Shown: positions 1 to 64,000 of the stretch, piece after piece
Numbering within the stretch: the stretch's first letter is position 1
Layout: every line of letters starts with the position of its first letter
Source of the DNA: Alcanivorax sp. 24
GTDB taxonomy: Bacteria; Pseudomonadota; Gammaproteobacteria; Pseudomonadales; Alcanivoracaceae
Assembly (NCBI RefSeq): GCF_004360225.1
Contig: NZ_SNUA01000002.1
Coordinates: 310,001-374,000, forward strand
Direction of reading: 5' to 3'
DNA length: 64,000 bases
Position numbers and translations under genes: made by a program
The notes under the pieces: model-generated
What the model saw: only the letters and a program-made list of their open reading frames with translations
What the model was told of the DNA's origin: nothing
Database searches by the model: none

Positions 1-615
1 CAAAGTATTGAATCCTTTACCTTTCATGACTACGTGACCTCGGAAGGTGTCGATTTTGCGCACCATCAGTTGGCGCCAGGATTTATTCATACCAACCCGC
101 AGCCTGGAGAAGAAGCCCTGGGTATCGGCATGGACGGGATCAAGATTCCTGACGTGGGCAAGGATGTATACTTCGGCCTTGCCAGCGTGGAAGGTACCAG
201 TGCGAACCAGCATCAGGCATGGTACGTAGGAGATCAGGATGGTTTTGTTTTGCCCACATCCTCCACGGATTATGCCGCCGTGGCGCTGCTGGCGTTGCCT
301 ACAACCTCCGTCAACTCACCTGAAATTCTCACCGGTGAGTTGACGCTGAACGTTAGCGGCACGTCATCACTGTCTGGCACCTTGACCAATGGCAGCGGTG
401 CCACCCAAAACAACCTGCTTATTCAAGCAACCGGAAATGATGCCTTCAGCGGTACCTCTACTTATTACGTAGGTACCGGATCGGCTCCGTCCTCCAACGG
501 TTCGGTGACCGGCCACTTCTTTGGAAATGGTAGCACAGGCAATAGTGCGCTGGCGGGTGTGGCCGAAGGAAACTCTGTCGACTACGTCGCCTCCTTCGGT
601 GGCGTCCAGAAATAA
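1..615 (+). CDS. Slam-dependent (type XI) secreted cargo protein, 5' truncated by window edge
   Basis: The frame is open from base 1 to TAA at 613-615, so the N-terminus lies outside the window; 204 codons are visible. The C-terminal half is Gly/Ser/Thr-rich with alternating beta-strand patterning and ends VTGHFFGNG...LAGVAEG...VASFGG, which matches the closing strands of the TbpB-type beta-barrel found in Slam substrates and hemophilins (family knowledge). The visible N-terminal part (HHQLAPGFIHTNP, MDGIKIPDVGKDVYFG) would be the ligand-binding handle domain. A Slam gene follows 109 bases later, the usual cargo-Slam order. The likely role is a secreted or surface-tethered heme or iron-ligand binding protein. 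Whether it carries a lipobox cannot be seen, and the ligand is inferred only from context. Confidence 0.7.
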   Translation, partial: QSIESFTFHDYVTSEGVDFAHHQLAPGFIHTNPQPGEEALGIGMDGIKIPDVGKDVYFGLASVEGTSANQHQAWYVGDQDGFVLPTSSTDYAAVALLALPTTSVNSPEILTGELTLNVSGTSSLSGTLTNGSGATQNNLLIQATGNDAFSGTSTYYVGTGSAPSSNGSVTGHFFGNGSTGNSALAGVAEGNSVDYVASFGGVQK

Positions 616-689
616 CAGCAGCACCATTTTTTCCGAAAAGCCATGACATTCAGCCATTCGGGGTTTGCTTTGATTAATGAAGCCTTTCG

Positions 690-709
690 AACCTGCCTTC
701 GGGCAGGTT
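690..709 (+). terminator. Hairpin between cargo gene and Slam gene (attenuator-like)
   Basis: AACCTGCC - TTCG - GGCAGGTT is a perfect 8-bp stem closed by a stable TTCG tetraloop. It is followed by the pyrimidine-rich CCTTTCGTCTT instead of a pure T run. Its place between the cargo stop (615) and the Slam start (725) suggests partial termination, giving more cargo than translocon mRNA. The bases just before it (AGCCTTTCG) recur just before the equivalent hairpin of the second module at 11832. Confidence 0.6.
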
Positions 710-724
710 CCTTTCGTCTTCTGA

Positions 725-2203
725 ATGGATATTTCCCCCATGACCGTTCCTGGCTCCCTTTTCGTACGCGGCCTGATTGTGCTGCTGCTGGTTTTTGTCC
801 GCTTGAATGCCGAAGCGCAGCAGGACACGGCGGACCGCCTGTGGCAAGGCTCCGAGCGTCAATGGCGGCAGCAAAAAGAAGAGGCCGAGCCGGCGCCTCT
901 GGAGCAGCAGGAACAAGGCCCGGAAGGGCAGGCTCCGGTTATCGATTTGCCGCCGGGATTGAAGTTACAGCAATTGCTGTTCGCCATTCTCAATGCCGTC
1001 AATCGCAGGGACTGGGACGCCGCCGAGCGCTGGCTGCGCCTGTACGCCAGTATTCCTCAACACGATCCGGCACTGTTCGATTTCGTCGAAGCCGGCCGGG
1101 CGGCCGACCAGGGTCGCTATCGCGAGGCCGTGGCGGGGTACAAAAAGGTGCTTGAGAGCAACCCTGGGTTTACCCGGGGACGGCTGGATCTGGCCCGCGC
1201 CTTGTATGCCGACAATCGGTTGCGGGACGCTGAAACGTCGTTCCGTGCGTTGCGGGATATGCCCTTGCCGGAGCAGGTTCTGGATCATATCGATGACTAT
1301 CTTGGCGCGCTGGCTCAGCGCCGCCGTCCCCGTCTGTCCTTATCCCTTTCGGCGGTCCGTGAAGACAATGTGAACCGCGCTTCCACGGTGGTGGATGCGT
1401 GCGCTCTGGTGTTCCACGGCGTATGCCTTGCCAACAGGCCCGGGAAGGAGATCAGCGCCTCCGGTACCTATTTCGAAGGCACCCTGAACAAACTCTGGTC
1501 GCTGCCCGGCAATCACTCGGTGCTGTTGCGCAGTATCAACTACGGCAATGAATACCGGCATGGTGACGATTACGACAACCTGGTTTCCACCACTTACCTG
1601 GGATATCAGTACGCCAACGTCAGGACCCGCTTTCAACTTCTGCCTTTATTCGAATATGACCGCGAAGGCGGCCGCGACATTTATCAGGCGTTTGGAGTGC
1701 GGGCGGTGCTGGCCCGGCAATGGCGACAACGGACCGAACTTGAGCTGAGTTACGAGCATAAGGAGCGCGACTTTTCCTCGGCGCTGGACAGCCTGGAAGG
1801 TGACTCGCGCCGTCTTTCCGTGTTCGCCAATCATGCCCTGCGCCGTGATCTGATGATCTATGGTGGCCTGATCATGCATGACAGCGACGCGCGCCTGGAT
1901 ATGTTCGCCTACCGCGAGCGTATCGCCCGTTTCGGGGTGTACAAGGCCGTCGCTGATCTGGCCACGGTGAATCTGTCATACAGCTATCGCAAAAAAGTGG
2001 CCAAAGGTCGCCACGCCGTTTTCGCGCGGCGGCAACGTGACCATGAAGGCAGTGTCTATCTCAACATCACTCTGCCGCGTCTGGCCTGGCACGGAGTTAC
2101 CCCGGCCCTGAGCTACGAATATCGCGATAACCGCAGCAGTATCGCCCATGTCTATCGCTACAAGAAAAGCCGCGTGACGTTCGGTTTGAACAAGATTTTC
2201 TGA
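725..2203 (+). CDS. Slam-family outer-membrane translocon (surface lipoprotein assembly modulator, DUF560)
   Basis: 492 aa. Residues about 1-31 are a signal peptide (hydrophobic core GLIVLLLVFV, AEA cleavage site). A Q/E-rich linker follows, then TPR-like helices at about 80-190 (RRDWDAAERWLRLY, YREAVAGYKKVLESNPGFTRGRLDLARALY). From about 200 to the terminal Phe there is an amphipathic beta-barrel with a DNVNRAS entry motif. This is the Slam/DUF560 architecture: periplasmic TPRs plus a 14-strand barrel that exports a partner protein (type XI secretion). The cargo is encoded directly upstream. An in-frame ATG at 740 has a slightly better upstream GGAT and could be the true start. A second paralogue lies at 11870-13384 with low sequence similarity, so each probably serves its own cargo. 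Confidence 0.88.
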   Translation: MDISPMTVPGSLFVRGLIVLLLVFVRLNAEAQQDTADRLWQGSERQWRQQKEEAEPAPLEQQEQGPEGQAPVIDLPPGLKLQQLLFAILNAVNRRDWDAAERWLRLYASIPQHDPALFDFVEAGRAADQGRYREAVAGYKKVLESNPGFTRGRLDLARALYADNRLRDAETSFRALRDMPLPEQVLDHIDDYLGALAQRRRPRLSLSLSAVREDNVNRASTVVDACALVFHGVCLANRPGKEISASGTYFEGTLNKLWSLPGNHSVLLRSINYGNEYRHGDDYDNLVSTTYLGYQYANVRTRFQLLPLFEYDREGGRDIYQAFGVRAVLARQWRQRTELELSYEHKERDFSSALDSLEGDSRRLSVFANHALRRDLMIYGGLIMHDSDARLDMFAYRERIARFGVYKAVADLATVNLSYSYRKKVAKGRHAVFARRQRDHEGSVYLNITLPRLAWHGVTPALSYEYRDNRSSIAHVYRYKKSRVTFGLNKIF

Positions 2204-2231
2204 ATTTTTTTACCTGATGGAGAAACCGCTT

Positions 2232-3203
2232 ATGCAACGTTTGTGCTTAATTCTGCTTCCACTACTTCTCAGTGCCTGTATGTCCACGGCACAAGTCGAA
2301 ACCGCACCGGAGCCATGGCGGCTCAAACTGATCGACAGCGCGCCCACGGACTTCGAAAAGGCCCGCCAGGCGATCCTCAGCATGGTGGGGGAGTACCGGG
2401 TCACGTTCGCGTTCGAGGAAACCGAGGCGCTCACTTCGGGCTACCAGCTCAAGCCCGCCAAACAAAGCGATGCCTATGAGATGGTGCTGCTGGCGGAAGA
2501 CAGTGATACCCGGATCATTCTGCAGCACATCCTGGTGCACCGTGGCAGCGGCTTCGTGATCAAACATTGGCGCCAGGACTGGCGCTATGAAGCGCCCCGG
2601 CGTTTGCGGTTCACCGCCGATCAGACCTGGCGCCTGCGCCCGGTTTCCGCCGAGAAGACCAAGGGAGCCTGGACGCAGTGTGTTTACGAAGTCAGCGATG
2701 CACCGCGCTATTGCGGTACCGGCAGGTGGGATTTCGCCGGCGAGTATCCTACCTGGACGTCGGATCAAGGCTACCGGCCCTTGCCGCGACGCGAGTACAC
2801 CAAACGTGATGATTACAACGCCTTGGCGATCATCAACAGCCACACCATCCTGCCCGATGGCTGGAATCACGGGCAGGACAACGTCAAGGTGGTCCGTGAA
2901 GGGGAAACGGTGGTGTCGCGTATCGCCCGCGAAAAGGGGCTGAACACCTACCAGCGCATCAGTGGCTACAACTTCCGTCCGGGCTATCAGTATTGGGATG
3001 ATACCCAGGATTATTGGCGCCGCATCCGGGCTGAATGGGACCGTCGCATCGCCGCTGGTGACGGCGTGCGTCTGGATTACCCGGTGGACGGCATGAAGAT
3101 GATCATGAAAATGTACTGGCAGTCCGAAAAAGCCCGCAAGGGCAAGCCCGTCACCGACCAGGAGATTCAGGATCTGTTTGATCCGTGGGTCAAGGCGCCC
3201 TGA
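2232..3203 (+). CDS. DUF6607 family lipoprotein
   Basis: 323 aa from ATG 2232, preceded by GGAGAAAC; an ATG at 2217 would add five residues. The N-terminus is a lipoprotein signal (LILLPLLLSAC, lipobox Cys near residue 17). The body carries blocks I associate with DUF6607: EYRVTFAFEET near the start, LQHILV...VIKHWRQDWRYE, GTWTQ-like GAWTQCVYEV, RPLPRREYTKRDDYN and NSHTILPDGWNHGQDN. The family has no established biochemical role. It starts 28 bases after the Slam stop, on the same strand, so it is probably the last gene of the first Slam operon. Its position inside an iron/heme island suggests an envelope role in the same uptake process, which is inference. Confidence 0.75.
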   Translation: MQRLCLILLPLLLSACMSTAQVETAPEPWRLKLIDSAPTDFEKARQAILSMVGEYRVTFAFEETEALTSGYQLKPAKQSDAYEMVLLAEDSDTRIILQHILVHRGSGFVIKHWRQDWRYEAPRRLRFTADQTWRLRPVSAEKTKGAWTQCVYEVSDAPRYCGTGRWDFAGEYPTWTSDQGYRPLPRREYTKRDDYNALAIINSHTILPDGWNHGQDNVKVVREGETVVSRIAREKGLNTYQRISGYNFRPGYQYWDDTQDYWRRIRAEWDRRIAAGDGVRLDYPVDGMKMIMKMYWQSEKARKGKPVTDQEIQDLFDPWVKAP

Positions 3204-3252
3204 GCGAGCGCCTCGTCATGCGGCAACGGTGGAGCTGTGCGCGATTTATTGC

Positions 3253-4254
3253 TCAGCCCGCCGATATCCGCAATTGCCTTGGTGTAACCCCATACTTGCG
3301 TTTAATCGCGGAGGAAAAGTTGGCCGTGTTGCTGTACCCGGCGATGGTGGCGGCCTGGCTGATACTGACGCCGTCCCGTTGAATGGCGAGCACCGCCCGG
3401 CTCAAGCGGGCATCTCGAATATAACCACCGACGTTGGTGCCAAAGGCGCGGTGAAAGTTACGCTGCAGGGTGCTGACGCTCATACCGAATTGTTTGGCGA
3501 TATCAGCGATTGTCAGATCTTCCGGGTAATGAGTATCCAGGTAATTCCGGATCCGCTCGAGCCGTTCGAATTCGCGCTCGGAAATATCCATGTTGGATGC
3601 GGATGGCAAAGTCACCGGATCTTCGATCAGGCTGTTCAACCCTTCCATGATTAAGGTGATGCAGCGGTTTTCCAGATAGAGTCTCTCCAATGGGGTTTGT
3701 GGCGGGACGCCGTCGATGATCTGGCGGGCGACGGTCAGGGCGTGAGGGGAGGGGGTCCATAGTTTGGTTGCCAGGTGTGTGCTGATGAAGCGGTGTACCG
3801 CCGGCCAGGCCCGGTCCGGATTGTCCAGATTGTAATATAGCCATTCCGGTGTGAACGTGAGGCTGACGGCTTTCTCCCTTCGTCGTGGACTGCTGCGCTT
3901 GAGGAATCGTGCAGCCGTGGTCAGCGCCACCAGGGAAGCCTGATTCCGGTTGTCCGCTTGCTCTCCAATAGGGAGGCGCTGCTGGTCGAACTGAATATCC
4001 GGTGCACCTTCGATCGCCACCGCGAGTTTGATACCGGGATAGACAACACTCTCCGTGACATTGCGGAACAGCTCTTCGATATCCACGGTATGCAGAACCA
4101 GCCCTTTCCGTAATGGTATGACGTGAAATCGGCCAAGAAGCTTGGGGTGGCTCTGCTCATGGCTCGAGTTTTTCAGTCGATTGGAATGGCAAAGGGGCCA
4201 TGACAGGCACGAAATATCATGCTGGCTGATTGTGCGGGGTACCTTCTCCGTCAT
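3253..4254 (-). CDS. AraC-family transcriptional regulator, PchR-like
   Basis: 333 aa. The start chosen is ATG 4254, because AGGGAGGGA sits at proper distance; an ATG at 4260 is too close to it and an upstream ATG at 4302 lacks a site. The C-terminal ~100 residues hold two helix-turn-helix motifs of AraC/XylS type (LTIADIAKQFGMSVSTLQRNFHRAFG and SISQAATIAGYSNTANFSSAIKRKYGVTPRQLR). The N-terminal region resembles the ligand domain of PchR/YbtA-type regulators, which sense ferric siderophores in the cytoplasm and activate a divergent receptor gene. The receptor gene starts about 315 bases away on the opposite strand, the classical arrangement. The siderophore recognised is unknown. Confidence 0.82.
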   Translation of the reverse strand: MTEKVPRTISQHDISCLSWPLCHSNRLKNSSHEQSHPKLLGRFHVIPLRKGLVLHTVDIEELFRNVTESVVYPGIKLAVAIEGAPDIQFDQQRLPIGEQADNRNQASLVALTTAARFLKRSSPRRREKAVSLTFTPEWLYYNLDNPDRAWPAVHRFISTHLATKLWTPSPHALTVARQIIDGVPPQTPLERLYLENRCITLIMEGLNSLIEDPVTLPSASNMDISEREFERLERIRNYLDTHYPEDLTIADIAKQFGMSVSTLQRNFHRAFGTNVGGYIRDARLSRAVLAIQRDGVSISQAATIAGYSNTANFSSAIKRKYGVTPRQLRISAG

Positions 4255-4302
4255 CCTCATTCCCTCCCTTATTTTGCTGGCGGTTCCTGGATAGTGGTCC
4301 AA

Positions 4303-4568
4303 GCCAGCCGTGCGCTCCCAGGCATCAGGTCAATTTGCAGTGCGCTCTGATTTTTTACTGATTACATAGGCGCCACGGACTTCTTGCGGTTAAAGAAGCC
4401 GGAGTCCTGAATATTGACCGTTTTGAAAAACAAAAAGATTTTTAATGAAAACTATTCTCATTTGAGGATGCTAGCCTAGCTCTCCGAATCCATCAAGAGT
4501 TTGCCTTGTTCAATCCGTGCGCGATGGCGGGCGACTATCGCGGTTATTGTATATAAGAGTTGCACTAT
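4303..4568. promoter_or_regulatory. Divergent control region between regulator and TonB receptor
   Basis: These 266 bases lie between the PchR-like gene and the receptor gene and must hold both promoters. A strong Fur-box match is at 4444-4462 (separate entry). A short inverted repeat CTTCTT/AAGAAG lies near 4380-4398 and could be an AraC-type operator; that is only a suggestion. No clear -35/-10 pair could be assigned. Confidence 0.55.
4444..4462 (+). promoter_or_regulatory. Fur box upstream of TonB-dependent receptor
   Basis: AATGAAAACTATTCTCATT is a 19-base, near-palindromic match to the gammaproteobacterial Fur consensus of inverted TGAnAATnATTnTCA halves. It lies about 107 bases upstream of the receptor ATG. 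A sister site with 17 of 19 identical bases precedes the second cargo gene at 10895. It predicts iron repression of the receptor. Confidence 0.8.
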
Positions 4569-7073
4569 ATGTCTCAGTTGGTGAAGTTCAGGATGGCCGC
4601 CAGGCCGTTCCTGCCTGTCTGTTTTTCCTGGTTGGGATTGTTGGGGCCGCTTGTCTCCACGGCCGCGATGGCGGATGAGCCCGAGGCGGCCACCGCCGCG
4701 GAACAACAGGAGCAGGCTCGGGGTCGGGGCCCGGAAGGCTCAACGGTGGAACCGGGGGATGTTCATGTGCTCCAGGGGGTCACCGTTCAAGGCAGTTACT
4801 CCGGCGCCCCCACCGTCCAGGAGGAAGCCGCCACCAGCTACACCGTGCGCCGTTCCAGCAACGCCACCAAGCTGGACTTGTCGATCAAGGAAACGCCGCA
4901 AAGTCTGACCATTATCACTGAAAAGCAGATTCAGGATCAGAATCTGACCCAGGTGGCCGACGTGCTCAAGGTCACCCCCGGTATCTCGGTGCAGGAATAC
5001 GGGGTGCCCGGGGCGGGGCGGGCGAGTTACTACGCCCGCGGTTACGAGATCGATAATTTCCAGATCGACGGCATGCCCACGGCGGCCAGTATGTTCGGTG
5101 GCGCCGATTTGATGGGCAGCATGGACAGCGCCATCTACGAGCGGGTGGAGATCATTCGTGGCTCCACCGGCCTGACCACCGGCACCGGCGACCCTTCCGC
5201 CAGCATCAACTTCGTGCGCAAGCGCCCCCATTGTGATCCCAAGCGGCGCCTGAACCTGAGTTACGGCACCTGGAGCCGGGCCCGCACCGAACTGGATGTG
5301 AACCAGCCGTTGCTGGAGGACTGCCGCTTGCGGGGCCGTTTTGTCGGCGTTTACTCCGAGGGCGAGCACTGGATGGACCGGGTCGAGGACGAGACCAGCG
5401 TGCTGTACGGCATGCTGGAAGCGGACCTGACCTGGAACACCACGCTCTGGGCGGGCTTCCACCGGTTCGAGAAATGGGTGGACGACGCCACCCCCCACGG
5501 CACCGACCTGACCAACAACAGCGGCGGCATCTATGATCTGGTCGATGCCAAGGGCCGTGCCTTCAACGCCGCCACCCAGTGGTCCTACGCCTCCCAGGAG
5601 GTGGAGCAGTACTTCGCCGGCATTGGCCATTACTTCAATGACGACTGGCGGCTCAATGTCAATTACCAATACACCGAGGCCACGCCCGACCGGGTTTACG
5701 GCATGGTCGGCGCCGACTATTACGACACCGTCAATCAACTGGCCAGCTTTACCTACGGGCGTATCCAGAACGACAACGAAGTGCACAACGTGGATGTGAC
5801 CCTGACCGGCAAATTCCGGTTCCTGGGTCGCGATGCCCAGATTGCCACCGGTTTCAGCGGTTTCCGCTCCGAGATTCTCGAACCTGCCCGGGAAACCCAG
5901 GAGGGCAACCCGATCAGCCTTGATAACTGGAATGATGGCGATATTCCTTTACCCAAAGTGCCCGGCACCGATTACTACGTGGTCGATGGCCATGGCATTC
6001 TCAACAAAACCAAGGAAGAGCAGTACGGCGCTTTCTTCAGCACCAAGTTCAACCCCAGCGAACGGCTCACCGCCATCCTTGGTGTCCGCTATCACAAATA
6101 TGACATGGGCATTCGCCGTTACTACTACAACGGCTGCAGCGGTGCCGTTGGCCTTTATTACGAGTGTGACGGGGTCGGCGAGCAGTATTCCCACGAGCAC
6201 GTGGATTACCCGGAACGGTATATCCCCTACGCGGGGCTGGTGTTCGCGCTGACGCCGCGCACCTCGATGTACGCCAGCTATACCGGCATCCACAAGATTC
6301 AGCAGGAATCCCGGGGCATCTCCGCCAGGGTGATCGAGGAGGGCGGTGGCGGCATCCCGGTGATCGCGGTGGCGCCCAAGAAGGGCAATACCCTGGAATT
6401 GGGGGTAAAAAGCGCGCTCAACGACGATCGCCTCAATCTGCAGGCGGCGGTGTTTCGCATGGAAGAGAAGGACGTGGCCTATAGCCTGCCAAGCTGGAAG
6501 GCCACCGTCACCGAAATCGTCAATGGCGAGGAGAAAACCTACTACCTGGTCTGCAATAACCCCTACAACCCCTATTCGGATTGCCAGCCGGCGGGGGTCA
6601 TCGACGGCCTCACCACCATGGGGGCGGAGCTGTCCATCGCCGGCCAGATCAACGACCGCTGGATGATCAACGCCGGCTACACCTATTTGCACCTGGATTC
6701 CCCGGGCTATTCCGAGGAGTTGGGCTATGACCCCTATGAAACCCTCGACCGCCAGGGTTTCAACAGCCCCAAACACAGCTTCAGCCTGTTCACCAGCTAC
6801 GCGCTGCACCGGGATTTCACCGTCGGCGGCGGCGTGAGCTGGAAGAGCCGGACAAAAAAATACGGCGGCGGCACCTGGACCGGCGAGGTGGCCGAGTACG
6901 TCCAGGGCTCCTATGCGGTGGTGGACCTGATGGCGCGCTACCGGCTCAACCGCGTCATGACCCTGGGGCTGAACGTGGGCAACCTGTTCGACGAGACCTA
7001 CCTGGCCAATGACCGCGCCAGCTACTACGGCGCCCCACGAAGTATCACCGCGTCGCTCAGCGCCACCTTTTAG
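4569..7073 (+). CDS. TonB-dependent siderophore receptor
   Basis: 834 aa from ATG 4569 (AAGAG upstream; an in-frame TTG lies at 4560). A signal peptide ends near AAMADEPE. The plug domain (about 85-230) shows KLDLSIKETPQSLTIITEKQIQDQ, VADVLKVTPGISV, ARGYEIDNFQIDGMP and the plug end YERVEIIRGSTGLTTGTGDPSASINFVRKRP, all typical of FhuE/FpvA/FoxA-type receptors. The 22-strand barrel ends NVGNLFDETYLANDR...ASLSATF with the C-terminal Phe. No N-terminal secretin (STN) signalling domain is visible, so it is not a transducer coupled to a sigma/anti-sigma pair, in line with control by the adjacent PchR-like regulator and Fur. The ligand is unknown; a hydroxamate or other xenosiderophore is plausible. 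Confidence 0.92.
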   Translation: MSQLVKFRMAARPFLPVCFSWLGLLGPLVSTAAMADEPEAATAAEQQEQARGRGPEGSTVEPGDVHVLQGVTVQGSYSGAPTVQEEAATSYTVRRSSNATKLDLSIKETPQSLTIITEKQIQDQNLTQVADVLKVTPGISVQEYGVPGAGRASYYARGYEIDNFQIDGMPTAASMFGGADLMGSMDSAIYERVEIIRGSTGLTTGTGDPSASINFVRKRPHCDPKRRLNLSYGTWSRARTELDVNQPLLEDCRLRGRFVGVYSEGEHWMDRVEDETSVLYGMLEADLTWNTTLWAGFHRFEKWVDDATPHGTDLTNNSGGIYDLVDAKGRAFNAATQWSYASQEVEQYFAGIGHYFNDDWRLNVNYQYTEATPDRVYGMVGADYYDTVNQLASFTYGRIQNDNEVHNVDVTLTGKFRFLGRDAQIATGFSGFRSEILEPARETQEGNPISLDNWNDGDIPLPKVPGTDYYVVDGHGILNKTKEEQYGAFFSTKFNPSERLTAILGVRYHKYDMGIRRYYYNGCSGAVGLYYECDGVGEQYSHEHVDYPERYIPYAGLVFALTPRTSMYASYTGIHKIQQESRGISARVIEEGGGGIPVIAVAPKKGNTLELGVKSALNDDRLNLQAAVFRMEEKDVAYSLPSWKATVTEIVNGEEKTYYLVCNNPYNPYSDCQPAGVIDGLTTMGAELSIAGQINDRWMINAGYTYLHLDSPGYSEELGYDPYETLDRQGFNSPKHSFSLFTSYALHRDFTVGGGVSWKSRTKKYGGGTWTGEVAEYVQGSYAVVDLMARYRLNRVMTLGLNVGNLFDETYLANDRASYYGAPRSITASLSATF

Positions 7074-7090
7074 CCGCCAAGGAACCGATC

Positions 7091-9052
7091 ATGATGTCAT
7101 TACGTTTATCCCGATTCCGCCCCGGTGTTCTGGCCGCCCTGGGGTTGCCGATGCTGCTGCTGGCCTGTGCCGGGGGCGACGGCGACAGCGCCTGGCGCGG
7201 CGACGACGGCGGTTATGAGGACGATCCGGTAACCGGTGGCCCGTCGCAGTGCCGGCTGGCCGAGGCCCCGGCCAGCGGCCTCACCCTCAAGGTGTGCGAC
7301 CTGCCGGAAAACGCCACCCTGGAACTGATTCACCAGGTCTCGGGCGTGACCGACACGGTGACCCTCACCGGCACCGGGGAAAGAACCCTGAGCCATACGC
7401 TGGACGCGCTGCGCGAGGACGACGTGCTGCGCCTCGGCGCGGCGCGGGTGCCGGCCCCGCAGCGCTACCTGGTGACCTGCGATTTCGAGGGCGCGGCGGC
7501 GGGCACCGAACAAGGGGGCGATGGCGGCCTGAACATCACCGGCGACGCCAATGGCCAGGTGCAGACCGTGCTGTGCGGCCGCACCTGGCTGGCGAGTCAG
7601 ACGGATATCAGCGCCGCGGATATTCCCGCGGAGGTAAGGAACGAGACAAACCGCGTGGCTCTGCTGCGCATCAACGTGGACACGGGGCGGGTGCGCTGGC
7701 TCCAGGACCCGGACGGCGGGCGGGTGCGCGATGCCAACGGCTATCAGAACCAGGTTTACGACCATTACGCTGGCGGGCGCTATGTGCTGTTCAATGGCGT
7801 CGATCCCGCCGACCCACAGGCCTTGAACAGGTCGCTCTGGTCCACCGATGGTACTAATGGGGGCAGTGCCCTGGTGCGCTTCCCGCCGGATAACCAAACC
7901 GCACTGATGGTCACTAACAGAGGGCAATCCATCGTGCTCGGTGATCCGGAATTGGCGTATTTCATCGCTTATTTCGACTCTGGTGACATCGGCTCCTATG
8001 TGTCCGATGGCACCAGCGAGGGTACCCGGAGCGATGAATTGCTGGATTTCGGCGGTGAGTCCAGCGGTCACGCTCTCTTGGGAAGCCGGGTGTTGGCTTC
8101 CCAGGAAAATGCCGGTGGTGATAGCCGGACCTTCTCCCTGCTGGCCAAGGACATCGACAGTGGCGAGATCACCACGCTGAAATCCGATTTCACCAACTAT
8201 CCGATGGGGCCGCAGGCCGGCATTCCTTATTTCGTGGGCGAGCGGATGTATTTCAGAGCCCGCGACGCTGGCGGCTTTTGGCTCTGGGTCACCGATGGCA
8301 CGGTGGCCGGCACGCGGCCAGTCTCGGACATGATTATGGAGAGCCTGACTCCGTTCCAGGGGGCGCTGTACTTCATTGCCAGGGAAGGCGGCCAAAATGA
8401 TGACGCCCAGCTTTGGAAGATCGATGGCGACGGCGAGCTGGTGCGGCTGTTTGATATCGGCGCCGACGCAAGCAACCTGGGGGTGATCGATCTGGTGGCC
8501 ACCCGTGAGGCCCTGTTCTTCAGCGTCAATCTGGAATTCGTCAGTCGTTCCCCGGTCAGCGCCCTGTACGTCAGCGACGGCACCGAGGCCGGTACCCGCC
8601 GCCTGCGCGATGATCTTATGCCCGCCACCACCCAGCCACAGAATGGCGCCCCCCCCACCAATTGGGCTCGCTATATCACCGGCCTGCATGTGGTCGGCGA
8701 CCGGGTGGTGTTCGGCGACAACCACAGCGCCGGGCGGGACCCGACCAACCGGGTCTGGGTCACCGACGGCACCGACGAGGGCACAGCGCGGCTGTTCCCC
8801 AACGCCGAGCGCAGCCCGATCCACAGCGCCTCCGCCTGCGCTCTGGGCTTGTGTCAGGCCTTCGAGCCGATCTCTCTGGGCGGCGCCTATCTGCTTTTCC
8901 GCGCCTGGCGGGTGCTGGACGCCGGCCAGGCCGGCCAGCAAGGGGAGCTCACGTTCTGGCTCAGCGACGGCACCGTGACCGGCACCTACCGGCTAAGGGC
9001 CCAGGACGGGCAGTTGTTCAGCCATCCCTATTCCACCGTTGGGGGCGAATAA
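7091..9052 (+). CDS. Lipoprotein with SDGTxxGT repeats (predicted beta-propeller-like), copy 1
   Basis: 653 aa; AAGGA lies 7 bases before the ATG. The N-terminus is a lipoprotein signal (GLPMLLLACAGG, lipobox Cys). A ~200-residue beta-rich region contains the pair SQCRLAEAP...CDLPENA. At least five copies of a W/YVSDGTxxGTR-type repeat follow through the rest (SDGTSEGTR, TDGTVAGTRP, SDGTEAGTRR, TDGTDEGTAR, SDGTVTGTYR). This ELWxSDGTxxGT repeat occurs in secreted beta-propeller-like proteins; no enzymatic motif is seen. The gene starts 17 bases after the receptor stop and is followed by a diverged copy of itself, so all three are probably co-transcribed. A surface-exposed accessory of the receptor is a reasonable inference, but its function is not known. 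Confidence 0.75.
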   Translation: MMSLRLSRFRPGVLAALGLPMLLLACAGGDGDSAWRGDDGGYEDDPVTGGPSQCRLAEAPASGLTLKVCDLPENATLELIHQVSGVTDTVTLTGTGERTLSHTLDALREDDVLRLGAARVPAPQRYLVTCDFEGAAAGTEQGGDGGLNITGDANGQVQTVLCGRTWLASQTDISAADIPAEVRNETNRVALLRINVDTGRVRWLQDPDGGRVRDANGYQNQVYDHYAGGRYVLFNGVDPADPQALNRSLWSTDGTNGGSALVRFPPDNQTALMVTNRGQSIVLGDPELAYFIAYFDSGDIGSYVSDGTSEGTRSDELLDFGGESSGHALLGSRVLASQENAGGDSRTFSLLAKDIDSGEITTLKSDFTNYPMGPQAGIPYFVGERMYFRARDAGGFWLWVTDGTVAGTRPVSDMIMESLTPFQGALYFIAREGGQNDDAQLWKIDGDGELVRLFDIGADASNLGVIDLVATREALFFSVNLEFVSRSPVSALYVSDGTEAGTRRLRDDLMPATTQPQNGAPPTNWARYITGLHVVGDRVVFGDNHSAGRDPTNRVWVTDGTDEGTARLFPNAERSPIHSASACALGLCQAFEPISLGGAYLLFRAWRVLDAGQAGQQGELTFWLSDGTVTGTYRLRAQDGQLFSHPYSTVGGE

Positions 9053-9094
9053 GGCTCTGGCGTTTCGATGATTGGCAAACCAAAGGAAACCGCG

Positions 9095-10753
9095 ATGAAA
9101 CGATCCTTCTTTCTGTATGGGCTGTTCAGCCTGTTGATTGCCCTGACCATGCTGTCCGGTTGCGGCGGTGGCGGCGGCTCCAGTTCCGGTGGCGGTAGCC
9201 CGGACCCCGGTGACCCGGGCGATCCCGAGCCCGAACCGTCTTACGCCCTGGTCACCCTGGCCAGGGATTACAACCAGTATCAATACAATACCTGGAGCCT
9301 TCAGGGATATTGGGTGAACCTGAACCTCAATGACGGTGTGGCCCGCTGGGTGGAGGACGCCAGTAACGAACGCGCACTGGCCGACCCGGACGATCAACTC
9401 AGGATTACAAAAAGTACCTTTGTCAAGCACAGCCTGGGAGCGAGTTTTGCCACTAACCATCAATTGACCTTATTCAAGGATTCGGCCTATTTCACCGCCT
9501 TGGATGTTCTGGACAGCGAAACCCTCTGGCGCGCGCCGCTGGATGCCGACGGCGCCGAAAAGGCCTTCGGCGACGACTTCCTGCCGCCGGAGTATATGAC
9601 GCTGTTTGCCGTGGGCGGCGAGGGGCTCTATATCAGCGGCCAGGATGCGGAATCGGTGTCCTATACCCAGGTCAGCGACGGCGAGACCCTCGGCGACCGA
9701 CTTCAGCTGGAGGGGCAAACGGTTCATATACGACCCAATCTTGTGGCGACCAGGGGGGACTTTTTTTATTTCGGGGTGTCGTCCAACAGTCCTCGCTATC
9801 GACAAGTTTGGCGGCGGGACCTGGCCACCGAAGGCGCGGAGCCGGAGCAGGTTCTGGACGTGGAGGCGGACTGGGGATTAGTTATTGGCGGCTTGACGGA
9901 TACCGCCTACCTCAAGGCGTTGAGTGATGATCGGGTGGCCCTGTTTGATAGGACGTATCTGGGCGCCCTGGACCAGGACGGCCAGACGGTCCTGCTGCAC
10001 CAGGCGGAGTACAGTTCTCTATTGCAGCGCCATGTGGTGCTGGACGGCAAGCTCTACGTGACCTTCCAGGATACCGACAACAGCCAGCAACTGTGGGTCA
10101 GCGACGGCACCGAGGCCGGCACCCGGGCCCTCACCACGCTGGATACACAGATTCAGGACCTGGTGGCCACGGAGCAGGCCCTGTTCTTCCTGGCAGGCAC
10201 CGGCAACAGCTATACCGGTTATGATTTGCAGCTTTGGCAATACACCCCCGGCGACGAGGCCGCCGTTCCAGCGGCCACCCTGGAAGCGGAAACCGGCCCG
10301 ATCGACTTTGTTTCCACCTCCCTGTACGCCACCGGCGACCGCGTGGTGTTCCTGGGGGACGACAACAACCTGTGGAGTTATGACGGCACCGATCTGACCA
10401 ACCTCTCCGAGAATCATCCGACTCTGCGGCCGGCTCAGGCAGAGTGCAGTCGGGTGGCAGGAAGCTGGCAGTGCCAGCCGCCGGAGCACGAGCCGGACCT
10501 GTGTTTGGAGGAAGGGGAGGGTGGCGTCCCCACGCCCTGTGGTCGCTTTATCCTTCCCAGGGAAATCGATGGCGATGACGACCAGTTGTTGATCGATTCC
10601 GTGTTTCTCCACAGCCGCTCCGATGGTACCTACCTGCTGGCCTCCGAGGTGGAGGTGACCTTCTGGCTGACCGACGGCACGCCGGAAGGCACCCGCCAGA
10701 TCACCGACGAGGCCGGGCAGCCCTTCGTTACCGAGGTGGCGATTCCGGAATAG
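9095..10753 (+). CDS. Lipoprotein with SDGTxxGT repeats, copy 2
   Basis: 552 aa from ATG 9095, preceded by AAAGGA; an upstream in-frame ATG at 9068 lacks a ribosome site. The lipoprotein signal ends LTMLSGCGGGGG, followed by a Gly/Ser and Pro/Asp linker (PDPGDPGDPEPEP). The body has the same general plan as the preceding gene: a dispersed beta-rich region with SDGTEAGTRAL and TDGTPEGTRQI repeats, plus WVNLNLNDGVARWVEDA matching the RINVDTGRVRWLQDP block of copy 1. It is therefore an old tandem duplication. A Cys-rich insert lies near residues 450-490 (AECSRVAGSWQCQ...DLCLEE...PCGR). It closes the receptor transcription unit, with a strong terminator just after. Confidence 0.75.
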   Translation: MKRSFFLYGLFSLLIALTMLSGCGGGGGSSSGGGSPDPGDPGDPEPEPSYALVTLARDYNQYQYNTWSLQGYWVNLNLNDGVARWVEDASNERALADPDDQLRITKSTFVKHSLGASFATNHQLTLFKDSAYFTALDVLDSETLWRAPLDADGAEKAFGDDFLPPEYMTLFAVGGEGLYISGQDAESVSYTQVSDGETLGDRLQLEGQTVHIRPNLVATRGDFFYFGVSSNSPRYRQVWRRDLATEGAEPEQVLDVEADWGLVIGGLTDTAYLKALSDDRVALFDRTYLGALDQDGQTVLLHQAEYSSLLQRHVVLDGKLYVTFQDTDNSQQLWVSDGTEAGTRALTTLDTQIQDLVATEQALFFLAGTGNSYTGYDLQLWQYTPGDEAAVPAATLEAETGPIDFVSTSLYATGDRVVFLGDDNNLWSYDGTDLTNLSENHPTLRPAQAECSRVAGSWQCQPPEHEPDLCLEEGEGGVPTPCGRFILPREIDGDDDQLLIDSVFLHSRSDGTYLLASEVEVTFWLTDGTPEGTRQITDEAGQPFVTEVAIPE

Positions 10754-10786
10754 CTTGGAGGGATGGGTCTCCCCGGAGAGGCCGGA

Positions 10787-10820
10787 GCGGGTGTCGGTGA
10801 GAATCGGCACCCGCTTTTTT
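10787..10820 (+). terminator. Intrinsic terminator after receptor/lipoprotein operon
   Basis: GCGGGTG (10787-10793) pairs with CACCCGC (10808-10814) and is followed directly by six T residues (10815-10820). It separates the receptor-lipoprotein transcription unit from the second cargo-Slam-ABC unit, which has its own Fur box. Confidence 0.85.
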
Positions 10821-10894
10821 CTAGGGGCGGGAGGCTCCGTTCGGGTTCCCCAACAGGACGAAAATTGATTGATACGCAAACAAATTTGACCGTT

Positions 10895-10913
10895 TATGAA
10901 AACAATTCTCATT
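10895..10913 (+). promoter_or_regulatory. Fur box upstream of second Slam cargo gene
   Basis: TATGAAAACAATTCTCATT differs at two positions from the Fur site before the receptor gene. It lies 105 bases upstream of the cargo ATG, with TTGACC at 10886-10891 as a possible -35 element just before it, so Fur binding would cover the promoter. It predicts iron-repressed expression of the whole downstream cluster. Confidence 0.78.
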
Positions 10914-11017
10914 TGCGTTCTGTATCTTGAGAAGTGGCTCTTGCGCTCCGTATTCCGGACCGGGGAAGAGCGGCAACGGGCTGACACACTTCCATTCTCG
11001 ATCAAGAGGTAAGGACA

Positions 11018-11815
11018 ATGCGTAAATGGACTCTTGGCGCGGCCATCGCCGCCGCCCTCTCCACCTCCACGGTGGCCATGGCCGATGTCGGCTTTATCGA
11101 TGGCGATACCGTCACTTTCAGCAGCCCTGATTACGTGGGCACGTTCACCTACAATGGCGTGGAGTACGGTGTTGGTGGCTCGCCCATAGTAAACAGCTTC
11201 GATGTGGACGACCTCGACCCGGGATTTACCCGGATCGCCAGCCAGCAGACCATCGATGGCAATACCGTCAACGTGGCCTACCGCTTCTACAAGCAGCAGT
11301 ACTCCACCGTGGTGGGCAATACCACCAACGCGGCCGGGCATAACCGCCAGTTCGTTCGCGATATCGTCGGTGATCCCACCACGTCGTTACCCAATAACAC
11401 CACTTACAATTACAGCGGCGTGGTGTTCAACCATATCGATCAGTACTCCACCGGCGGGCAGACCTACGATGCCGATGGCACCCTGGTCTACACCATTACC
11501 GTGGACGGTTCCGGTAGCGCCACCGGATCCGGTTCCTTCACCGGTGTAAGTGGCAACCGGCCGGTGACGGGCCTGTTTTCCGTATCGGGTACGCTTGAAA
11601 GCACGCCGGTGACCACCCAGGCCGATGGTCGTCTCGGTATCACTGGAGGGGACGTTACTCTTGACTATACCGATGCCTCGGGTACCACCCAGTACACGGA
11701 TTCCAGTTATGACCTGGGGGTGTATGGCCCCAACGCCGAAGAAGTCGCTGGTGGCATCTACGGCGGGCAACTGGAAGCCATGGTGAGCGGCTATGGCTTC
11801 GCCGGTGTACGCTAA
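11018..11815 (+). CDS. Hemophilin-like secreted cargo of the type XI (Slam) system
   Basis: 265 aa; AAGGA sits 5 bases before the ATG. Residues 1-22 are a signal peptide (MRKWTLGAAIAAALSTSTVAMA). There is no Cys anywhere, so this is a soluble secreted protein and not a surface lipoprotein. The N-terminal half would be the ligand-binding domain. From about 165 a repetitive beta-barrel leads to YDLGVYGPNAEEVAGGIYGG...GFAGVR. The YGPNAEExxG...(F/Y)xGxR ending is the hallmark of TbpB/hemophilin barrels recognised by Slam. The Slam gene follows immediately. By analogy with HphA of Acinetobacter the ligand may be heme, but conserved heme ligands cannot be named from sequence alone. Confidence 0.8.
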   Translation: MRKWTLGAAIAAALSTSTVAMADVGFIDGDTVTFSSPDYVGTFTYNGVEYGVGGSPIVNSFDVDDLDPGFTRIASQQTIDGNTVNVAYRFYKQQYSTVVGNTTNAAGHNRQFVRDIVGDPTTSLPNNTTYNYSGVVFNHIDQYSTGGQTYDADGTLVYTITVDGSGSATGSGSFTGVSGNRPVTGLFSVSGTLESTPVTTQADGRLGITGGDVTLDYTDASGTTQYTDSSYDLGVYGPNAEEVAGGIYGGQLEAMVSGYGFAGVR

Positions 11816-11843
11816 CTGATGGGTTTGGTTAGCCTTTCGGGAC

Positions 11844-11876
11844 CGGGCATCGGCCGGCGCGCGCGGCCCATGCCCG
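11844..11876 (+). terminator. Hairpin at the cargo-Slam junction of the second module
   Basis: CGGGCAT (11844-11850) pairs with ATGCCCG (11870-11876), and inner GGCC/GGCC can extend the stem; T-rich ATCTTTCTTTTC follows. The right arm contains the preferred Slam ATG at 11870, so folding may both terminate transcription and hide the start codon. AGCCTTTCG precedes it, as at the hairpin of the first module. Confidence 0.55.
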
Positions 11877-13384
11877 ATCTTTCTTTTCGCCACCAGTGCC
11901 GCCGCCTTTGGGGGGCGGCACTGGTGGTTTTGTTGCTCCTGGCATGCCGCGCCGGGCTGGCGCAATCAGCGCCCTCGTCGCCGTCGGGTGGCCGGCCATT
12001 GGAAGACTCCCGCTTGCTGTCCCCCGACCTGGAAGACCGGCAACGGTTCCGGGAACCGGATACGGCGCCCGGACGCGCCCGCCCCGGCGCCGAGGATCAG
12101 GGCGAGCGGCCGCCTGAGCTCACCGACGAGCAGGTCCGGCGCCATCCGCGCATCGCCGAGATTATCATCAATACCGCGCTCCAGCGCCGTGACTGGAACA
12201 CCCTGGCGCGGGTGCTGCCGCTGTACCGCCAGGCCCCCGGCCACGATCCTCTGCTGGTGCACTACGTCAGCGGCGCCCTGCTGCGCCAGCAAGGCCGGCA
12301 TGGTCAGGCCATCGCCCATTATCGGGCGATGCTGGAGGCGGACCCGGCGCTCGACTATGTGCGCTTCGACTTGGCCGCCATGCTGTTCGAGAACCGCCAG
12401 TACCGTCAGGCGCGCGGGCAGTTCCTGCGCATTCGGGATACGCCCCGGGTGGCGGAAAACTTCCGCGCGCTGGCGGAGGAATTCCTCGGGCGGATTCAAC
12501 AACGGCAGCGCCTCAATACGCGGGTTCGTGTCGGCCTGGTGCACAATGACAACGTCAACCAGGCCAGCGACGAGCGCTATCTGACGATTGGCGGCTGGGT
12601 GTTCGTCAAGAACCGGGAGAACATGCCGCGAGACTCCCTGGGTACGGATTATTCGTTGTTGTTCGATCAGGAACGCAACCTGGGCGGGCACCACTTTCTG
12701 AGCTGGGACCTGAAACTGGACGGCCTGCACTATTTCAGCGAGCAGGCGTTCAACGAGCGCGCCGCCACCCTGAACTTGCAGTACAAATGGCAGGATTCCC
12801 GCTCCTGGCTGTACGCCGGGCCGATGCTGGACTGGCGCTGGCTGGACGGTGAGCGCTACACCGAGGCCCTGGGCGCCAGCGCCGGTTACGGGCGCTGGTT
12901 GTCGCCGCGCTGGCAGGCGACGCTGCATGGCCGCTGGTTCGACAAGGACTATGTGGACGATGGCCTGGCCGACTTCGGCGGCGATGTTTTCCATGTCACG
13001 CCCGGCCTGCTGCGGGTGCTGCCGGGCAACGCCGTGCTGTTCGCCGGGCTGGTCTGGCAGCGGGAAAAACTCGGCATCGAGACCGAATCCTTTACCCAGC
13101 GCGGCGCCAATCTGGGCATCAAGAAACAGTGGCGCAATGGCCTGGATACCCTGGCCTATGTGCAGTGGGGCAAACGGGAGTACCGGGGCGAGAACGCCCT
13201 GTTCGCCAAACAGCGCCGGGACCGGCGCGCCAATGTGGTGCTTGATATCGGCCATTCCCGGCTGCGCTTCTGGGGCATCGAGCCCTCGCTCGGTTTTCGC
13301 ATGGAAAAGGTGGACAGCAACCTGCCCGAAATTTATTCGCGCACCATTCGTCAGTATCTGTTGACGTTCGAGAAACGTCTTTGA
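11870..13384 (+). CDS. Slam-family outer-membrane translocon, second copy
   Basis: 504 aa from ATG 11870, which gives a normal signal peptide with charged start RHQCRRLWG and core AALVVLLLLA. An ATG at 11819 would add 17 residues. A lipobox-like LLAC is present but GLAQ-S cleavage is more likely for a barrel protein. TPR-like helices span about 85-190 (RRDWNTLARVLPLYRQAPGHDPLL, HGQAIAHYRAMLEADPALDYVRFDLAAMLFENRQYRQARGQF). The barrel begins at VRVGLVHNDNVNQAS, matching VREDNVNRAS of the first copy, and ends QYLLTFEKRL. It exports the hemophilin-like product of the gene just upstream (inference from pairing). The FecB-like gene starts 53 bases downstream. Confidence 0.88.
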   Translation: MPDLSFRHQCRRLWGAALVVLLLLACRAGLAQSAPSSPSGGRPLEDSRLLSPDLEDRQRFREPDTAPGRARPGAEDQGERPPELTDEQVRRHPRIAEIIINTALQRRDWNTLARVLPLYRQAPGHDPLLVHYVSGALLRQQGRHGQAIAHYRAMLEADPALDYVRFDLAAMLFENRQYRQARGQFLRIRDTPRVAENFRALAEEFLGRIQQRQRLNTRVRVGLVHNDNVNQASDERYLTIGGWVFVKNRENMPRDSLGTDYSLLFDQERNLGGHHFLSWDLKLDGLHYFSEQAFNERAATLNLQYKWQDSRSWLYAGPMLDWRWLDGERYTEALGASAGYGRWLSPRWQATLHGRWFDKDYVDDGLADFGGDVFHVTPGLLRVLPGNAVLFAGLVWQREKLGIETESFTQRGANLGIKKQWRNGLDTLAYVQWGKREYRGENALFAKQRRDRRANVVLDIGHSRLRFWGIEPSLGFRMEKVDSNLPEIYSRTIRQYLLTFEKRL

Positions 13385-13437
13385 AAGAAACCACGCTTGC
13401 AACACACCACGATGGAAAAGCACAGAAGGGGACCACC

Positions 13438-14616
13438 ATGAAGACGCCGGCCATCCGGGCCCGTTCCGCCCGGCCAGACTCCGACCTCGGCATACTGCTA
13501 TTGTTCTGCCTGCTGGCTTGCCTGGCGACGCCGGGCCGGGCCGCCGACACCCATCGCATCACCGATGTGGCCGGGCGTACCGTCGAGGTGCCGGTGAAGG
13601 TGGAGCGCTTGCTGCTTGGCGAGGGCCGTTACCTGCCCACCCTGGCCATGTTCGACCACGACGACCCGGTCAAGCGGGTAGTGGGCATGTTCGGCGAGTT
13701 CGAGCGGCTCGACCCGGCCAGTTACGGCGCCTTCGCCGAACGCTTCCCCGCCTTGCGTGATGTGCCCCGGGTGGGGCGCTCCAACGAGGCCAGCTTCAGC
13801 ATCGAGCAGGCCATCGCGCTGACACCCCAGGTGGCGTTGTTTGGTCTCGAGGGGCACGGCCCCACGCCGCATTCCACCGAGGTGCTGGACCGCCTCGCCG
13901 CCGCCGGCATCGCGGTGGTGTTCATCGATTTCCGTCAGCATCCGCTGACCAACACCACCCGCAGCATGACGGTGCTCGGTGACTTGCTGGGCCAGCCGGA
14001 CGTCGCCACCGGCTTCAACCGCTATTACCGCGAGCAATTGCGCAGGGTGACCGAAAGGGTGGCGGGTATCGAGGCACGGCCGACGGTGTTTCTGGAAGAC
14101 CGGGTGGGCCTGATCCAGGAGTGTTGCCACACCATCGCCCGGGGGCTGTTCGCCGATTACATCGACGCCGCCGGCGGTCTGAATCTGGCCGCCGACAAGG
14201 TGCCCGGGCAAACCGGCATGATCAGTCTGGAATACCTGCTGGAGGCGCAGCCGCGGGTGTACATCGGCACCGCCATCGGCGCCGTGGCGAGCGCTGACAA
14301 GCAGCCCGAGCGCATCGTGCTTGGCGTGGGCGCCGACCAGGCGGTGGCGCGGGCCTCCCTGAAACACGTTTTGCGGCGGCCCGGCTTCGCCGGATTGGAG
14401 GCGGTGCGGCAAGGGCGGGCCCACGCCATCTGGCACCACTTCTACAATTCGCCGTTCAACGTGGTGGCGGTGCAGGCCATCGCCAAGTGGCTGCACCCGG
14501 AGGTGTTCGCCGATCTGAACCCGCGGGACACCCTGGCCACCTTGTACCAGCGGTTCCAGCCGCTGCCGCTGGACGGTGAATACTGGGTCAGCCTGGATCA
14601 GCGACCGGATGAATGA
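13438..14616 (+). CDS. Periplasmic iron-siderophore/heme-binding protein (FecB/BtuF-type)
   Basis: 392 aa. The ATG at 13438 has AAGGGGA before it; a TTG at 13381 overlapping the Slam stop is unlikely. The signal peptide has core ILLLFCLLACLATPGRA. The mature protein starts THRITDVAGRTVEVPVKVERLLLG, the usual opening of cluster A-III binding proteins. Two lobes follow with the periplasmic binding protein blocks EQAIALTPQVALFG, LDRLAAAGIAVVFIDF and YLLEAQPRVYIGT. An unusual vicinal cysteine pair sits in LIQECCHT. It would hand the ferric ligand to the permease encoded next (8-base overlap). Ferric siderophore is more likely than B12, given Fur control and the neighbours. Confidence 0.88.
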   Translation: MKTPAIRARSARPDSDLGILLLFCLLACLATPGRAADTHRITDVAGRTVEVPVKVERLLLGEGRYLPTLAMFDHDDPVKRVVGMFGEFERLDPASYGAFAERFPALRDVPRVGRSNEASFSIEQAIALTPQVALFGLEGHGPTPHSTEVLDRLAAAGIAVVFIDFRQHPLTNTTRSMTVLGDLLGQPDVATGFNRYYREQLRRVTERVAGIEARPTVFLEDRVGLIQECCHTIARGLFADYIDAAGGLNLAADKVPGQTGMISLEYLLEAQPRVYIGTAIGAVASADKQPERIVLGVGADQAVARASLKHVLRRPGFAGLEAVRQGRAHAIWHHFYNSPFNVVAVQAIAKWLHPEVFADLNPRDTLATLYQRFQPLPLDGEYWVSLDQRPDE

Positions 14617-15649
14617 GTCCCTGGCCGCCGGCTACCGACGGCGGGTGCGGCGCCGCGTTCTGGCGTTGTCGGGTTTGCTGCTGGTGTTGCTGATCTGTTT
14701 GCTGGCGGACGCCGCCACCGGCCCTTCCAGCCTCGGGCTGGGGCAGGTTTTCCAGGCGCTGTGGGCGCCGCACAGCCTGTCCCGTGGCCAGGCGGTGATC
14801 CTCTGGCAGGTGCGGCTGCCCTACGCCGTCATCGGATTGGTGGTGGGCGCCGCCCTGGGGCTGGCCGGCGCCGAGATGCAGACCGCGCTCAATAACCCGC
14901 TGGCCAGCCCGTATACCCTGGGGGTGTCCGCCGCCGCCACCCTGGGCGCCTCCCTGGTGATCGTGCTTGATCTTCACTGGCCACCGCTGTCGCGCACCTG
15001 GCTGATTCCGATCGGCGCCTTCCTGTGCGCGGCGCTTTCGGTGACGCTGATCCTGCTGCTGTTGCGCCGCGTGGGCAACGGCGTGGAAGGCATCGTGCTG
15101 TTCGGCATCGCCATGGTGTTCGCCCTGGAGGCGATGGTTGCCATGCTGCAATTCATCGCCGACAGCGACACCCTGCAGCAGATCGTGTTCTGGACCTTCG
15201 GCAGCCTGGGGCGGGCCACCTGGGACAAGGTCGCCATCGTGGCGGCGGTGCTGGCCCTGTGCCTGCCGTTCTCGTTGCGCGGCGCCTGGGCGATGACCGC
15301 CCTGCGCGGCGGCGAGGAGCAGGCCCGCAGTGCCGGCATCGCCGTGGATCGGCTGCGGGTGCGGGTGCTGCTGCGGGTCAGCCTGCTGTCGGCGGTGGCG
15401 GTGGCGTTCGTCGGCACCATCGGCTTCGTCGGATTGGTGGCGCCGCACATCGCGCGCATCACCCTGGGCGAGGACCACCGGTTCTATTTGCCGGGCAGTG
15501 CCCTGGCCGGGGCGCTGATGCTGTCGCTGGCGTCGATCGCCAGCAAGAGCCTGATTCCCGGTCTGATCATTCCGGTGGGCATCGTCACCGCGCTGGTGGG
15601 GGTGCCGTTGTTCATGGCCCTGGTGCTGGGCCAGAGGCGGTGCCGATGA
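14609..15649 (+). CDS. FecCD-family iron-complex ABC transporter permease
   Basis: 346 aa. ATG 14609 overlaps the stop of the binding-protein gene, implying translational coupling; an in-frame GTG at 14576 would overlap by 41 bases. It has about nine to ten hydrophobic segments. Diagnostic family blocks are LWQVRLPYAVIGLVVGAALGLAGAEMQTALNNPLASPYTLGVS near the N-terminus, the cytoplasmic coupling segment ALRGGEEQARSAGIAVDRLR and FVGTIGFVGLVAPHIARITLGEDHRFYLPGSALAGALML. It forms the inner-membrane channel, presumably as a homodimer, since only one permease gene is present. Confidence 0.93.
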   Translation: MNESLAAGYRRRVRRRVLALSGLLLVLLICLLADAATGPSSLGLGQVFQALWAPHSLSRGQAVILWQVRLPYAVIGLVVGAALGLAGAEMQTALNNPLASPYTLGVSAAATLGASLVIVLDLHWPPLSRTWLIPIGAFLCAALSVTLILLLLRRVGNGVEGIVLFGIAMVFALEAMVAMLQFIADSDTLQQIVFWTFGSLGRATWDKVAIVAAVLALCLPFSLRGAWAMTALRGGEEQARSAGIAVDRLRVRVLLRVSLLSAVAVAFVGTIGFVGLVAPHIARITLGEDHRFYLPGSALAGALMLSLASIASKSLIPGLIIPVGIVTALVGVPLFMALVLGQRRCR

Positions 15650-16458
15650 CGGCGTTGCTGGAAATCCACGACCTGCGCGTGGCCTATGGCCGGCGGCGTG
15701 TGTTGCACGGGCTCAACCCACCACCGCTTGAAGAGGGGCAGGTGGTGGCCCTGGTGGGGGGCAATGGCACCGGAAAATCGACCTTGCTCAAGGCGCTGGC
15801 CGGGTTGCAGCCGGGTACCGGCCGCGTGGTTCTGGACGGGGAGGACATCCAGCCTCTCAACGCCACCCGCCGCGCCGGGTGCCTGGCCTACGTGCCTCAG
15901 GCGTTGCCCCAGGGCAGCGCCTTGCTGGCCTATGAGGCGGTGCTCAGCGGCAGCCGGGCGCTGCCGTCACCACTGAACCGCGAACAACTGGAGCGGCGTC
16001 TCGCCGGGCTGTTCGAGCGCCTGGAATTGACGGGCCTGGGGCTGCGTCCGCTGAGCGAACTGTCCGGTGGCCAGCGGCAGATGATCGGGCTGGTCCAGGC
16101 GCTGGTGCGCCAGCCCCGGCTGTTGCTACTGGATGAACCCACCAGCGCGCTGGATCTGCGTTGGCAGCTCAAGGTGCTGGAAACGGTGCGTGACCATTGC
16201 CGCGAGCGTCACAGCGGGGCGCTGATCGCTCTGCACGATTTGAACCTGGCGCTGCGCTTCTGTGACCGCATGATCGTGCTGCACGACGGTGCGGTACTGG
16301 CCGCCGGAGCGCCGGATAGCGCCTTGAACGCCGACATTCTGCGCCGTGCCTATGGGGTGGAAGGGCGGGTGGAACGCTGTTCGCTGGGGTTCAAACTGGC
16401 GCTGGCGGACCGCGCCCTGCCCATCAATGAATTGCTTCGTGAACCGGAGAACCCTTAA
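15646..16458 (+). CDS. FecE-type ABC transporter ATP-binding protein
   Basis: 270 aa. The start is ATG 15646, with ATGA overlap of the permease stop. Walker A is GGNGTGKST (near residue 40), the Q-loop is in YVPQALPQ, the signature is LSGGQRQMIGLVQALV, Walker B is LLLLDEPTSALD and the switch His is in ALHDLNLALRFCDR. It powers the FecBCD-like importer. The stop overlaps the next gene's start in TAATG, continuing the coupled unit. Confidence 0.94.
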   Translation: MTALLEIHDLRVAYGRRRVLHGLNPPPLEEGQVVALVGGNGTGKSTLLKALAGLQPGTGRVVLDGEDIQPLNATRRAGCLAYVPQALPQGSALLAYEAVLSGSRALPSPLNREQLERRLAGLFERLELTGLGLRPLSELSGGQRQMIGLVQALVRQPRLLLLDEPTSALDLRWQLKVLETVRDHCRERHSGALIALHDLNLALRFCDRMIVLHDGAVLAAGAPDSALNADILRRAYGVEGRVERCSLGFKLALADRALPINELLREPENP

Positions 16459-16748
16459 TGATCGAACTCGAGGGCCAGGTCGAAACGACCCGGGCGCCGT
16501 TGTATCTGACCAAGCTGTGCAAGCACTTCCAGCATAAAGTCGAGGTGGAGTTCGACGAGCACCAGGCGCGGGTGGATTTTCCGTTCGGTGAATGCCGGTT
16601 GCACGCCGACCAGCGGCGATTGCGGATTCATGGCCGGGTCATGGATCAGGCCGCCGCCGAACGGATGCGTTATGTGATTGACGACCATCTGCGCCGCTTC
16701 GCCCGCCAGGAACAGCCGCGAATACAGTGGCGGGAGACGGATCGATGA
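16458..16748 (+). CDS. DUF2218 family protein
   Basis: 96 aa. ATG 16458 shares its A with the TAA of the ATPase gene. The layout TRAPLYLTKLCKHFQHKVEVEFDEHQARVDFPFGECRL...MRYVIDDHLRRFARQE matches DUF2218, a small cytoplasmic family often found beside siderophore uptake genes. A conserved Cys/His-rich surface (LCKHFQHK, GECRL) could bind metal or a ligand, but no activity has been established. Its coupling with an iron ABC importer supports a role in handling imported iron or its ligand, which is inference. Confidence 0.82.
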   Translation: MIELEGQVETTRAPLYLTKLCKHFQHKVEVEFDEHQARVDFPFGECRLHADQRRLRIHGRVMDQAAAERMRYVIDDHLRRFARQEQPRIQWRETDR

Positions 16749-18373
16749 TGATTTCGGACGGGGTTTTGATATTGGCTCTGCTGGTGTTCGTCGGCGCCTG
16801 GTGGATACCGGTGTTTCCGGCACGCGCTCCGGTGTTGCGCCTGGCCGCGCTGGTGGCCTTGGCGGCGGGAGTGTTTGGTGTTCTCGATGATCGCTGGCAG
16901 GCCACCGTCGGCGCTGTCGCCGCTGGATTGTTCCTGCTGGCCTTGCCGCTGGAACGGCGCCGCCGGCGTTCTTCCCGGGCGTTGCCGTGGGTGTCGGGCA
17001 CGCTGTTCGCGCTGTTGGCGGTGATGGCCGTCGGTCTGCTTTATCTGTTTCCGCTGAATGATCTGCCGGCGCCGACCGGTCCCCACCCGGTGGGCGTGCG
17101 CACCTTCGAACTCACGGACCGGTCGCGCCAGGACGCTTTTGGTGTCGGTGAGGAGGGACCGCGTCGCCTGCTGATACGCGTCTGGTATCCGGCGAGCGCC
17201 ACGTCTCGAGGGGAGCGTCAACGCTACTTTTCCCACGCCGAGGCGCGCACCACCGCACAGGGACTTGGCCGCCTGATCGGCGCGCCGTTTTTATTGAGCC
17301 CGCTTAAACACGTGCGAACCCACTCCCGGGAAGGGGCGCCGCTGGCCGCCACGGCGCACCGGCCGCCGGTGGTGATCTACAGTCACGGCTATATGTCATT
17401 CCTGGGCCAGAACACCGCCTTGATGGAAGAACTGGCGAGCCATGGTTACCTGGTGTACGCGATCCAGCACAGTGAAGACGCGTCCGCCACGGTGTTTGCG
17501 AATGGGGAAGTGGTGCCGATGGCGGCGGAGCTGGCCCGGCGTTCCCATGACGATAAGCGGCCGGCGGGAATGAGCGCGGCGCTCACCGGCGAAACACTGG
17601 ATCAGCGCCTGCAAGGGCATCTCGACTACTGGCAAGCCTCGAGAGAGCAGGGCGCCCGCATCGCCACACGCAGCCCCCGGGTCTGGATCGAGGACCGGAA
17701 ATTCGTGCTCGATCGCTTGGCGGCCGGGGAGGTGCCCGATGCCGTGGCGGACGTGGTGGCGGCCGGTGATGTCACCCGCACCGGACAGATCGGCATGTCC
17801 TTCGGCGGCTCGACAACGGGGGGGCTGTGCCTGACCGACTCGCGTTGCGCGGCCGGGGTCAACCTGGACGGGCTCAATTATCACCCCGGTGCTTTTGATG
17901 CGGAGATGCCGGTTCCCTTTTTGATGCTGCACTCGGATCAGGAGCGATTCTACCGGCTCAAGGCGGGCAAAATCCCGGCGCGGCCTCGCAGCTTCAACGA
18001 GTTTTCCTATCAGCGTTTCGAGCAGGCCGGCGATTCGGAGCAGGTGCACCGGATACAGTTCAACGGCGCCATGCACCTGGGTTTCTCCGACTTCACCTGG
18101 TTCATGCACCGCCCGCTGCGGGACCGTTTTCTTGGCACCACGCCGGCCAATGTCATGATCGGCGGCCAGAACGCCTTGGTGCTGGGCTTCTTCGATCATT
18201 ATCTGAAAGGCGCCGATAATGGCTTTCCCCAGGCTCAGATAGAGAAGTACCCCCAGTGGCTGACGCCGCTGGACAATGGCTATGTCCGCCAATGGTGGCT
18301 GGCAAAATCAGAGGCGCAACGGGCGAGGATCAGGGAACGCATCGTATCGAGTAAGGCCACTGGCATTCGCTGA
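16745..18373 (+). CDS. Membrane-anchored alpha/beta hydrolase (PAF-acetylhydrolase/dienelactone-hydrolase type)
   Basis: 542 aa. ATG 16745 overlaps the DUF2218 stop as ATGA and GGGAG lies upstream. Residues 1-110 hold about four hydrophobic segments with an RRRRRSSR loop between the third and fourth. The remainder is an alpha/beta hydrolase with oxyanion-region block VVIYSHGYMSFLGQN, nucleophile elbow GMSFGG (Ser near 351) and a late His in GAMHLGFSDF (near 442), the order seen in the PAF-acetylhydrolase II family. It ends the iron operon. An ester-cleaving role on a siderophore or on lipid is plausible but not shown. The membrane segments place the catalytic domain either in the periplasm or the cytoplasm; the topology was not resolved. 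Confidence 0.78.
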   Translation: MMISDGVLILALLVFVGAWWIPVFPARAPVLRLAALVALAAGVFGVLDDRWQATVGAVAAGLFLLALPLERRRRRSSRALPWVSGTLFALLAVMAVGLLYLFPLNDLPAPTGPHPVGVRTFELTDRSRQDAFGVGEEGPRRLLIRVWYPASATSRGERQRYFSHAEARTTAQGLGRLIGAPFLLSPLKHVRTHSREGAPLAATAHRPPVVIYSHGYMSFLGQNTALMEELASHGYLVYAIQHSEDASATVFANGEVVPMAAELARRSHDDKRPAGMSAALTGETLDQRLQGHLDYWQASREQGARIATRSPRVWIEDRKFVLDRLAAGEVPDAVADVVAAGDVTRTGQIGMSFGGSTTGGLCLTDSRCAAGVNLDGLNYHPGAFDAEMPVPFLMLHSDQERFYRLKAGKIPARPRSFNEFSYQRFEQAGDSEQVHRIQFNGAMHLGFSDFTWFMHRPLRDRFLGTTPANVMIGGQNALVLGFFDHYLKGADNGFPQAQIEKYPQWLTPLDNGYVRQWWLAKSEAQRARIRERIVSSKATGIR

Positions 18374-18413
18374 GGTTATGGTACTGCTTACTGTCCATTG
18401 GTATGCTAGCCAA

Positions 18414-20090
18414 ATGATCAGTGCAACTCGTCCACATACCGCCGATCTTGCCGATCCGCTCTACTACCTGCACAACTTCCAGACCGTGCTGGATTGGGTG
18501 GGGGAGCGCCACGGCGATCTGCTGGCGCCGGAGGAAATTGAATTCCTGGAGGCCTTTCGCGCTTTGCCGGAGCCCAGCCGTGCCTTGCTGGCGCGGATGG
18601 TGATGCGCAAGGGCGAGTATTTCCGCGGGGACCGGCTGGGCTACCGTGAAGTTGGCGACACGGCTGTCGCCATGGTGCCGCTGATCAGCGCGGGCTGGGT
18701 TGATGGCGACCCGCTCCTGACATTGGAGACGCTGTTTGCCCTCTGTACCCGTGATGAGTTGAAGTCGGCTTTGCGCCAGCGTCTGGCGGAGCGGGGCCTG
18801 GCGCTGTCGGCGCGCAAGACGAGTTGGCTGGCGGCGCTGCGGGAAGACGGCGATCAGGCCCGCACCGCGAAGGCGTGGGGCTGGGACGGTGTGTCGGTCT
18901 ATCGGTTGCGCATCCGGCCCCTGTGCGACCGCCTGCGATTGATGTTTTTCGGCAATCTGCACCAGGACTGGTCCGAGTTCGTGCTCGCCGAACAAGGCAC
19001 CTTCCTGTATGAAACCGTGACCTTGTCCCGCGCCTCACGCCCCTTTCAGTGTCGCGAGGAGGTGGATGCCTATCTCGACCTGGCCGCTTGCCGGCAGCAG
19101 TTTGACGGTGATGGCGATCTGACGGCGTTGGAACAGGCGCTGCTGCCGCGCCTGGAAGCGTTGCCGGACAACCCGTGGTTGCGTGAGCGCGGACACAAGT
19201 TGTTGTTCAAGGTGGCGCGGGAGAGGGAGCGGCGTGGCGAGGAACAGGCCGCCCTGACTTTGTATCAGCGATGCCATTACGCCGAGGCTCGTGCCCGTGA
19301 GCTGCGGGTCCTGGAAAAAACCGGCCGCTATGACGAGGCTTACCAATTGGCCCGGAGCGCCGAGGCACAGCCTCGTAACGAAGCGGAGAGGCAGCAGGTG
19401 CAGCGGGTGCTGCCCCGTCTGCAACGTAAACTCGGACAGCCCGTGCGGCGCGCCGGGGCAATACCGACGCATGATGAGTTCGAATTGACGCTGCCCTATT
19501 ATCCATGGGTGGAGCTGGCGGTGAGGAACCATATGCGGACCGCCTCGGAACCGGTCTACTACGTGGAAAACACCCTGATCAACAGTCTGTTCGGGCTGTT
19601 GTGCTGGGAGGCGCTGTTCGCGCCTCTGCCCGGTGCCTTTTTTCATCCATTTCAAAGCGGACCGGCGGACCTGTACCGGGGTGACTTTTTCAGTCGCCGC
19701 CGGGAGCTGTTTGAACGGGCGCTGGCCTGTCTGAATGATGGCAGCCATCGTGCCGTGATCCTGCAACGTTTCGAGGAAAAGCAGGGACGTTTGTCACCGT
19801 TCCTGTTTTGGGACGCGCTCGATTCGGAACTGCTGACTCAGGTATTGGACTGCATTCCCGCTGAGCATCTGCGCCTCTGCTTTGAGCGCCTGCTGGCCGA
19901 TCCACGCGCCAACCGCTCGGGATTGCCGGATCTGATTCAGCTATGGCCGCGCCAGCGCCGTTATCGGATGGTGGAAGTAAAGGGGCCCGGTGATCGCCTG
20001 CAGGATAATCAGCGGCGCTGGCTCGACTATTTTCAGCAGCACGATATTCCGGTGGCGGTGTGTCATGTGCGTTGGCGGGAGACGGGGTGA
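18414..20090 (+). CDS. FAN1-like structure-specific nuclease with C-terminal VRR-NUC domain
   Basis: 558 aa from ATG 18414 (MISATRPHTADLADPLYYLHNF), which matches the usual beginning of bacterial FAN1 proteins. Other in-frame starts at 18378 and 18276 are less likely because they reach towards or into the hydrolase gene. The N-terminal half is helical with an SAP-like/winged segment. The final ~60 residues form the VRR-NUC nuclease fold: RSGLPDLIQLW (catalytic Asp), VEVKGPGDRLQDNQRRWLDYF (catalytic Glu-x-Lys). Such enzymes cut 5' flaps and resolve interstrand crosslinks. The stop overlaps the helicase start as GTGA, so both are co-translated as a repair pair. Confidence 0.88.
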   Translation: MISATRPHTADLADPLYYLHNFQTVLDWVGERHGDLLAPEEIEFLEAFRALPEPSRALLARMVMRKGEYFRGDRLGYREVGDTAVAMVPLISAGWVDGDPLLTLETLFALCTRDELKSALRQRLAERGLALSARKTSWLAALREDGDQARTAKAWGWDGVSVYRLRIRPLCDRLRLMFFGNLHQDWSEFVLAEQGTFLYETVTLSRASRPFQCREEVDAYLDLAACRQQFDGDGDLTALEQALLPRLEALPDNPWLRERGHKLLFKVARERERRGEEQAALTLYQRCHYAEARARELRVLEKTGRYDEAYQLARSAEAQPRNEAERQQVQRVLPRLQRKLGQPVRRAGAIPTHDEFELTLPYYPWVELAVRNHMRTASEPVYYVENTLINSLFGLLCWEALFAPLPGAFFHPFQSGPADLYRGDFFSRRRELFERALACLNDGSHRAVILQRFEEKQGRLSPFLFWDALDSELLTQVLDCIPAEHLRLCFERLLADPRANRSGLPDLIQLWPRQRRYRMVEVKGPGDRLQDNQRRWLDYFQQHDIPVAVCHVRWRETG

Positions 20091-22360
20091 GCCGCTACAC
20101 CGTGGCGGTACGCGCCCTGGCGGAATTCACCGCCAAAAGCGGCGACCTGGATTTGCGTTTCACTCCCTCGCCCACCGCTCAGGAGGGCATTGCCGGACAT
20201 ACCACGGTCACCGGCCGTCGCGGTGAGCATTATCAACGGGAAGTACTCTTGGCCGGTGACTACCGTCATTTGCGTGTGCGTGGCCGGGCCGATGGTTACG
20301 ATCCCCGGCGTAACCGCCTGGAAGAAATCAAAACCTTTCGCGGTGATCTGGAACGGCAGCCCGCCAACCACAGGGCGTTGCATTGGGCACAGTTGAAGAT
20401 ATACGGCGCTTTGCTGTGTCGTGAGCGCGGCCTGGACCAGGTGGAACTGGCGCTGGTTTATTTCGATGTGGTCAAGCAGAAGGAAACGCCGCTGCGGGAA
20501 GTTCATGAGGCAGGGGCTCTCAACGGTTTTTTTGAACAACACTGTGAACGCTTCCTGAAATGGGCGGACCGTGAACTGGCCCATCGTCAGGCGCGGGATC
20601 AAGCCTTGACCGCATTGGCTTTTCCGCATGCCCGGTTCCGTTCCGGCCAGCGTGAACTGGCGGAATCGGTATATCAGAGCGCTTGCACCGGCCGGCCATT
20701 GTTGGCCCAGGCTCCCACCGGTATTGGCAAGACCCTGGGGACCCTGTTCCCGTTGTTAAAGGCGGCGCCGGGGCAGGCGTTGGACAAGGTGTTTTTCCTC
20801 AGCGCCAAAACGCCGGGGCGGAAGCTGGCGCTGGACGCGGTGCGCACGCTTACCAGTGACGGCACGATTCCGTTGCGTACGGTGGAAATGATCGCCCGGG
20901 AGAAAAGCTGTGAACACCCGGATAAGGCGTGTCATGGAGAATCCTGTCCGCTGGCGTCGGGTTTTTATGATCGTCTGCCCGCTGCCCGGCAGGCGGCTGC
21001 CGAGTCCCCGATACTGGATCGGCGGACATTGCGCGAGGTGGCCCTGGCACATGACGTCTGCCCGTATTACCTCAGCCAGGAAATGGCCCGCTGGAGTGAT
21101 GTGGTGGTGGGAGACTACAACTACTACTTCGATCTTTCCGCGCTGTTGCATGGGCTCACCACGGAAAACCAGTGGCGCGTGGCGGTGCTGGCGGATGAGG
21201 CCCATAACCTGGTGGACCGCGCCCGTGGCATGTATTCCGCCGAACTGGATCAGATCGCCTTTCGCCGCGTGAAAAAGCAGGTGCCGAAATCCCTGAAAGG
21301 CGCGTTCGAACGCATCCACCGGCACTGGAACGCGCTTAATAAGGAGACCGAGGAGGCCCAGCCCGACACCGACTATCGCGTTCATGATGATCCGCCCCAG
21401 GGGTTTCTTTTCGCCTTGCAGCAGGGCGTGGCGGCGATCACCGATTTCCTGGCCGAACAACCGGAAGCCCTGGACAGCGATCTGATCCGTTTCTATTTCG
21501 ATGCGTTGCATTTCAATCGGGTGGCGGAACGGTTCGACAGTGATGCCTTTCTGTTTGACAGCCATTGGCGCGTCCCGTCCCGTGGCCGCCCCGGTTCGTG
21601 TTTGTGCTTGCGTAACGTGGTGCCGGCGGCCTTGCTGGCGCCGCGGTTTGAAAGCGCGTCGGCGGCGGTGCTGTTTTCCGCCACGCTCAGCCCGCCCCGT
21701 TACTATGCCGATCTGCTCGGGCTGCCGGACACCACCGCCTGGATGGATGTGCCGTCGCCGTTCCGGGCGGAGCAATTACAGGTGCGCATCGGCCATCGCA
21801 TCTCCACCCGTTATCGTGACCGCCAGGCTTCTCTGGCGCCAATCGCCGCCTTGATCGGTGATCAGTTCCAGCAGCGCCGTGGTAATTACCTGGCGTTCTT
21901 CAGCAGCTATGAGTACCTGGAAGGCGTGCTCTCGGTATTTCGCCGGGCCCATCCGGACGTGCCGGTCTGGTCCCAGGAAAGGCGCATGGACGAAGACGCC
22001 CGTCAGGCGTTTCTGGATCGTTTTGAAGAAGGCGGGAAAGGGATCGGGTTCGCGGTGCTCGGCGGCGCCTTCGCCGAAGGCATCGACCTGCCCGGCCGAC
22101 GCCTGATTGGCGCTTTCGTGGCGACGCTGGGGCTGCCGCAGATGAATCCGGTGAACGAACAGTTCAAAGCGCGCCTGGCGGTGCTGTTCGGCGACGGCTA
22201 CGACTACACCTATCTGTATCCGGGGCTGCGCAAAGTGGTCCAGGCCGCCGGCCGGGTGATCCGCACCGGTGATGACGAAGGCGTGGTGCATCTGATCGAC
22301 GACCGCTTTGCCCTCCCCAGGGTGCGAGCGCTCCTGCCGCGGTGGTGGCGGTGCGGCTGA
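20087..22360 (+). CDS. XPD/DinG-like Fe-S helicase with N-terminal PD-(D/E)XK-like domain
   Basis: 757 aa, starting at GTG 20087 that overlaps the nuclease stop. Residues about 60-85 show RGRADGYD...LEEIKTFRGD, the Asp / Glu-x-Lys pattern of a RecB/Cas4-like nuclease fold. Helicase motifs: Walker A APTGIGKT (~209), DEAH in VLADEAHNLVDRARG (~367) and motif VI VVQAAGRVIRTGDDEG near the C-terminus. Four cysteines between them (CEHPDKACHGESC ... DVCPYY) form the XPD-type 4Fe-4S site. It is probably a 5'-3' repair helicase working with the FAN1-like nuclease. Confidence 0.88.
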   Translation: MSRYTVAVRALAEFTAKSGDLDLRFTPSPTAQEGIAGHTTVTGRRGEHYQREVLLAGDYRHLRVRGRADGYDPRRNRLEEIKTFRGDLERQPANHRALHWAQLKIYGALLCRERGLDQVELALVYFDVVKQKETPLREVHEAGALNGFFEQHCERFLKWADRELAHRQARDQALTALAFPHARFRSGQRELAESVYQSACTGRPLLAQAPTGIGKTLGTLFPLLKAAPGQALDKVFFLSAKTPGRKLALDAVRTLTSDGTIPLRTVEMIAREKSCEHPDKACHGESCPLASGFYDRLPAARQAAAESPILDRRTLREVALAHDVCPYYLSQEMARWSDVVVGDYNYYFDLSALLHGLTTENQWRVAVLADEAHNLVDRARGMYSAELDQIAFRRVKKQVPKSLKGAFERIHRHWNALNKETEEAQPDTDYRVHDDPPQGFLFALQQGVAAITDFLAEQPEALDSDLIRFYFDALHFNRVAERFDSDAFLFDSHWRVPSRGRPGSCLCLRNVVPAALLAPRFESASAAVLFSATLSPPRYYADLLGLPDTTAWMDVPSPFRAEQLQVRIGHRISTRYRDRQASLAPIAALIGDQFQQRRGNYLAFFSSYEYLEGVLSVFRRAHPDVPVWSQERRMDEDARQAFLDRFEEGGKGIGFAVLGGAFAEGIDLPGRRLIGAFVATLGLPQMNPVNEQFKARLAVLFGDGYDYTYLYPGLRKVVQAAGRVIRTGDDEGVVHLIDDRFALPRVRALLPRWWRCG

Positions 22361-22435
22361 TGCTTGCCGTTCGGGCCAGGGCTGAGTAGCGTTTTCCGGC
22401 GCGGTGGTGTCCCGGAGTGCCCGGAGGCTCGATCG

Positions 22436-23257
22436 TCAGCCGTCCTCCAGAAACCGCGCCCACAACGCTTTGGCTCTGACCTGATAGGCGCGGACCTGAT
22501 CGATCAGGTGATGACGTTCATCACCGCCCATCAGGGCCTCGGGCAGCAAGGGATCATGGATGATCAGGCGGATGGCGGTGCGTCCCAGCAACAGACTGTC
22601 GCGAGCGGCTTGATCCAGCGGCAGGGTGTCCAGATTCGCCTCGCTGGCTTGCAAACGTCGGCCAACGTCCTGATAGGCCTGGATCATCGCCCGGGTATCC
22701 CATTGTGCCCGGATCCGGGTTTCATCCCGCCCGGATAGCGAGTTGACGCCGAACACCCGCGCCGCGGGGGCCAGTCCCAGACGCTTCAGGTCCTCCCGCA
22801 CCGCTGACACACCGCCGACCAGATTATCCGGACGGAGCCACAACCCGCTGTTTTCCAGAGCACGAAATCCTCGCAACGTCAGGGCCCGTTCATGACGGCG
22901 CCAGGCCACTTTTTCCCGTCGTGGCACGGCGGCGTCGATGACACCGACCCAGCCGCCATCCCAGGCCACCGCCTGCTGCTCCTTGCGCAGCCAGTTGCGG
23001 ACGTCTCCGATCAATGTATTACCCGTGGCGTCGAGGGCATAGATTCCACGGGCCGGGCTGATGACCTTGCCTTGACGCTGCAAACGGTTCACCGCCACCC
23101 GCACGTTCTGTGGCTGCAAGCCGCAGGCTTCGCCGGCCCGGCACAACGCGGCGATCGACAGCTCCCGGGCATCGTGGGTGGAAAGCAGATCAAGCACCAG
23201 ATCCGAAGCCGTCAGTTCCGTGCTCTCAAAATAACAACAATTGTCTTTATTGGACAT
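22436..23257 (-). CDS. PaaX-family transcriptional regulator
   Basis: 273 aa. The N-terminal winged helix (ASDLVLDLLSTHD, ELSIAALCRAGEACGLQPQNVRVAVNRLQRQGKVIS) and the C-terminal PaaX-like region (RLIIHDPLLPEALMGGDERHHLIDQVRAYQVRAKALW) fit the phenylacetyl-CoA repressor family. It is divergent from a crotonase/acyl-CoA ligase pair with 88 bases between, which hold a near-perfect palindrome. The expected inducer is an acyl- or aryl-CoA made by the neighbouring ligase; the exact compound is unknown. Confidence 0.85.
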   Translation of the reverse strand: MSNKDNCCYFESTELTASDLVLDLLSTHDARELSIAALCRAGEACGLQPQNVRVAVNRLQRQGKVISPARGIYALDATGNTLIGDVRNWLRKEQQAVAWDGGWVGVIDAAVPRREKVAWRRHERALTLRGFRALENSGLWLRPDNLVGGVSAVREDLKRLGLAPAARVFGVNSLSGRDETRIRAQWDTRAMIQAYQDVGRRLQASEANLDTLPLDQAARDSLLLGRTAIRLIIHDPLLPEALMGGDERHHLIDQVRAYQVRAKALWARFLEDG

Positions 23258-23281
23258 TTTCAGAAATATATCCTATTTTTT

Positions 23282-23300
23282 CAAATATGGATCATATTTG
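23282..23300. promoter_or_regulatory. Candidate PaaX-type operator
   Basis: CAAATATGGATCATATTTG: 8-bp arms CAAATATG/CATATTTG match perfectly around GAT. It lies 25 bases from the regulator start and 46 bases from the crotonase start. AT-rich sequence on both sides (ATATATCC, TTTTTTC) is a likely place for the two promoters. It suits autoregulation and repression of the divergent genes. Confidence 0.6.
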
Positions 23301-23345
23301 TAACAAGATGGCGTACCGCACAGCCCACGAATCAGGAGGCAGCCC

Positions 23346-24134
23346 ATGTCGAACTCACCGGTCATCACCCATACCGAGGGTGCCGTTCGCACGATCATCA
23401 TTAACCGTCCCGATAAACGCAATGCCGTGGACCGGCCCACCGCCGATGCCCTGCGCGCGGCTTTCGAGGCGTTTGAGCAGGACGACAGCGTCCATGCCGC
23501 GGTACTGGCCGGTGCCGGCGGCAATTTCTGCGCTGGCGCGGACCTGTCCGCCATGGGCGACGATCAGCGCCGCAACGAGGTGGAGCCTGAAGGCACCGGC
23601 CCGGGCCCCATGGGCCCCTCGCGCATGCTGCTGAGCAAGCCGGTGATCGCCGCCGTGTCCGGCTATGCGGTGGCGGGAGGCCTGGAGCTGTCCCTGTTGT
23701 GCGACATGCGCGTGGCGGAGACCTCGGCGGTGTTCGGCGTGTTCTGCCGTCGCTGGGGGGTGCCGCTGATCGACGGCGGCACCGTGCGGCTCGCTCGCAT
23801 CATCGGTCAGGGGCAAGCCCTGGACATGATTCTGACCGGGCGCCCGGTAGCCGCCGACGAAGCACTGCGCATGGGGCTGGCCAACCGGGTGGTGGCGGAT
23901 GGCGAGGCTCTGGCCACCGCCCAGGCGCTGGCCCGGGATATCGCCGCGTTCCCGCAACGCTGTCTGCGCGCCGACCGGATCTCCACCTACCAACAGTGGG
24001 ACCACGACCTGGCGGAAGCGTTACGACGGGAAGGGGCGGGAGGGTACCCGATTGTGTTCGCCGAGGCCATTGATGGCGCCGCCCGTTTCGCCGGTGGAGC
24101 GGGCCGTCATGGCCGCTTCGATGACCACCAATAA
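23346..24134 (+). CDS. Enoyl-CoA hydratase/isomerase family (crotonase)
   Basis: 262 aa, with a strong AGGAGG eight bases upstream. Oxyanion-hole segments are AVLAGAGGNFCAGADLSAMG and KPVIAAVSGYAVAGGLELSLLCDMRVAE. The acid/base position follows in WGVPLIDGGTVRLARIIGQGQA. It would hydrate or isomerise an enoyl-CoA made from the product of the ligase encoded 23 bases downstream. The sequence does not settle the exact substrate chain. Confidence 0.9.
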   Translation: MSNSPVITHTEGAVRTIIINRPDKRNAVDRPTADALRAAFEAFEQDDSVHAAVLAGAGGNFCAGADLSAMGDDQRRNEVEPEGTGPGPMGPSRMLLSKPVIAAVSGYAVAGGLELSLLCDMRVAETSAVFGVFCRRWGVPLIDGGTVRLARIIGQGQALDMILTGRPVAADEALRMGLANRVVADGEALATAQALARDIAAFPQRCLRADRISTYQQWDHDLAEALRREGAGGYPIVFAEAIDGAARFAGGAGRHGRFDDHQ

Positions 24135-24157
24135 CGATAAACCACAGGAGAGAATGC

Positions 24158-25678
24158 ATGACCACGACGTATCTGGATCTGATTCACCGGGGCGCTGGTT
24201 ATTATCCGGACCGGACCGCCCTTGTTTTCGGTGACCAGAGCCTGACGTTCGGCGAAACCCAGAGCCTGAGCAATCGCCTTGCCCATGCGCTGATCGAACG
24301 GAATGTGCGCCGCGGAGACCGCGTGGCGTTGCTGTTGAATAACGGGTTGTACAGTGTTCCGGTGGACTTCGCCTGTGTGAAAGCCGGAGTGAACCGGGTG
24401 CCGCTCAACGCTCGTCTGTCGTTGGACGAGCACCGTAAAATGCTGGAAGAAACCGGTTGCGCGCTGCTGCTGTATGGCGAGGATCTGGCGGAGCGGGCGG
24501 CACAACTGTGTGATGCCGTATCGGGACTGCGGGCACATGGCATCGGCAGTGCCGCTGGCGGCGGTGAGGATTTGCTGCGGGCCTGTGCTGCTCTCAGCGA
24601 TAGCAAACCGGCGGTGCCGGTAGCCGACGACGACGTCATTCTTACCCTGTTTACCTCCGGCACCACCGGGACTCTCAAGGCGGCACAGCACACCCAGGCT
24701 TCCTACGCCGCCGTTTGCAAGAACGTGTTGATGAATCTTCTCGCGGTGGAGCAGGACGATGCCATGCTGCATGCCGCGTCGCTGATCCACGCCAGCGGCG
24801 TGTTCGTGCTGCCGTTCTGGCTGCGTGGCGCTCGCACCGTGATCATGCCGGCGTTCGACCCGGATGCTTTTCTGACGCTGATCGAGAAACAGCGGATCAC
24901 CATGGTGAATCTGGTGCCGACCATGTTGCAAATGTTGCTCGGGCACCCCCGCTTCGCGACAACCGACGTGAGCCGTTTGCGGCAGGTGATTTATGGCGCG
25001 TCGCCGATGCCGCGTCCGGTCATTGAGCAGGCCATGGCGCTATGGGGGCGAGAAAAATTCTGGCAATACTACGGGCAGACCGAATGCCCGCTGACCCTGG
25101 CCGTGTTGCGGCCGGAGGATCATACCGAGGCCCTGCTCGGCGCTTGTGGCAAGCCGTCCGTGGAAGTGGAAATCCGCCTGGTGGATGATGCCGGTAACGA
25201 TGTCGCGGAGGGCGAGGCCGGTGAGATCGCGGTACGTGCCCCTTCAATGATGGCCGGTTATCACAATGCGCCGGAACTGAATCGGGAGATGTTCATGGAC
25301 GGTGGCTGGCTGCGTACCCGTGATGTGGGCCGTTTTGATGATAACGGCTTTCTGCACCTCAAGGACCGCACCTCGGACATGATCATCACCGGCGGCTACA
25401 ACGTTTATCCCAGGGAAGTGGAAGATGTGCTGAGCGCCCATCCGGCGGTGGCGGAGTGCGCGGTGATCGGCCGCAAGGATCCGCAATGGGTGGAAGCGGT
25501 GACCGCGGTGGTGGTGCTGAAGGCCGGGGCGCGGGCCGAGGAGGACGAACTGATCCGGTTTGTGGCGGATAAAGTGGCGTCCTACAAGAAACCGCGCAGT
25601 ATTATTTTCACCGACGGCATTGCCAAGACCGCGGTGGGTAAGCTCAATCGCAAGGCATTGCGGGATCAGTTCGCCTGA
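24158..25678 (+). CDS. Acyl-CoA synthetase (AMP-forming, class I adenylating enzyme)
   Basis: 506 aa. CAGGAGAG precedes the ATG. Adenylation motifs: LFTSGTTGTLKAAQHT (P-loop), YGQTECPLT (A5), GGWLRTRDVGRFDDNGFLHLKDRTSDMIITGGYNVYPREVEDVL (A7-A8) and catalytic Lys in KTAVGKLNRKALRDQF (A10). It forms an acyl-AMP and then acyl-CoA from a carboxylic acid. Pairing with a crotonase under a PaaX-like regulator suggests catabolism of an aromatic or medium-chain acid. Confidence 0.92.
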   Translation: MTTTYLDLIHRGAGYYPDRTALVFGDQSLTFGETQSLSNRLAHALIERNVRRGDRVALLLNNGLYSVPVDFACVKAGVNRVPLNARLSLDEHRKMLEETGCALLLYGEDLAERAAQLCDAVSGLRAHGIGSAAGGGEDLLRACAALSDSKPAVPVADDDVILTLFTSGTTGTLKAAQHTQASYAAVCKNVLMNLLAVEQDDAMLHAASLIHASGVFVLPFWLRGARTVIMPAFDPDAFLTLIEKQRITMVNLVPTMLQMLLGHPRFATTDVSRLRQVIYGASPMPRPVIEQAMALWGREKFWQYYGQTECPLTLAVLRPEDHTEALLGACGKPSVEVEIRLVDDAGNDVAEGEAGEIAVRAPSMMAGYHNAPELNREMFMDGGWLRTRDVGRFDDNGFLHLKDRTSDMIITGGYNVYPREVEDVLSAHPAVAECAVIGRKDPQWVEAVTAVVVLKAGARAEEDELIRFVADKVASYKKPRSIIFTDGIAKTAVGKLNRKALRDQFA

Positions 25679-25733
25679 GCCCCGTTGTTACCACCCCGGG
25701 TGGTTCCGCTACCCGGGTTCCAGGTTCGGCCAA

Positions 25734-25770
25734 CATCGCCGAGGCCGGCATGTCTCCGGCTTCGGCGATG
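25734..25770. terminator. Hairpin between convergent ligase and cytochrome genes
   Basis: CATCGCCGA (25734-25742) pairs with TCGGCGATG (25762-25770), with inner GGCCGG/CCGGC able to extend the stem. No T run follows on either strand, so a Rho-assisted or structural end for the two convergent genes is more likely than a classical intrinsic terminator. Confidence 0.45.
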
Positions 25771-25784
25771 CTGGCAGCGAAACC

Positions 25785-27353
25785 TCAGGGTTTGTCGGCC
25801 AGATCCCGCTGCCATTGCTCCAGGGTGCCCGGGGCCCCGAGGCGATAGCCGTTCACGGTTTTTCCGTAGTAATCCATCGCTCGGTTGCCATGAAAGTCTT
25901 TAATGGTGGCCTCGAGATCCCCTTTGAAGCGCGGGTCCTGCGGCCTTGGCTGACTGGTGATGAACGCGGCCAGGTCCCAGGCCTGCTGCACCGACAGACT
26001 GCCCGGTTTGCCCAACGGCATATTGGCGTGGATAAAGGCGGCGGCGGTGTTGACCCGGTGCATGCCCGCTCCCCAGTTGAAGGCCTGGTCGCCCCACAGC
26101 GGTGGGAATTGATAGCGGTGCTTCGTCAACGCCGTCCCCTGGCCGTCGTTGCCGTGACACAGCGCGCAATGGTCCGCGTACAAGGCCGCTCCCCGCTCCG
26201 GTGAGAACGGCTGCGCTGGTTCGTCCAGCTCCGGATAGCCCCGGCCCGGCAACACTTCGCCGGTGGGGGTGCCTTTGGACTGCCAGAACAGGAAGCTCAT
26301 CAAATCAACGATGACCTGACTGTCCGCCGCCGGTGCCTGTCCCGCTTCGGAGGCCTGGGCGTTTTGCGAATAAGTGAAGCAGCCCCGCAGGCGTTCCGCC
26401 ATGGTATTCACCTTATGGTTCTTGCCGCGCCAGGCCGGGTATTGTCCCCAGGCGGCCCACATTGGCGCGGCGTTCGCCTGGCGGCCGTTGTTCATGTGGC
26501 AGTTGACGCAGCTCTGGCTATTGCCCACATAGCGGCCGGCTTCGGCATCGGAGCTGGTGTGGCGGAAAATGTCCGCCCCGCGCCGCACCGAGGCGCCGAA
26601 TTCGTTATCGGGCAGATCTTCCAGCAGTGGCGGCTGGAAGTAATCGTTCAGGGCGTCGGCGATACGCGGTGCCGGGTCCGGCCGGGCGTGCTCCGGGACC
26701 TCCCCGGTGGCGGGCAGAGCGGCGAGATAGGCCGCTACTTCCTTGATTTGTTGCTCGGTCATGGCGTTTGCCACCGCCGCCATCACAGCGTTGGCGTCGT
26801 TCTTGCGCTGTCCGCTTTGCCAGGCTTTGAGCTGGGCTTCCAGATAACCGGCATGCTGGCCGGCCAGCGCCGGAAACTGATCGCCCACCCCGCGGGCACC
26901 ATCACCGTGACAGGCGATGCAGGCGGGTTGATTGGCCTGCCAGTGGCCGTTCACTACCCAGTCGCGGCCGGGGAACTCGCCGGGTTTGGCGTCATCATCC
27001 TGGCCGGATCCTGCGTCGAGGCCAGCATAATACGTCGCCACCGCCTGGATCTGCTCGTCACTGAGCGCCTTGGCGATTGGCGCCATGATCGGATTGGCGC
27101 GCTGGCCGCTGGCGAAGTCATGCAGTTGCTTGGCTTGATAGTCGGCGTCAAGGCCAGCCAGGGAGGGGAAACCACCGGCCGCGTTGCCGCGTCCATCGGC
27201 GCCGTGACAGGTGACGCAGGGAGGGGCGCCGCCGGCGCCCTGGCGGGCCAGGCTCTCCCCGGACTCGGCGCCGTGGCCGGCGAGGCTCAGGCCAAGTAGA
27301 AAGAGTATCAAGCCGCGGCGTAGCGCCCGCTTGCTGACGGATGAAGCTGGCAT
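25785..27353 (-). CDS. Tetraheme cytochrome c (c4-like diheme plus TsdA-like diheme halves)
   Basis: 522 aa. The start chosen is ATG 27353 (GGGAG upstream on the minus strand, then SVSKRALRRGLILFLLGLSLAGHGAES signal); an ATG at 27407 would add 18 residues. Four CxxCH heme sites occur near residues 45 (CVTCH), 144 (CIACH), 282 (CVNCH) and 395 (CALCH). The first two lie in tandem class I c4-like domains. The second half (SCVNCHMNNGRQANAAPMWAAWGQYPAWRGK..., GCFTYSQNA, CALCHGNDGQG) resembles thiosulfate dehydrogenase TsdA/SoxA-type diheme proteins. It is periplasmic. It may oxidise thiosulfate or tetrathionate or act as an electron carrier; the fusion makes the electron donor and acceptor part of one chain. 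Confidence 0.85.
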   Translation of the reverse strand: MPASSVSKRALRRGLILFLLGLSLAGHGAESGESLARQGAGGAPPCVTCHGADGRGNAAGGFPSLAGLDADYQAKQLHDFASGQRANPIMAPIAKALSDEQIQAVATYYAGLDAGSGQDDDAKPGEFPGRDWVVNGHWQANQPACIACHGDGARGVGDQFPALAGQHAGYLEAQLKAWQSGQRKNDANAVMAAVANAMTEQQIKEVAAYLAALPATGEVPEHARPDPAPRIADALNDYFQPPLLEDLPDNEFGASVRRGADIFRHTSSDAEAGRYVGNSQSCVNCHMNNGRQANAAPMWAAWGQYPAWRGKNHKVNTMAERLRGCFTYSQNAQASEAGQAPAADSQVIVDLMSFLFWQSKGTPTGEVLPGRGYPELDEPAQPFSPERGAALYADHCALCHGNDGQGTALTKHRYQFPPLWGDQAFNWGAGMHRVNTAAAFIHANMPLGKPGSLSVQQAWDLAAFITSQPRPQDPRFKGDLEATIKDFHGNRAMDYYGKTVNGYRLGAPGTLEQWQRDLADKP

Positions 27354-27652
27354 GGCGGAACTCCCAGGCAGGCGGTTCGGGCAAGGGCCTGACCGAAAAG
27401 CCCACAATGAATGTATTGATATAAGCTTATATTAAAACGTCATTAGTGTTGAGGCAAAAAGTTGGGACATAAGAGCTGAGGCAAAACTCGGGTCGGGAGG
27501 CTCTGGTTCCCTCCGCGCGGCGCTACGGAGCCGCTGTTGAGCCCGCCTGCTGACGAATACGGCCCTTCAGCGTCGAACCCGTCGCTGGCAAGTAATTTTC
27601 CACGGCGGCCTTGTAGTGGGATGCCCAAGACCACGGGGTAACAGTCAAAAAA
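27354..27652. other. Intergenic stretch upstream of cytochrome gene
   Basis: About 300 bases without a convincing gene. The cytochrome promoter must lie here on the minus strand. A perfect 14-bp palindrome is at 27419-27432 (own entry). The remainder (27433-27652) is GC-rich with no hallmark motif; short open frames in it lack ribosome sites and family features. Confidence 0.5.
27419..27432. promoter_or_regulatory. Perfect 14-bp palindrome, candidate operator of the cytochrome gene
   Basis: ATATAAGCTTATAT is fully self-complementary and lies 66-79 bases upstream of the cytochrome start. The AT-rich palindrome resembles operators of ArsR/SmtB-type regulators, some of which (BigR/SqrR) sense persulfide; that link is inference. 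No regulator gene is adjacent. Confidence 0.45.
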
Positions 27653-27887
27653 GGTTCATCGCGGCTTATCGGGAAACGGTCTTATCTTCCATCAGGGACA
27701 GCGGAGCCGTGTTACGCCTTTGCGGGAACGCCGTGAAGCAGGTTCCGTAAAGGCGTAACACGGCTCCGCTTCGAGGTAACCGAGGAAGACGGATGTCCTT
27801 TCCACCCCACACCGGGATGGAGGGCATCCTCCGTGCGGACCCGTGCCTCCGATGGAGACTCACATTCCCGGTAATCCGCGATGAACC
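27653..27887. mobile_element. MITE-like element with 23-bp imperfect terminal inverted repeats
   Basis: The left end GGTTCATCGCGGCTTATCGG (27653-27672, continuing to 27675) is repeated inverted at 27865-27887 with 21 of 23 bases matching. Inside is a second, 22-bp perfect inverted repeat (27700-27721 with 27749-27770; core AGCGGAGCCGTGTTACGCC). The 235-bp unit has no transposase and no convincing gene. Nested inverted repeats and small size fit a non-autonomous element or a structured repeat. No target duplication was recognised with certainty. Confidence 0.55.
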
Positions 27888-28029
27888 CATAAAAAGCCCC
27901 CGGCGAACCCGATGTCACGGCCGTGGAGAGGACGATGGCGGCGCCATCACCGTGACGTTGTCCCTGGCGCGTAGTGGACACGCGGGGGACGACGGGTCGT
28001 CGGAGTAAAGGAAATGTTAAGGGCCGGCC

Positions 28030-29166
28030 CTACAGCGCCTCCAGGATGGTGGCGATGCCCTGGCCGCCGCCGATGCATTGGGTGGCAAGGGCGTAGCGGG
28101 CCTTTTCCCGCCGCAGCAGGGCGGCGGCTTTACCGGTGATGCGCGCGCCGGTGGCGCCCAGCGGATGACCAAGAGCCAGCGCGCCGCCGTCCAGGTTCAC
28201 GGTGTCCGGGTTCAGTCCCAGATCGCGGATGCAGGCCAGCGCCTGGGATGAGAACGCTTCGTTGATCTCCACCACATCCAATTGTTCGACGTTGAGACCG
28301 GCCCGTTGCAGCGCCTTGCGGGTGGCGGGAATCGGACCCAGCCCCATCACCGCCGGATCGCAACCGGCGGTGGCCACGGCACGGATGCGGGCGCTGGCCG
28401 GCAGATTGTGGCGTTGGGCGAAGTCGTCGCTGGTGACCAGCACGACACTGGCGCCATCGGTGAGCGGCGAGGCGGAGCCGGCGGTGACCACGCCGTTTTC
28501 GTCAAACGCCGGCGGCAGCTTCGCCAGCGCTTCCAGCGAGGTGCCGGGGCGGATGCAGCCGTCGTCCTCGATCCGGTTCGCGCTCGCTCCCGCATCGATG
28601 GCGATGATTTCATCGCGCAACAAACCACCTTCCCGGGCGGCGGCGGCCTTGCGGTGGGAGATCAGAGCCAGTTCTTCCTGCTCCGGACGGCCGATTTCAT
28701 AGCGTTGCGCGACGTTCTCGGCGGTGCGTCCCATGGACACGTAAGCGTCGGTGTGTTCCCGCAGCCAGGGGTTGGGGGAAAAGTTGAAACCGCCCTGGGG
28801 CACCATGGTCATGCTTTCCACGCCCACGCACAGATAGGCATCACCGATACCCGCCTCGATCTGGGCGGCGGCGATATGGATGGCGGACATGGACGAGCCG
28901 CAAAAGCGGTTGATGGTCATGCCGCCGATTTCCAGGGGCAGGCCCGACAACAGCCCGACGATGCGCGCCAGGTTGTTGCCCTGGGCGGCCTCCGGGTAGG
29001 CGCAGCCAAGAATCACGTCCTCCAGCAGCGACGGATCCAGATCGGTACGCGCCAGTAACCCCTTCACCACCTGGGCGGCGAGATCATCCGGGCGTACTTC
29101 GGCGAGCGCCCCTTTGCGGGCGAAGTGGAACGGGGAACGGGCGTAGCCCGCGATAACGGCTTTCAT
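28030..29166 (-). CDS. Acetyl-CoA acyltransferase (thiolase)
   Basis: 378 aa; AGGAGA precedes the ATG on the minus strand. Thiolase signatures: nucleophilic Cys in NRFCGSSMSAIH (~88), GGALALGHPLGATGARI (His) and ALATQCIGGGQGIATI (second Cys). It cleaves 3-ketoacyl-CoA in beta-oxidation or makes acetoacetyl-CoA. It is the last gene of a minus-strand unit whose order is TetR regulator, thioesterase, MATE exporter, thiolase; the exporter stop is only 2 bases before this start. Confidence 0.93.
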   Translation of the reverse strand: MKAVIAGYARSPFHFARKGALAEVRPDDLAAQVVKGLLARTDLDPSLLEDVILGCAYPEAAQGNNLARIVGLLSGLPLEIGGMTINRFCGSSMSAIHIAAAQIEAGIGDAYLCVGVESMTMVPQGGFNFSPNPWLREHTDAYVSMGRTAENVAQRYEIGRPEQEELALISHRKAAAAREGGLLRDEIIAIDAGASANRIEDDGCIRPGTSLEALAKLPPAFDENGVVTAGSASPLTDGASVVLVTSDDFAQRHNLPASARIRAVATAGCDPAVMGLGPIPATRKALQRAGLNVEQLDVVEINEAFSSQALACIRDLGLNPDTVNLDGGALALGHPLGATGARITGKAAALLRREKARYALATQCIGGGQGIATILEAL

Positions 29167-29168
29167 GA

Positions 29169-30551
29169 TTATCTCCTGATCAGCCAGGGAATACTGTTAA
29201 CCATCGCCAGTGCCACCAGGGAGGCGGCCATGACCGCGCACAGGGCCACCAGATCGCCGGGGAACAGCGTTGTTGTCAGGGTGCCGCCGATGCCAAGAAC
29301 AGCGAGGCGGGTGAGGCTGGCGGCAATCGGCCACCGCATGCGGCCGACGCCTTGGGAAGCGAAGTACAGCGCCATACCGACACCGAAGAAGCTGTACACC
29401 GGCGCCACCGTGCGCAGGTAAACGGCGCCGGTGGCGATCGCTTCGGCATCGTCGGTGAACAGGCCGAGCCAGGCGTTGGGGAAGGTGGCGGCGAGCAGTC
29501 CCACGGTGCCGGTGGTGGCGGCGGTGAGGGCGGCGCCGACCCAGGCGATGCGGCGGGCACGCTGGATCTGGCCGGCTCCCATGTTCATGCCGACCATGGC
29601 CACCAGAGCGGTGCCGAAACCGAAGCTGAGTGGGATCTGCAGATATTCGATGCGGATGCCGAGGCCGAAGCCGGCCAACGCCGTCATCCCGGTGCGGGCG
29701 ACGAAGAAGGTGGCCACCACCACGCTTAAGTTGGAGAACACGGTGTTCAGGGCGGACCACAAGCCGACGCCGAGGATCTCCGCGAACAGGGATTTGCGCA
29801 ACGGCGCGCGCGGATCCAGCCGGACGCCGCCATGGCCGCGTAACAGGGCCACGGTAAGAATCACCGTGGCGATCAGATAGTAGGCCGCCAGAGCCAGCCC
29901 GGCGCCGGTGATGCCCAGGCCCGGCAGCGGGCCGATACCGAAGATCAGCAGCGGTGACAGTACCAGCAGTAGCGGCACGCCGCCGGTGAGCACCAGCGCC
30001 GGCATCAGCATATTGCCGGCGCCACGCATGACCGCCGACAGGCCATTCATCAACCACAGAAAGGTGACCCCGGCGAACAGCGCGTTGGAATAGGCGAGGG
30101 CGGCGTCCAGGGCCTGGCCGCGGCCGCCGAGCAGGGTGTAGAGCGCGGGACCGGACCCAATCACCACCAGTGAGCAGAGCAGGCCAAGCACACCAGTGAT
30201 GACCACCGCGTGCAGCGCCAGGGCATTGGCCTTGTCGGTATCGCCGGCACCGAGGGCGCGCGCCACCGCCGACGAGATCCCACCGCCGATGCCGCCGCCG
30301 GACATCATCATCATGAGCATCACCAGCGGGAACACCAGGGCGGCCCCGGCCAGGGCGTCCACGCCGATCAGGCCGACGTAGTAGCTTTCCAGAAAGTTGG
30401 CCAGGGCCTGGGCCAGCATCACCACCAGATTGGGCAGCGCCAGCTTCAACAAGGTGGGAAGCACCGGTGCATGCAGGATCCGGCGCGCCCGCTCCCCGGC
30501 ATCCGGCCGGGAAAGGGGCCGTGGTACGGTGGCGATGGCGGCGCGATTCAT
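29169..30551 (-). CDS. MATE-family multidrug/metabolite efflux transporter
   Basis: 460 aa, about 12 hydrophobic segments in two homologous halves. MATE features: LPTLLKLALPNLVVMLAQALANFLESYYVGLIGVDALAGAALVFP at the start and GGGIGGGISSAVARALGAGD; the second half starts FAEILGVGLWSALNTVFSNL. It exports a cationic or amphipathic compound using a Na+ or H+ gradient. It begins 6 bases after the thioesterase stop, so it is co-transcribed with acyl-CoA genes, an uncommon setting. Confidence 0.92.
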   Translation of the reverse strand: MNRAAIATVPRPLSRPDAGERARRILHAPVLPTLLKLALPNLVVMLAQALANFLESYYVGLIGVDALAGAALVFPLVMLMMMMSGGGIGGGISSAVARALGAGDTDKANALALHAVVITGVLGLLCSLVVIGSGPALYTLLGGRGQALDAALAYSNALFAGVTFLWLMNGLSAVMRGAGNMLMPALVLTGGVPLLLVLSPLLIFGIGPLPGLGITGAGLALAAYYLIATVILTVALLRGHGGVRLDPRAPLRKSLFAEILGVGLWSALNTVFSNLSVVVATFFVARTGMTALAGFGLGIRIEYLQIPLSFGFGTALVAMVGMNMGAGQIQRARRIAWVGAALTAATTGTVGLLAATFPNAWLGLFTDDAEAIATGAVYLRTVAPVYSFFGVGMALYFASQGVGRMRWPIAASLTRLAVLGIGGTLTTTLFPGDLVALCAVMAASLVALAMVNSIPWLIRR

Positions 30552-30557
30552 CGGCGC

Positions 30558-31007
30558 TTACCGCTGCATCACCAGCAACGTCGAGGTGGCGCTGGCATAA
30601 AGGCGGCCCTCGGCGTCGGTGAGGCGGGCCTCGGCGAACGCCAGGCGGCGGCCCATGGTGATGATCTTGCCTTCCGCGCGTACCGGGCCGGTGTCCTTGG
30701 TCATGGCCTTGTGATAGGCCACTTTCAGCTCCGCGGTGGTATAGGCCTGATCCACCTCCAGATTGGAATGCACGGCACAGCCGCAAGCGGAATCCAGCAA
30801 GGTAGCGGCGTAACCACCATGGACGGTGCCGATCGGGTTGTAGACTTTTTCGCTGGGCGAGCCTTCGAACACGACCCGTCCCCGCTCCACCTCCACCAGT
30901 GTGAAGTCCATGGTCTGGCCGATGCCGGCGCGCAGATCCTTCTCCATCATCAGTAGCAGTGTTTCCAGGCCGGTCATGGCTTTCATGGCGGTATTGGACT
31001 GACTCAC
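30558..31007 (-). CDS. PaaI-family hotdog-fold thioesterase
   Basis: 149 aa, starting at GTG 31007, chosen because AAGGAG lies at ideal distance; an ATG at 30986 is too far from it. The hotdog signature NPIGTVHGGYAATLLDSACGCAVHSNLE is typical of PaaI-like acyl-CoA thioesterases. It would release free acid from an acyl-CoA. Four bases separate it from the TetR gene upstream. Confidence 0.9.
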   Translation of the reverse strand: MSQSNTAMKAMTGLETLLLMMEKDLRAGIGQTMDFTLVEVERGRVVFEGSPSEKVYNPIGTVHGGYAATLLDSACGCAVHSNLEVDQAYTTAELKVAYHKAMTKDTGPVRAEGKIITMGRRLAFAEARLTDAEGRLYASATSTLLVMQR

Positions 31008-31010
31008 GGT

Positions 31011-31634
31011 TTACTCCTTGGCGGGCTTCCCGGAGGAAGCCCGGGTTGTAGAAGAAGAGGTTGCGGAAGCGGTGGCGCCGAGCAACTGCTGGCGCACCGC
31101 GTCGAGAATTTCGCTGGACAGTTCCGGGTCGTCCACGGCGCGGGACAGCACCAGGGCGCCGACCAGACTGGACGCCGTGGCCAGGGCCCGGCGCCGGCGG
31201 TTGGCGCGGCGGCCGGGGACCCAGTCGGCGATCATGTCGACGAACTTGCGGAAGGTGCCGGTGTAGGCGCGGCGTACCTCCTGCGTTTGTCGGGCGGTAT
31301 CCACCGAGAGCGCGGCGAACAGGCAGCCGTGGCCGGGCTGGTCACGATGGCGCGGGCTCAGGTATTGCTCCACCAGCACCTGAAAGGGCGGTTGCTGGCG
31401 TTTGGCGGTGAGACGCTCCCACCGGGTACGGATATCGCCGGAGGAGGCACAGGTTTCCGCCATCAGCGCTTCCTTGGACTCGAAGTGCCCGTAGAAGCCG
31501 CCGTGGGTGAGGCCGGCGCTTTTCATCAGGTCCGCCACGGCCACGCCGTCGTAACCTTTTTCCCGAAACAGACGGGAAGCCTCGGTAACGATTCGGCGCC
31601 GGTTGGCGGCGGCCTGTTCTCGGCTGACACGCAT
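31011..31634 (-). CDS. TetR/AcrR-family transcriptional regulator
   Basis: 207 aa. The N-terminal helix-turn-helix (RRRIVTEASRLFREKGYDGVAVADLMKSAGLTHGGFYGHFESKEALM) is canonical. The ligand domain matches the group with GHGCLFAALSVDTARQTQEVRRAYT. The C-terminal 20 residues are Ser/Thr/Ala-rich and probably disordered. As first gene of the operon it likely represses itself, the thioesterase, the exporter and the thiolase. Confidence 0.93.
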   Translation of the reverse strand: MRVSREQAAANRRRIVTEASRLFREKGYDGVAVADLMKSAGLTHGGFYGHFESKEALMAETCASSGDIRTRWERLTAKRQQPPFQVLVEQYLSPRHRDQPGHGCLFAALSVDTARQTQEVRRAYTGTFRKFVDMIADWVPGRRANRRRRALATASSLVGALVLSRAVDDPELSSEILDAVRQQLLGATASATSSSTTRASSGKPAKE

Positions 31635-31651
31635 GGCGGTCCTCCTTTTTT

Positions 31652-31685
31652 AATGATGGGTATAATTTATAAATGAATGATGGGT
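31652..31685. promoter_or_regulatory. Repeat-containing operator/promoter of the TetR operon
   Basis: Two direct copies of AATGATGGGT (31652-31661 and 31676-31685) flank a perfect 10-bp palindrome ATTTATAAAT (31665-31674), 18-51 bases upstream of the TetR start. This AT-rich island in GC-rich DNA probably contains the -10 region and the regulator's binding site. Confidence 0.55.
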
Positions 31686-32091
31686 GTCATGTAAATGATT
31701 TTTTTGACCGCTGTCCGTGGCGGTTACCCTCCGGGCCGTCGCTGAAGCAACGTTAAAAGTCGTTCCCGACCATTGCTGTCCCACCGTTGTGGAACGGGCC
31801 GCTAACACGCCACACGCCGGCACGCCAACACGCTTTGAAAACACTCGGGCATGACGGGGTTGTGTTGAATTGGTGTCCGCAAGGCTGGCAAGCGGGCCTT
31901 GGGTTTGGCGTGCCGGCGTGTGACGTGTCAGCGTGCCAGCGGATTGTGGGACACTAATCGTTCCCGACGATTTTTCATCGGCACCGTGGCGAGCGGTGGT
32001 CACGGTTTTTGTCACGAGCATCTTTCCTTCGTTGCGGGAAACCCGTTCAATATCGGTACATCACCGATTAACAGAGGACGAGGAGAACGCC
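31686..32091. repeat. Gene-free stretch with two dispersed-repeat relics
   Basis: Bases 31708-31770 are a diverged inverted relative (about 80 % by eye) of the module present three times at 36661-36952; a fragment recurs near 31966. A near-perfect 24-bp inverted repeat links 31805-31828 with 31905-31928 (core CACACGCCGGCACGCCAA), and a similar sequence lies at 59165-59215. Just before DoxX is a good ribosome site (GAGGACGAGGAGA). No gene is convincing here. Confidence 0.55.
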
Positions 32092-32475
32092 ATGAACCAT
32101 CCGGATCTGGGGAAGCTGATCCTGCGCTTGAGCCTGGGCGGCATGCTGCTATTGCACGGGATCTCGAAAATGCTGCATGGCGTGGGCTGGATTGCCGGCT
32201 CGCTGCAAAGCATGGGAATGCCCGGTTTTTTTGCCTATGGGGTGTTTATCGGCGAGGTGATCGCGCCGCTTATGATTATTGTTGGTTATTACACCCGGGT
32301 CGGGGCTGCTCTGATCGTTGGCAATATGCTGGTGGCGTTGGTGCTGGTGCACATGAACGAGCTGTTCGCGATCAACGATAATGGCGGCTGGGCGATTGAG
32401 TTGCAGGGATTCTATTTGTTCACTGCCGCGGCGTTGTTCTTCCTCGGTGCCGGCAAGTACGCGATGAAAAATTAA
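32092..32475 (+). CDS. DoxX-family membrane protein
   Basis: 127 aa; AGGAGA lies 6 bases before ATG 32092, which decides against longer in-frame starts. It has four hydrophobic helices, with LRLSLGGMLLLHGISKMLHGVGWIAG in the first and FIGEVIAPLMIIVGYYTRVGAALIVGNMLVAL in the middle, as in DoxX/DoxD-like proteins. Members are linked to oxidative-stress defence or quinone-dependent oxidation. It stands alone between repeats, so context adds nothing. Confidence 0.88.
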   Translation: MNHPDLGKLILRLSLGGMLLLHGISKMLHGVGWIAGSLQSMGMPGFFAYGVFIGEVIAPLMIIVGYYTRVGAALIVGNMLVALVLVHMNELFAINDNGGWAIELQGFYLFTAAALFFLGAGKYAMKN

Positions 32476-32552
32476 TACCCGTCGCGGCTCATGAGCACGG
32501 AATCCATAGTGGTGGCCAGTCTATTGGTCTTGGAGATATGAATTGGTGTCGT

Positions 32553-32623
32553 ATTCGCCGCCAAGGCGGCTTCCCACAGCGGCTTCGTGGCGCTCTCCGT
32601 GGGAAGCTGCCTCGGCAGCGAAT
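32553..32623. repeat. REPIN-like palindrome, class B
   Basis: ATTCGCCGCCAAGGCGGCTTCCCACAG (32553-32579) and its inverse (32597-32623) form two facing REP hairpins. Related copies lie at 49252 and 52038. The preceding bases TTGGTCTTGGAG are shared with the 52038 copy. It lies between convergent DoxX and TM2 genes. Confidence 0.75.
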
Positions 32624-32694
32624 CGACGTTCAGGTGTGCCAGCGGGCTGTCCCATACCTGTGGGACAACAGTAGCGCATGAACTGCGAGTTCGG

Positions 32695-33105
32695 TTAAGC
32701 CCAGCGCTTGCGGCTGTTGGCGGTGGCGATCTGTTCGTTGAGGGTGAGGAAGTCGTAGAGAATCCCCAGCCCGAACAAGCCCAGAGTCAGCAGGTAGATC
32801 AGCCCGGTCACCCATTTGCCCATATAGAAACGGTGCAGGCCGAAGACGCCAAGAAAGGTCAGCAGCAGCCAGGTGATGTTGTAATCCACCGGGCCGGAGA
32901 CATAGCGATGATCGGCATCGCGGTCCATGGACGGGATCAGGAACAGGTCGACGATCCAGCCGATGAAAAACAATCCCAGAGTGAAGAACCAGATCACGCC
33001 GGTGATTTGCCGGCCATAGTAGAACCGGTGTGACCCCATGAAGCCGAAGATCCAGAGGGCGTAGCCAATGATCTTGCTGTGGGTATCGTCAATCCGCGGG
33101 TTCAT
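32695..33105 (-). CDS. TM2-domain membrane protein
   Basis: 136 aa with two TM2-type units: [46 protein letters not shown], then [40 protein letters not shown]. Each has the G-x-HRFY-G motif between helices. The function of bacterial TM2 proteins is not established. The ATG overlaps the purT stop by four bases, so the pair is translationally coupled. Confidence 0.88.
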
Positions 33106-34283
33106 AGACTTACCTCGATATTGGTAATCACGGTATTGGCTTTGACTCTTGCGCTTTCGATGCTATCCGCTTTCGCCAAGGCCACGCCAAGGCGACGGCT
33201 GCCATGCACTTCCGGTTTGCCGAACAGACGCAGGTCGGTGTCCGGCTCCGCCAGTGCCTGATCCAGATTGGCATAGCGCATGGTTTCCGAATCGCCTTTT
33301 ACCAGCAGTACCGAGGACGCGGACGGACCCCGCTGTTCGATGTTCGGTATCGGCAGCCCGAGAATGGCGCGGGCGTGCAGCGCGAATTCGGAGTGGTTTT
33401 GCGAGATCAAGGTTACCAGACCGGTATCGTGAGGGCGTGGTGACACTTCACTGAACCAGACCTGGTCCCCGCGCACGAAGAACTCCACGCCGAACAGTCC
33501 CCAGCCGCCCAGCGCCGCGGTGATGGCGCCGGCCTGGCGGCGGGCTTCCTCCAGGGCTGTGTCGTTCATCGGTTGCGGCTGCCAGGATTCACGGTAGTCG
33601 CCGTCCTCCTGGCGGTGGCCGATGGGCGCGCAGAAATCGGTGCCGTCGCGGTGCCGTACGGTGAGCAGGGTGATTTCGTAGTCGAACTCGACGAACCCTT
33701 CGACGATGACCCGGCCCTGGCCGGCGCGGCCGCCGGATTGGGCGTACCGCCAGGCGGCGTCGATCTGGTCCTCGGTTTTCACCAGGCTCTGACCCTTGCC
33801 GGAGGAGGACATCACCGGCTTGATCACGCACGGCAAGCCCACCGCCTTCACCGCCGCCAGGTATTCGTCCTGGTCACCGGCGAACCGGTAGGGCGAGGTA
33901 GGCAGGCCCAGCTCCTCGGCGGCGAGGCGGCGAATGCCCTCGCGGTTCATGGTCAGCCGCGCTGCCCGGGCAGTGGGGATCACGGTGAACCCTTCCTGCT
34001 CCAGAGCTTCCAGTTCGGCGGTGGCGATGGCCTCGATTTCCGGCACGATCAACGCCGGGCGCTCTTCTTCCACCACGGCCCGCACCGCGTCAGCGTCGAG
34101 CATGTCGATTACGTGCCAGCGCTGCGCGACCTGCATGGCCGGCGCCCGCGGATAGCGGTCCACGGCGATCACCTCGCAGCCCAGGCGGATCAGCTCGATG
34201 GCCACCTCCTTGCCCAGTTCACCGCTGCCCAGCAGCATCACGCGGGTAGCGTTGTCGGAATAGGGGGTACCGATGGTGGTCAT
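33102..34283 (-). CDS. purT: Formate-dependent phosphoribosylglycinamide formyltransferase 2
   Basis: 393 aa. ATP-grasp enzyme of purine synthesis that makes formyl-GAR from GAR, formate and ATP. The N-terminus [31 protein letters not shown] is the GAR-binding Rossmann-like part. ATP-grasp blocks: [50 protein letters not shown] and [17 protein letters not shown]. The length is typical. It is divergent from tadA and followed by a TM2 gene. Confidence 0.97.
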
Positions 34284-34457
34284 GCCGTCTCCTCATCGAA
34301 CAAATCGTCGAAACAATGGCTTCCGCGGGGGCCAACCCCGCCTGGATGAACAGGATTGTAGCGAAAAGCGCCGCCATCGCGAGGGAAGAGTTTCACCCCG
34401 GCGCCGTCGCGCCTACCATTGGCGACGAAAGCATCCCAATCAACCCCGGGCGGACAA

Positions 34458-34904
34458 GTGGACGATCAATATTGGATGGCGCGGGCTCTGGCCCTGGCGG
34501 AACGCGCGGCTGAGCAGGGCGAGGTGCCGGTGGGCGCGGTGCTGGTGCGTGACGACGAGATCATTGGTGAGGGCTACAACAGGCCAATTCTCAGCCATGA
34601 CCCCTCCGCCCATGCGGAAATTGGCGCATTGCGTGATGCCGCCGCCCGCGCCGGTAACTACCGGCTGCCGGACAGCACCCTCTACGTCACCATCGAGCCG
34701 TGCACCATGTGTTTTGGCGCCATGATCCACGCCCGGGTGGCGCGGCTGGTGTACGGTGCCCGCGAGCCCCGTGCCGGGGTTTGTGAAAGCCAGTTGGGGC
34801 TGCCGGAAAGGGACTTCTACAACCACCGCCTGGAAGTCACCGGCGGGGTGCTGGCGGACCAGGCGTCGCAACTGATGCGGGATTTTTTCCGGCGCAAACG
34901 ATGA
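34458..34904 (+). CDS. tadA: tRNA-specific adenosine-34 deaminase
   Basis: 148 aa from GTG 34458 (GGGCGGA upstream); a longer in-frame start at TTG 34419 is less like known TadA, which begins just before the YWM block seen here. Zinc and catalytic residues: HAEIGAL (His/Glu, ~52-54) and PCTMCFGAM (two Cys, ~81-84). It converts A34 to inosine in tRNA-Arg. The C-terminus FFRRKR is typical. A 33-bp repeat begins 6 bases after the stop. Confidence 0.95.
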   Translation: MDDQYWMARALALAERAAEQGEVPVGAVLVRDDEIIGEGYNRPILSHDPSAHAEIGALRDAAARAGNYRLPDSTLYVTIEPCTMCFGAMIHARVARLVYGAREPRAGVCESQLGLPERDFYNHRLEVTGGVLADQASQLMRDFFRRKR

Positions 34905-34909
34905 GAGAG

Positions 34910-34942
34910 CAGTTGACAGTTGATAGTGGACAGTTGACAGCG
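34910..34942 (+). repeat. Gene-end 33-bp repeat, copy 1 (after tadA)
   Basis: It starts CAGTTGACAGTTGATAGTGG and ends ACAGTTGACAGCG; identical copies lie at 41016-41048 and 45269-45301. An A-rich spacer and then a REP palindrome follow, as in the other copies. The distance from the tadA stop is 5 bases. Confidence 0.85.
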
Positions 34943-34979
34943 GAAAAGTGAAAAGACAAAACAGCCTGATCTTTAGCCG

Positions 34980-35048
34980 CTGTGGGAGCTTGCTTGCAAG
35001 CGAATGGCCCTGTGCGACAAGAATTCGCTTGCAGGCAAGCTCCCACAG
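34980..35048. repeat. REPIN-like palindrome, class A
   Basis: CTGTGGGAGCTTGCTTGCAAGCGAAT (34980-35005) faces its inverse (35023-35048), making a large cruciform-capable unit between convergent tadA and mltF. The sequence resembles Pseudomonas REP elements. It may also act as a shared transcription end. Confidence 0.8.
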
Positions 35049-35078
35049 AGAACGAATAGATTGTTTTTCGCTGAGGGG

Positions 35079-36485
35079 TTATTCGGCCGCTGCCACCAGG
35101 GTAGGGCGGTGGCGTTCGGAGTTTTCCGCCCATACCAGCAGATCGTAGTAGCCGCGGACGTGGCGCACATAGGCCACCGCCTGGCCGCCACGGGCCGGGC
35201 CGTAGCGTAGCTGACTGGCGTAGGCCGGCTTCGCCAGCAGCGGCAGCCGTTGTTTCACATCCTGCCAGCGATCCGGGTCGCCGCCCTGTTTCTGGGTCAG
35301 GACACGGGCGTCTTCCAGATGGCCGAATCCTACATTGTAGGCGGCCAGGGCCAGCCAGGTGCGGTCCGGTTCGGCGATGCGCTCGGGCATCCGGTCGTGC
35401 AGCTTGCGCAGATAGGCGGCGCCGGCGTGGATGCTCTGGGCCGGATCGGTACGATCAGTGACGCCCATTTCCCGTGCTGTCTGGTTGGTCAGCATCATCA
35501 GTCCCTGCACGCCAGTGGGAGAGATGGCGCCGGCGTCCCAGAGGGATTCCTGGTAGGCCACCGCCGCCAGCAGGCGCCAGTCGAAGCCGGCGCTTTCGGC
35601 GGCATCGCGGAAGGCATTGGTGTAGTCCGGCAGGCGGTCGTCCAGATGACGGATGAAACTGCGCGCGGAATACAGGTCGAATCGTTCCACATGGCCATAG
35701 AAGCGCTTGGCCAACTGCTCGGTGGCGCCAATGGCGTTTTGCTGAGTGAGGTAGCGCTGGGCGGCCTGATACAGGCTGCCATCATTGCCCGGGGCGAAGG
35801 CCCAGGCCAGCCCCTGATCCGCGCCGATGGTGAAGCCGGCCGCCAGATCCGGGAACAGACCACGATGGATGGCGTAATCGTTGGAATTGATCAGGGCGTA
35901 GTCGACTTCGCCCTCCTCAACGCGGGCCAGGGTCTGCTCCACGTTGGTATCGGTATGGACGTCCAGTTTCAACTCGGGCTGGGTGGCGCGGGCCTGCTCC
36001 AGCAGGTCGGCGTTGCTGGAACCGGACACCACGGCAACGCTCTTGCCGTCCAGATCCTCGAGAGCATTGGGGCGCGGCTCGCCAAGCCGGTACATCACCA
36101 GTGTGTCGACTTTCTGGTAGGGGGTGGTCAGCCGCAACTGCTGGCGGCGCTGCTCGGTGATCACCAGTCCGGCGGCGGCGAAATCGGCCTTGCCGGCCAG
36201 CAGCAGCTTCTGCACGGTTTCGAGGTCATCGGCTTCCAACAGGCGCAACTCAACGCCCAGCCGCTCGGCAAAGCCTTGGGCCAGTTCGTATTCCATGCCA
36301 GTGGAACCATTTTCATCGCCGTAAACAGTGGTCAGGGACGGGCGTGTGACCACCACCAGCTCGCCGCGGGCCTGGATCCGTTCCAGGGCGGTACCGGATG
36401 GGCGCACAAACAGTCCCAGGATCAGTGTGGCAAGCAGCACCAGCGGTGCCCATGCCAGCTGTTTACGGTGAAACCGTATCGTCAT
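35079..36485 (-). CDS. mltF: Membrane-bound lytic murein transglycosylase F
   Basis: 468 aa. The start is ATG 36485, with GGAGG plus AAGGA upstream. An N-terminal anchor (LAWAPLVLLATLILGLFV) is followed by a solute-binding-protein-3 domain at about 35-265 (RIQARGELVVVTRPSLTTVY...) and a SLT domain at about 275-460. Catalytic Glu is in AVAYQESLWD, with GVQGLMML and AAYNVGFGHLEDA motifs. It cleaves glycan strands to 1,6-anhydro ends at the outer membrane. The order ABC-type sensor domain plus SLT is the MltF hallmark. Confidence 0.95.
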   Translation of the reverse strand: MTIRFHRKQLAWAPLVLLATLILGLFVRPSGTALERIQARGELVVVTRPSLTTVYGDENGSTGMEYELAQGFAERLGVELRLLEADDLETVQKLLLAGKADFAAAGLVITEQRRQQLRLTTPYQKVDTLVMYRLGEPRPNALEDLDGKSVAVVSGSSNADLLEQARATQPELKLDVHTDTNVEQTLARVEEGEVDYALINSNDYAIHRGLFPDLAAGFTIGADQGLAWAFAPGNDGSLYQAAQRYLTQQNAIGATEQLAKRFYGHVERFDLYSARSFIRHLDDRLPDYTNAFRDAAESAGFDWRLLAAVAYQESLWDAGAISPTGVQGLMMLTNQTAREMGVTDRTDPAQSIHAGAAYLRKLHDRMPERIAEPDRTWLALAAYNVGFGHLEDARVLTQKQGGDPDRWQDVKQRLPLLAKPAYASQLRYGPARGGQAVAYVRHVRGYYDLLVWAENSERHRPTLVAAAE

Positions 36486-37117
36486 GTCCTTGCTGCCTCC
36501 TGGGGTCGCCAGATAGGTTGGAAGCGCCCATGACTTGATTCCAGGAGGCTTCCCCGGTTCCGTAACAGTCCTTGTTGCCGGAAGCAGGACATTCGAAACC
36601 GTCGCCGGAATGCGCTTTGGCGATCCGGGATTGAGACGGCTTGGAATGACCTTTAAAATTACCGGGAGCGTTTTTCTGACGTCGCTCCCGGGACGGTCCG
36701 AAAGGTGCCCGCCGTGGACGGCGGAGCACAAAAAATCGTCGGGAACGATTTTTGACGTCGCTCGCGACGGCCCGCAGGGTGCCCGCCATGGATGGACGGG
36801 CACACAAAATAAGCGATCCTTTTACAATTGGGGGCGAATTTACCATTCGCAACCCCCTGGCCGCCAGTTTTTTGTGCCCGCCGTCCATGGCAGGCACCCT
36901 CCGGGCCGCCGCTGGAAGCGACGTTGAAAATCGCTCCCGGCGATTTTTTGTCCAACAATTGCCGCTATCGGACCGGTTGATGACGGTTTCCACCGTGTCG
37001 TGACCCTTTCGTGATAAAGGCGGGAAACCGGGTTCGCGCCCTCGCGCCGCCCCCCAGGAATCCGGTATCATTGCGGCTTCTTCCAATCCCCCGTCGATCC
37101 AAAGGAAAAGCCAGCCC
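36486..37117. repeat. Repeat-rich gap upstream of purL
   Basis: 632 bases with no convincing gene. It holds three copies of a ~75-85 bp module: direct at 36661-36735 and 36738-36810, inverted at 36868-36952. The shared core includes GGGAGCGATTTTTGACGTCG and GGTGCCCGCC(A/G)TGGA(T/C)GG. The inverted pair flanking 36811-36867 can form a large stem. A diverged copy is at 31708-31770. The purL ribosome site AAAGGAAAAG is at 37101-37110. Confidence 0.65.
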
Positions 37118-40100
37118 ATGCTGATCCTACCCGGTAGCCCGGCTCTCTCCGCATTTCGTAAGGAAAAATTGCTGCGCGCTTTGCCTCGGGTGGAGGCACT
37201 GTCCGCCCGTTTCGTTCATTTCGTGGAAACTTCCGCGCCGTTGTCCGCCGAGGAACAGGCGGTACTCGACGGCTTGCTGAGCTATGGCCCGACGATCAGC
37301 GAGGAACCGGTGGAAGGCCGCCGGTTCCTGGTGGTGCCGCGCCCCGGCACGATCTCCCCCTGGTCTTCCAAAGCCACCGATATCTGCCACAACGCCGGCC
37401 TTGACAAGGTGCTGCGAGTGGAGCGTGGCATCGAATATCAGTTGCGGGCGGATCAGGACGTGGCCCGGGCGGAGCTGGTGGCGCCGCTGCACGACCGCAT
37501 GGTGGAAACAGTGCTGGATCAGCCTGAACAGGCCGAGGCCCTGTTCAGCCATCACCGGCCCAAGCCGCTGACCACGGTGGATGTGATCGGCGGCGGCCGC
37601 GAGGCGCTGGCCACCGCCAATGGTGAGCTGGGTCTGGCGTTGGCGGACGACGAGATCGATTACCTGGTGGAGCGCTTCACCGCCCTGGGACGCAACCCCA
37701 GTGACGCGGAACTGATGATGTTCGCCCAGGCCAACTCCGAGCATTGCCGGCACAAAATCTTCAATGCCGACTGGACCATCGACGGTGAAGCCCAGGAACT
37801 GAGCCTGTTCGGCATGATCCGCAACACCTACAAACACGCCAGTGACGGCGTGCTCAGTGCCTACAAGGACAACGCCGCGGTGGTGGCGGGGCCGGTGGCG
37901 GATCGGTTCTTCACCCGCCCGGACGACACCGAGTATCGCTACATCAATGAGCCGGTGCATATGCTGATGAAGGTGGAGACCCATAACCACCCCACCGCCA
38001 TCGCACCCCATCCCGGGGCATCCACCGGCGCTGGCGGCGAGATTCGCGATGAAGGCGCCACCGGCCGCGGCGCCAAGCCCAAGGCCGGGCTCACCGGGTT
38101 TTCGGTATCCAACCTGAGCATTCCGGATTTCGTGCAGCCGTGGGAAGAGCACTACGGCCGCCCCGGTCGCATCGCTTCGGCGCTGGATATCATGATCGAG
38201 GGGCCGCTGGGTGGCGCCGCCTTCAACAACGAGTTCGGCCGACCGAATCTGTGCGGCTATTTCCGCACCCTGGAAATCGAAGCGCCGGGCATCAATGGCG
38301 ATGAGCGGCGCGGTTACCACAAGCCGATCATGATCGCGGGCGGCCTCGGCAACATCCGTGACGGCCATGTACAGAAAGAGGGCATCCCGGCCGGTGCCAA
38401 AATCATCGTGCTGGGCGGACCGGCCCTGCTGATCGGCCTCGGCGGCGGCGCCGCCAGTTCCATGGCCAGCGGTGAGTCCGACGAGGCTTTGGATTTTGCT
38501 TCGGTGCAGCGCGGTAACCCGGAAATCGAGCGCCGGGTGCAGGAAGTGATCGACCGCTGCTGGGCTCTGGGCAACGACAACCCGATTGTCTCCGTCCACG
38601 ACGTCGGTGCCGGCGGCCTCTCCAATGCCTTGCCGGAACTGGTCCACGATGCCGATCGCGGAGCCAATCTGGAATTGCGCCGGGTGCCCAGCGACGAACC
38701 GGGCATGAGTCCGGTGGAAATCTGGTGCAACGAAGCCCAGGAACGTTATGTGCTGGCGGTGATGCCGGACAATCTGGCGCGTTTCGAGGCGTTGTGTCTA
38801 CGCGAAAGAGCCCCATTCGCGGTGCTCGGCGAGGCCACCGAAGAAGAGCACCTTAAAGTGTCCGACGAGCACTTTGGCGATGCGCCGGTGGATCTGCCCA
38901 TGGATTTGCTGTTCGGCAAGCCGCCGAAGATGCAGCGCGCCTTCGACCGGGAAGACTTCCAGCGCCAGACCTTCACCACCGACGACATCGAACTGCGCGA
39001 TGCGGTGGATCGGGTGCTGCGGCTGCCCACGGTAGCCTCCAAGAGCTTCCTGATCACCATCGGCGACCGCTCGGTGACCGGTCTGGTTCACCGGGACCAG
39101 ATGGTGGGACCCTGGCAGGTGCCGGTGGCCGACTGCGCGGTGACCGCCACCGGTTTCAATCCCAACCAGGCCGGCATTACCACCGGTGAAGCCATGGCCA
39201 TGGGAGAGCGCACCCCGGTGGCTCTGGTGGACGCCGCCGCTTCCGGCCGAATGGCGGTGGCGGAGACCATTACCAATCTGGCCGGCGCCCACATTGGCGG
39301 CTTCGGGCGGATCCGCTTGTCCGCCAACTGGATGGCCGCCGCCGGCCATCCCGGTGAGGATCAGGCACTGTTCGATACGGTCAAGGCGGTGGGCATGGAA
39401 CTGTGCCCGGACCTGGGCATCGCCATCCCGGTGGGTAAGGACTCTCTCTCCATGCGCACCGTGTGGAATGAGCGCGGCATCGACAAGAGCGTCACCTCGC
39501 CGCTGTCGCTGATCGTCACCGCCTTCGCCCAGGTCAGTGACATCAATCTGACCGTGACGCCGCAATTACGCACCACCGAGGCCAGCGAGCTGCTGCTGGT
39601 GGATCTGGGCCGAGGTCGTAACCGGCTGGCCGGCTCGGCGCTGGCGCAGGTGTTCGGCAAGGTCGGTGACGTGCCGCCGGATCTGGATGACGCCGCCGAT
39701 CTGAAGGCGTTCTTCGACGTCACCCAGGCGTTGCTGGCGGAAGGCAAGCTGATGGCCTACCACGATCGCTCCGACGGTGGTCTGTTCACCTCCCTGGTGG
39801 AAATGGCGTTCGCTGGCCGGGTCGGTATCGACATCGTACTGGATGACATCGCCGGTGATGGCCCGGAAGCGGTGGCGGCCCTGTTCGCCGAGGAACTGGG
39901 CGCGGTACTGCAGGTGCCGGAAAGCGAAGCGGAGGCGGTGCGGCAACGCTACGCCGAGGCCGGGCTGGCCGGCTGCGTGCACGCCGTGGCGCGGCTCAAT
40001 GTGGATGATGTGGTGCGGGTCCGTCTGGGTGGTGCCATCCTGATGGAACGGCCTCGTCGCGGTCTGCAACGGCTCTGGTCGGAAACCAGCTATCGGATCC

Positions 40101-41011
40101 AGGCGCTGCGCGACAACCCGGACTGCGCCCGCCAGGAGTTCGACGCGATCCCGGACAGCAACGATCCGGGCTTGAATGTGCGGCTCACTTTCGACATGAG
40201 CGAAAATGTGGCGGCGCCGTTCATCGGTGGCAACCGGCCCAAGGTGGCGATCCTGCGCGAGCAGGGCGTCAATGGGCAGACCGAGATGGCGGCCGCTTTC
40301 GATCGTGCCGGCTTCGCGGCGGTGGACGTGCACATGAGCGACCTGCTGGCCGGTGACGCCAGTCTGGACGACATGAAAGGCCTGGTGGCCTGCGGCGGGT
40401 TCTCCTATGGCGACGTGCTTGGCGCCGGTGGCGGCTGGGCCAAGACAGTGCTGTATCACAACGGCCTGCGTGACGCCTTCAACCGTTTCTTCTTCCGCGA
40501 GGACACTTTCGCCCTGGGCGTGTGCAACGGCTGTCAGATGCTGGCCCACCTCAAGGACCTGGTGCCCGGCGCGGAACATTGGCCGCGCTTTGTACGTAAT
40601 CTGAGCGAGCAGTTCGAGGCCCGCACCTCGCTGGTGGAAATCGGCGATTCGCCGTCCATCTTGCTGCGCGACATGGCCGGCACCCGCCTGCCCATCGCCG
40701 TGGCTCACGGCGAAGGGCGGGTGGAGATCAGCGATGCCGATTTGGCCCGCAATGTGGAACAACGCCTGGTGGCCCTGCGCTACGTGGACGGCATGGGCAA
40801 TGCCACCGAGCAGTACCCCGCCAACCCCAACGGCTCCAGCCAGGGCGCCACCGGCTTCACTACCCGTGACGGCCGCGTGACCATCATGATGCCGCACCCG
40901 GAACGGGTATTCCGGGTGTTGCAGAACAGCTGGATCCCGGACGACTGGCGCCGCTTCGACAACGCTCCCTGGTTCCGCATGTTTGCCAATGCGCGCAAGT
41001 GGGTCGGGTAA
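37118..41011 (+). CDS. purL: Phosphoribosylformylglycinamidine synthase (single-chain)
   Basis: 1297 aa, the normal length of the large proteobacterial enzyme. It converts FGAR plus glutamine and ATP to FGAM in purine synthesis. N-terminal PurS-like part, then linker with [25 protein letters not shown]-binding repeats contain [40 protein letters not shown] and [15 protein letters not shown]. The C-terminal glutaminase has nucleophile Cys in [12 protein letters not shown] and His/Glu in [11 protein letters not shown] gene-end repeat starts 4 bases after the stop. Confidence 0.98.
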
Positions 41012-41015
41012 GAGG

Positions 41016-41120
41016 CAGTTGACAGTTGATAGTGGACAGTTGACAGCGAAAGGCAAAAGCGAAAAGCCAAAGAAAGCGCTGTGGGAAGCTGGCCGGGCGG
41101 CGCTCCGCTTGCCAGCGAAT
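41016..41120 (+). repeat. Gene-end repeat copy 2 with degenerate REP (after purL)
   Basis: The 33-bp repeat is at 41016-41048, directly after the purL stop. After an A-rich spacer comes a solo, altered REP at 41078-41120: CTGTGGGAAGCTGGC, an unusual CGGGCGGCGCTCCGCTTG centre, then CCAGCGAAT. This looks like a decayed copy of the composite unit seen after tadA and rssA. Confidence 0.7.
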
Positions 41121-41165
41121 TTGCGTGTGGGCAAAACATTAGTAGCAGGCTGATCAGAAACGAAT

Positions 41166-41873
41166 ATGACGGAAGAAAAGTACCATTATTTTGATATGCC
41201 GCTCGGCGAGCTGCCGCAGCCGACGCCGGTGTCGGCGCGGCGCCGGGAGTTGGCCCGGGAACTGGCGGCGATCAATGAGCAGTTGGTGCGTCTGGATGCG
41301 GATGAAGCGGCGCTGGCCGCCGCCACCGAACAGGCGAGGGCGTTGCGACAGAGCCTGGAAGGCTTCTCCCATCGCAGTATGCGCGACATCCTCGGCCGTC
41401 TGATCGTCGGCCAGGGCAGCCGTCAGGACGCCCTGGATATGGCGGATTTCGAGATTCTGTCCGGCCCGGCCAATGCCATGTCGCCACCAGTGACCTTCTG
41501 GCTCGACGGCGATATCGTGCGCGCCCGCGCCACTTTCGGCCGCGCCTTCATGGGCCCGCCAGGCAAAGTGCATGGCGGCGTGCTGTCACTGGCTCTGGAT
41601 ATGTTGCTGGCCAAGACCCAGGATTTTGTCAGTAATGTCGGGATGACCGGCACTCTCAAGGTGCGTTACATGGCGCCGACCCCGCTGCATACCGAGGTCA
41701 GTTTCGAGGCACGTCTGGTACGTCTGGAAGGGCGCAAGCTGTTCAGTGAGGCGCGAGTCTTCGCCGACGGCGTGCAAACCGTGGCCGCCGACGGCATCTG
41801 GATTTCCTCCCAGGGGGATTACCGCCTCAAACCGGAGTATGCGCACCTGACCGACGACAGCGACGTGGCCTGA
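41166..41873 (+). CDS. PaaI-family thioesterase with N-terminal helical extension
   Basis: 235 aa. Residues ~20-70 form a long charged helix, probably coiled coil (RRRELARELAAINEQLVRLDADEAALAAATEQARALRQSLE). The hotdog domain follows with FMGPPGKVHGGVLSLALDMLLA and GTLKVRYMAPTPLHTEVSFEARL. This length and two-part build suit a larger subgroup of PaaI-like thioesterases; the acyl substrate is unknown. It starts 154 bases after purL and is followed at 20 bases by a small conserved gene. Confidence 0.85.
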   Translation: MTEEKYHYFDMPLGELPQPTPVSARRRELARELAAINEQLVRLDADEAALAAATEQARALRQSLEGFSHRSMRDILGRLIVGQGSRQDALDMADFEILSGPANAMSPPVTFWLDGDIVRARATFGRAFMGPPGKVHGGVLSLALDMLLAKTQDFVSNVGMTGTLKVRYMAPTPLHTEVSFEARLVRLEGRKLFSEARVFADGVQTVAADGIWISSQGDYRLKPEYAHLTDDSDVA

Positions 41874-41893
41874 ATCGATCATCAGGAGGACCG

Positions 41894-42220
41894 ATGACGA
41901 CGCTCTACAAGCTTTGTTTCTATGTGCCGGTGAGTCACGTGGAAACCGTCAAGGCGGCGGTGTTCGACGCCGGGGCCGGCCGCATTGGTGACTACGACCG
42001 TTGCAGCTTCCAGGTGCTGGGCCAGGGCCAGTTCAGGCCCCTGGACGGCAGCAATCCTTATCTGGGCAGCCAGGGGCAGGTGGAGACGGTGGAGGAGTAC
42101 CGGGTGGAGATGATCTGCGAAGCGGATTGTCTGAGACCGGCGGTTCGTGCCTTGCGCGACGCCCATCCCTACGAGGAGCCGGCCATCGATTTGTGGCAAC
42201 TGGCGCCGCTGCCGGTTTGA
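41894..42220 (+). CDS. NIF3-associated YqfO-like / CutA-fold small protein
   Basis: 108 aa, preceded by AGGAGG. The sequence LYKLCFYVPVSHVETVKAAVFDAGAGRIGDYDRCSFQVLGQGQFRP...HPYEEPAIDLWQL matches the stand-alone version of the YqfO insertion domain found in some NIF3 proteins, which folds like PII/CutA1. HPYEEPA is its signature. It is thought to bind a small ligand or metal; the actual role is unknown. Confidence 0.88.
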   Translation: MTTLYKLCFYVPVSHVETVKAAVFDAGAGRIGDYDRCSFQVLGQGQFRPLDGSNPYLGSQGQVETVEEYRVEMICEADCLRPAVRALRDAHPYEEPAIDLWQLAPLPV

Positions 42221-42269
42221 CCGACTGCCAGGATGCTATTCGCTGCTTTAACAGCGAATAGGCGCCAAT

Positions 42270-42833
42270 CTAGATATTCTCATCCAGCGCCGGTTTGCGC
42301 TTGAGCGGCGGAATGTCCTGGGTGCGTACCGGGAAGTCGCCGGTTCTCAGATCCTGAAAATAAAACTTGAGGGTACGGCCGATGGTGGGGAAGGCCAGTT
42401 GATCCCAGGGGATCTCGTCCTCCGTGAACATCCTGGCGTCGGAACTTTCCTCGCCCACGCCATAATCACTGTTGGCCATGTTGCCCAGGAAAAAGACATA
42501 GACCTGGTTGATATGGGGCAGGTTGAAAATCGTATAAATATCCCCAACCTCTACCGTGGCGCAGCCTTCTTCCCAGGTTTCCCGGGCGGCGCCTTCCTGC
42601 AGGGTTTCCCCGTTTTCCATGAAGCCGGCGGGCAGGGTCCAGTAGCCCTTGCGGGGCTCGATGGAGCGTTTGCAGAGCAAAATGCGGCCTTCCCAGACCG
42701 GGATGGCGCCAACCACGATTTTCGGGTTCTGGTAGTGGATGGTGCCACAATGGTTGCACCAATAGCGGGGCCGGTTGTCTCCTTCGGGAACCGAATACAA
42801 CACTTCCTGCCCGCAATGGCTGCAATACTTCAT
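42270..42833 (-). CDS. Nudix hydrolase with N-terminal zinc ribbon
   Basis: 187 aa from ATG 42833 (MKYCSHCG). A longer in-frame start at 42992 reaches into the opposite promoter region and encodes no family sequence. The zinc ribbon CSHCGQEV...YWCNHCGTIHYQNPK is followed by the Nudix box GFMENGETLQEGAARETWEEGC. It hydrolyses a nucleoside-diphosphate-linked compound, with ADP-ribose or NADH-type substrates common in this group. It is divergent from a second Nudix gene. Confidence 0.9.
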   Translation of the reverse strand: MKYCSHCGQEVLYSVPEGDNRPRYWCNHCGTIHYQNPKIVVGAIPVWEGRILLCKRSIEPRKGYWTLPAGFMENGETLQEGAARETWEEGCATVEVGDIYTIFNLPHINQVYVFFLGNMANSDYGVGEESSDARMFTEDEIPWDQLAFPTIGRTLKFYFQDLRTGDFPVRTQDIPPLKRKPALDENI

Positions 42834-43020
42834 GATCGTTCTCGCCGTGGTGAAGTACGCCAGCCTACTGGCTCGCCGGAACCCTGGCAATCCGAAAGCG
42901 GCGCCGCGCCCTTGCCCGTTGCGCGGGTGATGGTCAAACTGAGTCGTAAAGAAAGGGGAGTAAGAGAGTGAAGCAGTGCAGTGAAGGTCCAATCAATACA
43001 GGGCCGCGGGAGAAACGCGG

Positions 43021-43605
43021 ATGACAGACCTGGAACGCTTGCGCAGGCGGCTGCCGGACTACCGCTTGATCGAGTTGCCTCTGGATCTGCCCGAGGCGGC
43101 GGTGCTGATGCCCTTTGTCGACAAGCCCGAGCCGGAATTGATACTCACCGTGCGCTCCCGTTCGATGCCCACGCACGCCGGTGAGGTGGCCTTCCCCGGC
43201 GGCAAGCGGGATCCCTCCGACCGTAATCTGATGATGACAGCGCTGCGCGAGAGTCAGGAAGAAGTAGGCCTGGTGCGGGAAGCGGTGGAAGTGCTGGGCA
43301 ACCTGTCGCCGATCCCGTCCCGTTTTGGCATGAAGGTAACGCCTTTTGTCGGTGTGGTGCGCCCGGAGGCGGAGTTGATACCCGAGCCCGGTGAGATTGA
43401 TTCGATTTTCAACGTACCGCTGCGTTTCTTCCTGGAGCAGGAGCCGGATCTGACCGCGCCGGTGGAAGTGTATGGGCGCCGGTTGCGCATGCCTAACTAC
43501 TATTTCGAGGACAAACGCATCTGGGGATTGACCGCGTTCATGATCCTGGATCTCATCAACCACGTTTACGATACCGATATCCGTTTCGACGTCAGTGACG
43601 ACTGA
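43021..43605 (+). CDS. CoA pyrophosphatase-like Nudix hydrolase (NudL type)
   Basis: 194 aa. The motif RSRSMPTHAGEVAFPGGKRDPSDRNLMMTALRESQEEVGL combines the CoA-specific LLTxR..xLxxHxGqvaFPGG signature and the Nudix box. The CoA-pyrophosphatase family cleaves CoA to phosphopantetheine and 3',5'-ADP. It leads a same-strand run with carbonic anhydrase, DUF1289 and RssA genes. Confidence 0.9.
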   Translation: MTDLERLRRRLPDYRLIELPLDLPEAAVLMPFVDKPEPELILTVRSRSMPTHAGEVAFPGGKRDPSDRNLMMTALRESQEEVGLVREAVEVLGNLSPIPSRFGMKVTPFVGVVRPEAELIPEPGEIDSIFNVPLRFFLEQEPDLTAPVEVYGRRLRMPNYYFEDKRIWGLTAFMILDLINHVYDTDIRFDVSDD

Positions 43606-43629
43606 GACGGGCCAGCCAAGGATAAGAAA

Positions 43630-44163
43630 ATGATTTACACGATTAACGACCGCCAGTTGGAATTCCGTGGCGGGGGGCAGTGGATTGCGCCCAACGCCAC
43701 TCTGATCGGCTCCGTGGTGCTGGGTGAAAACGCCAGTGTCTGGTTCGGTGTGGTGATCCGCGCCGATAACGATGTCATCGAAATCGGAGACAACAGCAAC
43801 GTACAGGAAAATTCGGTGCTGCATGTGGATCCGGGCGTGCCGATGAAGATCGGCAAGAACGTCACGGTCGGCCACAAAGTGATGCTGCACGGCTGCACCA
43901 TCGGTGATAACACGCTGATCGGCATGAATGCGGTGGTGCTGAACGGTGCCAAGGTAGGGAGCAACTGCATTATTGGCGCCCATGCTTTGGTGCCGGAAGG
44001 CATGCAAATCCCGGACAACTCTTTGGTGATGGGCGCGCCGGCCAAGGTGGTGAAGGAAATCACCGATGGCCACAAGGCGATGATCACCATGGGCAGCCAG
44101 CACTACGTGGCCCATGCCCGTCATTTCTCGGAGCATCTGCAAGAAGATGAGCGTTTCAAATAA
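43630..44163 (+). CDS. Gamma-class carbonic anhydrase family protein (YrdA/CaiE type)
   Basis: 177 aa. Left-handed beta-helix hexapeptide repeats run through residues 15-150 (IAPNATLIGSVVLGENASVWFGVVIRADND...). Metal-site positions include SVWFGVVIRAD, VGHKVMLHGC and IGMNAVVLNG with His residues on adjacent turns. It probably binds zinc or iron as a trimer; carbonic anhydrase activity is not certain for this subgroup. It starts 24 bases after the Nudix gene and overlaps DUF1289 by 17 bases. Confidence 0.93.
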   Translation: MIYTINDRQLEFRGGGQWIAPNATLIGSVVLGENASVWFGVVIRADNDVIEIGDNSNVQENSVLHVDPGVPMKIGKNVTVGHKVMLHGCTIGDNTLIGMNAVVLNGAKVGSNCIIGAHALVPEGMQIPDNSLVMGAPAKVVKEITDGHKAMITMGSQHYVAHARHFSEHLQEDERFK

Positions 44164-44365
44164 TCCCAAGCCGGTATCGCCATGCGTGTCGATCTGCGCG
44201 CTGGACGGTGACGACGTCTGTGTCGGCTGCTTCCGCACCGGCCAGGAAATCAGCCATTGGGGGCGTCTCGATGCCGACCGCCAGGTGGAAGTGTTGCGCC
44301 GGTGTCAGCGGCGTATGGCCGGTGAGGCGGCGTCCTGTTTGATGGATGAAGTGGTACCCGGATGA
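44147..44365 (+). CDS. DUF1289 small Cys-rich protein
   Basis: 72 aa from ATG 44147, inside the end of the preceding gene. The family motif SPCVSICALDGDDVCVGCFRTGQEISHW contains four Cys (CxxxC...CxxC), which suggests a metal or Fe-S site. Function is not established. Overlap with both neighbours (17 and 4 bases) places it firmly in the operon. Confidence 0.9.
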   Translation: MSVSNNPKPVSPCVSICALDGDDVCVGCFRTGQEISHWGRLDADRQVEVLRRCQRRMAGEAASCLMDEVVPG

Positions 44366-45282
44366 GTGCGGAACAGGAGCCGGGCACGTCGTCGACGCCG
44401 CGTCTGGGGCTGGCGCTGGGCAGTGGTTCGGCGCGCGGCTGGGCGCATATTGGCGTGATCCAGGCCCTGGAAGACATGGGGATTCGTCCGGACGTGGTGG
44501 CCGGTACCTCCATCGGGGCGCTGGTGGGTAGCGCATACGTCAACGGTACCCTCAATGACCTGGCGGACTGGGTGAAGACGCTGACCACCAAGGATGTGTT
44601 CGGCCTGATGGATTTCACCCTGTCCGGCGGCGTGGTCAAGGGCGAAAAGCTGTTCGGTTTCTTCGAGCAACGGCACAGCAACCCCAATATCGAGGATCTG
44701 GAGCAGCGTTTCGTCACCGTCGCCACGGACATGAAGAGTGGTCGTGAGATCTGGATCAGCAAGGGGCCGATTCTGCAGGCGGCAAGGGCTTCCTGCGCGT
44801 TGCCGGGGCTGTTCACGCCGCTGGAGCATCAGGGGCGCTGGATGCTGGACGGCGGTCTGGTGAATCCGGTGCCGGTATCCGCCGCCCGGGCCTTTGGCGC
44901 CGATGTGGTCATTGCCGTCAATCTCAATGCTCAGTTGGTGGGCGCCCACCTGTCCCGGCAGAAACCGCCGGGAGAAAACGGCGTCACCGAGGAAGAGCAC
45001 AGCCTGTGGCAGAAAATGGCGAATTACTTCACCAGTGGTGACGGCCAGGCTCCCGGCTTCTTCGACGTCATCGCCTCCAGCGTCAACATCATGCAGGACC
45101 GTATCACCCGCTCCCGCATGGCCGGTGACCCGCCGGAAATCACCTTGATCCCGCTACTGGAGGACTTTGCCCTGATGGACTTCCATCGCGCCAAGGAAGC
45201 CATCGACGAAGGCCGTCGCCTGGTCGAGCGCCATGCCGGCGATATTCGGGCGTGGTTGGGGGGGAAGACAGTTGACAGTTGA
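44362..45282 (+). CDS. rssA: Patatin-like phospholipase family protein, RssA type
   Basis: 306 aa; ATGA overlaps the DUF1289 stop. Patatin motifs: glycine-rich oxyanion hole GSGSARGWAHIG, nucleophile GTSIGAL and the Asp in MLDGGLVNPVPVS. The C-terminal six residues GKTVDS and the stop TGA (45280-45282) are written by the 33-bp repeat at 45269-45301, so the repeat probably replaced the original gene end. Confidence 0.9.
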   Translation: MSAEQEPGTSSTPRLGLALGSGSARGWAHIGVIQALEDMGIRPDVVAGTSIGALVGSAYVNGTLNDLADWVKTLTTKDVFGLMDFTLSGGVVKGEKLFGFFEQRHSNPNIEDLEQRFVTVATDMKSGREIWISKGPILQAARASCALPGLFTPLEHQGRWMLDGGLVNPVPVSAARAFGADVVIAVNLNAQLVGAHLSRQKPPGENGVTEEEHSLWQKMANYFTSGDGQAPGFFDVIASSVNIMQDRITRSRMAGDPPEITLIPLLEDFALMDFHRAKEAIDEGRRLVERHAGDIRAWLGGKTVDS

Positions 45283-45301
45283 TAGTGGACAGTTGACAGC
45301 G
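45269..45301 (+). repeat. Gene-end 33-bp repeat, copy 3, encoding the rssA stop
   Basis: Identical to the copies after tadA and purL. Here the reading frame ACA-GTT-GAC-AGT-TGA gives Thr-Val-Asp-Ser-stop for rssA. It is followed by the A-rich spacer, ATCTTTAGCCG and a class A REPIN. Confidence 0.88.
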
Positions 45302-45333
45302 AAAGGAAAAACAAAAGAGGTCATCTTTAGCCG

Positions 45334-45412
45334 CTGTGGGAAGCTTGCTTGCAAGCGAATGGGGTTCGCTCAGGCGTTTAGCAATATTCGCTTGCAAGCA
45401 AGCTTCCCACAG
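45334..45412. repeat. REPIN-like palindrome, class A
   Basis: CTGTGGGAAGCTTGCTTGC... (45334-45360) faces its perfect 27-base inverse at 45386-45412. It lies between convergent rssA and the CorB-like gene and is flanked on both sides by gene-end repeats in opposite orientation. Confidence 0.85.
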
Positions 45413-45435
45413 CAGTTCAAACCCCTTGTTTCCAC

Positions 45436-45452
45436 TTCAACTGTCCACTGCC
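45436..45452 (-). repeat. Partial gene-end repeat encoding the CorB-like stop
   Basis: On the minus strand GGCAGTGGACAGTTGAA carries the second half of the 33-bp repeat. It encodes the last residues Ala-Val-Asp-Ser and the TGA (45437-45439) of the CorB-like gene, mirroring the rssA ending. Confidence 0.7.
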
Positions 45453-46705
45453 TTTTTCCTGACTCTCGCCGCCTTAACCATATTGTCCTTTACCTGCAGG
45501 ATTTCAATCAGGTAGTCCTCCACCCGCAATGAAATGTTGGCGTCGGGAATCGACTGCAGGTGTTCCAGGATCAGGCCGTTGAGAGTGCGTGGTCCGAGGA
45601 TAGGCATGTCCCAGTGCAGTGCCCGGTTGATGTCGCGCAGGTTGGCGGAGCCGTCGATGACGAAACTGCCGTCTTCCTGGGGCAGGATGTCCGGATTGGT
45701 GGTGGCGGCCTGGTCGGAAGTGAATTCGCCGACGATCTCTTCAAGGATATCTTCCAGGGTCACCAGTCCCATCACGTCACCATATTCATCCACGACAATG
45801 CCGATGCGACGCTTGGCATTCTGGAACTGGATCAACTGGCGGTTCAGCGAGGTGCCCTCGGGCACGAAGTAGGGCTCCACCGTGTACTGCATCAGTTCCG
45901 CTTTGTTGATTTCTTCCTTGAGCAGCAAACGGCTCAGTTTGCGCAGGTGCAGCACACCCAACATGTTGTTGGGGTCGCCGCGGTAGACCGGCAGCCGGGT
46001 ATGTTGGCTGGTGCGCAATGTGTTGAGGATGTCGTTCATGTCATCGTCCAGATCGATACCGACCATTTCGTTGCGCGGAATCATGATGTCCTCGACGGTG
46101 ACACTTTCCAGATCAAGGATGTTCAGCAGCATCTTCTGGTGCTTTTCCGGAATCAGGCCACCGGCCTCATTGACCACGGTGCGCAGTTCCTCGGGGCTGA
46201 GGTGATCCTCCTCGGCGTTGTCGGCGCGTACCCCGAACAGACGCAGGAACAGGCCGCTGACGCCGTTAACCAGCCACACCAGTGGCGCCAGCAGCCATTG
46301 CAGTGGTTGCAACACAACGCTGGCGGGGAAGGCCACCCGTTCCGGTTTCAGTGCGGCGTAGGTCTTCGGCGTGATTTCGGCGAAGACCAGCATCACCAGA
46401 GTGATCACCACCGGCGCCACCGCCGCGCCGGAGTCGCCCAGCCAGCGGATCGCCAGGATCGCCGCCACCGTGGCGGCGAAGTTGTTGACGAAGTTGTTGC
46501 CAATCAGGATCACCGACAACAGCCGGTCGGTACGCCGCAGCAGTTTTTCCACCCGGCCGGCGCCGCTGTGGCCTTGCCGGGAAAGGTGACGCAGCCGGTA
46601 GCGGTTAATCGCCACCATGCCGGTTTCACTGCTGGAGAAGAAAGCGGAAAAGAGGATCAGAATGATCAGGGTGGTCAATAACCACCCATCCGGGATGCTG
46701 GCCAA
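45437..46705 (-). CDS. CNNM/CorB-family transporter-like protein with CBS pair and CorC domain
   Basis: 422 aa starting at TTG 46705, the only start that keeps the first membrane helix (WLLTTLIILILFSAFFSSSETGMVAINRYRLRHL); no clear ribosome site precedes it. The CNNM domain covers ~1-170 with SSSETG and LIGNNFVNNFAATVAAIL. Two CBS motifs follow at ~200-320 (MIPRNEMVGIDLDDDM, RIGIVVDEYGDVMGLVTLEDILEEIVGEF), then a CorC_HlyC domain. CorB-type proteins are linked to Mg2+ or Co2+ export and resistance. Its last residues derive from the gene-end repeat. Confidence 0.92.
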   Translation of the reverse strand: MASIPDGWLLTTLIILILFSAFFSSSETGMVAINRYRLRHLSRQGHSGAGRVEKLLRRTDRLLSVILIGNNFVNNFAATVAAILAIRWLGDSGAAVAPVVITLVMLVFAEITPKTYAALKPERVAFPASVVLQPLQWLLAPLVWLVNGVSGLFLRLFGVRADNAEEDHLSPEELRTVVNEAGGLIPEKHQKMLLNILDLESVTVEDIMIPRNEMVGIDLDDDMNDILNTLRTSQHTRLPVYRGDPNNMLGVLHLRKLSRLLLKEEINKAELMQYTVEPYFVPEGTSLNRQLIQFQNAKRRIGIVVDEYGDVMGLVTLEDILEEIVGEFTSDQAATTNPDILPQEDGSFVIDGSANLRDINRALHWDMPILGPRTLNGLILEHLQSIPDANISLRVEDYLIEILQVKDNMVKAARVRKKAVDS

Positions 46706-46804
46706 GAGACGGTCGTTTGGTTGCTGTTTGGCTCGCTATTGTTCGGTGCCGGGTTCCGGGGTGTCAAGCACTAGGGTGAACAGGCCCTAACCGCGCCGCC
46801 GGGA

Positions 46805-47614
46805 TCAGCGCCGCAGGATCACTTCCAGTACCAGCTGCGTGCCAAAGAAGGCCACTAGCAGCACGGCGAAGCCCACCAGGGTGAAGCGTACCGCGGTGAG
46901 GCCACGCCAGCCACGCAGATGACGGCCAAACAGCAACACGGCGAAAATCACCCAGGACACCAGGGTCAGAACGGTTTTATGGACCAGATGCTGGGCGAAC
47001 AGGTCATCCACGTAGAGGAAACCGAACAGGATCGCCAGGGTCAGCAGGCATTCGCCCAGCCACAGGGCGTCGAACAGCATCGACTCCATCATCTGGATCG
47101 GCGGGAACAACCGCATCACGCCGCGGATGTGGCCATCCTTGAGCTGGCGGTGCTGGATCCACAGCAGCACCGCCTGGCAGGCGGAAAGCGCCAGCACCGC
47201 ATAGGCGACGATAGACAGCAGTACGTGCATGCCGATGCCGTGTTCCAGCGGATGGGCCACATAGCCGGTATGCAGCCACAGCGCCGCCGGGATGGTGGCG
47301 GCGGCGAACGGAAACACCAAGGCGCTGACCCACTGAAACGGCCTGAACAGGCTGGACAGCACCACCAGGGCGGCGCCCACCAGCGCCACCGCCGAGGCCA
47401 CGGGGAACAGGCCCAGCAGCAGGCCACTCGGGGTGATCATCTGAGCGTACAGGGTCAGCGCATGGGCGATCACCGCCAGGCCGCCCGGCACCAGGATGGC
47501 CATTTTTGAAGGCGAGGCTTGCCCCCGGAACTGGCGGTACACCAGTATGGACGCCAACACGTACAGGGCGGTGGCGGGTAAGCCGAAGGCCAGGGCAGGA
47601 GTCATAGGTTCCAT
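46805..47614 (-). CDS. CcsA/YpjD-like cytochrome c assembly protein
   Basis: 269 aa with about eight membrane helices. The heme-handling WWD-like region is reduced, but HxGIGMHVLLSIVAYAVLALSACQAVLL and HLVHKTVLTLVSWVIFAVLLFGRHLRGWRG match the CcsA-type family whose gene sits divergent to ffh in gammaproteobacteria. Start 47614 chosen; an ATG at 47605 with GGAACC before it is possible. It may move or hold heme at the inner membrane, but direct evidence for YpjD is thin. Confidence 0.85.
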   Translation of the reverse strand: MEPMTPALAFGLPATALYVLASILVYRQFRGQASPSKMAILVPGGLAVIAHALTLYAQMITPSGLLLGLFPVASAVALVGAALVVLSSLFRPFQWVSALVFPFAAATIPAALWLHTGYVAHPLEHGIGMHVLLSIVAYAVLALSACQAVLLWIQHRQLKDGHIRGVMRLFPPIQMMESMLFDALWLGECLLTLAILFGFLYVDDLFAQHLVHKTVLTLVSWVIFAVLLFGRHLRGWRGLTAVRFTLVGFAVLLVAFFGTQLVLEVILRR

Positions 47615-47678
47615 GGTGGTTTTCCGGGAAAAGCCGCCGAAGTCTGGCACAGCTGCCCCGGCTTTTGAAGCGTTCGCC

Positions 47679-47708
47679 ATGACGGCGGTGGGGTGCCTGC
47701 CCTATAAT
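47679..47708 (+). promoter_or_regulatory. Sigma-70 promoter of ffh
   Basis: A perfect -10 TATAAT is at 47703-47708, with ATGACG at 47679-47684 as a weak -35 (18-base spacing). It lies about 60 bases upstream of the ffh start, in the gap to the divergent CcsA-like gene. Confidence 0.65.
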
Positions 47709-47769
47709 CGCGCCCTGTCGCCGTTTTCCGGGCTGGAGAGCGGCCACCCGATTCAGGAGGTTGATGATC

Positions 47770-49200
47770 ATGTTCGAGAATCTCACCGAGCGCCTGGGCC
47801 AGTCGCTGAAGAACCTGGCCGGTCAGGGGCAGCTCAATGAGGACAATATTCGCGATACGTTGCGCGAGGTACGCAAGGCCCTGCTGGAAGCCGACGTGGC
47901 GCTGCCGGTGGTCAAGGAATTCGTCGAACAGGTCAAAGAGAAGGCGTTGGGGCAGGAAGTCCTGCAAAGCCTGAACCCCGGCCAGGCGTTCGTGAAGATC
48001 GTCAATGACGAGTTGGTCCACACCATGGGCGACGCCAACGACGCCCTTGATCTGGCCACCAAGCCGCCGGCCATCATCCTGATGGCCGGCTTGCAGGGGG
48101 CCGGTAAAACCACCTCCGTGGCCAAGCTGGCGCGCTTCCTTCAGGAACGCGAAAAGAAAAAGGTCATGGTGGTGTCCGCCGACGTCTACCGTCCGGCGGC
48201 GATCGAGCAGCTGAAAACCCTGGCCGGGGAGGTGGAGACCCACTTCTTCCCCTCTACCGGTGATCAGGACCCGGTGGATATCGCCAATGCCGCCCTGGCC
48301 GAGGCCCGCCGCCGCTATATGGACGTGTTGATCGTCGATACCGCCGGTCGTCTGCACGTGGACGACGACATGATGGCGGAGATCAAGCGGCTGCACGCCG
48401 CCATCGAACCGGCGGAAACGCTGTTCGTGGTGGACGCCATGACCGGTCAGGACGCCGCCAACACCGCCCAGGCGTTCAATGCGGCACTGCCGCTCACCGG
48501 GGTGATCCTGACCAAGGCCGACGGTGACTCCCGCGGAGGGGCGGCGCTGTCGGTGCGTCATCTCACCGGCAAGCCGATCAAGTTCATCGGCATGGGGGAG
48601 AAGACCGATGCCCTGGAACCGTTCCACCCGGACCGCATCGCCAGCCGGATTCTCGGCATGGGCGACGTGCTGTCCCTGGTGGAAGAGGCCGAGCGCAAGC
48701 TGGACAAGAAGAAAGCCGAGAAGATCGCCAAGAAGTTCAAGAAAGGCAAGGCGATGGACTTCGAGGATCTCAAGGACCAGTTCCAGCAAATGCGCAATAT
48801 GGGTGGCATGGCCGGTCTGTTGGACAAGCTGCCGGGCATGGGCAATATGATGCAGGCGGCGCAGGATCCGGCGGCGCTCAAGAACATGAAGCACATGGAA
48901 GCGCTGATCGACTCCATGACGCCCAAGGAGCGCCGCAACCCGGATCTGATCAAGGGGTCCCGCAAGAAGCGGATCGCCACCGGCGCCGGGCTGGAGATCC
49001 AGGACCTCAATCGCCTGATGAAGCAGCAGAAGATGATGGCGAAGATGATGAAGAAGATGCGCACCAAGGGTGGCATGAAGAACATGATGCGTGGCCTGGA
49101 AGGCATGATGGGCGGGCAGGGTGGCCCCGGCGGCGGAATGCCGCCGGGTGGCATGCCTCCCGGGGGCATGGGCGGCGGAGGCGGCTTGCCGCCGATGTAA
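47770..49200 (+). CDS. ffh: Signal recognition particle protein Ffh
   Basis: 476 aa. ATG 47770 gives the usual MFENLTERL start; AGGAGG at 47754-47759 also allows ATG 47764. The N domain is followed by the G domain with GLQGAGKTTSVAKLA, DTAGRLHVDDDMM and TKADGDSRGG. The M domain (~300-430) is Met-rich (QMRNMGGMAGLLDKLPGMGNMMQ). The C-tail is Gly/Met/Pro-rich (GGMPPGGMPPGGMGGG), longer than in E. coli. It binds signal sequences and 4.5S RNA for membrane targeting. Confidence 0.97.
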   Translation: MFENLTERLGQSLKNLAGQGQLNEDNIRDTLREVRKALLEADVALPVVKEFVEQVKEKALGQEVLQSLNPGQAFVKIVNDELVHTMGDANDALDLATKPPAIILMAGLQGAGKTTSVAKLARFLQEREKKKVMVVSADVYRPAAIEQLKTLAGEVETHFFPSTGDQDPVDIANAALAEARRRYMDVLIVDTAGRLHVDDDMMAEIKRLHAAIEPAETLFVVDAMTGQDAANTAQAFNAALPLTGVILTKADGDSRGGAALSVRHLTGKPIKFIGMGEKTDALEPFHPDRIASRILGMGDVLSLVEEAERKLDKKKAEKIAKKFKKGKAMDFEDLKDQFQQMRNMGGMAGLLDKLPGMGNMMQAAQDPAALKNMKHMEALIDSMTPKERRNPDLIKGSRKKRIATGAGLEIQDLNRLMKQQKMMAKMMKKMRTKGGMKNMMRGLEGMMGGQGGPGGGMPPGGMPPGGMGGGGGLPPM

Positions 49201-49251
49201 CACGTCGATGGTCTCCGGATCACGGCTGTCCCATACAAATCCGACACGCTG

Positions 49252-49321
49252 ATTCGTTGCCAAGGCAGCTCCCACAGCGGCTTCGTGGTTCGGTCCGTGG
49301 GAAGCTGCCTTGGCAGCGAAT
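49252..49321. repeat. REPIN-like palindrome, class B
   Basis: ATTCGTTGCCAAGGCAGCTCCCACAG (49252-49277) faces CCGTGGGAAGCTGCCTTGGCAGCGAAT (49295-49321). It lies after ffh and before the rpsP promoter, where it could end ffh transcription. Confidence 0.8.
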
Positions 49322-49363
49322 CAGCGTATTGCTAACCGCGCCGCGTTTTGTCTGGCTCTGTTC

Positions 49364-49392
49364 TTGCCTTCCCCTCCAACCCCGCGTAAAAT
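49364..49392 (+). promoter_or_regulatory. Sigma-70 promoter of rpsP-rimM-trmD-rplS
   Basis: TTGCCT (49364-49369), exactly 17 bases, then TAAAAT (49387-49392), with a GC-rich discriminator CTGCGCCC typical of stringently controlled ribosomal promoters. Leader length to rpsP is about 100 bases. Confidence 0.75.
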
Positions 49393-49498
49393 CTGCGCCC
49401 TTCGCGCCCTCCGGCCCATTCCGGGGGGAATTTCAAGCGGATACGATGGCCGGGCGATGAGCGCTCGGCCGGGACACCGGATTGAACAGGACTGAAAC

Positions 49499-49753
49499 AT
49501 GCTGGTTATTCGTCTCGCCCGTGGTGGCTCCAAGAAACGCCCTTTCTATCAAATCATTGCCACCGACAGCCGCAATGCCCGTGACGGCCGCTTCATCGAG
49601 CGCCTGGGGTACTTCAACCCGATCGCCCGTGGCGGTGAAATCCGTCTGAAAGTGGACCTGGAAGCCGTGGACCAGTGGGTTCAGAAAGGCGCCCAGCTGT
49701 CCGACCGGGTCAAGACCCTGGTCAAGGAAGCGCGCAAGAGCGAGAGCGCTTGA
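49499..49753 (+). CDS. rpsP: 30S ribosomal protein S16
   Basis: 84 aa. The sequence [45 protein letters not shown] is the universal S16 N-terminus. It is the first gene of the conserved rpsP-rimM-trmD-rplS operon and is needed for 30S assembly. The usual length is 80-85 residues. Confidence 0.98.
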
Positions 49754-49779
49754 GCATCCTGACTCTCTGATCTGAATCC

Positions 49780-50310
49780 ATGGGATCCCAATCGGACAAG
49801 GTGGTGGTGGGCCGCATAATGGCGGTGCACGGCATCAAAGGCTGGGTAAAGGTCTATTCCCATACGGATCCCATGGAAAACATCTTCGAGTACCAGCCCT
49901 GGTATCTGAGCAAAGGCCGGGATTGGGAAGAAGTGAAGCTGGTCGGCGCCCGGCCCCAAGGCAAGGGTCTGGTCGTCGCCATTGACGGTATCGGTGACCG
50001 CGAGCAGGCCGCGCGGGAGCTGGTCGGTCGGGAAATCGCCGTGGCGGAATCCCTGCTGCCCCGTTCCGGAGAAGGTGAGTACTACTGGCGGGATCTGATC
50101 GGTCTGCGGGTGATACTGCCGGACGGCCGTGATCTGGGCCGGGTGGATCGGCTGATGGAGACCGGCGCCAATGATGTACTGGTGGTGATCGGCGATACCG
50201 ACAGCCTGGACCGCCGCGAACGGCTGCTGCCCTGGGTGCCGGACGACGTGATTGTCGACGTTGCCCTGGAGCGTGGTGAGATTCGCGTGGACTGGGACCC
50301 GGAGTTCTAG
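49780..50310 (+). CDS. rimM: 16S rRNA processing protein RimM
   Basis: 176 aa. The N-terminal beta-barrel has VVVGRIMAVHGIKGWVKVYSHTDP. The PRC-barrel C-terminal domain has EGEYYWRDLIGLRVIL...LGRVDRLMETGANDVLVV and LLPWVPDDVIVDVALE. It binds S19 and helps 30S head maturation. Gap to rpsP is 26 bases. Confidence 0.97.
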   Translation: MGSQSDKVVVGRIMAVHGIKGWVKVYSHTDPMENIFEYQPWYLSKGRDWEEVKLVGARPQGKGLVVAIDGIGDREQAARELVGREIAVAESLLPRSGEGEYYWRDLIGLRVILPDGRDLGRVDRLMETGANDVLVVIGDTDSLDRRERLLPWVPDDVIVDVALERGEIRVDWDPEF

Positions 50311-50343
50311 AACCGCGGCGGATCGCGGACAGGGAGGCGCTCA

Positions 50344-51114
50344 ATGCGAATCGCGCTGATGACGCTGTTCCCGGAAATGACCGGGCTGGTGACCGGCTTT
50401 GGCGTGACTCGGCGGGCCATCGAGAATGACCGGCTGAGTCTGGAAGCGGTCAATCCCCGGGATTTCACCGATGATCGCCACCGCACCGTGGACGACCGCC
50501 CCTTCGGCGGCGGACCGGGCATGGTGATGAAAGTGGAGCCTCTGGAGCGCGCGCTGAGCGCGGCCCGGGAGCGAGTGGGGCCGGCGCGAGTGATCTATCT
50601 TTCACCACAGGGTCGGCCACTGACCCAGCGCAAGGCCCAGGAGCTGGCTGCCGAGCCGGCCTTGATCCTGGTCGCCGGCCGCTATGAAGGGGTCGATGAG
50701 CGCTTTATTGAGTCATGGGTGGATGAGCAGGTATCCATCGGTGATTACGTACTCAGCGGTGGCGAACTGCCAGCGCTGGTACTGGTGGATGCCGTGGCAC
50801 GCCTGTTACCGGGTGTGTTGGGGCACGAGGATTCGGCGGCCCAGGATTCGTTTTCCGGTGAATTGGAAAACCTGCTGGACTGCCCGCACTATACGCGGCC
50901 CGAGGAATACCAGGGTCGGGTGGTGCCTGAAGTCTTGCGTAGCGGCGATCACGAGAGGATTCGTCGCTGGCGTTTGAAGCAGGCACTGGGGCGCACCTGG
51001 CGGTGGCGTCCCGACTTGCTCGAAGCCCGCCGCGAGAGCGGCTGGAGCGAGGAAGAAGAGCGGCTTCTCAATGAATACATTGAGGAGTACGAGCAGCAAT
51101 ACAGCGATCAATGA
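50344..51114 (+). CDS. trmD: tRNA (guanine-37-N1) methyltransferase
   Basis: 256 aa. The SPOUT knot region is visible as [54 protein letters not shown]. The C-terminal helical domain recognises the anticodon stem. GGAGG lies before the ATG. It prevents +1 frameshifting on proline codons. Confidence 0.98.
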
Positions 51115-51129
51115 ACCAAGGAGCACGCC

Positions 51130-51486
51130 ATGAGCGGCAAGAAACCCCTGATTCAGGAAATCGAACAGGCACAGCTGAAAAGCGACGTGCCGGTGTTCGG
51201 TCCCGGTGACACCGTCACCGTGCAAGTAAAAGTGAAGGAAGGCACCCGTGAGCGTCTGCAGGCGTTCCAGGGCGTGGTGATTGCGCGTCGCAATCGTGGC
51301 CTGAACTCCAATTTCACTGTCCGTAAAGTATCCCACGGCGTGGGTGTGGAGCGAGTATTCCAGCTGCACAGCCCGCTGGTCGATTCCATCGAAGTCATCC
51401 GTCGCGGTGATGTTCGTCGCGCCAAACTGTACTACCTGCGTGAGCGTTCCGGTAAATCCGCGCGTATCAAGGAAAAAATCCGGTAA
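51130..51486 (+). CDS. rplS: 50S ribosomal protein L19
   Basis: 118 aa. Begins [56 protein letters not shown] and ends with [20 protein letters not shown], both diagnostic. Last gene of the operon; a strong terminator follows about 105 bases later. Confidence 0.98.
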
Positions 51487-51590
51487 TACGCGATGCGCTC
51501 CGGTTGCGAGCTACTGTCGCTTCAGCCTTTGCTGTAGGGCATTCGGAAGCGACCTCTGGCCGAGCAAGGATGCTCCCACCGGGCACAAAC

Positions 51591-51629
51591 AAAAAGGCCG
51601 CCCCCTCCAACGGACGGGGCGGCCTTTTT
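51591..51629. terminator. Bidirectional intrinsic terminator after rplS
   Basis: AAAAAGGCCGCCCC (51591-51604) pairs fully with GGGGCGGCCTTTTT (51616-51629), loop 11 bases. T runs lie on both strands, so it ends both rplS and the convergent GlsB-like gene. Confidence 0.95.
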
Positions 51630-51645
51630 ATTTTGCGGCGGAGGG

Positions 51646-51906
51646 TTAGCGTTTGGCTAGTAACCGGTACAGGAACAACAGCACTAATGCGCCGACGATG
51701 GCGGTGATGATGCTGCCAATCGATAACGAATTTGATGCCGCTCCCGCGCCGATTCCCACCAGGGAACCGAGCCAGCCGCCGACGAAAGCACCGGCGATAC
51801 CAATCAGAATGGTAATAATGAAGCCGCCCGGATCCTTGCCCGGCATGATCCATTTTGCGATCACTCCGGCGATCAGACCCAGTACGATCCACGAAAGAAT
51901 TTCCAT
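51646..51906 (-). CDS. GlsB/YeaQ/YmgE-family small membrane protein
   Basis: 86 aa, three hydrophobic glycine-rich segments: WIVLGLIAGVIAKWIMPGKDPGGFIITILIGIAGAFVGGWLG and IITAIVGALVLLFLYRLLA. GKDPGGFIxTxLIGIxGAFVGG is the family signature (transglycosylase-associated protein, PF04226). It is linked to stress responses with no known mechanism. A good AGGAG-like site precedes the ATG on the minus strand. Confidence 0.92.
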   Translation of the reverse strand: MEILSWIVLGLIAGVIAKWIMPGKDPGGFIITILIGIAGAFVGGWLGSLVGIGAGAASNSLSIGSIITAIVGALVLLFLYRLLAKR

Positions 51907-52037
51907 AGGGCACTCCTTACCTCTGGTAACTCAAAGCCCTTCGAGTATGCCCCGTATGAGGGCGCGGCCCTGGTAATAAATAGTAAAACCCTGGCCATAC
52001 TAAGTCCGTTGGTCTTGGAGGCGTGAATTCCCGCTGT

Positions 52038-52106
52038 ATTCGCTGCCAAGGCAGCTTCCCACAGTGGCTCCCGTGACTTTCCGTGGGAGGCTGCCTTGGC
52101 AGCGAA
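52038..52106. repeat. REPIN-like palindrome, class B
   Basis: ATTCGCTGCCAAGGCAGCTTCCCACAG (52038-52064) faces CCGTGGGAGGCTGCCTTGGCAGCGAA (52081-52106). It lies between divergent genes, so it cannot serve as a shared terminator here. TTGGTCTTGGAG precedes it, as for the copy at 32553. Confidence 0.8.
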
Positions 52107-52146
52107 CAGGCTTGCCGGCAGCGATTCCGGCGGACAGAATTCCGGA

Positions 52147-53073
52147 ATGAAAAAACACACCATGAATGCATTACCCGAATCCCAACAGCGGATAGTGGAC
52201 GCCTGGCTCGACAATCAATGGCTGGAACGGGGTCTGAGCCGCAATACCCTGGAGAGCTATGGACGGGACCTGCGCCAGTTCGGCGAGTGGCTGGGCCGGG
52301 AAGAGCATACCGCGCTGGAACGGTGTCAGCGTTACCAGCTGTTGCAGTTCCTGGCTCACCGCCATGAACAGGGGTTGGGCGCGCGGTCCGTGGCCCGACA
52401 GCTTTCCGCGTTGAAGAGTTTTTTCCGCTGGTTGAAACGGGAAGGGCGCATCGACGAGGACCCCACTTTGAACGTGGCGCGCCCGAAAACCGGCAGGGCT
52501 CTGCCAAAGAGTCTCAGCGAGGCCGATGTGGAAGCGCTGCTGGCGGCGCCAGACCTGGACGATCCGCTGGGGCTGCGCGATCGAGCCATGCTCGAGGTAC
52601 TGTACGCCTGTGGCCTGAGGGTGTCGGAGCTGGTTGGCCTGACCCTGGGGCAGGTCAATCAGCGCCAGGGTTTGGTGCGAGTGGTGGGAAAAGGGGACAA
52701 GGAGCGTCTGGTGCCTCTGGGAGAGGAAGCATTGTACTGGCTGTCGCGTTATCTGCGGGAGGCCAGACCCCTGCTGATTCACCCGGATCAGGATGTGGTG
52801 TTCCCGAGCCGGCGCGGGGAGCCGATGACGCGCCAGGCATTCTGGTACCGGATCAAGCAGATCGCGATCAGCGCGGGGGTGCAAAAGGCGTTGTCACCCC
52901 ATACACTGCGCCATGCGTTCGCGACACATTTGCTCAACCATGGGGCGGACCTGCGGGTGGTGCAGTTGTTATTGGGGCACAGTGATTTGTCCACCACGCA
53001 GATCTATACCCATGTGGCGCAGCAGCGGTTACAGACGCTTTATGAGCAACATCATCCCCGGGCGGGAACTTGA
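52147..53073 (+). CDS. xerD: Site-specific tyrosine recombinase XerD
   Basis: 308 aa from ATG 52147; ATG 52162 would give a more standard 303. An N-terminal SAM-like core-binding domain (DAWLDNQWLERGLSRNTLESYGRDLRQF) precedes the catalytic domain. Catalytic set: Arg in YACGLRVSELVGL, Lys in VGKGDKERLVPLG, HTLRHAFATHLL and HSDLSTTQIYTHV (Tyr). It acts with XerC at dif to resolve chromosome dimers. The xerD-dsbC-hom order is common in gammaproteobacteria. Confidence 0.95.
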   Translation: MKKHTMNALPESQQRIVDAWLDNQWLERGLSRNTLESYGRDLRQFGEWLGREEHTALERCQRYQLLQFLAHRHEQGLGARSVARQLSALKSFFRWLKREGRIDEDPTLNVARPKTGRALPKSLSEADVEALLAAPDLDDPLGLRDRAMLEVLYACGLRVSELVGLTLGQVNQRQGLVRVVGKGDKERLVPLGEEALYWLSRYLREARPLLIHPDQDVVFPSRRGEPMTRQAFWYRIKQIAISAGVQKALSPHTLRHAFATHLLNHGADLRVVQLLLGHSDLSTTQIYTHVAQQRLQTLYEQHHPRAGT

Positions 53074-53137
53074 GGCGTCCGTTGCCACTCAAATAACGAT
53101 AGTCGCCGCAGGGGGCGGCGTACCATTGGAGAATGTC

Positions 53138-53875
53138 ATGAAAAGGATAATGATGGCGGCCCTGGGATTGGTCGCGGCCACCCTGGCGGTGGCGGATTCG
53201 GGGGTGGATGAGAAGGCGATCAGGAAGAGCTTCGCCGGCACCTTGCCCCAGTTTACGATCAGCAAAGTCGAGCCGGCGCCAGTGCAGGGCATGGCCCGGG
53301 TGGAACTCAAGGGCGGCGGTGGAAGCCAGTGGGTCTATACCAGCGGCGATGGCCGTTTCGTATTTACCGGTGATGTGCTTGAGCTGCGGGACGGCAAGCC
53401 GGTGAATCTCGGGGAAGAGCGCCTCGAGAAGGTGCGCAAGGCCGGCCTGGCCAAGGTCGACAGCAAACGCATGATCACCTATGCCGCCGATGATCAGAAG
53501 GCGGAAATCTACGCTTTTACCGACATTACCTGTGGCTTCTGCCGCAAGATGCACGAGCACATCGAAGAGTACAACGAGGCCGGGATCACCGTGCATTATC
53601 TGGCCTTCCCGCGCGGCGGGCCGGCGTCCGAGGCGGCCGAGGACATGCGCCACATCTGGTGTGCCAAGGACCGCGCCGCCGCCCTTACCGACGCCAAGCT
53701 GAAGGACAAGATCGTCGAAAATGCACTCGGCAGCTGTGCCGGCCAGGTGAACGACGAATACGCCCTGGGCGTGGAGTTCGGGGTACGCGGCACGCCGGCG
53801 ATCTACACCGCCGAAGGCACCCAACTGGGCGGTTATCTGACTCCGGCGCAAATGCTGCAGCGACTGCAGCTTTAA
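53138..53875 (+). CDS. dsbC: Thiol:disulfide interchange protein DsbC
   Basis: 245 aa from ATG 53138 (GGAG upstream); the frame runs open back into xerD but that part has no meaning. Signal MMAALGLVAATLAVADS. An N-terminal dimerisation domain is followed by a thioredoxin fold with active site CGFC (~131-134) and cis-Pro in GVRGTPAIYTAEG. It isomerises wrong disulfides in the periplasm. Confidence 0.95.
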   Translation: MKRIMMAALGLVAATLAVADSGVDEKAIRKSFAGTLPQFTISKVEPAPVQGMARVELKGGGGSQWVYTSGDGRFVFTGDVLELRDGKPVNLGEERLEKVRKAGLAKVDSKRMITYAADDQKAEIYAFTDITCGFCRKMHEHIEEYNEAGITVHYLAFPRGGPASEAAEDMRHIWCAKDRAAALTDAKLKDKIVENALGSCAGQVNDEYALGVEFGVRGTPAIYTAEGTQLGGYLTPAQMLQRLQL

Positions 53876-53899
53876 GCGGGCTTTCCTGCCCCCGGGATA

Positions 53900-53929
53900 C
53901 ATTGACGGCGCCTCCTGGCGCCGTTAATG
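53900..53929 (+). terminator. Hairpin after dsbC
   Basis: CATTGACGGCGCC (53900-53912) pairs with GGCGCCGTTAATG (53917-53929) around TCCT; one G-T wobble. No clear T run follows. It probably ends xerD-dsbC transcription. Confidence 0.65.
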
Positions 53930-54019
53930 TGTCCGGCTTCCAGTAACCCCGCCACGGCCCGTGACGTGCCTGTTTCGGTACGGCCCCGGACCGCGCCATC
54001 TTTTTTGAAGGATTCAGCC

Positions 54020-55213
54020 GTGGAAGCCGATTTTCAGCGTATTCGCCGTTTGCCGCCTTATGTCTTCAATATCGTTGGAGAGCTGAAGAAAGCGGCGCGA
54101 GCGCGGGGTGAGGACATCATCGATTTCGGCATGGGCAATCCGGACCAGCCGACCCCGCCGCACATCGTGGAAAAGCTGGTGGAAACCGTGCAGCGTGGCG
54201 ATACCCACCGTTACTCCCAGTCCCGTGGCATTCCCCGTTTGCGCAAGGCCATCACCGACTGGTACCAGCGCCGCTACAATGTGGCGCTGGACCCGGAATC
54301 CGAGGCCATCGTCACCATCGGCTCCAAGGAAGGACTGTCGCATCTGGCGCTGGCCACCATGGGGCCCGGGGACACGGTGATGGTGCCCAATCCCAGCTAC
54401 CCGATCCACCCCTATGGCTTTGTCATCGCCAACGCGGATATCCGTCATGTGCCGCTGGTGCCGGGGGTGGATTTCTTCGAGGAACTGGTGCGGGCGATCA
54501 AGGAGGCCTGGCCAAAGCCGAAGATGCTGGTGCTGAATTTTCCCGGCAATCCCACCGGCCAGTGCGTGGAGCTGGATTTCTTCGAGAAAGTGGTGGCGAT
54601 CGCCCGGGAGTACGGTATCTGGGTGGTGCACGATATCGCCTATGCCGACATCGTTTTTGACGGCTATGAGGCACCGTCGATCCTGCAGGTGGAAGGCGCC
54701 CGCGAGGTGGCGGTGGAATTCTTCTCACTGTCCAAAAGTTACAATATGCCGGGCTGGCGGGTCGGCTTCTGCTGCGGCAACAAGGAGCTGATTCACGCTC
54801 TGGCGCGCATCAAGTCCTATCTGGATTACGGCACCTTCACGCCGATCCAGGTGGCTGCTATCGCCGCTCTGGAAGGCGACCAGAGCTGTGTCTCCGAGAT
54901 CCGCGATCTGTACCTGAAACGCCGCGACGTGCTCTGCGATGGCCTCAATGACCTGGGCTGGACGGTGGAAAAGCCCCGCGCCACCATGTTCGTATGGGCC
55001 CGTATTCCGGAACCCTACCGGGCGCTGGGATCGCTGGAATTCTCCAAGAAGCTGCTGTCGGAGGCCGGCGTGGCGGTCTCTCCAGGCGTCGGTTTCGGCG
55101 AATACGGCGACGACCATGTGCGGTTCGCCCTGATTGAAAACGAGCAACGTACCCGCCAGGCGCTGCGGGGCATCAAGAAGATGTTCCGCGCCGACGGGCT
55201 GATAACGGGCTGA
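54020..55213 (+). CDS. alaC: Pyridoxal-phosphate aminotransferase, AlaC type
   Basis: 397 aa from GTG 54020, chosen because AAGGA lies 7 bases before it. Fold-type I signs: [41 protein letters not shown] and PLP-Lys in [16 protein letters not shown]. In E. coli AlaC makes alanine from pyruvate. Its place directly before hom and thrC is shared with pseudomonads. Confidence 0.9.
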
Positions 55214-55272
55214 CATCGTCGGCCCGGTGCACTACGCGCACCCTGGATTACATCTATTCTGGAGAGGACCAA

Positions 55273-56574
55273 GTGAAGTCGATTAAGGTTGGGATCGCTG
55301 GCCTGGGCACGGTGGGCTCAGGCACCGTCAATGTACTCAAGCGCAATGCAGGCGAGATTGCCCGGCGCGTGGGGCAGCCCATTGAGATCGCTCACATTGG
55401 TGCGCGGCGTGAAAATCCCGCCTGCGACATTACCGGTATCCGGGTGTCCCGGGATGTGTTCGAGGTCGCCAACGACCCGGACGTGGATATCCTGGTGGAA
55501 TTGATCGGCGGCACCGACGTCGCCCGCGAATTGGTGCTCACCGCCATCGGCAATGGCAAGCATATCGTCACCGCCAACAAAGCGCTGATCGCCGAGCACG
55601 GTAATGAGATCTTCCAGGCTGCCCAGGAGCATGGCGTGGATGTGGCCTTCGAGGCGTCCGTGGCGGGCGGTATTCCGATTCTCAAAGCACTGGGCGAAGG
55701 TTTGGCGGCCAACCATATCAATTGGGTGGCGGGCATTATCAATGGCACCGGTAACTATATTCTCACCGAGATGGAGCAGGGGGCCCGTGGTTTCGACGAA
55801 GTGTTGGCGGAGGCCCAGGCGCTGGGCTACGCGGAAGCGGACCCCACTTTCGACGTGGAAGGGGTGGACGCCGCTCACAAACTGACGATCCTCGCCTCCG
55901 TTGCGTTCGGCATCCCGTTGCAGTTCTCCAAGGTCTATATGGAGGGCATCAGCCGCATCACCATCGAGGACGTCAATAGTGCCGCCCAGTTCGGTTATCG
56001 CATTAAACATTTGGGGATCGCCAAAGACACCGGCAGCGGTATTGAGCTGCGTGTGCATCCCACTCTGATCCCGCAGGAAGTGATGCTGGCGGGGGTCAAT
56101 GGGGTGATGAACGCGGTCATGATCGACGGCGACGCGGTCGGCCCGACCCTTTACTATGGCGCCGGCGCCGGCGCCGAACCCACCGCCTCGGCGGTGGTGG
56201 CGGACATCATCGAGCTGGGCCGTGAACTGACCGTGGATCACCACGAACGGGTACCTTATCTGGGCTTCCATGCCGATCAGATGTCCGACGAACCGGTGTT
56301 GACCATCGAGGATATCTCCTGTGGTTACTACTTGCGGCTGCACGTCCAGGACAAAGCCGGCGTGCTGGCGGACGTGACCCGCATTCTCAGCGACAACAAC
56401 ATCAGTATCGAGGCCATGGTGCAGAAGGAAGTGGACGAAGGGTTGGTGCCCATCGTTATCCTGACTCACCGGGTGCGCGAGGGTGACATGAACGAAGCAC
56501 TCAAGCGAATCGCTGCCCTGGACACCGTGGATAACGATATAATGCGTATTCGCGTCGAGACCCTGGACGCCTGA
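55273..56574 (+). CDS. hom: Homoserine dehydrogenase
   Basis: 433 aa; GTG start with GGAGAGG upstream. NAD(P)-binding VGIAGLGTVGSGTVNVL, ANKALIAEHG, catalytic-domain signature YAEADPTFDVEGVDAAHKLTILA and a C-terminal ACT domain (~350-430; YYLRLHVQDKAGVLADVTRILSDNNISIEAM) for threonine feedback. It reduces aspartate semialdehyde to homoserine. Confidence 0.97.
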   Translation: MKSIKVGIAGLGTVGSGTVNVLKRNAGEIARRVGQPIEIAHIGARRENPACDITGIRVSRDVFEVANDPDVDILVELIGGTDVARELVLTAIGNGKHIVTANKALIAEHGNEIFQAAQEHGVDVAFEASVAGGIPILKALGEGLAANHINWVAGIINGTGNYILTEMEQGARGFDEVLAEAQALGYAEADPTFDVEGVDAAHKLTILASVAFGIPLQFSKVYMEGISRITIEDVNSAAQFGYRIKHLGIAKDTGSGIELRVHPTLIPQEVMLAGVNGVMNAVMIDGDAVGPTLYYGAGAGAEPTASAVVADIIELGRELTVDHHERVPYLGFHADQMSDEPVLTIEDISCGYYLRLHVQDKAGVLADVTRILSDNNISIEAMVQKEVDEGLVPIVILTHRVREGDMNEALKRIAALDTVDNDIMRIRVETLDA

Positions 56575-56663
56575 ATGAACAATGCCGGCGGACTGCTGCC
56601 CGCCGGCTACAGCGTGATGCGTGCAAGCGTGTTGCGTGCTAGTGAAACAAAGAGAGAGCAACC

Positions 56664-57758
56664 ATGCCATTCCGTGACCGCTACACAGGCCTGATCAACC
56701 GTTACCGCGACCACCTGCCGGTGAATGACGACACGCCGATCATCAGCCTGGGCGAAGGCAACACCCCGCTGATCCGGCTCAAGAATATCCCGCGCCTGCT
56801 CGGCAAGGACGTGGATATCTACGTCAAGTACGAAGGTCTGAACCCCACCGGGTCGTTCAAGGATCGCGGCATGACCATGGCGGTGACCAAGGCGGTGGAA
56901 GAGGGCAGCAACGCCATTATCTGTGCCTCCACCGGCAATACCTCGGCGGCGGCGGCGGCGTATGCCGCGCGGGCCGGCATTTCCGCGTTCGTATTGATTC
57001 CGGAAGGCAAGATCGCCATGGGCAAGCTGGCCCAGGCTATGATGTACGGCGCAATGATCATGCAGATCCGCGGCAACTTCGACCAGGGCATGGAACTGGT
57101 CAAGCAGGTGGCCGAGAAAGCGCCGGTCACCATCGTCAACTCGGTGAACCCGTTCCGTCTGCAGGGTCAGAAAACCGCCGCTTTCGAAATCGTCGAGGAG
57201 CTGGGTCGCGCACCGGATTATCACTGTCTGCCAGTGGGCAACGCGGGCAATATTTCCGCCTACTGGATGGGCTACAGCGAATACCACAAAGCCGGTATCG
57301 CCGGCAGCGTACCGCGCATGGTCGGCTACCAGGCCACGGGCGCGGCGCCGTTCCTGCGCGGCGCGGCAGTGGAAAACCCGGAAACCGTGGCCACCGCCAT
57401 CCGCATCGGCAACCCGCAGTCCTGGGACAAAGCCTGGACCGCGCAGAAGGACTCCGAAGGCTGGTTCGACGAACTGACTGATGAGGAAATCCTCGCCGCG
57501 CAGAAACTGCTGGCGCAAAAAGAAGGGGTCTTCTGCGAACCGGCGTCCGCCGCCTCCATTGGTGGCGCCATGCGTGACATCAAAGCCGGCAAGATCGCTG
57601 AAGGCAGCACCATCGTCTGCACCCTGACCGGTAACGGGCTCAAGGATCCGGATACCGCCATCGCGCAGTGTCAGCAGGAATTGTCCTCTGGTGCCCGTAT
57701 GGTCACTATCGACGCCGAACTGGACGCGGTGAAAAAAGCCATTCTGGATAATCTGTAA
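56664..57758 (+). CDS. thrC: Threonine synthase
   Basis: 364 aa, the short class (about 350-370). PLP-Lys in [15 protein letters not shown], phosphate loop in [33 protein letters not shown]. It converts O-phosphohomoserine to threonine and follows hom by 89 bases in one transcription unit. Confidence 0.97.
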
Positions 57759-57768
57759 CTTTCTCCTG

Positions 57769-57797
57769 AATCGGCGAGGGCAGGGCCTTCGCCGATT
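57769..57797 (+). terminator. Terminator after thrC
   Basis: AATCGGCGAGGGC pairs with GCCTTCGCCGATT (12 of 13 with a G-T wobble), loop AGG, followed by TTCACTGTGTTTTT. It ends the alaC-hom-thrC unit. Confidence 0.8.
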
Positions 57798-58015
57798 TTC
57801 ACTGTGTTTTTCGGGGCCTTCACGCGGCCCGGCAAGACGCGCCTGACGTGACCTTACCCGTTTGATTGTGATACACCCTTAGGGGTTCGACCCCGGTTCG
57901 CCTTTCAGCGTTGACGCTGATAGCGGCGGCGGGCACGTCGTAATCCGAAAAAACAGGCAGCAAGGAACGAATCCTTACTTCAATCAAAAGTTCTGACTCG
58001 ACTGGGGAGAAGCCG

Positions 58016-59152
58016 ATGGCAGACAACAAACGGGCCCTGCCGGCCCTGGCGCTGGGCGCCATATCGCCTTTGTTGCTGGTGCAAAATGCGCAGGCGGGCG
58101 CTGAACTCAGCGCTGGCGTCTGGTGGGTGTACCAGTACGTGGACAAATCCGATTTTGGCGGTCCCAATTCCGCCTTTGACGCCGACCTCGACCGGGAAAC
58201 CGGCGGCAATTTCGCCGATCCGGCGTTCATTCTCTACGCCGATGACGACGGCGGTTACGGTCCCTGGCGGTTCAGTGCCGAAGCCCGTATCGGACGAGGT
58301 TCCTTCACCGACGTCAACAACAACAGCAGTGGCGATACCTTTGCCATGCACAAAGCCTGGATCGGCTACGAATTCAACGACCACACCTTACTTAAAGTGG
58401 GTAAAAGCCAGGTGCCTTTCGGTTGGAAGACGGGCAACTTCTGGCCTGGCGACGGCCTGCAGGGCGGTTATGGCGATCAGATGGATGTCGGCTTCAAGCT
58501 GAGCGGTGACGCCGGCGATTTTCACTACGACGCCGCCTATTATCACCAGGACGACTGGGGCGAGGACAGCACCGATACCCTGGACGACAACGGCCACTGG
58601 GGCACCAGTGACAGCTACCGCAAGCTGAAAACCGGTGTTCTGAATCTGGACTGGCGTTTCCTGGAAGGCCATACCATGGGGGCGTCGGTGCAATACGGAC
58701 GGATGCAGGACCTGACCGCGGACACCGCCTCCGGCCGCAAGGCCGACGGCGAGCACGTGGCCTATGATCTTCACTACCTGTATCAGCGCGGGCCCTGGAG
58801 CTTCAAATACCGCTTTGTCGACGCCCGCCGTGACTTTGGCGGTCTCGATGCCTTCCTGGCCTCCGATGCCGCGCCCGCGGACGAGGAAGTGAAAACCCAG
58901 CGGCACGTGGCCGAGGTGATGTATCAGAATCGCAACTGGGCGTACTACCTGGACGGCGGCGTGGCCAGCACCGACACCCGTAACAATGATGCCGGTGATG
59001 TCCAGTTTTACGCTCCGGGTATTCGTTACAAGTACGGTCCCGGCTGGCTCTATCTGGAATACCTGTGGTCCGACGGTGACATCGACGCCAACGGTGATGT
59101 CTACGAAGGTAATTTCAACGCCGCCTACGTGGCGTTTGATTTTTATTTTTGA
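58016..59152 (+). CDS. Outer-membrane porin, OprO/OprP-like
   Basis: 378 aa; GGGGAGAAG precedes the ATG. Signal peptide up to QNAQA. The mature part is a 16-strand-type barrel of alternating residues, rich in Asp, Tyr and Gly, with LLKVGKSQVPFGWKTGNFWPG (the L3/strand region of phosphate-selective-type porins) and ending AAYVAFDFYF with C-terminal Phe. The many acidic residues argue against simple phosphate selectivity. It is a lone gene; its substrate is unknown. Confidence 0.85.
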   Translation: MADNKRALPALALGAISPLLLVQNAQAGAELSAGVWWVYQYVDKSDFGGPNSAFDADLDRETGGNFADPAFILYADDDGGYGPWRFSAEARIGRGSFTDVNNNSSGDTFAMHKAWIGYEFNDHTLLKVGKSQVPFGWKTGNFWPGDGLQGGYGDQMDVGFKLSGDAGDFHYDAAYYHQDDWGEDSTDTLDDNGHWGTSDSYRKLKTGVLNLDWRFLEGHTMGASVQYGRMQDLTADTASGRKADGEHVAYDLHYLYQRGPWSFKYRFVDARRDFGGLDAFLASDAAPADEEVKTQRHVAEVMYQNRNWAYYLDGGVASTDTRNNDAGDVQFYAPGIRYKYGPGWLYLEYLWSDGDIDANGDVYEGNFNAAYVAFDFYF

Positions 59153-59304
59153 GGGCGGGTACGCCTGCACGCAACACGCTGGCACGCCAAATCCAACGCC
59201 TGCTTGCAGCTCTTGGAAAAACGTCATGCCGGACTTGATCCGGCATCTTCCTCTACGCGGCGATGCGCCCTCCAAAGTGTGTTAGCGTGTCGGCGTGTTG
59301 CGTT
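59153..59304. repeat. Repeat fragment between porin and serine hydrolase
   Basis: Contains a sequence at 59165-59215 (core CACGCTGGCACGCCAAATCC) about 80 % similar by eye to the inverted-repeat unit at 31880-31928. It also has an 8-bp stem ATGCCGGA/TCCGGCAT at 59226-59246. The two genes are convergent, so the stem may aid termination. Confidence 0.55.
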
Positions 59305-60540
59305 TTACGCTGTATGCCGGTTAATCGCCATCTGTAACTTCAACAATGCCGGGAAATGCCGGCCCAGCGCCGCCTTGCCGGTGGTCAGCAGGGCTCCGGC
59401 AAGATCCCGGTCCCGATCCGCCCAGCAGTAAATGCTGATGAAACCCAGATGCCCGAAGGCGTTGCTGGTACCGGGCCCGTACAGGCTCAGGGCGCGGGCA
59501 CCGAGCATGAAGCCCGGCGAGAATGCCAGCGGTACCATCAAGGTACGGTCCAGCCGGCCGCCCTTGGTGGCCGCCCGTCCCGTGGCGAAGCGCACGGTCT
59601 CCGGGCGGAATAACCGCTGGCCCTGATAGCGGCCGTCATCCAGCAGCATCTGGAAAAAACGGCCGGCCTCCTCGGCGGTGGCGTACAGGTTGCCGGCGGG
59701 GATGGTGGCGTCGAGAAAACGGGGATCGTTGGACAGGTCCACCACCTGGTCCAGCGGAGCGCCCACGGCGTGGGTAAGAAAGGCGTTTACCGGTGGTAAT
59801 TGCAGGCCGGTTACGGCGCTTTTCGCCGGCGCCACCGCCGGCTCCCGCAGTCCAAAGGTGAAATAACGCATCCCCATGGGGCGCCGGATCACCCGGTCCA
59901 AAAGGGCGTTGATGCTCTCCCCGGTGACGCGCCGGATCACCTCGCCAAGCACGAAGCCGGCGGTAATCGCGTGATAAGCCTGCTGGCGCCCGGGGTTTTC
60001 CGGTTTGGCGCGGCACAGCAACGCCATGATGCGGTCATAGTCGAACAGGTCCTCCGCCGCCACCGGCTCATGGATACGCGGCACCCCGGCACGATGGGTC
60101 AGCACGTGCATCAGCGTGGTCCGGTGCTTGCCCATGGCGCCGTATTCGGGGATGTAATCACACACTGGCCGGTCCAGATCCAGCTCACCTTGTTCGGCCA
60201 GATGATGCACCAGCATGGCGGTGACCGCCTTGGAGGCGGAAAACAGACAAACAGGCGTATCGGTGGTGAGGCGGCGCCGTTGGTCGGCATCGGCGTAACC
60301 GAGGGTGCGATTCAGGAATACTTGTCCCTGGCGGCGCAGACACAGGGCGATGGCGGGATTCATACCGGTACGGTAAAGCCCGCGGGCATGGCGCCAAATG
60401 GTGGCCACCTGTTGAGGCCGCAGCCCGGCCTCAATGGCGGCGCACTCGGCTCCCCGGTCGGTGATCGGTGTCAGATGGTCGGGAACGGCGATGGCGCTGG
60501 TGCTGAAGCCGTTGAGCAGGGAAAGGCTGGGCATGGTCAT
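59305..60540 (-). CDS. Serine hydrolase of the beta-lactamase/EstB family
   Basis: 411 aa without a convincing signal peptide. The serine motif SASK (SxxK) lies in DTPVCLFSASKAVTAMLVHHLAEQGELDLDRPVCDYIPEYG, the second motif YHA in QQAYHAITAGFVLGEVIRRVTG and a GHLGF-type third motif near the C-terminus. Cytoplasmic members are usually esterases and not beta-lactamases. AGGGA lies before the ATG. Confidence 0.88.
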   Translation of the reverse strand: MTMPSLSLLNGFSTSAIAVPDHLTPITDRGAECAAIEAGLRPQQVATIWRHARGLYRTGMNPAIALCLRRQGQVFLNRTLGYADADQRRRLTTDTPVCLFSASKAVTAMLVHHLAEQGELDLDRPVCDYIPEYGAMGKHRTTLMHVLTHRAGVPRIHEPVAAEDLFDYDRIMALLCRAKPENPGRQQAYHAITAGFVLGEVIRRVTGESINALLDRVIRRPMGMRYFTFGLREPAVAPAKSAVTGLQLPPVNAFLTHAVGAPLDQVVDLSNDPRFLDATIPAGNLYATAEEAGRFFQMLLDDGRYQGQRLFRPETVRFATGRAATKGGRLDRTLMVPLAFSPGFMLGARALSLYGPGTSNAFGHLGFISIYCWADRDRDLAGALLTTGKAALGRHFPALLKLQMAINRHTA

Positions 60541-60690
60541 GGGGTCCCTATCGCGGATGGCCCGATCAGGGCTGTTGTATGTGCCCGGCTATGGTGGACA
60601 ATGGAGACATCAGATGGCTTGGCGCCGCTGCCCTGGATCCCTGACCCCAGGGCCATCGGCGGCGTCGGGCGCAACCGAACAGGTGACGCT

Positions 60691-61008
60691 ATGACGACGG
60701 TAAAACAATCTGATTTCCAGAGCTTCGCGGAGTTCTATCCCTACTATCTGCAGGAGCATACCAACCCGACCTGCCGGCGCCTGCACTTCATCGGCACGCT
60801 GTGTCTGTTCGCGCTGTTGTTCGGTGTGCTGCTTTCCGGTAATTGGTGGGGGCTGCTGCTGTTGCCGGTGGTGGGCTATGGGTTCGCCTGGGTGGGGCAT
60901 TTCTTCTTCGAGAAGAATCGGCCCGCCACCTTCAAGCATCCATGGTACAGTTTGGCCGGCGATTTCGTGATGTTCAAGGATATCCTGACCGGGCGTATTC
61001 GCTGGTGA
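60691..61008 (+). CDS. DUF962 (Mpo1-like) membrane protein
   Basis: 105 aa from ATG 60691. The pattern SFAEFYPYYLQEHTNPTCRRLHFIGT, two hydrophobic helices, then GHFFFEKNRPATFKHPWYSLAGDFVMF is the DUF962 family. Yeast Mpo1 is an Fe2+-dependent dioxygenase acting on 2-hydroxy fatty acids; the His residues (LHFIG, GHFFFEKN, HPWYS) are the metal ligands there. The bacterial function is unproven. The stop overlaps the globin GTG. Confidence 0.88.
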   Translation: MTTVKQSDFQSFAEFYPYYLQEHTNPTCRRLHFIGTLCLFALLFGVLLSGNWWGLLLLPVVGYGFAWVGHFFFEKNRPATFKHPWYSLAGDFVMFKDILTGRIRW

Positions 61009-61445
61009 GTGAACGGCAACGGGTACGGCTTTTTCAGCCCGGTATCGCCGAACAGAAGGCTGCTTCCGGCAGGCCGGATCTGGACAGCCCGGAGCGGATC
61101 GACCGCATGGTGTCACTGTTCTATCAGCGGATCCTCGAGGATCCGCTGTTGGCGCCGGTGTTTCTCGACGTGGCGCGGATTGATCTCGATGAGCACCTGC
61201 CGCTGATCGCGGCTTTCTGGAAGAAGCTGTTGCTTGGCGATGACCGTTACAATCGGCATATGATGGCCAAACATCGGGCGGTGGACGACAAGGCGCCGCT
61301 CACCGGCGCGCATCATGAGCGCTGGCTGGCGTTGTTCGTGGCCAATCTGGATGAACACTTCGAAGGCCCGCTTACCGACCGCGCCCGGCACCTCGCCGCG
61401 CGCATCATCGACAATCTCTACGAGCAGCTGTCACAGCGCCGTTGA
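61005..61445 (+). CDS. Group III truncated haemoglobin
   Basis: 146 aa from GTG 61005 (GTGA overlap with the preceding stop). ERIDRMVSLFYQRILEDPLLAPVFLD, HLPLIAAFWKKLLLG, YNRHMMAKHRAV and HHERWLALFVANLDEHFEGP fit group III (Ctb/trHbP) globins, with the proximal His in the HHERW region. It probably binds O2 or NO. Co-translation with a DUF962 protein hints at an O2-using lipid reaction, which is inference. Confidence 0.88.
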   Translation: MSERQRVRLFQPGIAEQKAASGRPDLDSPERIDRMVSLFYQRILEDPLLAPVFLDVARIDLDEHLPLIAAFWKKLLLGDDRYNRHMMAKHRAVDDKAPLTGAHHERWLALFVANLDEHFEGPLTDRARHLAARIIDNLYEQLSQRR

Positions 61446-61481
61446 GTCGTTCCCCTTTTCTCGACCTCCACTACGAAGCCG

Positions 61482-61553
61482 CTGTGGGAAGCTTGCTTGC
61501 AAGCGAATCTTCTGCCCCGATAGATCATTCGCTTGCAAGCAAGCTTCCCACAG
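61482..61553. repeat. REPIN-like palindrome, class A
   Basis: CTGTGGGAAGCTTGCTTGC... (61482-61508) faces its 27-base perfect inverse (61527-61553). It lies between convergent globin and CoA-transferase genes. No gene-end 33-bp repeat is attached here. Confidence 0.85.
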
Positions 61554-61592
61554 CGGTCTCGCGGAACCTATGTTGCATTCAGGCCCGCGCCG

Positions 61593-62792
61593 TTATCCCA
61601 GCACGCCCTCGTCCCGCAGCGCCTGAAACTCCGCCTCGGACAGTCCCAGTTCCTCACGCAGTACCGCTTCGGTGTGAGTGCCGGCCTCGCCGCCGGGCCA
61701 GCGGGTGCCGCCGGGTGTGTCGGCAAGGCGGGGCGTGATGGCGGGAATTTGCAACGGCTTGCCGTTGATCTCCACCTGCTGGAACAAACCGCGCGCCTGG
61801 AAATGCGGGTCCGCCAGCATATCGGCGGCGCTGTAGATTGGGCCACAGGGGACCCGCGCCTCTTCCAGCCGCGCCAACACCCGGGGGCTATCCTGGCCGG
61901 CGCACCAGTCGCCGATGATGGCGTCCAGCTCCGCTTCGTGCTCCACCCGCCCCGGGTTGTGAGCCAGACGCGGGTCATCGGCCAGATCGTCACGGTCCAT
62001 GGCCTGCATCAGCCGTTTGAAGATGGAATCGCCATTGCCGCCGATGATGACGTATTTGCCATCGCCACAGCGGTAGGTATTGGTGGGGACAATGCCGGTG
62101 ACGGTGGAACCGGACGGTTCACGAATCAGGCCGGCGCCATCGAATTCGGGGATCACCGCTTCCAGCAGATTGAACACCGACTCGTACAAAGCCACGTCCA
62201 CTACCTGGCCCTGTTGGCTGCCGTGCCGTTCCAGCAGGGCCAGGGCGATGCCAAGAGCCGCGTGCAGGCCGGCGATGGTGTCGCCCAGAGACAGGTTCGG
62301 GCGCACCGGGCGTTCGCCGGGAAAGCCGTTGACGTAGCGCAGGCCGCCAACCCCTTCGCACACCGAAGCGTAGCCGGGTTTGTCGGCGTAGGGCCCGTCC
62401 TGGCCATAGCCGGAGATGCGTGTGTACACCAGCCCGGGGTTGCTTTGCAGGAAGCGTTCCGGGCCCAGTCCCCAGGATTCCAGCGTGCCGGGCCGGAAGT
62501 TCTCGATCAGCACATCGGCGCGGTCGATCAATTGGCCGGCCAGCTCGCGGCCGCGGTCGGTCTTCAGGTCCAGCGTGATCGAGCGTTTGTTGCGGCCCAG
62601 ACTGCGCCACCAGAACGACGTGCCGGTGTCATCCAGGGACCGCCAGCGGCGGATTGGATCGCCACCCGGCGGCTCCACCTTGATCACATCGGCGCCAAAA
62701 TAGGCGAGTAGCGTGCCGGCAAAAGGGCCGGCCAGCAGTTGGCCGAGCTCCACCACGCGGATGCCGGCCAGGGGCAGGGAACGTTCGCTCAT
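61593..62792 (-). CDS. Class III CoA transferase (CaiB/BaiF family)
   Basis: 399 aa from ATG 62792. LAGIRVVELGQLLAGPFAGTLLAYFGADVIKVEPPGGDPIRRW is the family N-terminus; LGRNKRSITLDLKTDRGRE, the catalytic-Asp region ALYESVFNLLEAVIPEF and NTYRCGDGKYVIIGGNGDSIF follow. It moves CoA between carboxylic acids; the acids involved are unknown. Confidence 0.94.
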   Translation of the reverse strand: MSERSLPLAGIRVVELGQLLAGPFAGTLLAYFGADVIKVEPPGGDPIRRWRSLDDTGTSFWWRSLGRNKRSITLDLKTDRGRELAGQLIDRADVLIENFRPGTLESWGLGPERFLQSNPGLVYTRISGYGQDGPYADKPGYASVCEGVGGLRYVNGFPGERPVRPNLSLGDTIAGLHAALGIALALLERHGSQQGQVVDVALYESVFNLLEAVIPEFDGAGLIREPSGSTVTGIVPTNTYRCGDGKYVIIGGNGDSIFKRLMQAMDRDDLADDPRLAHNPGRVEHEAELDAIIGDWCAGQDSPRVLARLEEARVPCGPIYSAADMLADPHFQARGLFQQVEINGKPLQIPAITPRLADTPGGTRWPGGEAGTHTEAVLREELGLSEAEFQALRDEGVLG

Positions 62793-62888
62793 CGGGTCAT
62801 CCTTATTCTGTTGGGTGCATTGTGCCCGACAACAGAGGGTGGGCGAACCCCGTGCTACAATCGCGCTTCGCCAATAACAGGAGTCCCC

Positions 62889-63593
62889 ATGACCCCGGAA
62901 CGCTATCGACGGTTGCTGGATACGTTGAATCGCCGCCAACCGGATCTCACCGTGATCATGGAAGGGGTGCACAAACCCCATAACATCGCCGCCGTGGTGC
63001 GCACCTGCGATGCCGTTGGCATCCTCGATGTGCATGCGGTGCTGCCGGAAAACCGGGCCAAGGTGGCGGCGGGTACCGCCATGGGCTCGCAACGTTGGAT
63101 TAATTTGCACAAACATAAGGACGGGGTGAGCGCCATCGAGCAGGCGCGTGCCCAAGGCATGCAGGTGCTGGCTGCCCATTTTTCCGATACCGCGCTGCCG
63201 TATCGGGAGGTGGATTTCACCAAACCCACGGCGTTGTTGCTGGGCACCGAGCGCTTCGGTGTCAGCGAAGCCGCCGGCGCCGCCGTGGATGGGCATGTGA
63301 TCGTGCCGATGATGGGGATGGTGGCGTCGTTCAATGTCAGCGTGGCGGCGGCGATCATTCTGTCCGAGGCCTGCGAACAGCGGCGCGCGGCTGGATTCTA
63401 TGATCAGCCCCGGTTGGACCCGGAGATCTACCGGAATACGTTGTTTCGTTGGGCCCATCCGAAACTGGCGGGCTATTGCGACCGCTATGGCGTGCCCTAT
63501 CCGGAGCTGAACGACAGTGGGGAAGTGCGCCATGCCACGCGCTTCAACGCGGAGCTATCCGCCGCCAAGGCGCGGCAGGAAGCTGCCTCGTGA
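62889..63593 (+). CDS. trmH: tRNA (guanosine-18-2'-O) methyltransferase
   Basis: 234 aa from ATG 62889. SPOUT motifs: VHKPHNIAAVVRTCDAVGI (motif 1), ALLLGTERFGVSEAAGAAVDGHVIVPMMGMVASFNVSVAAAIIL (motifs 2-3). The C-terminal extension is typical of TrmH and not RlmB. The stop overlaps the next gene's GTG. Confidence 0.95.
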   Translation: MTPERYRRLLDTLNRRQPDLTVIMEGVHKPHNIAAVVRTCDAVGILDVHAVLPENRAKVAAGTAMGSQRWINLHKHKDGVSAIEQARAQGMQVLAAHFSDTALPYREVDFTKPTALLLGTERFGVSEAAGAAVDGHVIVPMMGMVASFNVSVAAAIILSEACEQRRAAGFYDQPRLDPEIYRNTLFRWAHPKLAGYCDRYGVPYPELNDSGEVRHATRFNAELSAAKARQEAAS

Positions 63594-64000
63594 GTGCGCC
63601 TGCGCCGCTGGCGCTGCAAGCTCGTCTGAACGCCTTGCTGCCCGAAATCCAGCTCCGTGCCACGCCGTTGCCGCTGGTGCCGGAGCTGTCCTTATGGCTG
63701 CTCGACCGTCTGCTGGCGGATCAGCGTCTGGATCAGGAGGTGGCCAATGCGTTGATGGAAGCACCGCCATACTGGTCGTTATGCTGGGCTTCGGGGCAGG
63801 TGTTGGCGCGCCATCTTCTGACCCATCCGGAATGGGTGAAGGATTGCTGCGTGGTGGACGTGGGGCCCGGTTCCGGCGTGGTGGCGGTGGCCGCCGCCCG
63901 GGCCGGCGCCCGCCGTGTCATCGCTTGCGATCTGGACCCGGACGCGCTGGCCGCCAGCGAAGCCAACGCCGCCCTCAATGGCGTCAGTCTGGAACTGAGT
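63590..64000 (+). CDS. Class I SAM-dependent methyltransferase (ETFB/PrmA-like), cut by window edge
   Basis: 137 codons visible from GTG 63590, which overlaps the trmH stop as GTGA; the frame stays open to the last base. SAM-binding motif I is VVDVGPGSGVVAVAAARAGARRVIACDLDPDALAASEANAALNG. The N-terminal segment with LWLLDRLLADQRLDQEVANALMEAPPYWSLCWASGQVLARHLL resembles methyltransferases of the lysine/ETF-beta type (YYWxxxWxxGxxLAxxL). The substrate, probably a protein lysine, is inferred from this likeness only. Confidence 0.82.
   Translation, partial: MSAPAPLALQARLNALLPEIQLRATPLPLVPELSLWLLDRLLADQRLDQEVANALMEAPPYWSLCWASGQVLARHLLTHPEWVKDCCVVDVGPGSGVVAVAAARAGARRVIACDLDPDALAASEANAALNGVSLELS

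Follow-up and report, generated by a model that had tools for sequence, protein, structure and literature searches.

The ligands that the available sources report for cargo of type XI (Slam) secretion systems (T11SS) are heme, metals and host proteins, apart from an interaction between meningococcal factor-H-binding protein (fHbp) and xenosiderophores (enterobactin) that is reported in vitro (Veggi 2012, as cited in PMC5607398). In the T11SS hemophore systems HphA-HsmA and HrpC-HrpB, a soluble beta-barrel cargo, an adjacent Slam and a TonB receptor act in iron acquisition, as PMC8560813 and PMC8406197 describe them. The fHbp-like T11SS cargo group is given as 54 lipoproteins and 285 soluble proteins in PMC12282271, and Bacteroides XusB is described as a siderophore-binding surface lipoprotein in PMC13142918. 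An earlier sequence-only reading of the DNA analyzed here had proposed a Slam-exported siderophore-binding protein and knew of no description of one; the reported fHbp-xenosiderophore interaction (PMC5607398) is a near precedent in vitro.

Three cargo-Slam modules in the Alcanivorax sp. 24 genome

We analyzed a stretch of 64,000 nucleotides from Alcanivorax sp. 24 (the window; features are given in window positions and lie on the plus strand unless stated). Three Slam genes lie inside 22 kb of this genome, the first of them outside the window, and all three modules (A, B and C) run from a receptor through large repeat lipoprotein(s) to cargo and Slam. The sequence-only reading had counted two modules; module A lies entirely upstream of the window, and of cargo B only the 3' part is inside (1-615; its ORF opens upstream of the window at L004:17728, and the ATG at L004:17815 is the more probable start). 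The two differing cargo-Slam pairs that it saw within the window are indeed present, with SlipAM matches for both Slam B (725-2203, 492 aa, E = 1.4e-38) and Slam C (E = 1.3e-46).

Module B ends with a DUF6607 protein carrying a lipobox (2217-3203, E = 3.2e-68). In our tree, Slam B falls in a 15-row clade of hemophilin type (support 100/100), while cargo B scores 24 bits on HphA_C, below the cut-off of 31, with no match to HphA_N. Cargo A, outside the window, passes both hemophilin domain models (HphA_N 66.8 bits, cut-off 22; HphA_C 61.4 bits, cut-off 31). Judged from these sequences, modules A and B are heme systems of hemophilin type, with less certainty for B; since they also have their own sigma/FecR-like genes and heme-type receptors, we place them outside the siderophore unit. 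The earlier picture of two export modules joined to one siderophore system thus fits the pair of module C and not the first pair, which belongs to a separate hemophilin-type unit.

Another importer, accompanied by ExbB and TonB, lies upstream of module A. Its ATPase passes the cut-off of a heme model; neither its permease nor its binding protein had a heme-specific match that exceeded a cut-off. Given that ATPase, the importer inside the window is unlikely to be the heme importer of modules A and B. Searches for RNA families and tRNAs found none in the window.

A siderophore-type receptor and a YiuA-like importer in module C

Module C spans 3253-18373 and comprises an AraC regulator, a receptor, two repeat lipoproteins, a cargo, a Slam, an importer, a DUF2218 protein and a hydrolase; these gene families and their layout are supported by sequence. 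The receptor RecC (4560-7073) is a TonB-dependent siderophore receptor of FauA/FhuE/FpvA-like type (TIGR01783 225.7 bits, cut-off 223.5) that matches the FhuE structure 6e4v at E = 7e-76 and scores below the equivalog cut-offs for both FauA (362.7, cut-off 900) and FhuE (326.2, cut-off 666). Its extra loops amount to 76 residues in six insertions, and because 4/12 other receptors carry 47-89 such residues, these insertions are weak support.

Downstream of Slam C, the sequence-only reading had recognized a FecBCD-type importer, and we find its binding protein, FecCD permease and ATPase at 13438-16458. The binding protein (13438-14616; the longest ORF starts at 13381) is YiuA-like, matching structure 6b2x, which we take to be YiuA, at E = 6.5e-93. 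All five residues proposed to form the YiuA siderophore site, a basic triad plus His and Tyr (R64, R165, R223, H331 and Y334), are kept, as R83, R185, R241, H352 and Y355 of the 411-aa ORF. A FecCD-type permease (14576-15649, longest ORF; PF01032 E = 2e-78) and an ABC ATPase (15646-16458; PF00005 E = 1.6e-27 on the longer ORF 15025-16458) follow. The DUF2218 protein (16458-16748; PF09981 E = 4.5e-29) and the hydrolase, both noted earlier, complete the run; the former recurs beside this importer type (9/20 importer stretches), and the latter, its last gene, is PAF-acetylhydrolase-like (16727-18373, with an ATG at 16745; PF03403 E = 4.2e-14). No match to IucA/IucC was found in the genome.

Heme offers a rival account of these genes, with cargo C as a hemophilin-like hemophore and module C as an importer of heme or of a chelate resembling it. 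Its two neighboring modules are of hemophilin type, and the importer ATPase matches the heme ATPase model best, yet below its cut-off (179.9 vs 261). Among five scanned receptors linked to related importers, three (L063, L065 and L069) scored best on the TonB-hemin model, below its cut-off, and two (L071 and L073) on siderophore-receptor models, a result that led us to raise the standing of this account slightly. Against it, RecC itself reaches 89 bits on the TonB-hemin model (cut-off 317), the binding protein is YiuA-like, and the heme ATPase model is passed by the separate upstream importer.

Near-identical Fur-like boxes precede the receptor and the cargo

Divergent from the receptor lies an AraC-family regulator (3253-4302, minus strand; HTH_18 E = 9.7e-20). 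It had been called PchR-like; the family assignment stands, and the closer likeness is putative, as only DNA-binding domains scored over a cut-off. Sequence patterns mark a Fur-like box before the receptor (4445-4463), as the sequence-only reading had claimed, and a second one, which it had missed, before cargo C (10896-10914), with 18/19 bases as in the receptor's box. The pattern ATGAAAAC[T/A]ATTCTCATTT, drawn up after both sites had been seen, has 2 matches in the window (0.00 expected) and 22 matches at 19 places genome-wide, vs 0 for the reversed pattern. Compared with the textbook consensus, both boxes agree at 13/19 positions, a score reached 4 times on one strand of the window where 1.25 were expected.

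Between the two boxes, after the second repeat lipoprotein, we found a terminator-like hairpin followed by T6 (10787-10820). A pattern scan for terminators performed near chance level and did not list this hairpin, which is shown by folding (10780-10830, -28.9 kcal/mol, z = -4.2); a promoter scan of the window likewise gave chance-level results only. Only 3 bases separate cargo C from Slam C, 53 bases separate Slam C from the binding protein, and the genes after the binding protein overlap, given the starts chosen. The near-identical Fur-like boxes ahead of receptor and cargo, and the strong terminator that lies between, make cargo C the apparent first gene of an iron-controlled operon running into the importer, although the transcription units and the iron control of module C are both putative.

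A predicted fHbp fold for cargo C

Cargo C (11018-11815, 265 aa) is a soluble protein with an apparent export signal and no lipobox, and its FHBP_C domain scores 38.7 bits (cut-off 28.1; E = 1.9e-9). It stays below the NCBIfam slam_lipo model (NF041636; 21 bits vs a cut-off of 80). Structure prediction, which the sequence-only reading had suggested for this protein, yielded a model (pLDDT 76.4, pTM 0.77) that superimposes on fHbp 5t5f with Z = 20.0 and rmsd 2.9 over 191 residues at 22% identity, the alignment behind the model having held fHbp-type rows. Cargo C is accordingly predicted to adopt the factor-H-binding-protein fold. In an alignment of 13 fHbp-type sequences with 15 invariant columns, it shares YxxxYS and GPxxEE. 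We had selected 26 fHbp-type candidates with a motif surrounding GPxxEE and, after discarding near-copies and long repeat proteins, used 12 of them as the other rows, so the conservation of GPxxEE is partly due to selection. Cargo C is acidic (26 D+E, 10 K+R), which counts against the siderophore reading of module C.

Slam C (11819-13384, 521 aa) scores well above the cut-offs of both SlipAM (159.9 bits, cut-off 22) and an N-terminal TPR_Slam domain (107.9 bits, cut-off 35.2; E = 4.1e-31), and in our tree it groups, with 100/100 support, with four Slams that adjoin fHbp-type proteins. Cargo C is very probably exported in a Slam-dependent way. For the heme account, the cargo model also matches hemophilins (Z 14-15). 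On the other side, neither HphA_N nor HphA_C matches cargo C, for which FHBP_C was the only domain listed at E up to 1, and Slam C lies outside the hemophilin clade; these two observations make cargo C unlikely to be a hemophilin, and we consider heme import by module C highly improbable.

The repeat lipoproteins as possible surface partners

The two repeat lipoproteins that had been recognized earlier both carry a lipobox. ELW1 (7091-9052) passes the ELWxxDGT repeat model (TIGR04534 76.3 bits, cut-off 65), whereas ELW2 (9068-10753) does not (35.9 bits); they are 27% identical, and ELW2 has a poly-Gly stretch after the lipobox Cys. A Pfam scan of these proteins gave no significant match, and a PDB sequence search with ELW1 no convincing one. 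The predicted ELW1 structure matches mostly propeller proteins, and ELW1 is possibly a beta-propeller; the model is too poor (pLDDT 48) to assign a definite fold.

These proteins raise the alternative that ELW1 and ELW2 capture the siderophore for the receptor, as XusB does for XusA, with cargo C accessory to them or to a siderophore-carrying foreign protein. The lipoboxes, the poly-Gly stretch and the propeller matches all agree with such a role, and XusB, according to PMC13142918, is a lipoprotein with a seven-bladed propeller that covers XusA and binds siderophores. The propeller likeness hangs on the low-confidence ELW1 model, and XusB chains are absent among the matches listed for it, which at that model quality excludes nothing. 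We regard capture by the lipoproteins in place of cargo C as quite unlikely. The parallel layout of the three modules makes the repeat lipoprotein a possible partner.

The arrangement was found in one genome

A neighborhood search of the kind proposed earlier, for Slam genes beside fecBCD, turned up a FecCD or YiuA-like gene in 0/30 other Slam stretches, and Slam genes were absent from all 20 related importer stretches (fetched from 32 matches outside the own genome). At E ≤ 1e-5, cargo C was found in its own genome only and in none of 368 others among 369 class genomes, and it had no match in plasmids at E ≤ 1 or in phages at E ≤ 0.01. Using Slam C as query, we found no second copy of module C in 46 family, 369 class and 145 order genomes. 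Its search of genome contigs gave one remote locus with no siderophore gene recognized among its ORFs, and 56 plasmid records matched (10/56 fetched), none above 60% identity. ELW1 was found at E ≤ 1e-10 in its own and two remote genomes among 194 order genomes. The module C arrangement is thus seen in one genome, in searches that covered part of the known genomes.

This rarity bears on another possibility, that cargo C and Slam C are a stand-alone fHbp-type pair, with adhesion or some other role, which was inserted between the importer's promoter and its genes and is iron-regulated by position only. Next to the four other Slams of the Slam C clade, none of the genes that we checked serves iron uptake, which leaves room for such a surface-protein pair under a borrowed promoter; no annotated TonB gene lies within 9 kb of an Erwinia cargo-Slam pair (L097), and the importer relatives lack Slam in 20/20 stretches. 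Set against this are the order of receptor, repeat lipoprotein(s), cargo and Slam in all three modules, the Fur-like box of cargo C that is almost identical to the receptor's, and the operon-like spacing of cargo C and Slam C. On balance, we judge such an insertion unlikely.

A proposed siderophore uptake system with a candidate Slam export arm

Taken as a whole, we read module C as a siderophore uptake system that is controlled by iron starvation and includes an export arm of type XI (Slam), an interpretation to which we give an even chance. Because of the two Fur-like boxes, the tight packing, the five conserved YiuA residues and the siderophore-type receptor, the earlier idea of a Slam-exported siderophore-binding protein is favored for module C, and not for the first pair. 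A role of some kind for cargo C in this siderophore system is probable; direct binding of a siderophore falls just short of an even chance; and the full proposal—that a soluble Slam-exported fHbp-fold protein captures siderophores extracellularly, with its own receptor and importer—is tentative.

Slam-dependent export, the ligand and its hand-over are steps that we infer, as follows. Iron limitation would release two units, receptor-ELW1-ELW2 and cargo C-Slam C-importer-DUF2218-hydrolase. Cargo C, bearing its export signal, would leave through Slam C, crossing the outer membrane as a soluble protein of fHbp fold, and would either bind a ferric siderophore or dock on the receptor while itself carrying one. 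The receptor would then take over the siderophore, possibly aided at the surface by the repeat lipoproteins, and the chelate would move inward by way of the TonB machinery, the binding protein of YiuA type and the FecCD/ATPase pair.

These results suggest that exported fHbp-like proteins may help catch small iron carriers, beyond heme and host proteins. If the Slam pair is indeed co-transcribed with a siderophore importer, the substrate range of T11SS would widen, the fHbp fold would gain a testable nutritional role, and the reported fHbp-xenosiderophore interaction would have a natural test case. An extracellular siderophore-capturing cargo would then be the siderophore counterpart of hemophores, and it would suggest that the fHbp fold has handled siderophores since early times, with the reported enterobactin binding of meningococcal fHbp as a remnant.

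Comparison with known systems

With HphA-HsmA and HrpC-HrpB, module C shares the soluble barrel cargo, adjacent Slam and TonB receptor; it differs in its fHbp-type cargo domain, a Slam from another clade, a siderophore-type receptor and a ferric-chelate importer that follows in the same gene run. Its importer resembles the YiuA importer of Yersinia in the binding protein and its five proposed site residues, although the description available for that system mentions no Slam or cargo and the substrate of YiuA is itself unproven. XusA-XusB of Bacteroides likewise combines an outer-membrane siderophore receptor with a surface lipoprotein helper, yet XusB is a propeller lipoprotein, unlike cargo C, and the main text of PMC13142918 does not contain the word "Slam". 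Meningococcal fHbp is like cargo C in predicted fold and in belonging to the Slam-cargo family, whereas cargo C has no lipobox, shares 22% identity with fHbp in the structural alignment and shows linkage to a complete operon for siderophore uptake. Finally, the fHbp-like group of PMC12282271 shares the Lipoprotein-C barrel with cargo C, and many of its members are soluble as well; the main text of that paper does not use the word "siderophore", and what module C adds is the linkage of an fHbp-like T11SS cargo with the import of siderophores.

Three consecutive Slam modules in a metal-uptake run

In this 4.76 Mb genome, three SlipAM (Slam) matches were found at E ≤ 0.001, at C2:301587, 311334 and 322524, where C2 is the contig (NZ_SNUA01000002.1) that holds the window at 310001-374000; the two cargo-Slam pairs of the sequence-only reading were both recovered, and the genome total is raised to three. 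Extending upstream into L004, a stretch of the same contig, revealed three modules in succession. Module A, entirely upstream of the window, encodes an ECF-type sigma factor, FecR, a TonB receptor, a PKD-repeat lipoprotein, a cargo and Slam A. Module B runs from L004 to window position 3203 with the same kinds of gene followed by DUF6607, its sigma and FecR-like genes being assigned by similarity to their module A counterparts, without a Pfam scan. Module C (3253-18373) comprises an AraC regulator, a receptor, two repeat lipoproteins, cargo C, Slam C, a binding protein, FecCD, an ATPase, DUF2218 and a hydrolase. The DUF6607 protein, which comes after Slam B (2217-3203), has a lipobox.

Farther upstream, the stretch L096 holds at 6-7458 (C2:284006-291458) ExbB (cut by the stretch end), TonB, a binding protein, FecCD and an ATPase (263.6, barely above the heme-importer model cut-off of 261), followed by an Mn/Fe-type ABC importer. 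Because TonB/ExbB and two ABC importers precede module A, the metal-uptake run extends over approximately 44 kb. G+C content is 55-58% for module B and the regulator (1-4500) vs. 68% for the importer genes (13501-16500), a contrast between neighbouring modules that may reflect different origins. Beyond the modules, 18 ORFs scanned at 24158-63533 mostly resemble ordinary metabolic or housekeeping genes (including PurT-like, PurL-like, tRNA m1G methyltransferase, tyrosine recombinase and CoA-transferase ORFs), with 3 of the 18 lacking a Pfam match at E ≤ 1e-8.

Module A and, less surely, module B belong to the hemophilin type

Module A is a hemophilin-type system, and module B probably is one too. 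Cargo A exceeds the cut-offs of both HphA_N and HphA_C, cargo B has only a weak HphA_C match (24 bits vs. a cut-off of 31), and both receptors exceed the TonB-hemin cut-off of 316.85 (343.5 and 357). Slams A and B share a single clade of 15 (support 100/100) with 13 others in a 33-Slam tree; hemophilin-type cargo adjoins 12 of these 13 (none was seen in L102), and a TonB receptor is present in 11 of their 13 stretches, the remaining two being L023, which starts at a contig end, and L026, where none was seen. Each module also has its own ECF sigma/FecR-like pair (L004:440-2069 and L004:10687-12239), which, together with receptor STN (signalling) matches that are weak and below the cut-off of 28.4 (25.7 and 20.3), raises the possibility of cell-surface signalling.

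One or two large repeat lipoproteins, each with a lipobox, sit between receptor and cargo in all three modules. The repeats are of PKD type in modules A and B (PKD_A, L004:4984-7782; PKD_B, L004:15108-17693) and of ELWxxDGT type in module C (ELW1 and ELW2), and poly-Gly follows the lipobox Cys in PKD_A, PKD_B and ELW2. PKD-type lipoproteins adjoin the cargo in 5 of the 13 other hemophilin-clade loci (L024, L025, L026, L098 and L101), a recurrence that extends to two Vibrio replicons, and are possibly unrecognised partners of hemophilin systems. The structure model of ELW1 is poor (pLDDT 48.1); among the structural matches listed, those recognised are proteins with propeller domains.

Module C pairs an fHbp-type cargo with a siderophore-type receptor and importer

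Cargo C (11018-11815; 265 aa) appears to carry an export signal, lacks both a lipobox and cysteine, and matches FHBP_C at 38.7 bits (cut-off 28.1). It shares 15 invariant columns with 12 aligned fHbp-type cargo sequences, which were chosen by a motif that overlaps some of those columns. This protein, singled out for structure prediction by the sequence-only reading, was modelled on its own with AlphaFold2 (pLDDT 76.4, pTM 0.77); the best fold match is fHbp (5t5f_A; Z 20.0, rmsd 2.9, 191 aligned), with hemophilins (Z 14-15) and TbpB (Z 12-13) lower, and the model is possibly biased towards the fHbp family because its alignment consisted of fHbp-type sequences. Slam C (11819-13384) groups with the Slams of L021, L022, L027 and L028 (support 100/100, same tree), which adjoin fHbp-type proteins. 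L021 and L022 are Acinetobacter plasmids of 17 and 34 kb, with insertion sequences and a BrnT/BrnA toxin-antitoxin pair close to the fHbp-type Slam and cargo; L021 also encodes a 1267-aa protein with an fHbp domain.

The module C receptor scores 2 bits above the TIGR01783 siderophore-receptor cut-off and far short of the FauA and FhuE equivalog cut-offs, and its closest solved structures are FhuE, FpvA and FauA. The binding protein matches PDB 6b2x (E 6.5e-93), which we take to be YiuA, in agreement with how residues are numbered in the YiuA paper. The window protein has all five residues proposed there for the siderophore site (PMC5683015); across 20 related binding proteins, the corresponding columns contain R in 20/20, R in 16/20, R in 8/20, H in 20/20 and Y in 17/20.

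A Fur-like box, ATGAAAAC[T/A]ATTCTCATTT, precedes both the receptor (4445-4463) and cargo C (10896-10914). Allowing ≤2 mismatches, this pattern, derived from the two sites themselves, has 2 matches in the window vs. 0.00 expected; genome-wide, there are 22 matches at 19 places and 0 for the reversed control, one of the 22 being at C2:304309 between the module B sigma-like gene and receptor. Against a textbook Fur consensus both boxes score only 13/19, a value reached 4 times on one strand of the window (1.25 expected). The stretch separating ELW2 from the second box contains a strong hairpin with six T after it (-28.9 kcal/mol for 51 folded bases, z -4.2; 0/200 shuffles fold as well). Given our choice of start codons, gaps from cargo C onward are 3, 53, -41, -4, -1 and -4 bases. 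From the sequence we infer two transcription units, one probably spanning receptor, ELW1 and ELW2, the other cargo C through the hydrolase.

A common importer cassette, joined by a Slam pair in one genome

We compared 30 other Slam loci, made up of every other locus in the class survey (13), 4 from congeners, 2 from the order, 1 from genome_contigs and 10 of 56 plasmid records. The neighbourhood search for Slam genes beside fecBCD, proposed in the sequence-only reading, gave no further case here: 0/30 loci carried a FecCD or YiuA-like gene within fetched stretches of 3-20.5 kb. Outside the hemophilin clade, 1 of 17 Slam loci (L090) had a TonB-receptor match. On a plasmid of Erwinia sp. E602 (L097:8068-10290), a Slam and its neighbouring 'Slam-dependent surface lipoprotein' stand alone, with no TonB genes annotated within 9 kb. 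Relatives of cargo C were absent at E ≤ 1e-5 from 368 other class genomes.

Binding-protein relatives occurred in 27/194 order genomes (own genome counted), and 20 of the 32 matches outside the own genome were fetched as stretches. None of the 20 matched Slam, cargo or ELW references, while FecCD was present in 16 and DUF2218 in 9. Among five importer-linked receptors scanned, 3 scored best on the heme-receptor model (below cut-off) and 2 on siderophore-receptor models, one of the latter (L073) being FauA-like, as is the window receptor. These Slam-side and importer-side surveys thus point to a common importer cassette with an exchangeable receptor, which carries an added Slam pair in a single observed case.

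Proposed uptake route and comparison with known systems

Cargo C is most likely exported by Slam C and would then, on the likeliest reading, aid capture of a ferric siderophore for the module C receptor, with the YiuA-type importer completing uptake. A passage of PMC5607398, citing Veggi 2012, relates the postulate that enterobactin is recruited by fHbp and its gonococcal homologue, a precedent that supports a siderophore role for cargo C. IucA/IucC had no match in the genome, which would fit use of foreign siderophores as far as the IucA/IucC route is concerned.

Within a literature search mostly outside subscription journals and preprints, no paper was found linking a surface lipoprotein assembly modifier to a siderophore receptor. 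In a T11SS cargo survey (PMC12282271), heme/iron uptake is described in the vicinity of cluster 1 Slams, and the word 'siderophore' is absent from the main text. Pairing of a Slam pair with a siderophore importer appears new, but a single genome provides the case. For the repeat lipoproteins of module C, a comparison is offered by XusB of Bacteroides, a xenosiderophore-binding propeller lipoprotein described as covering its receptor XusA (PMC13142918), a likeness that would be one of functional analogy only.
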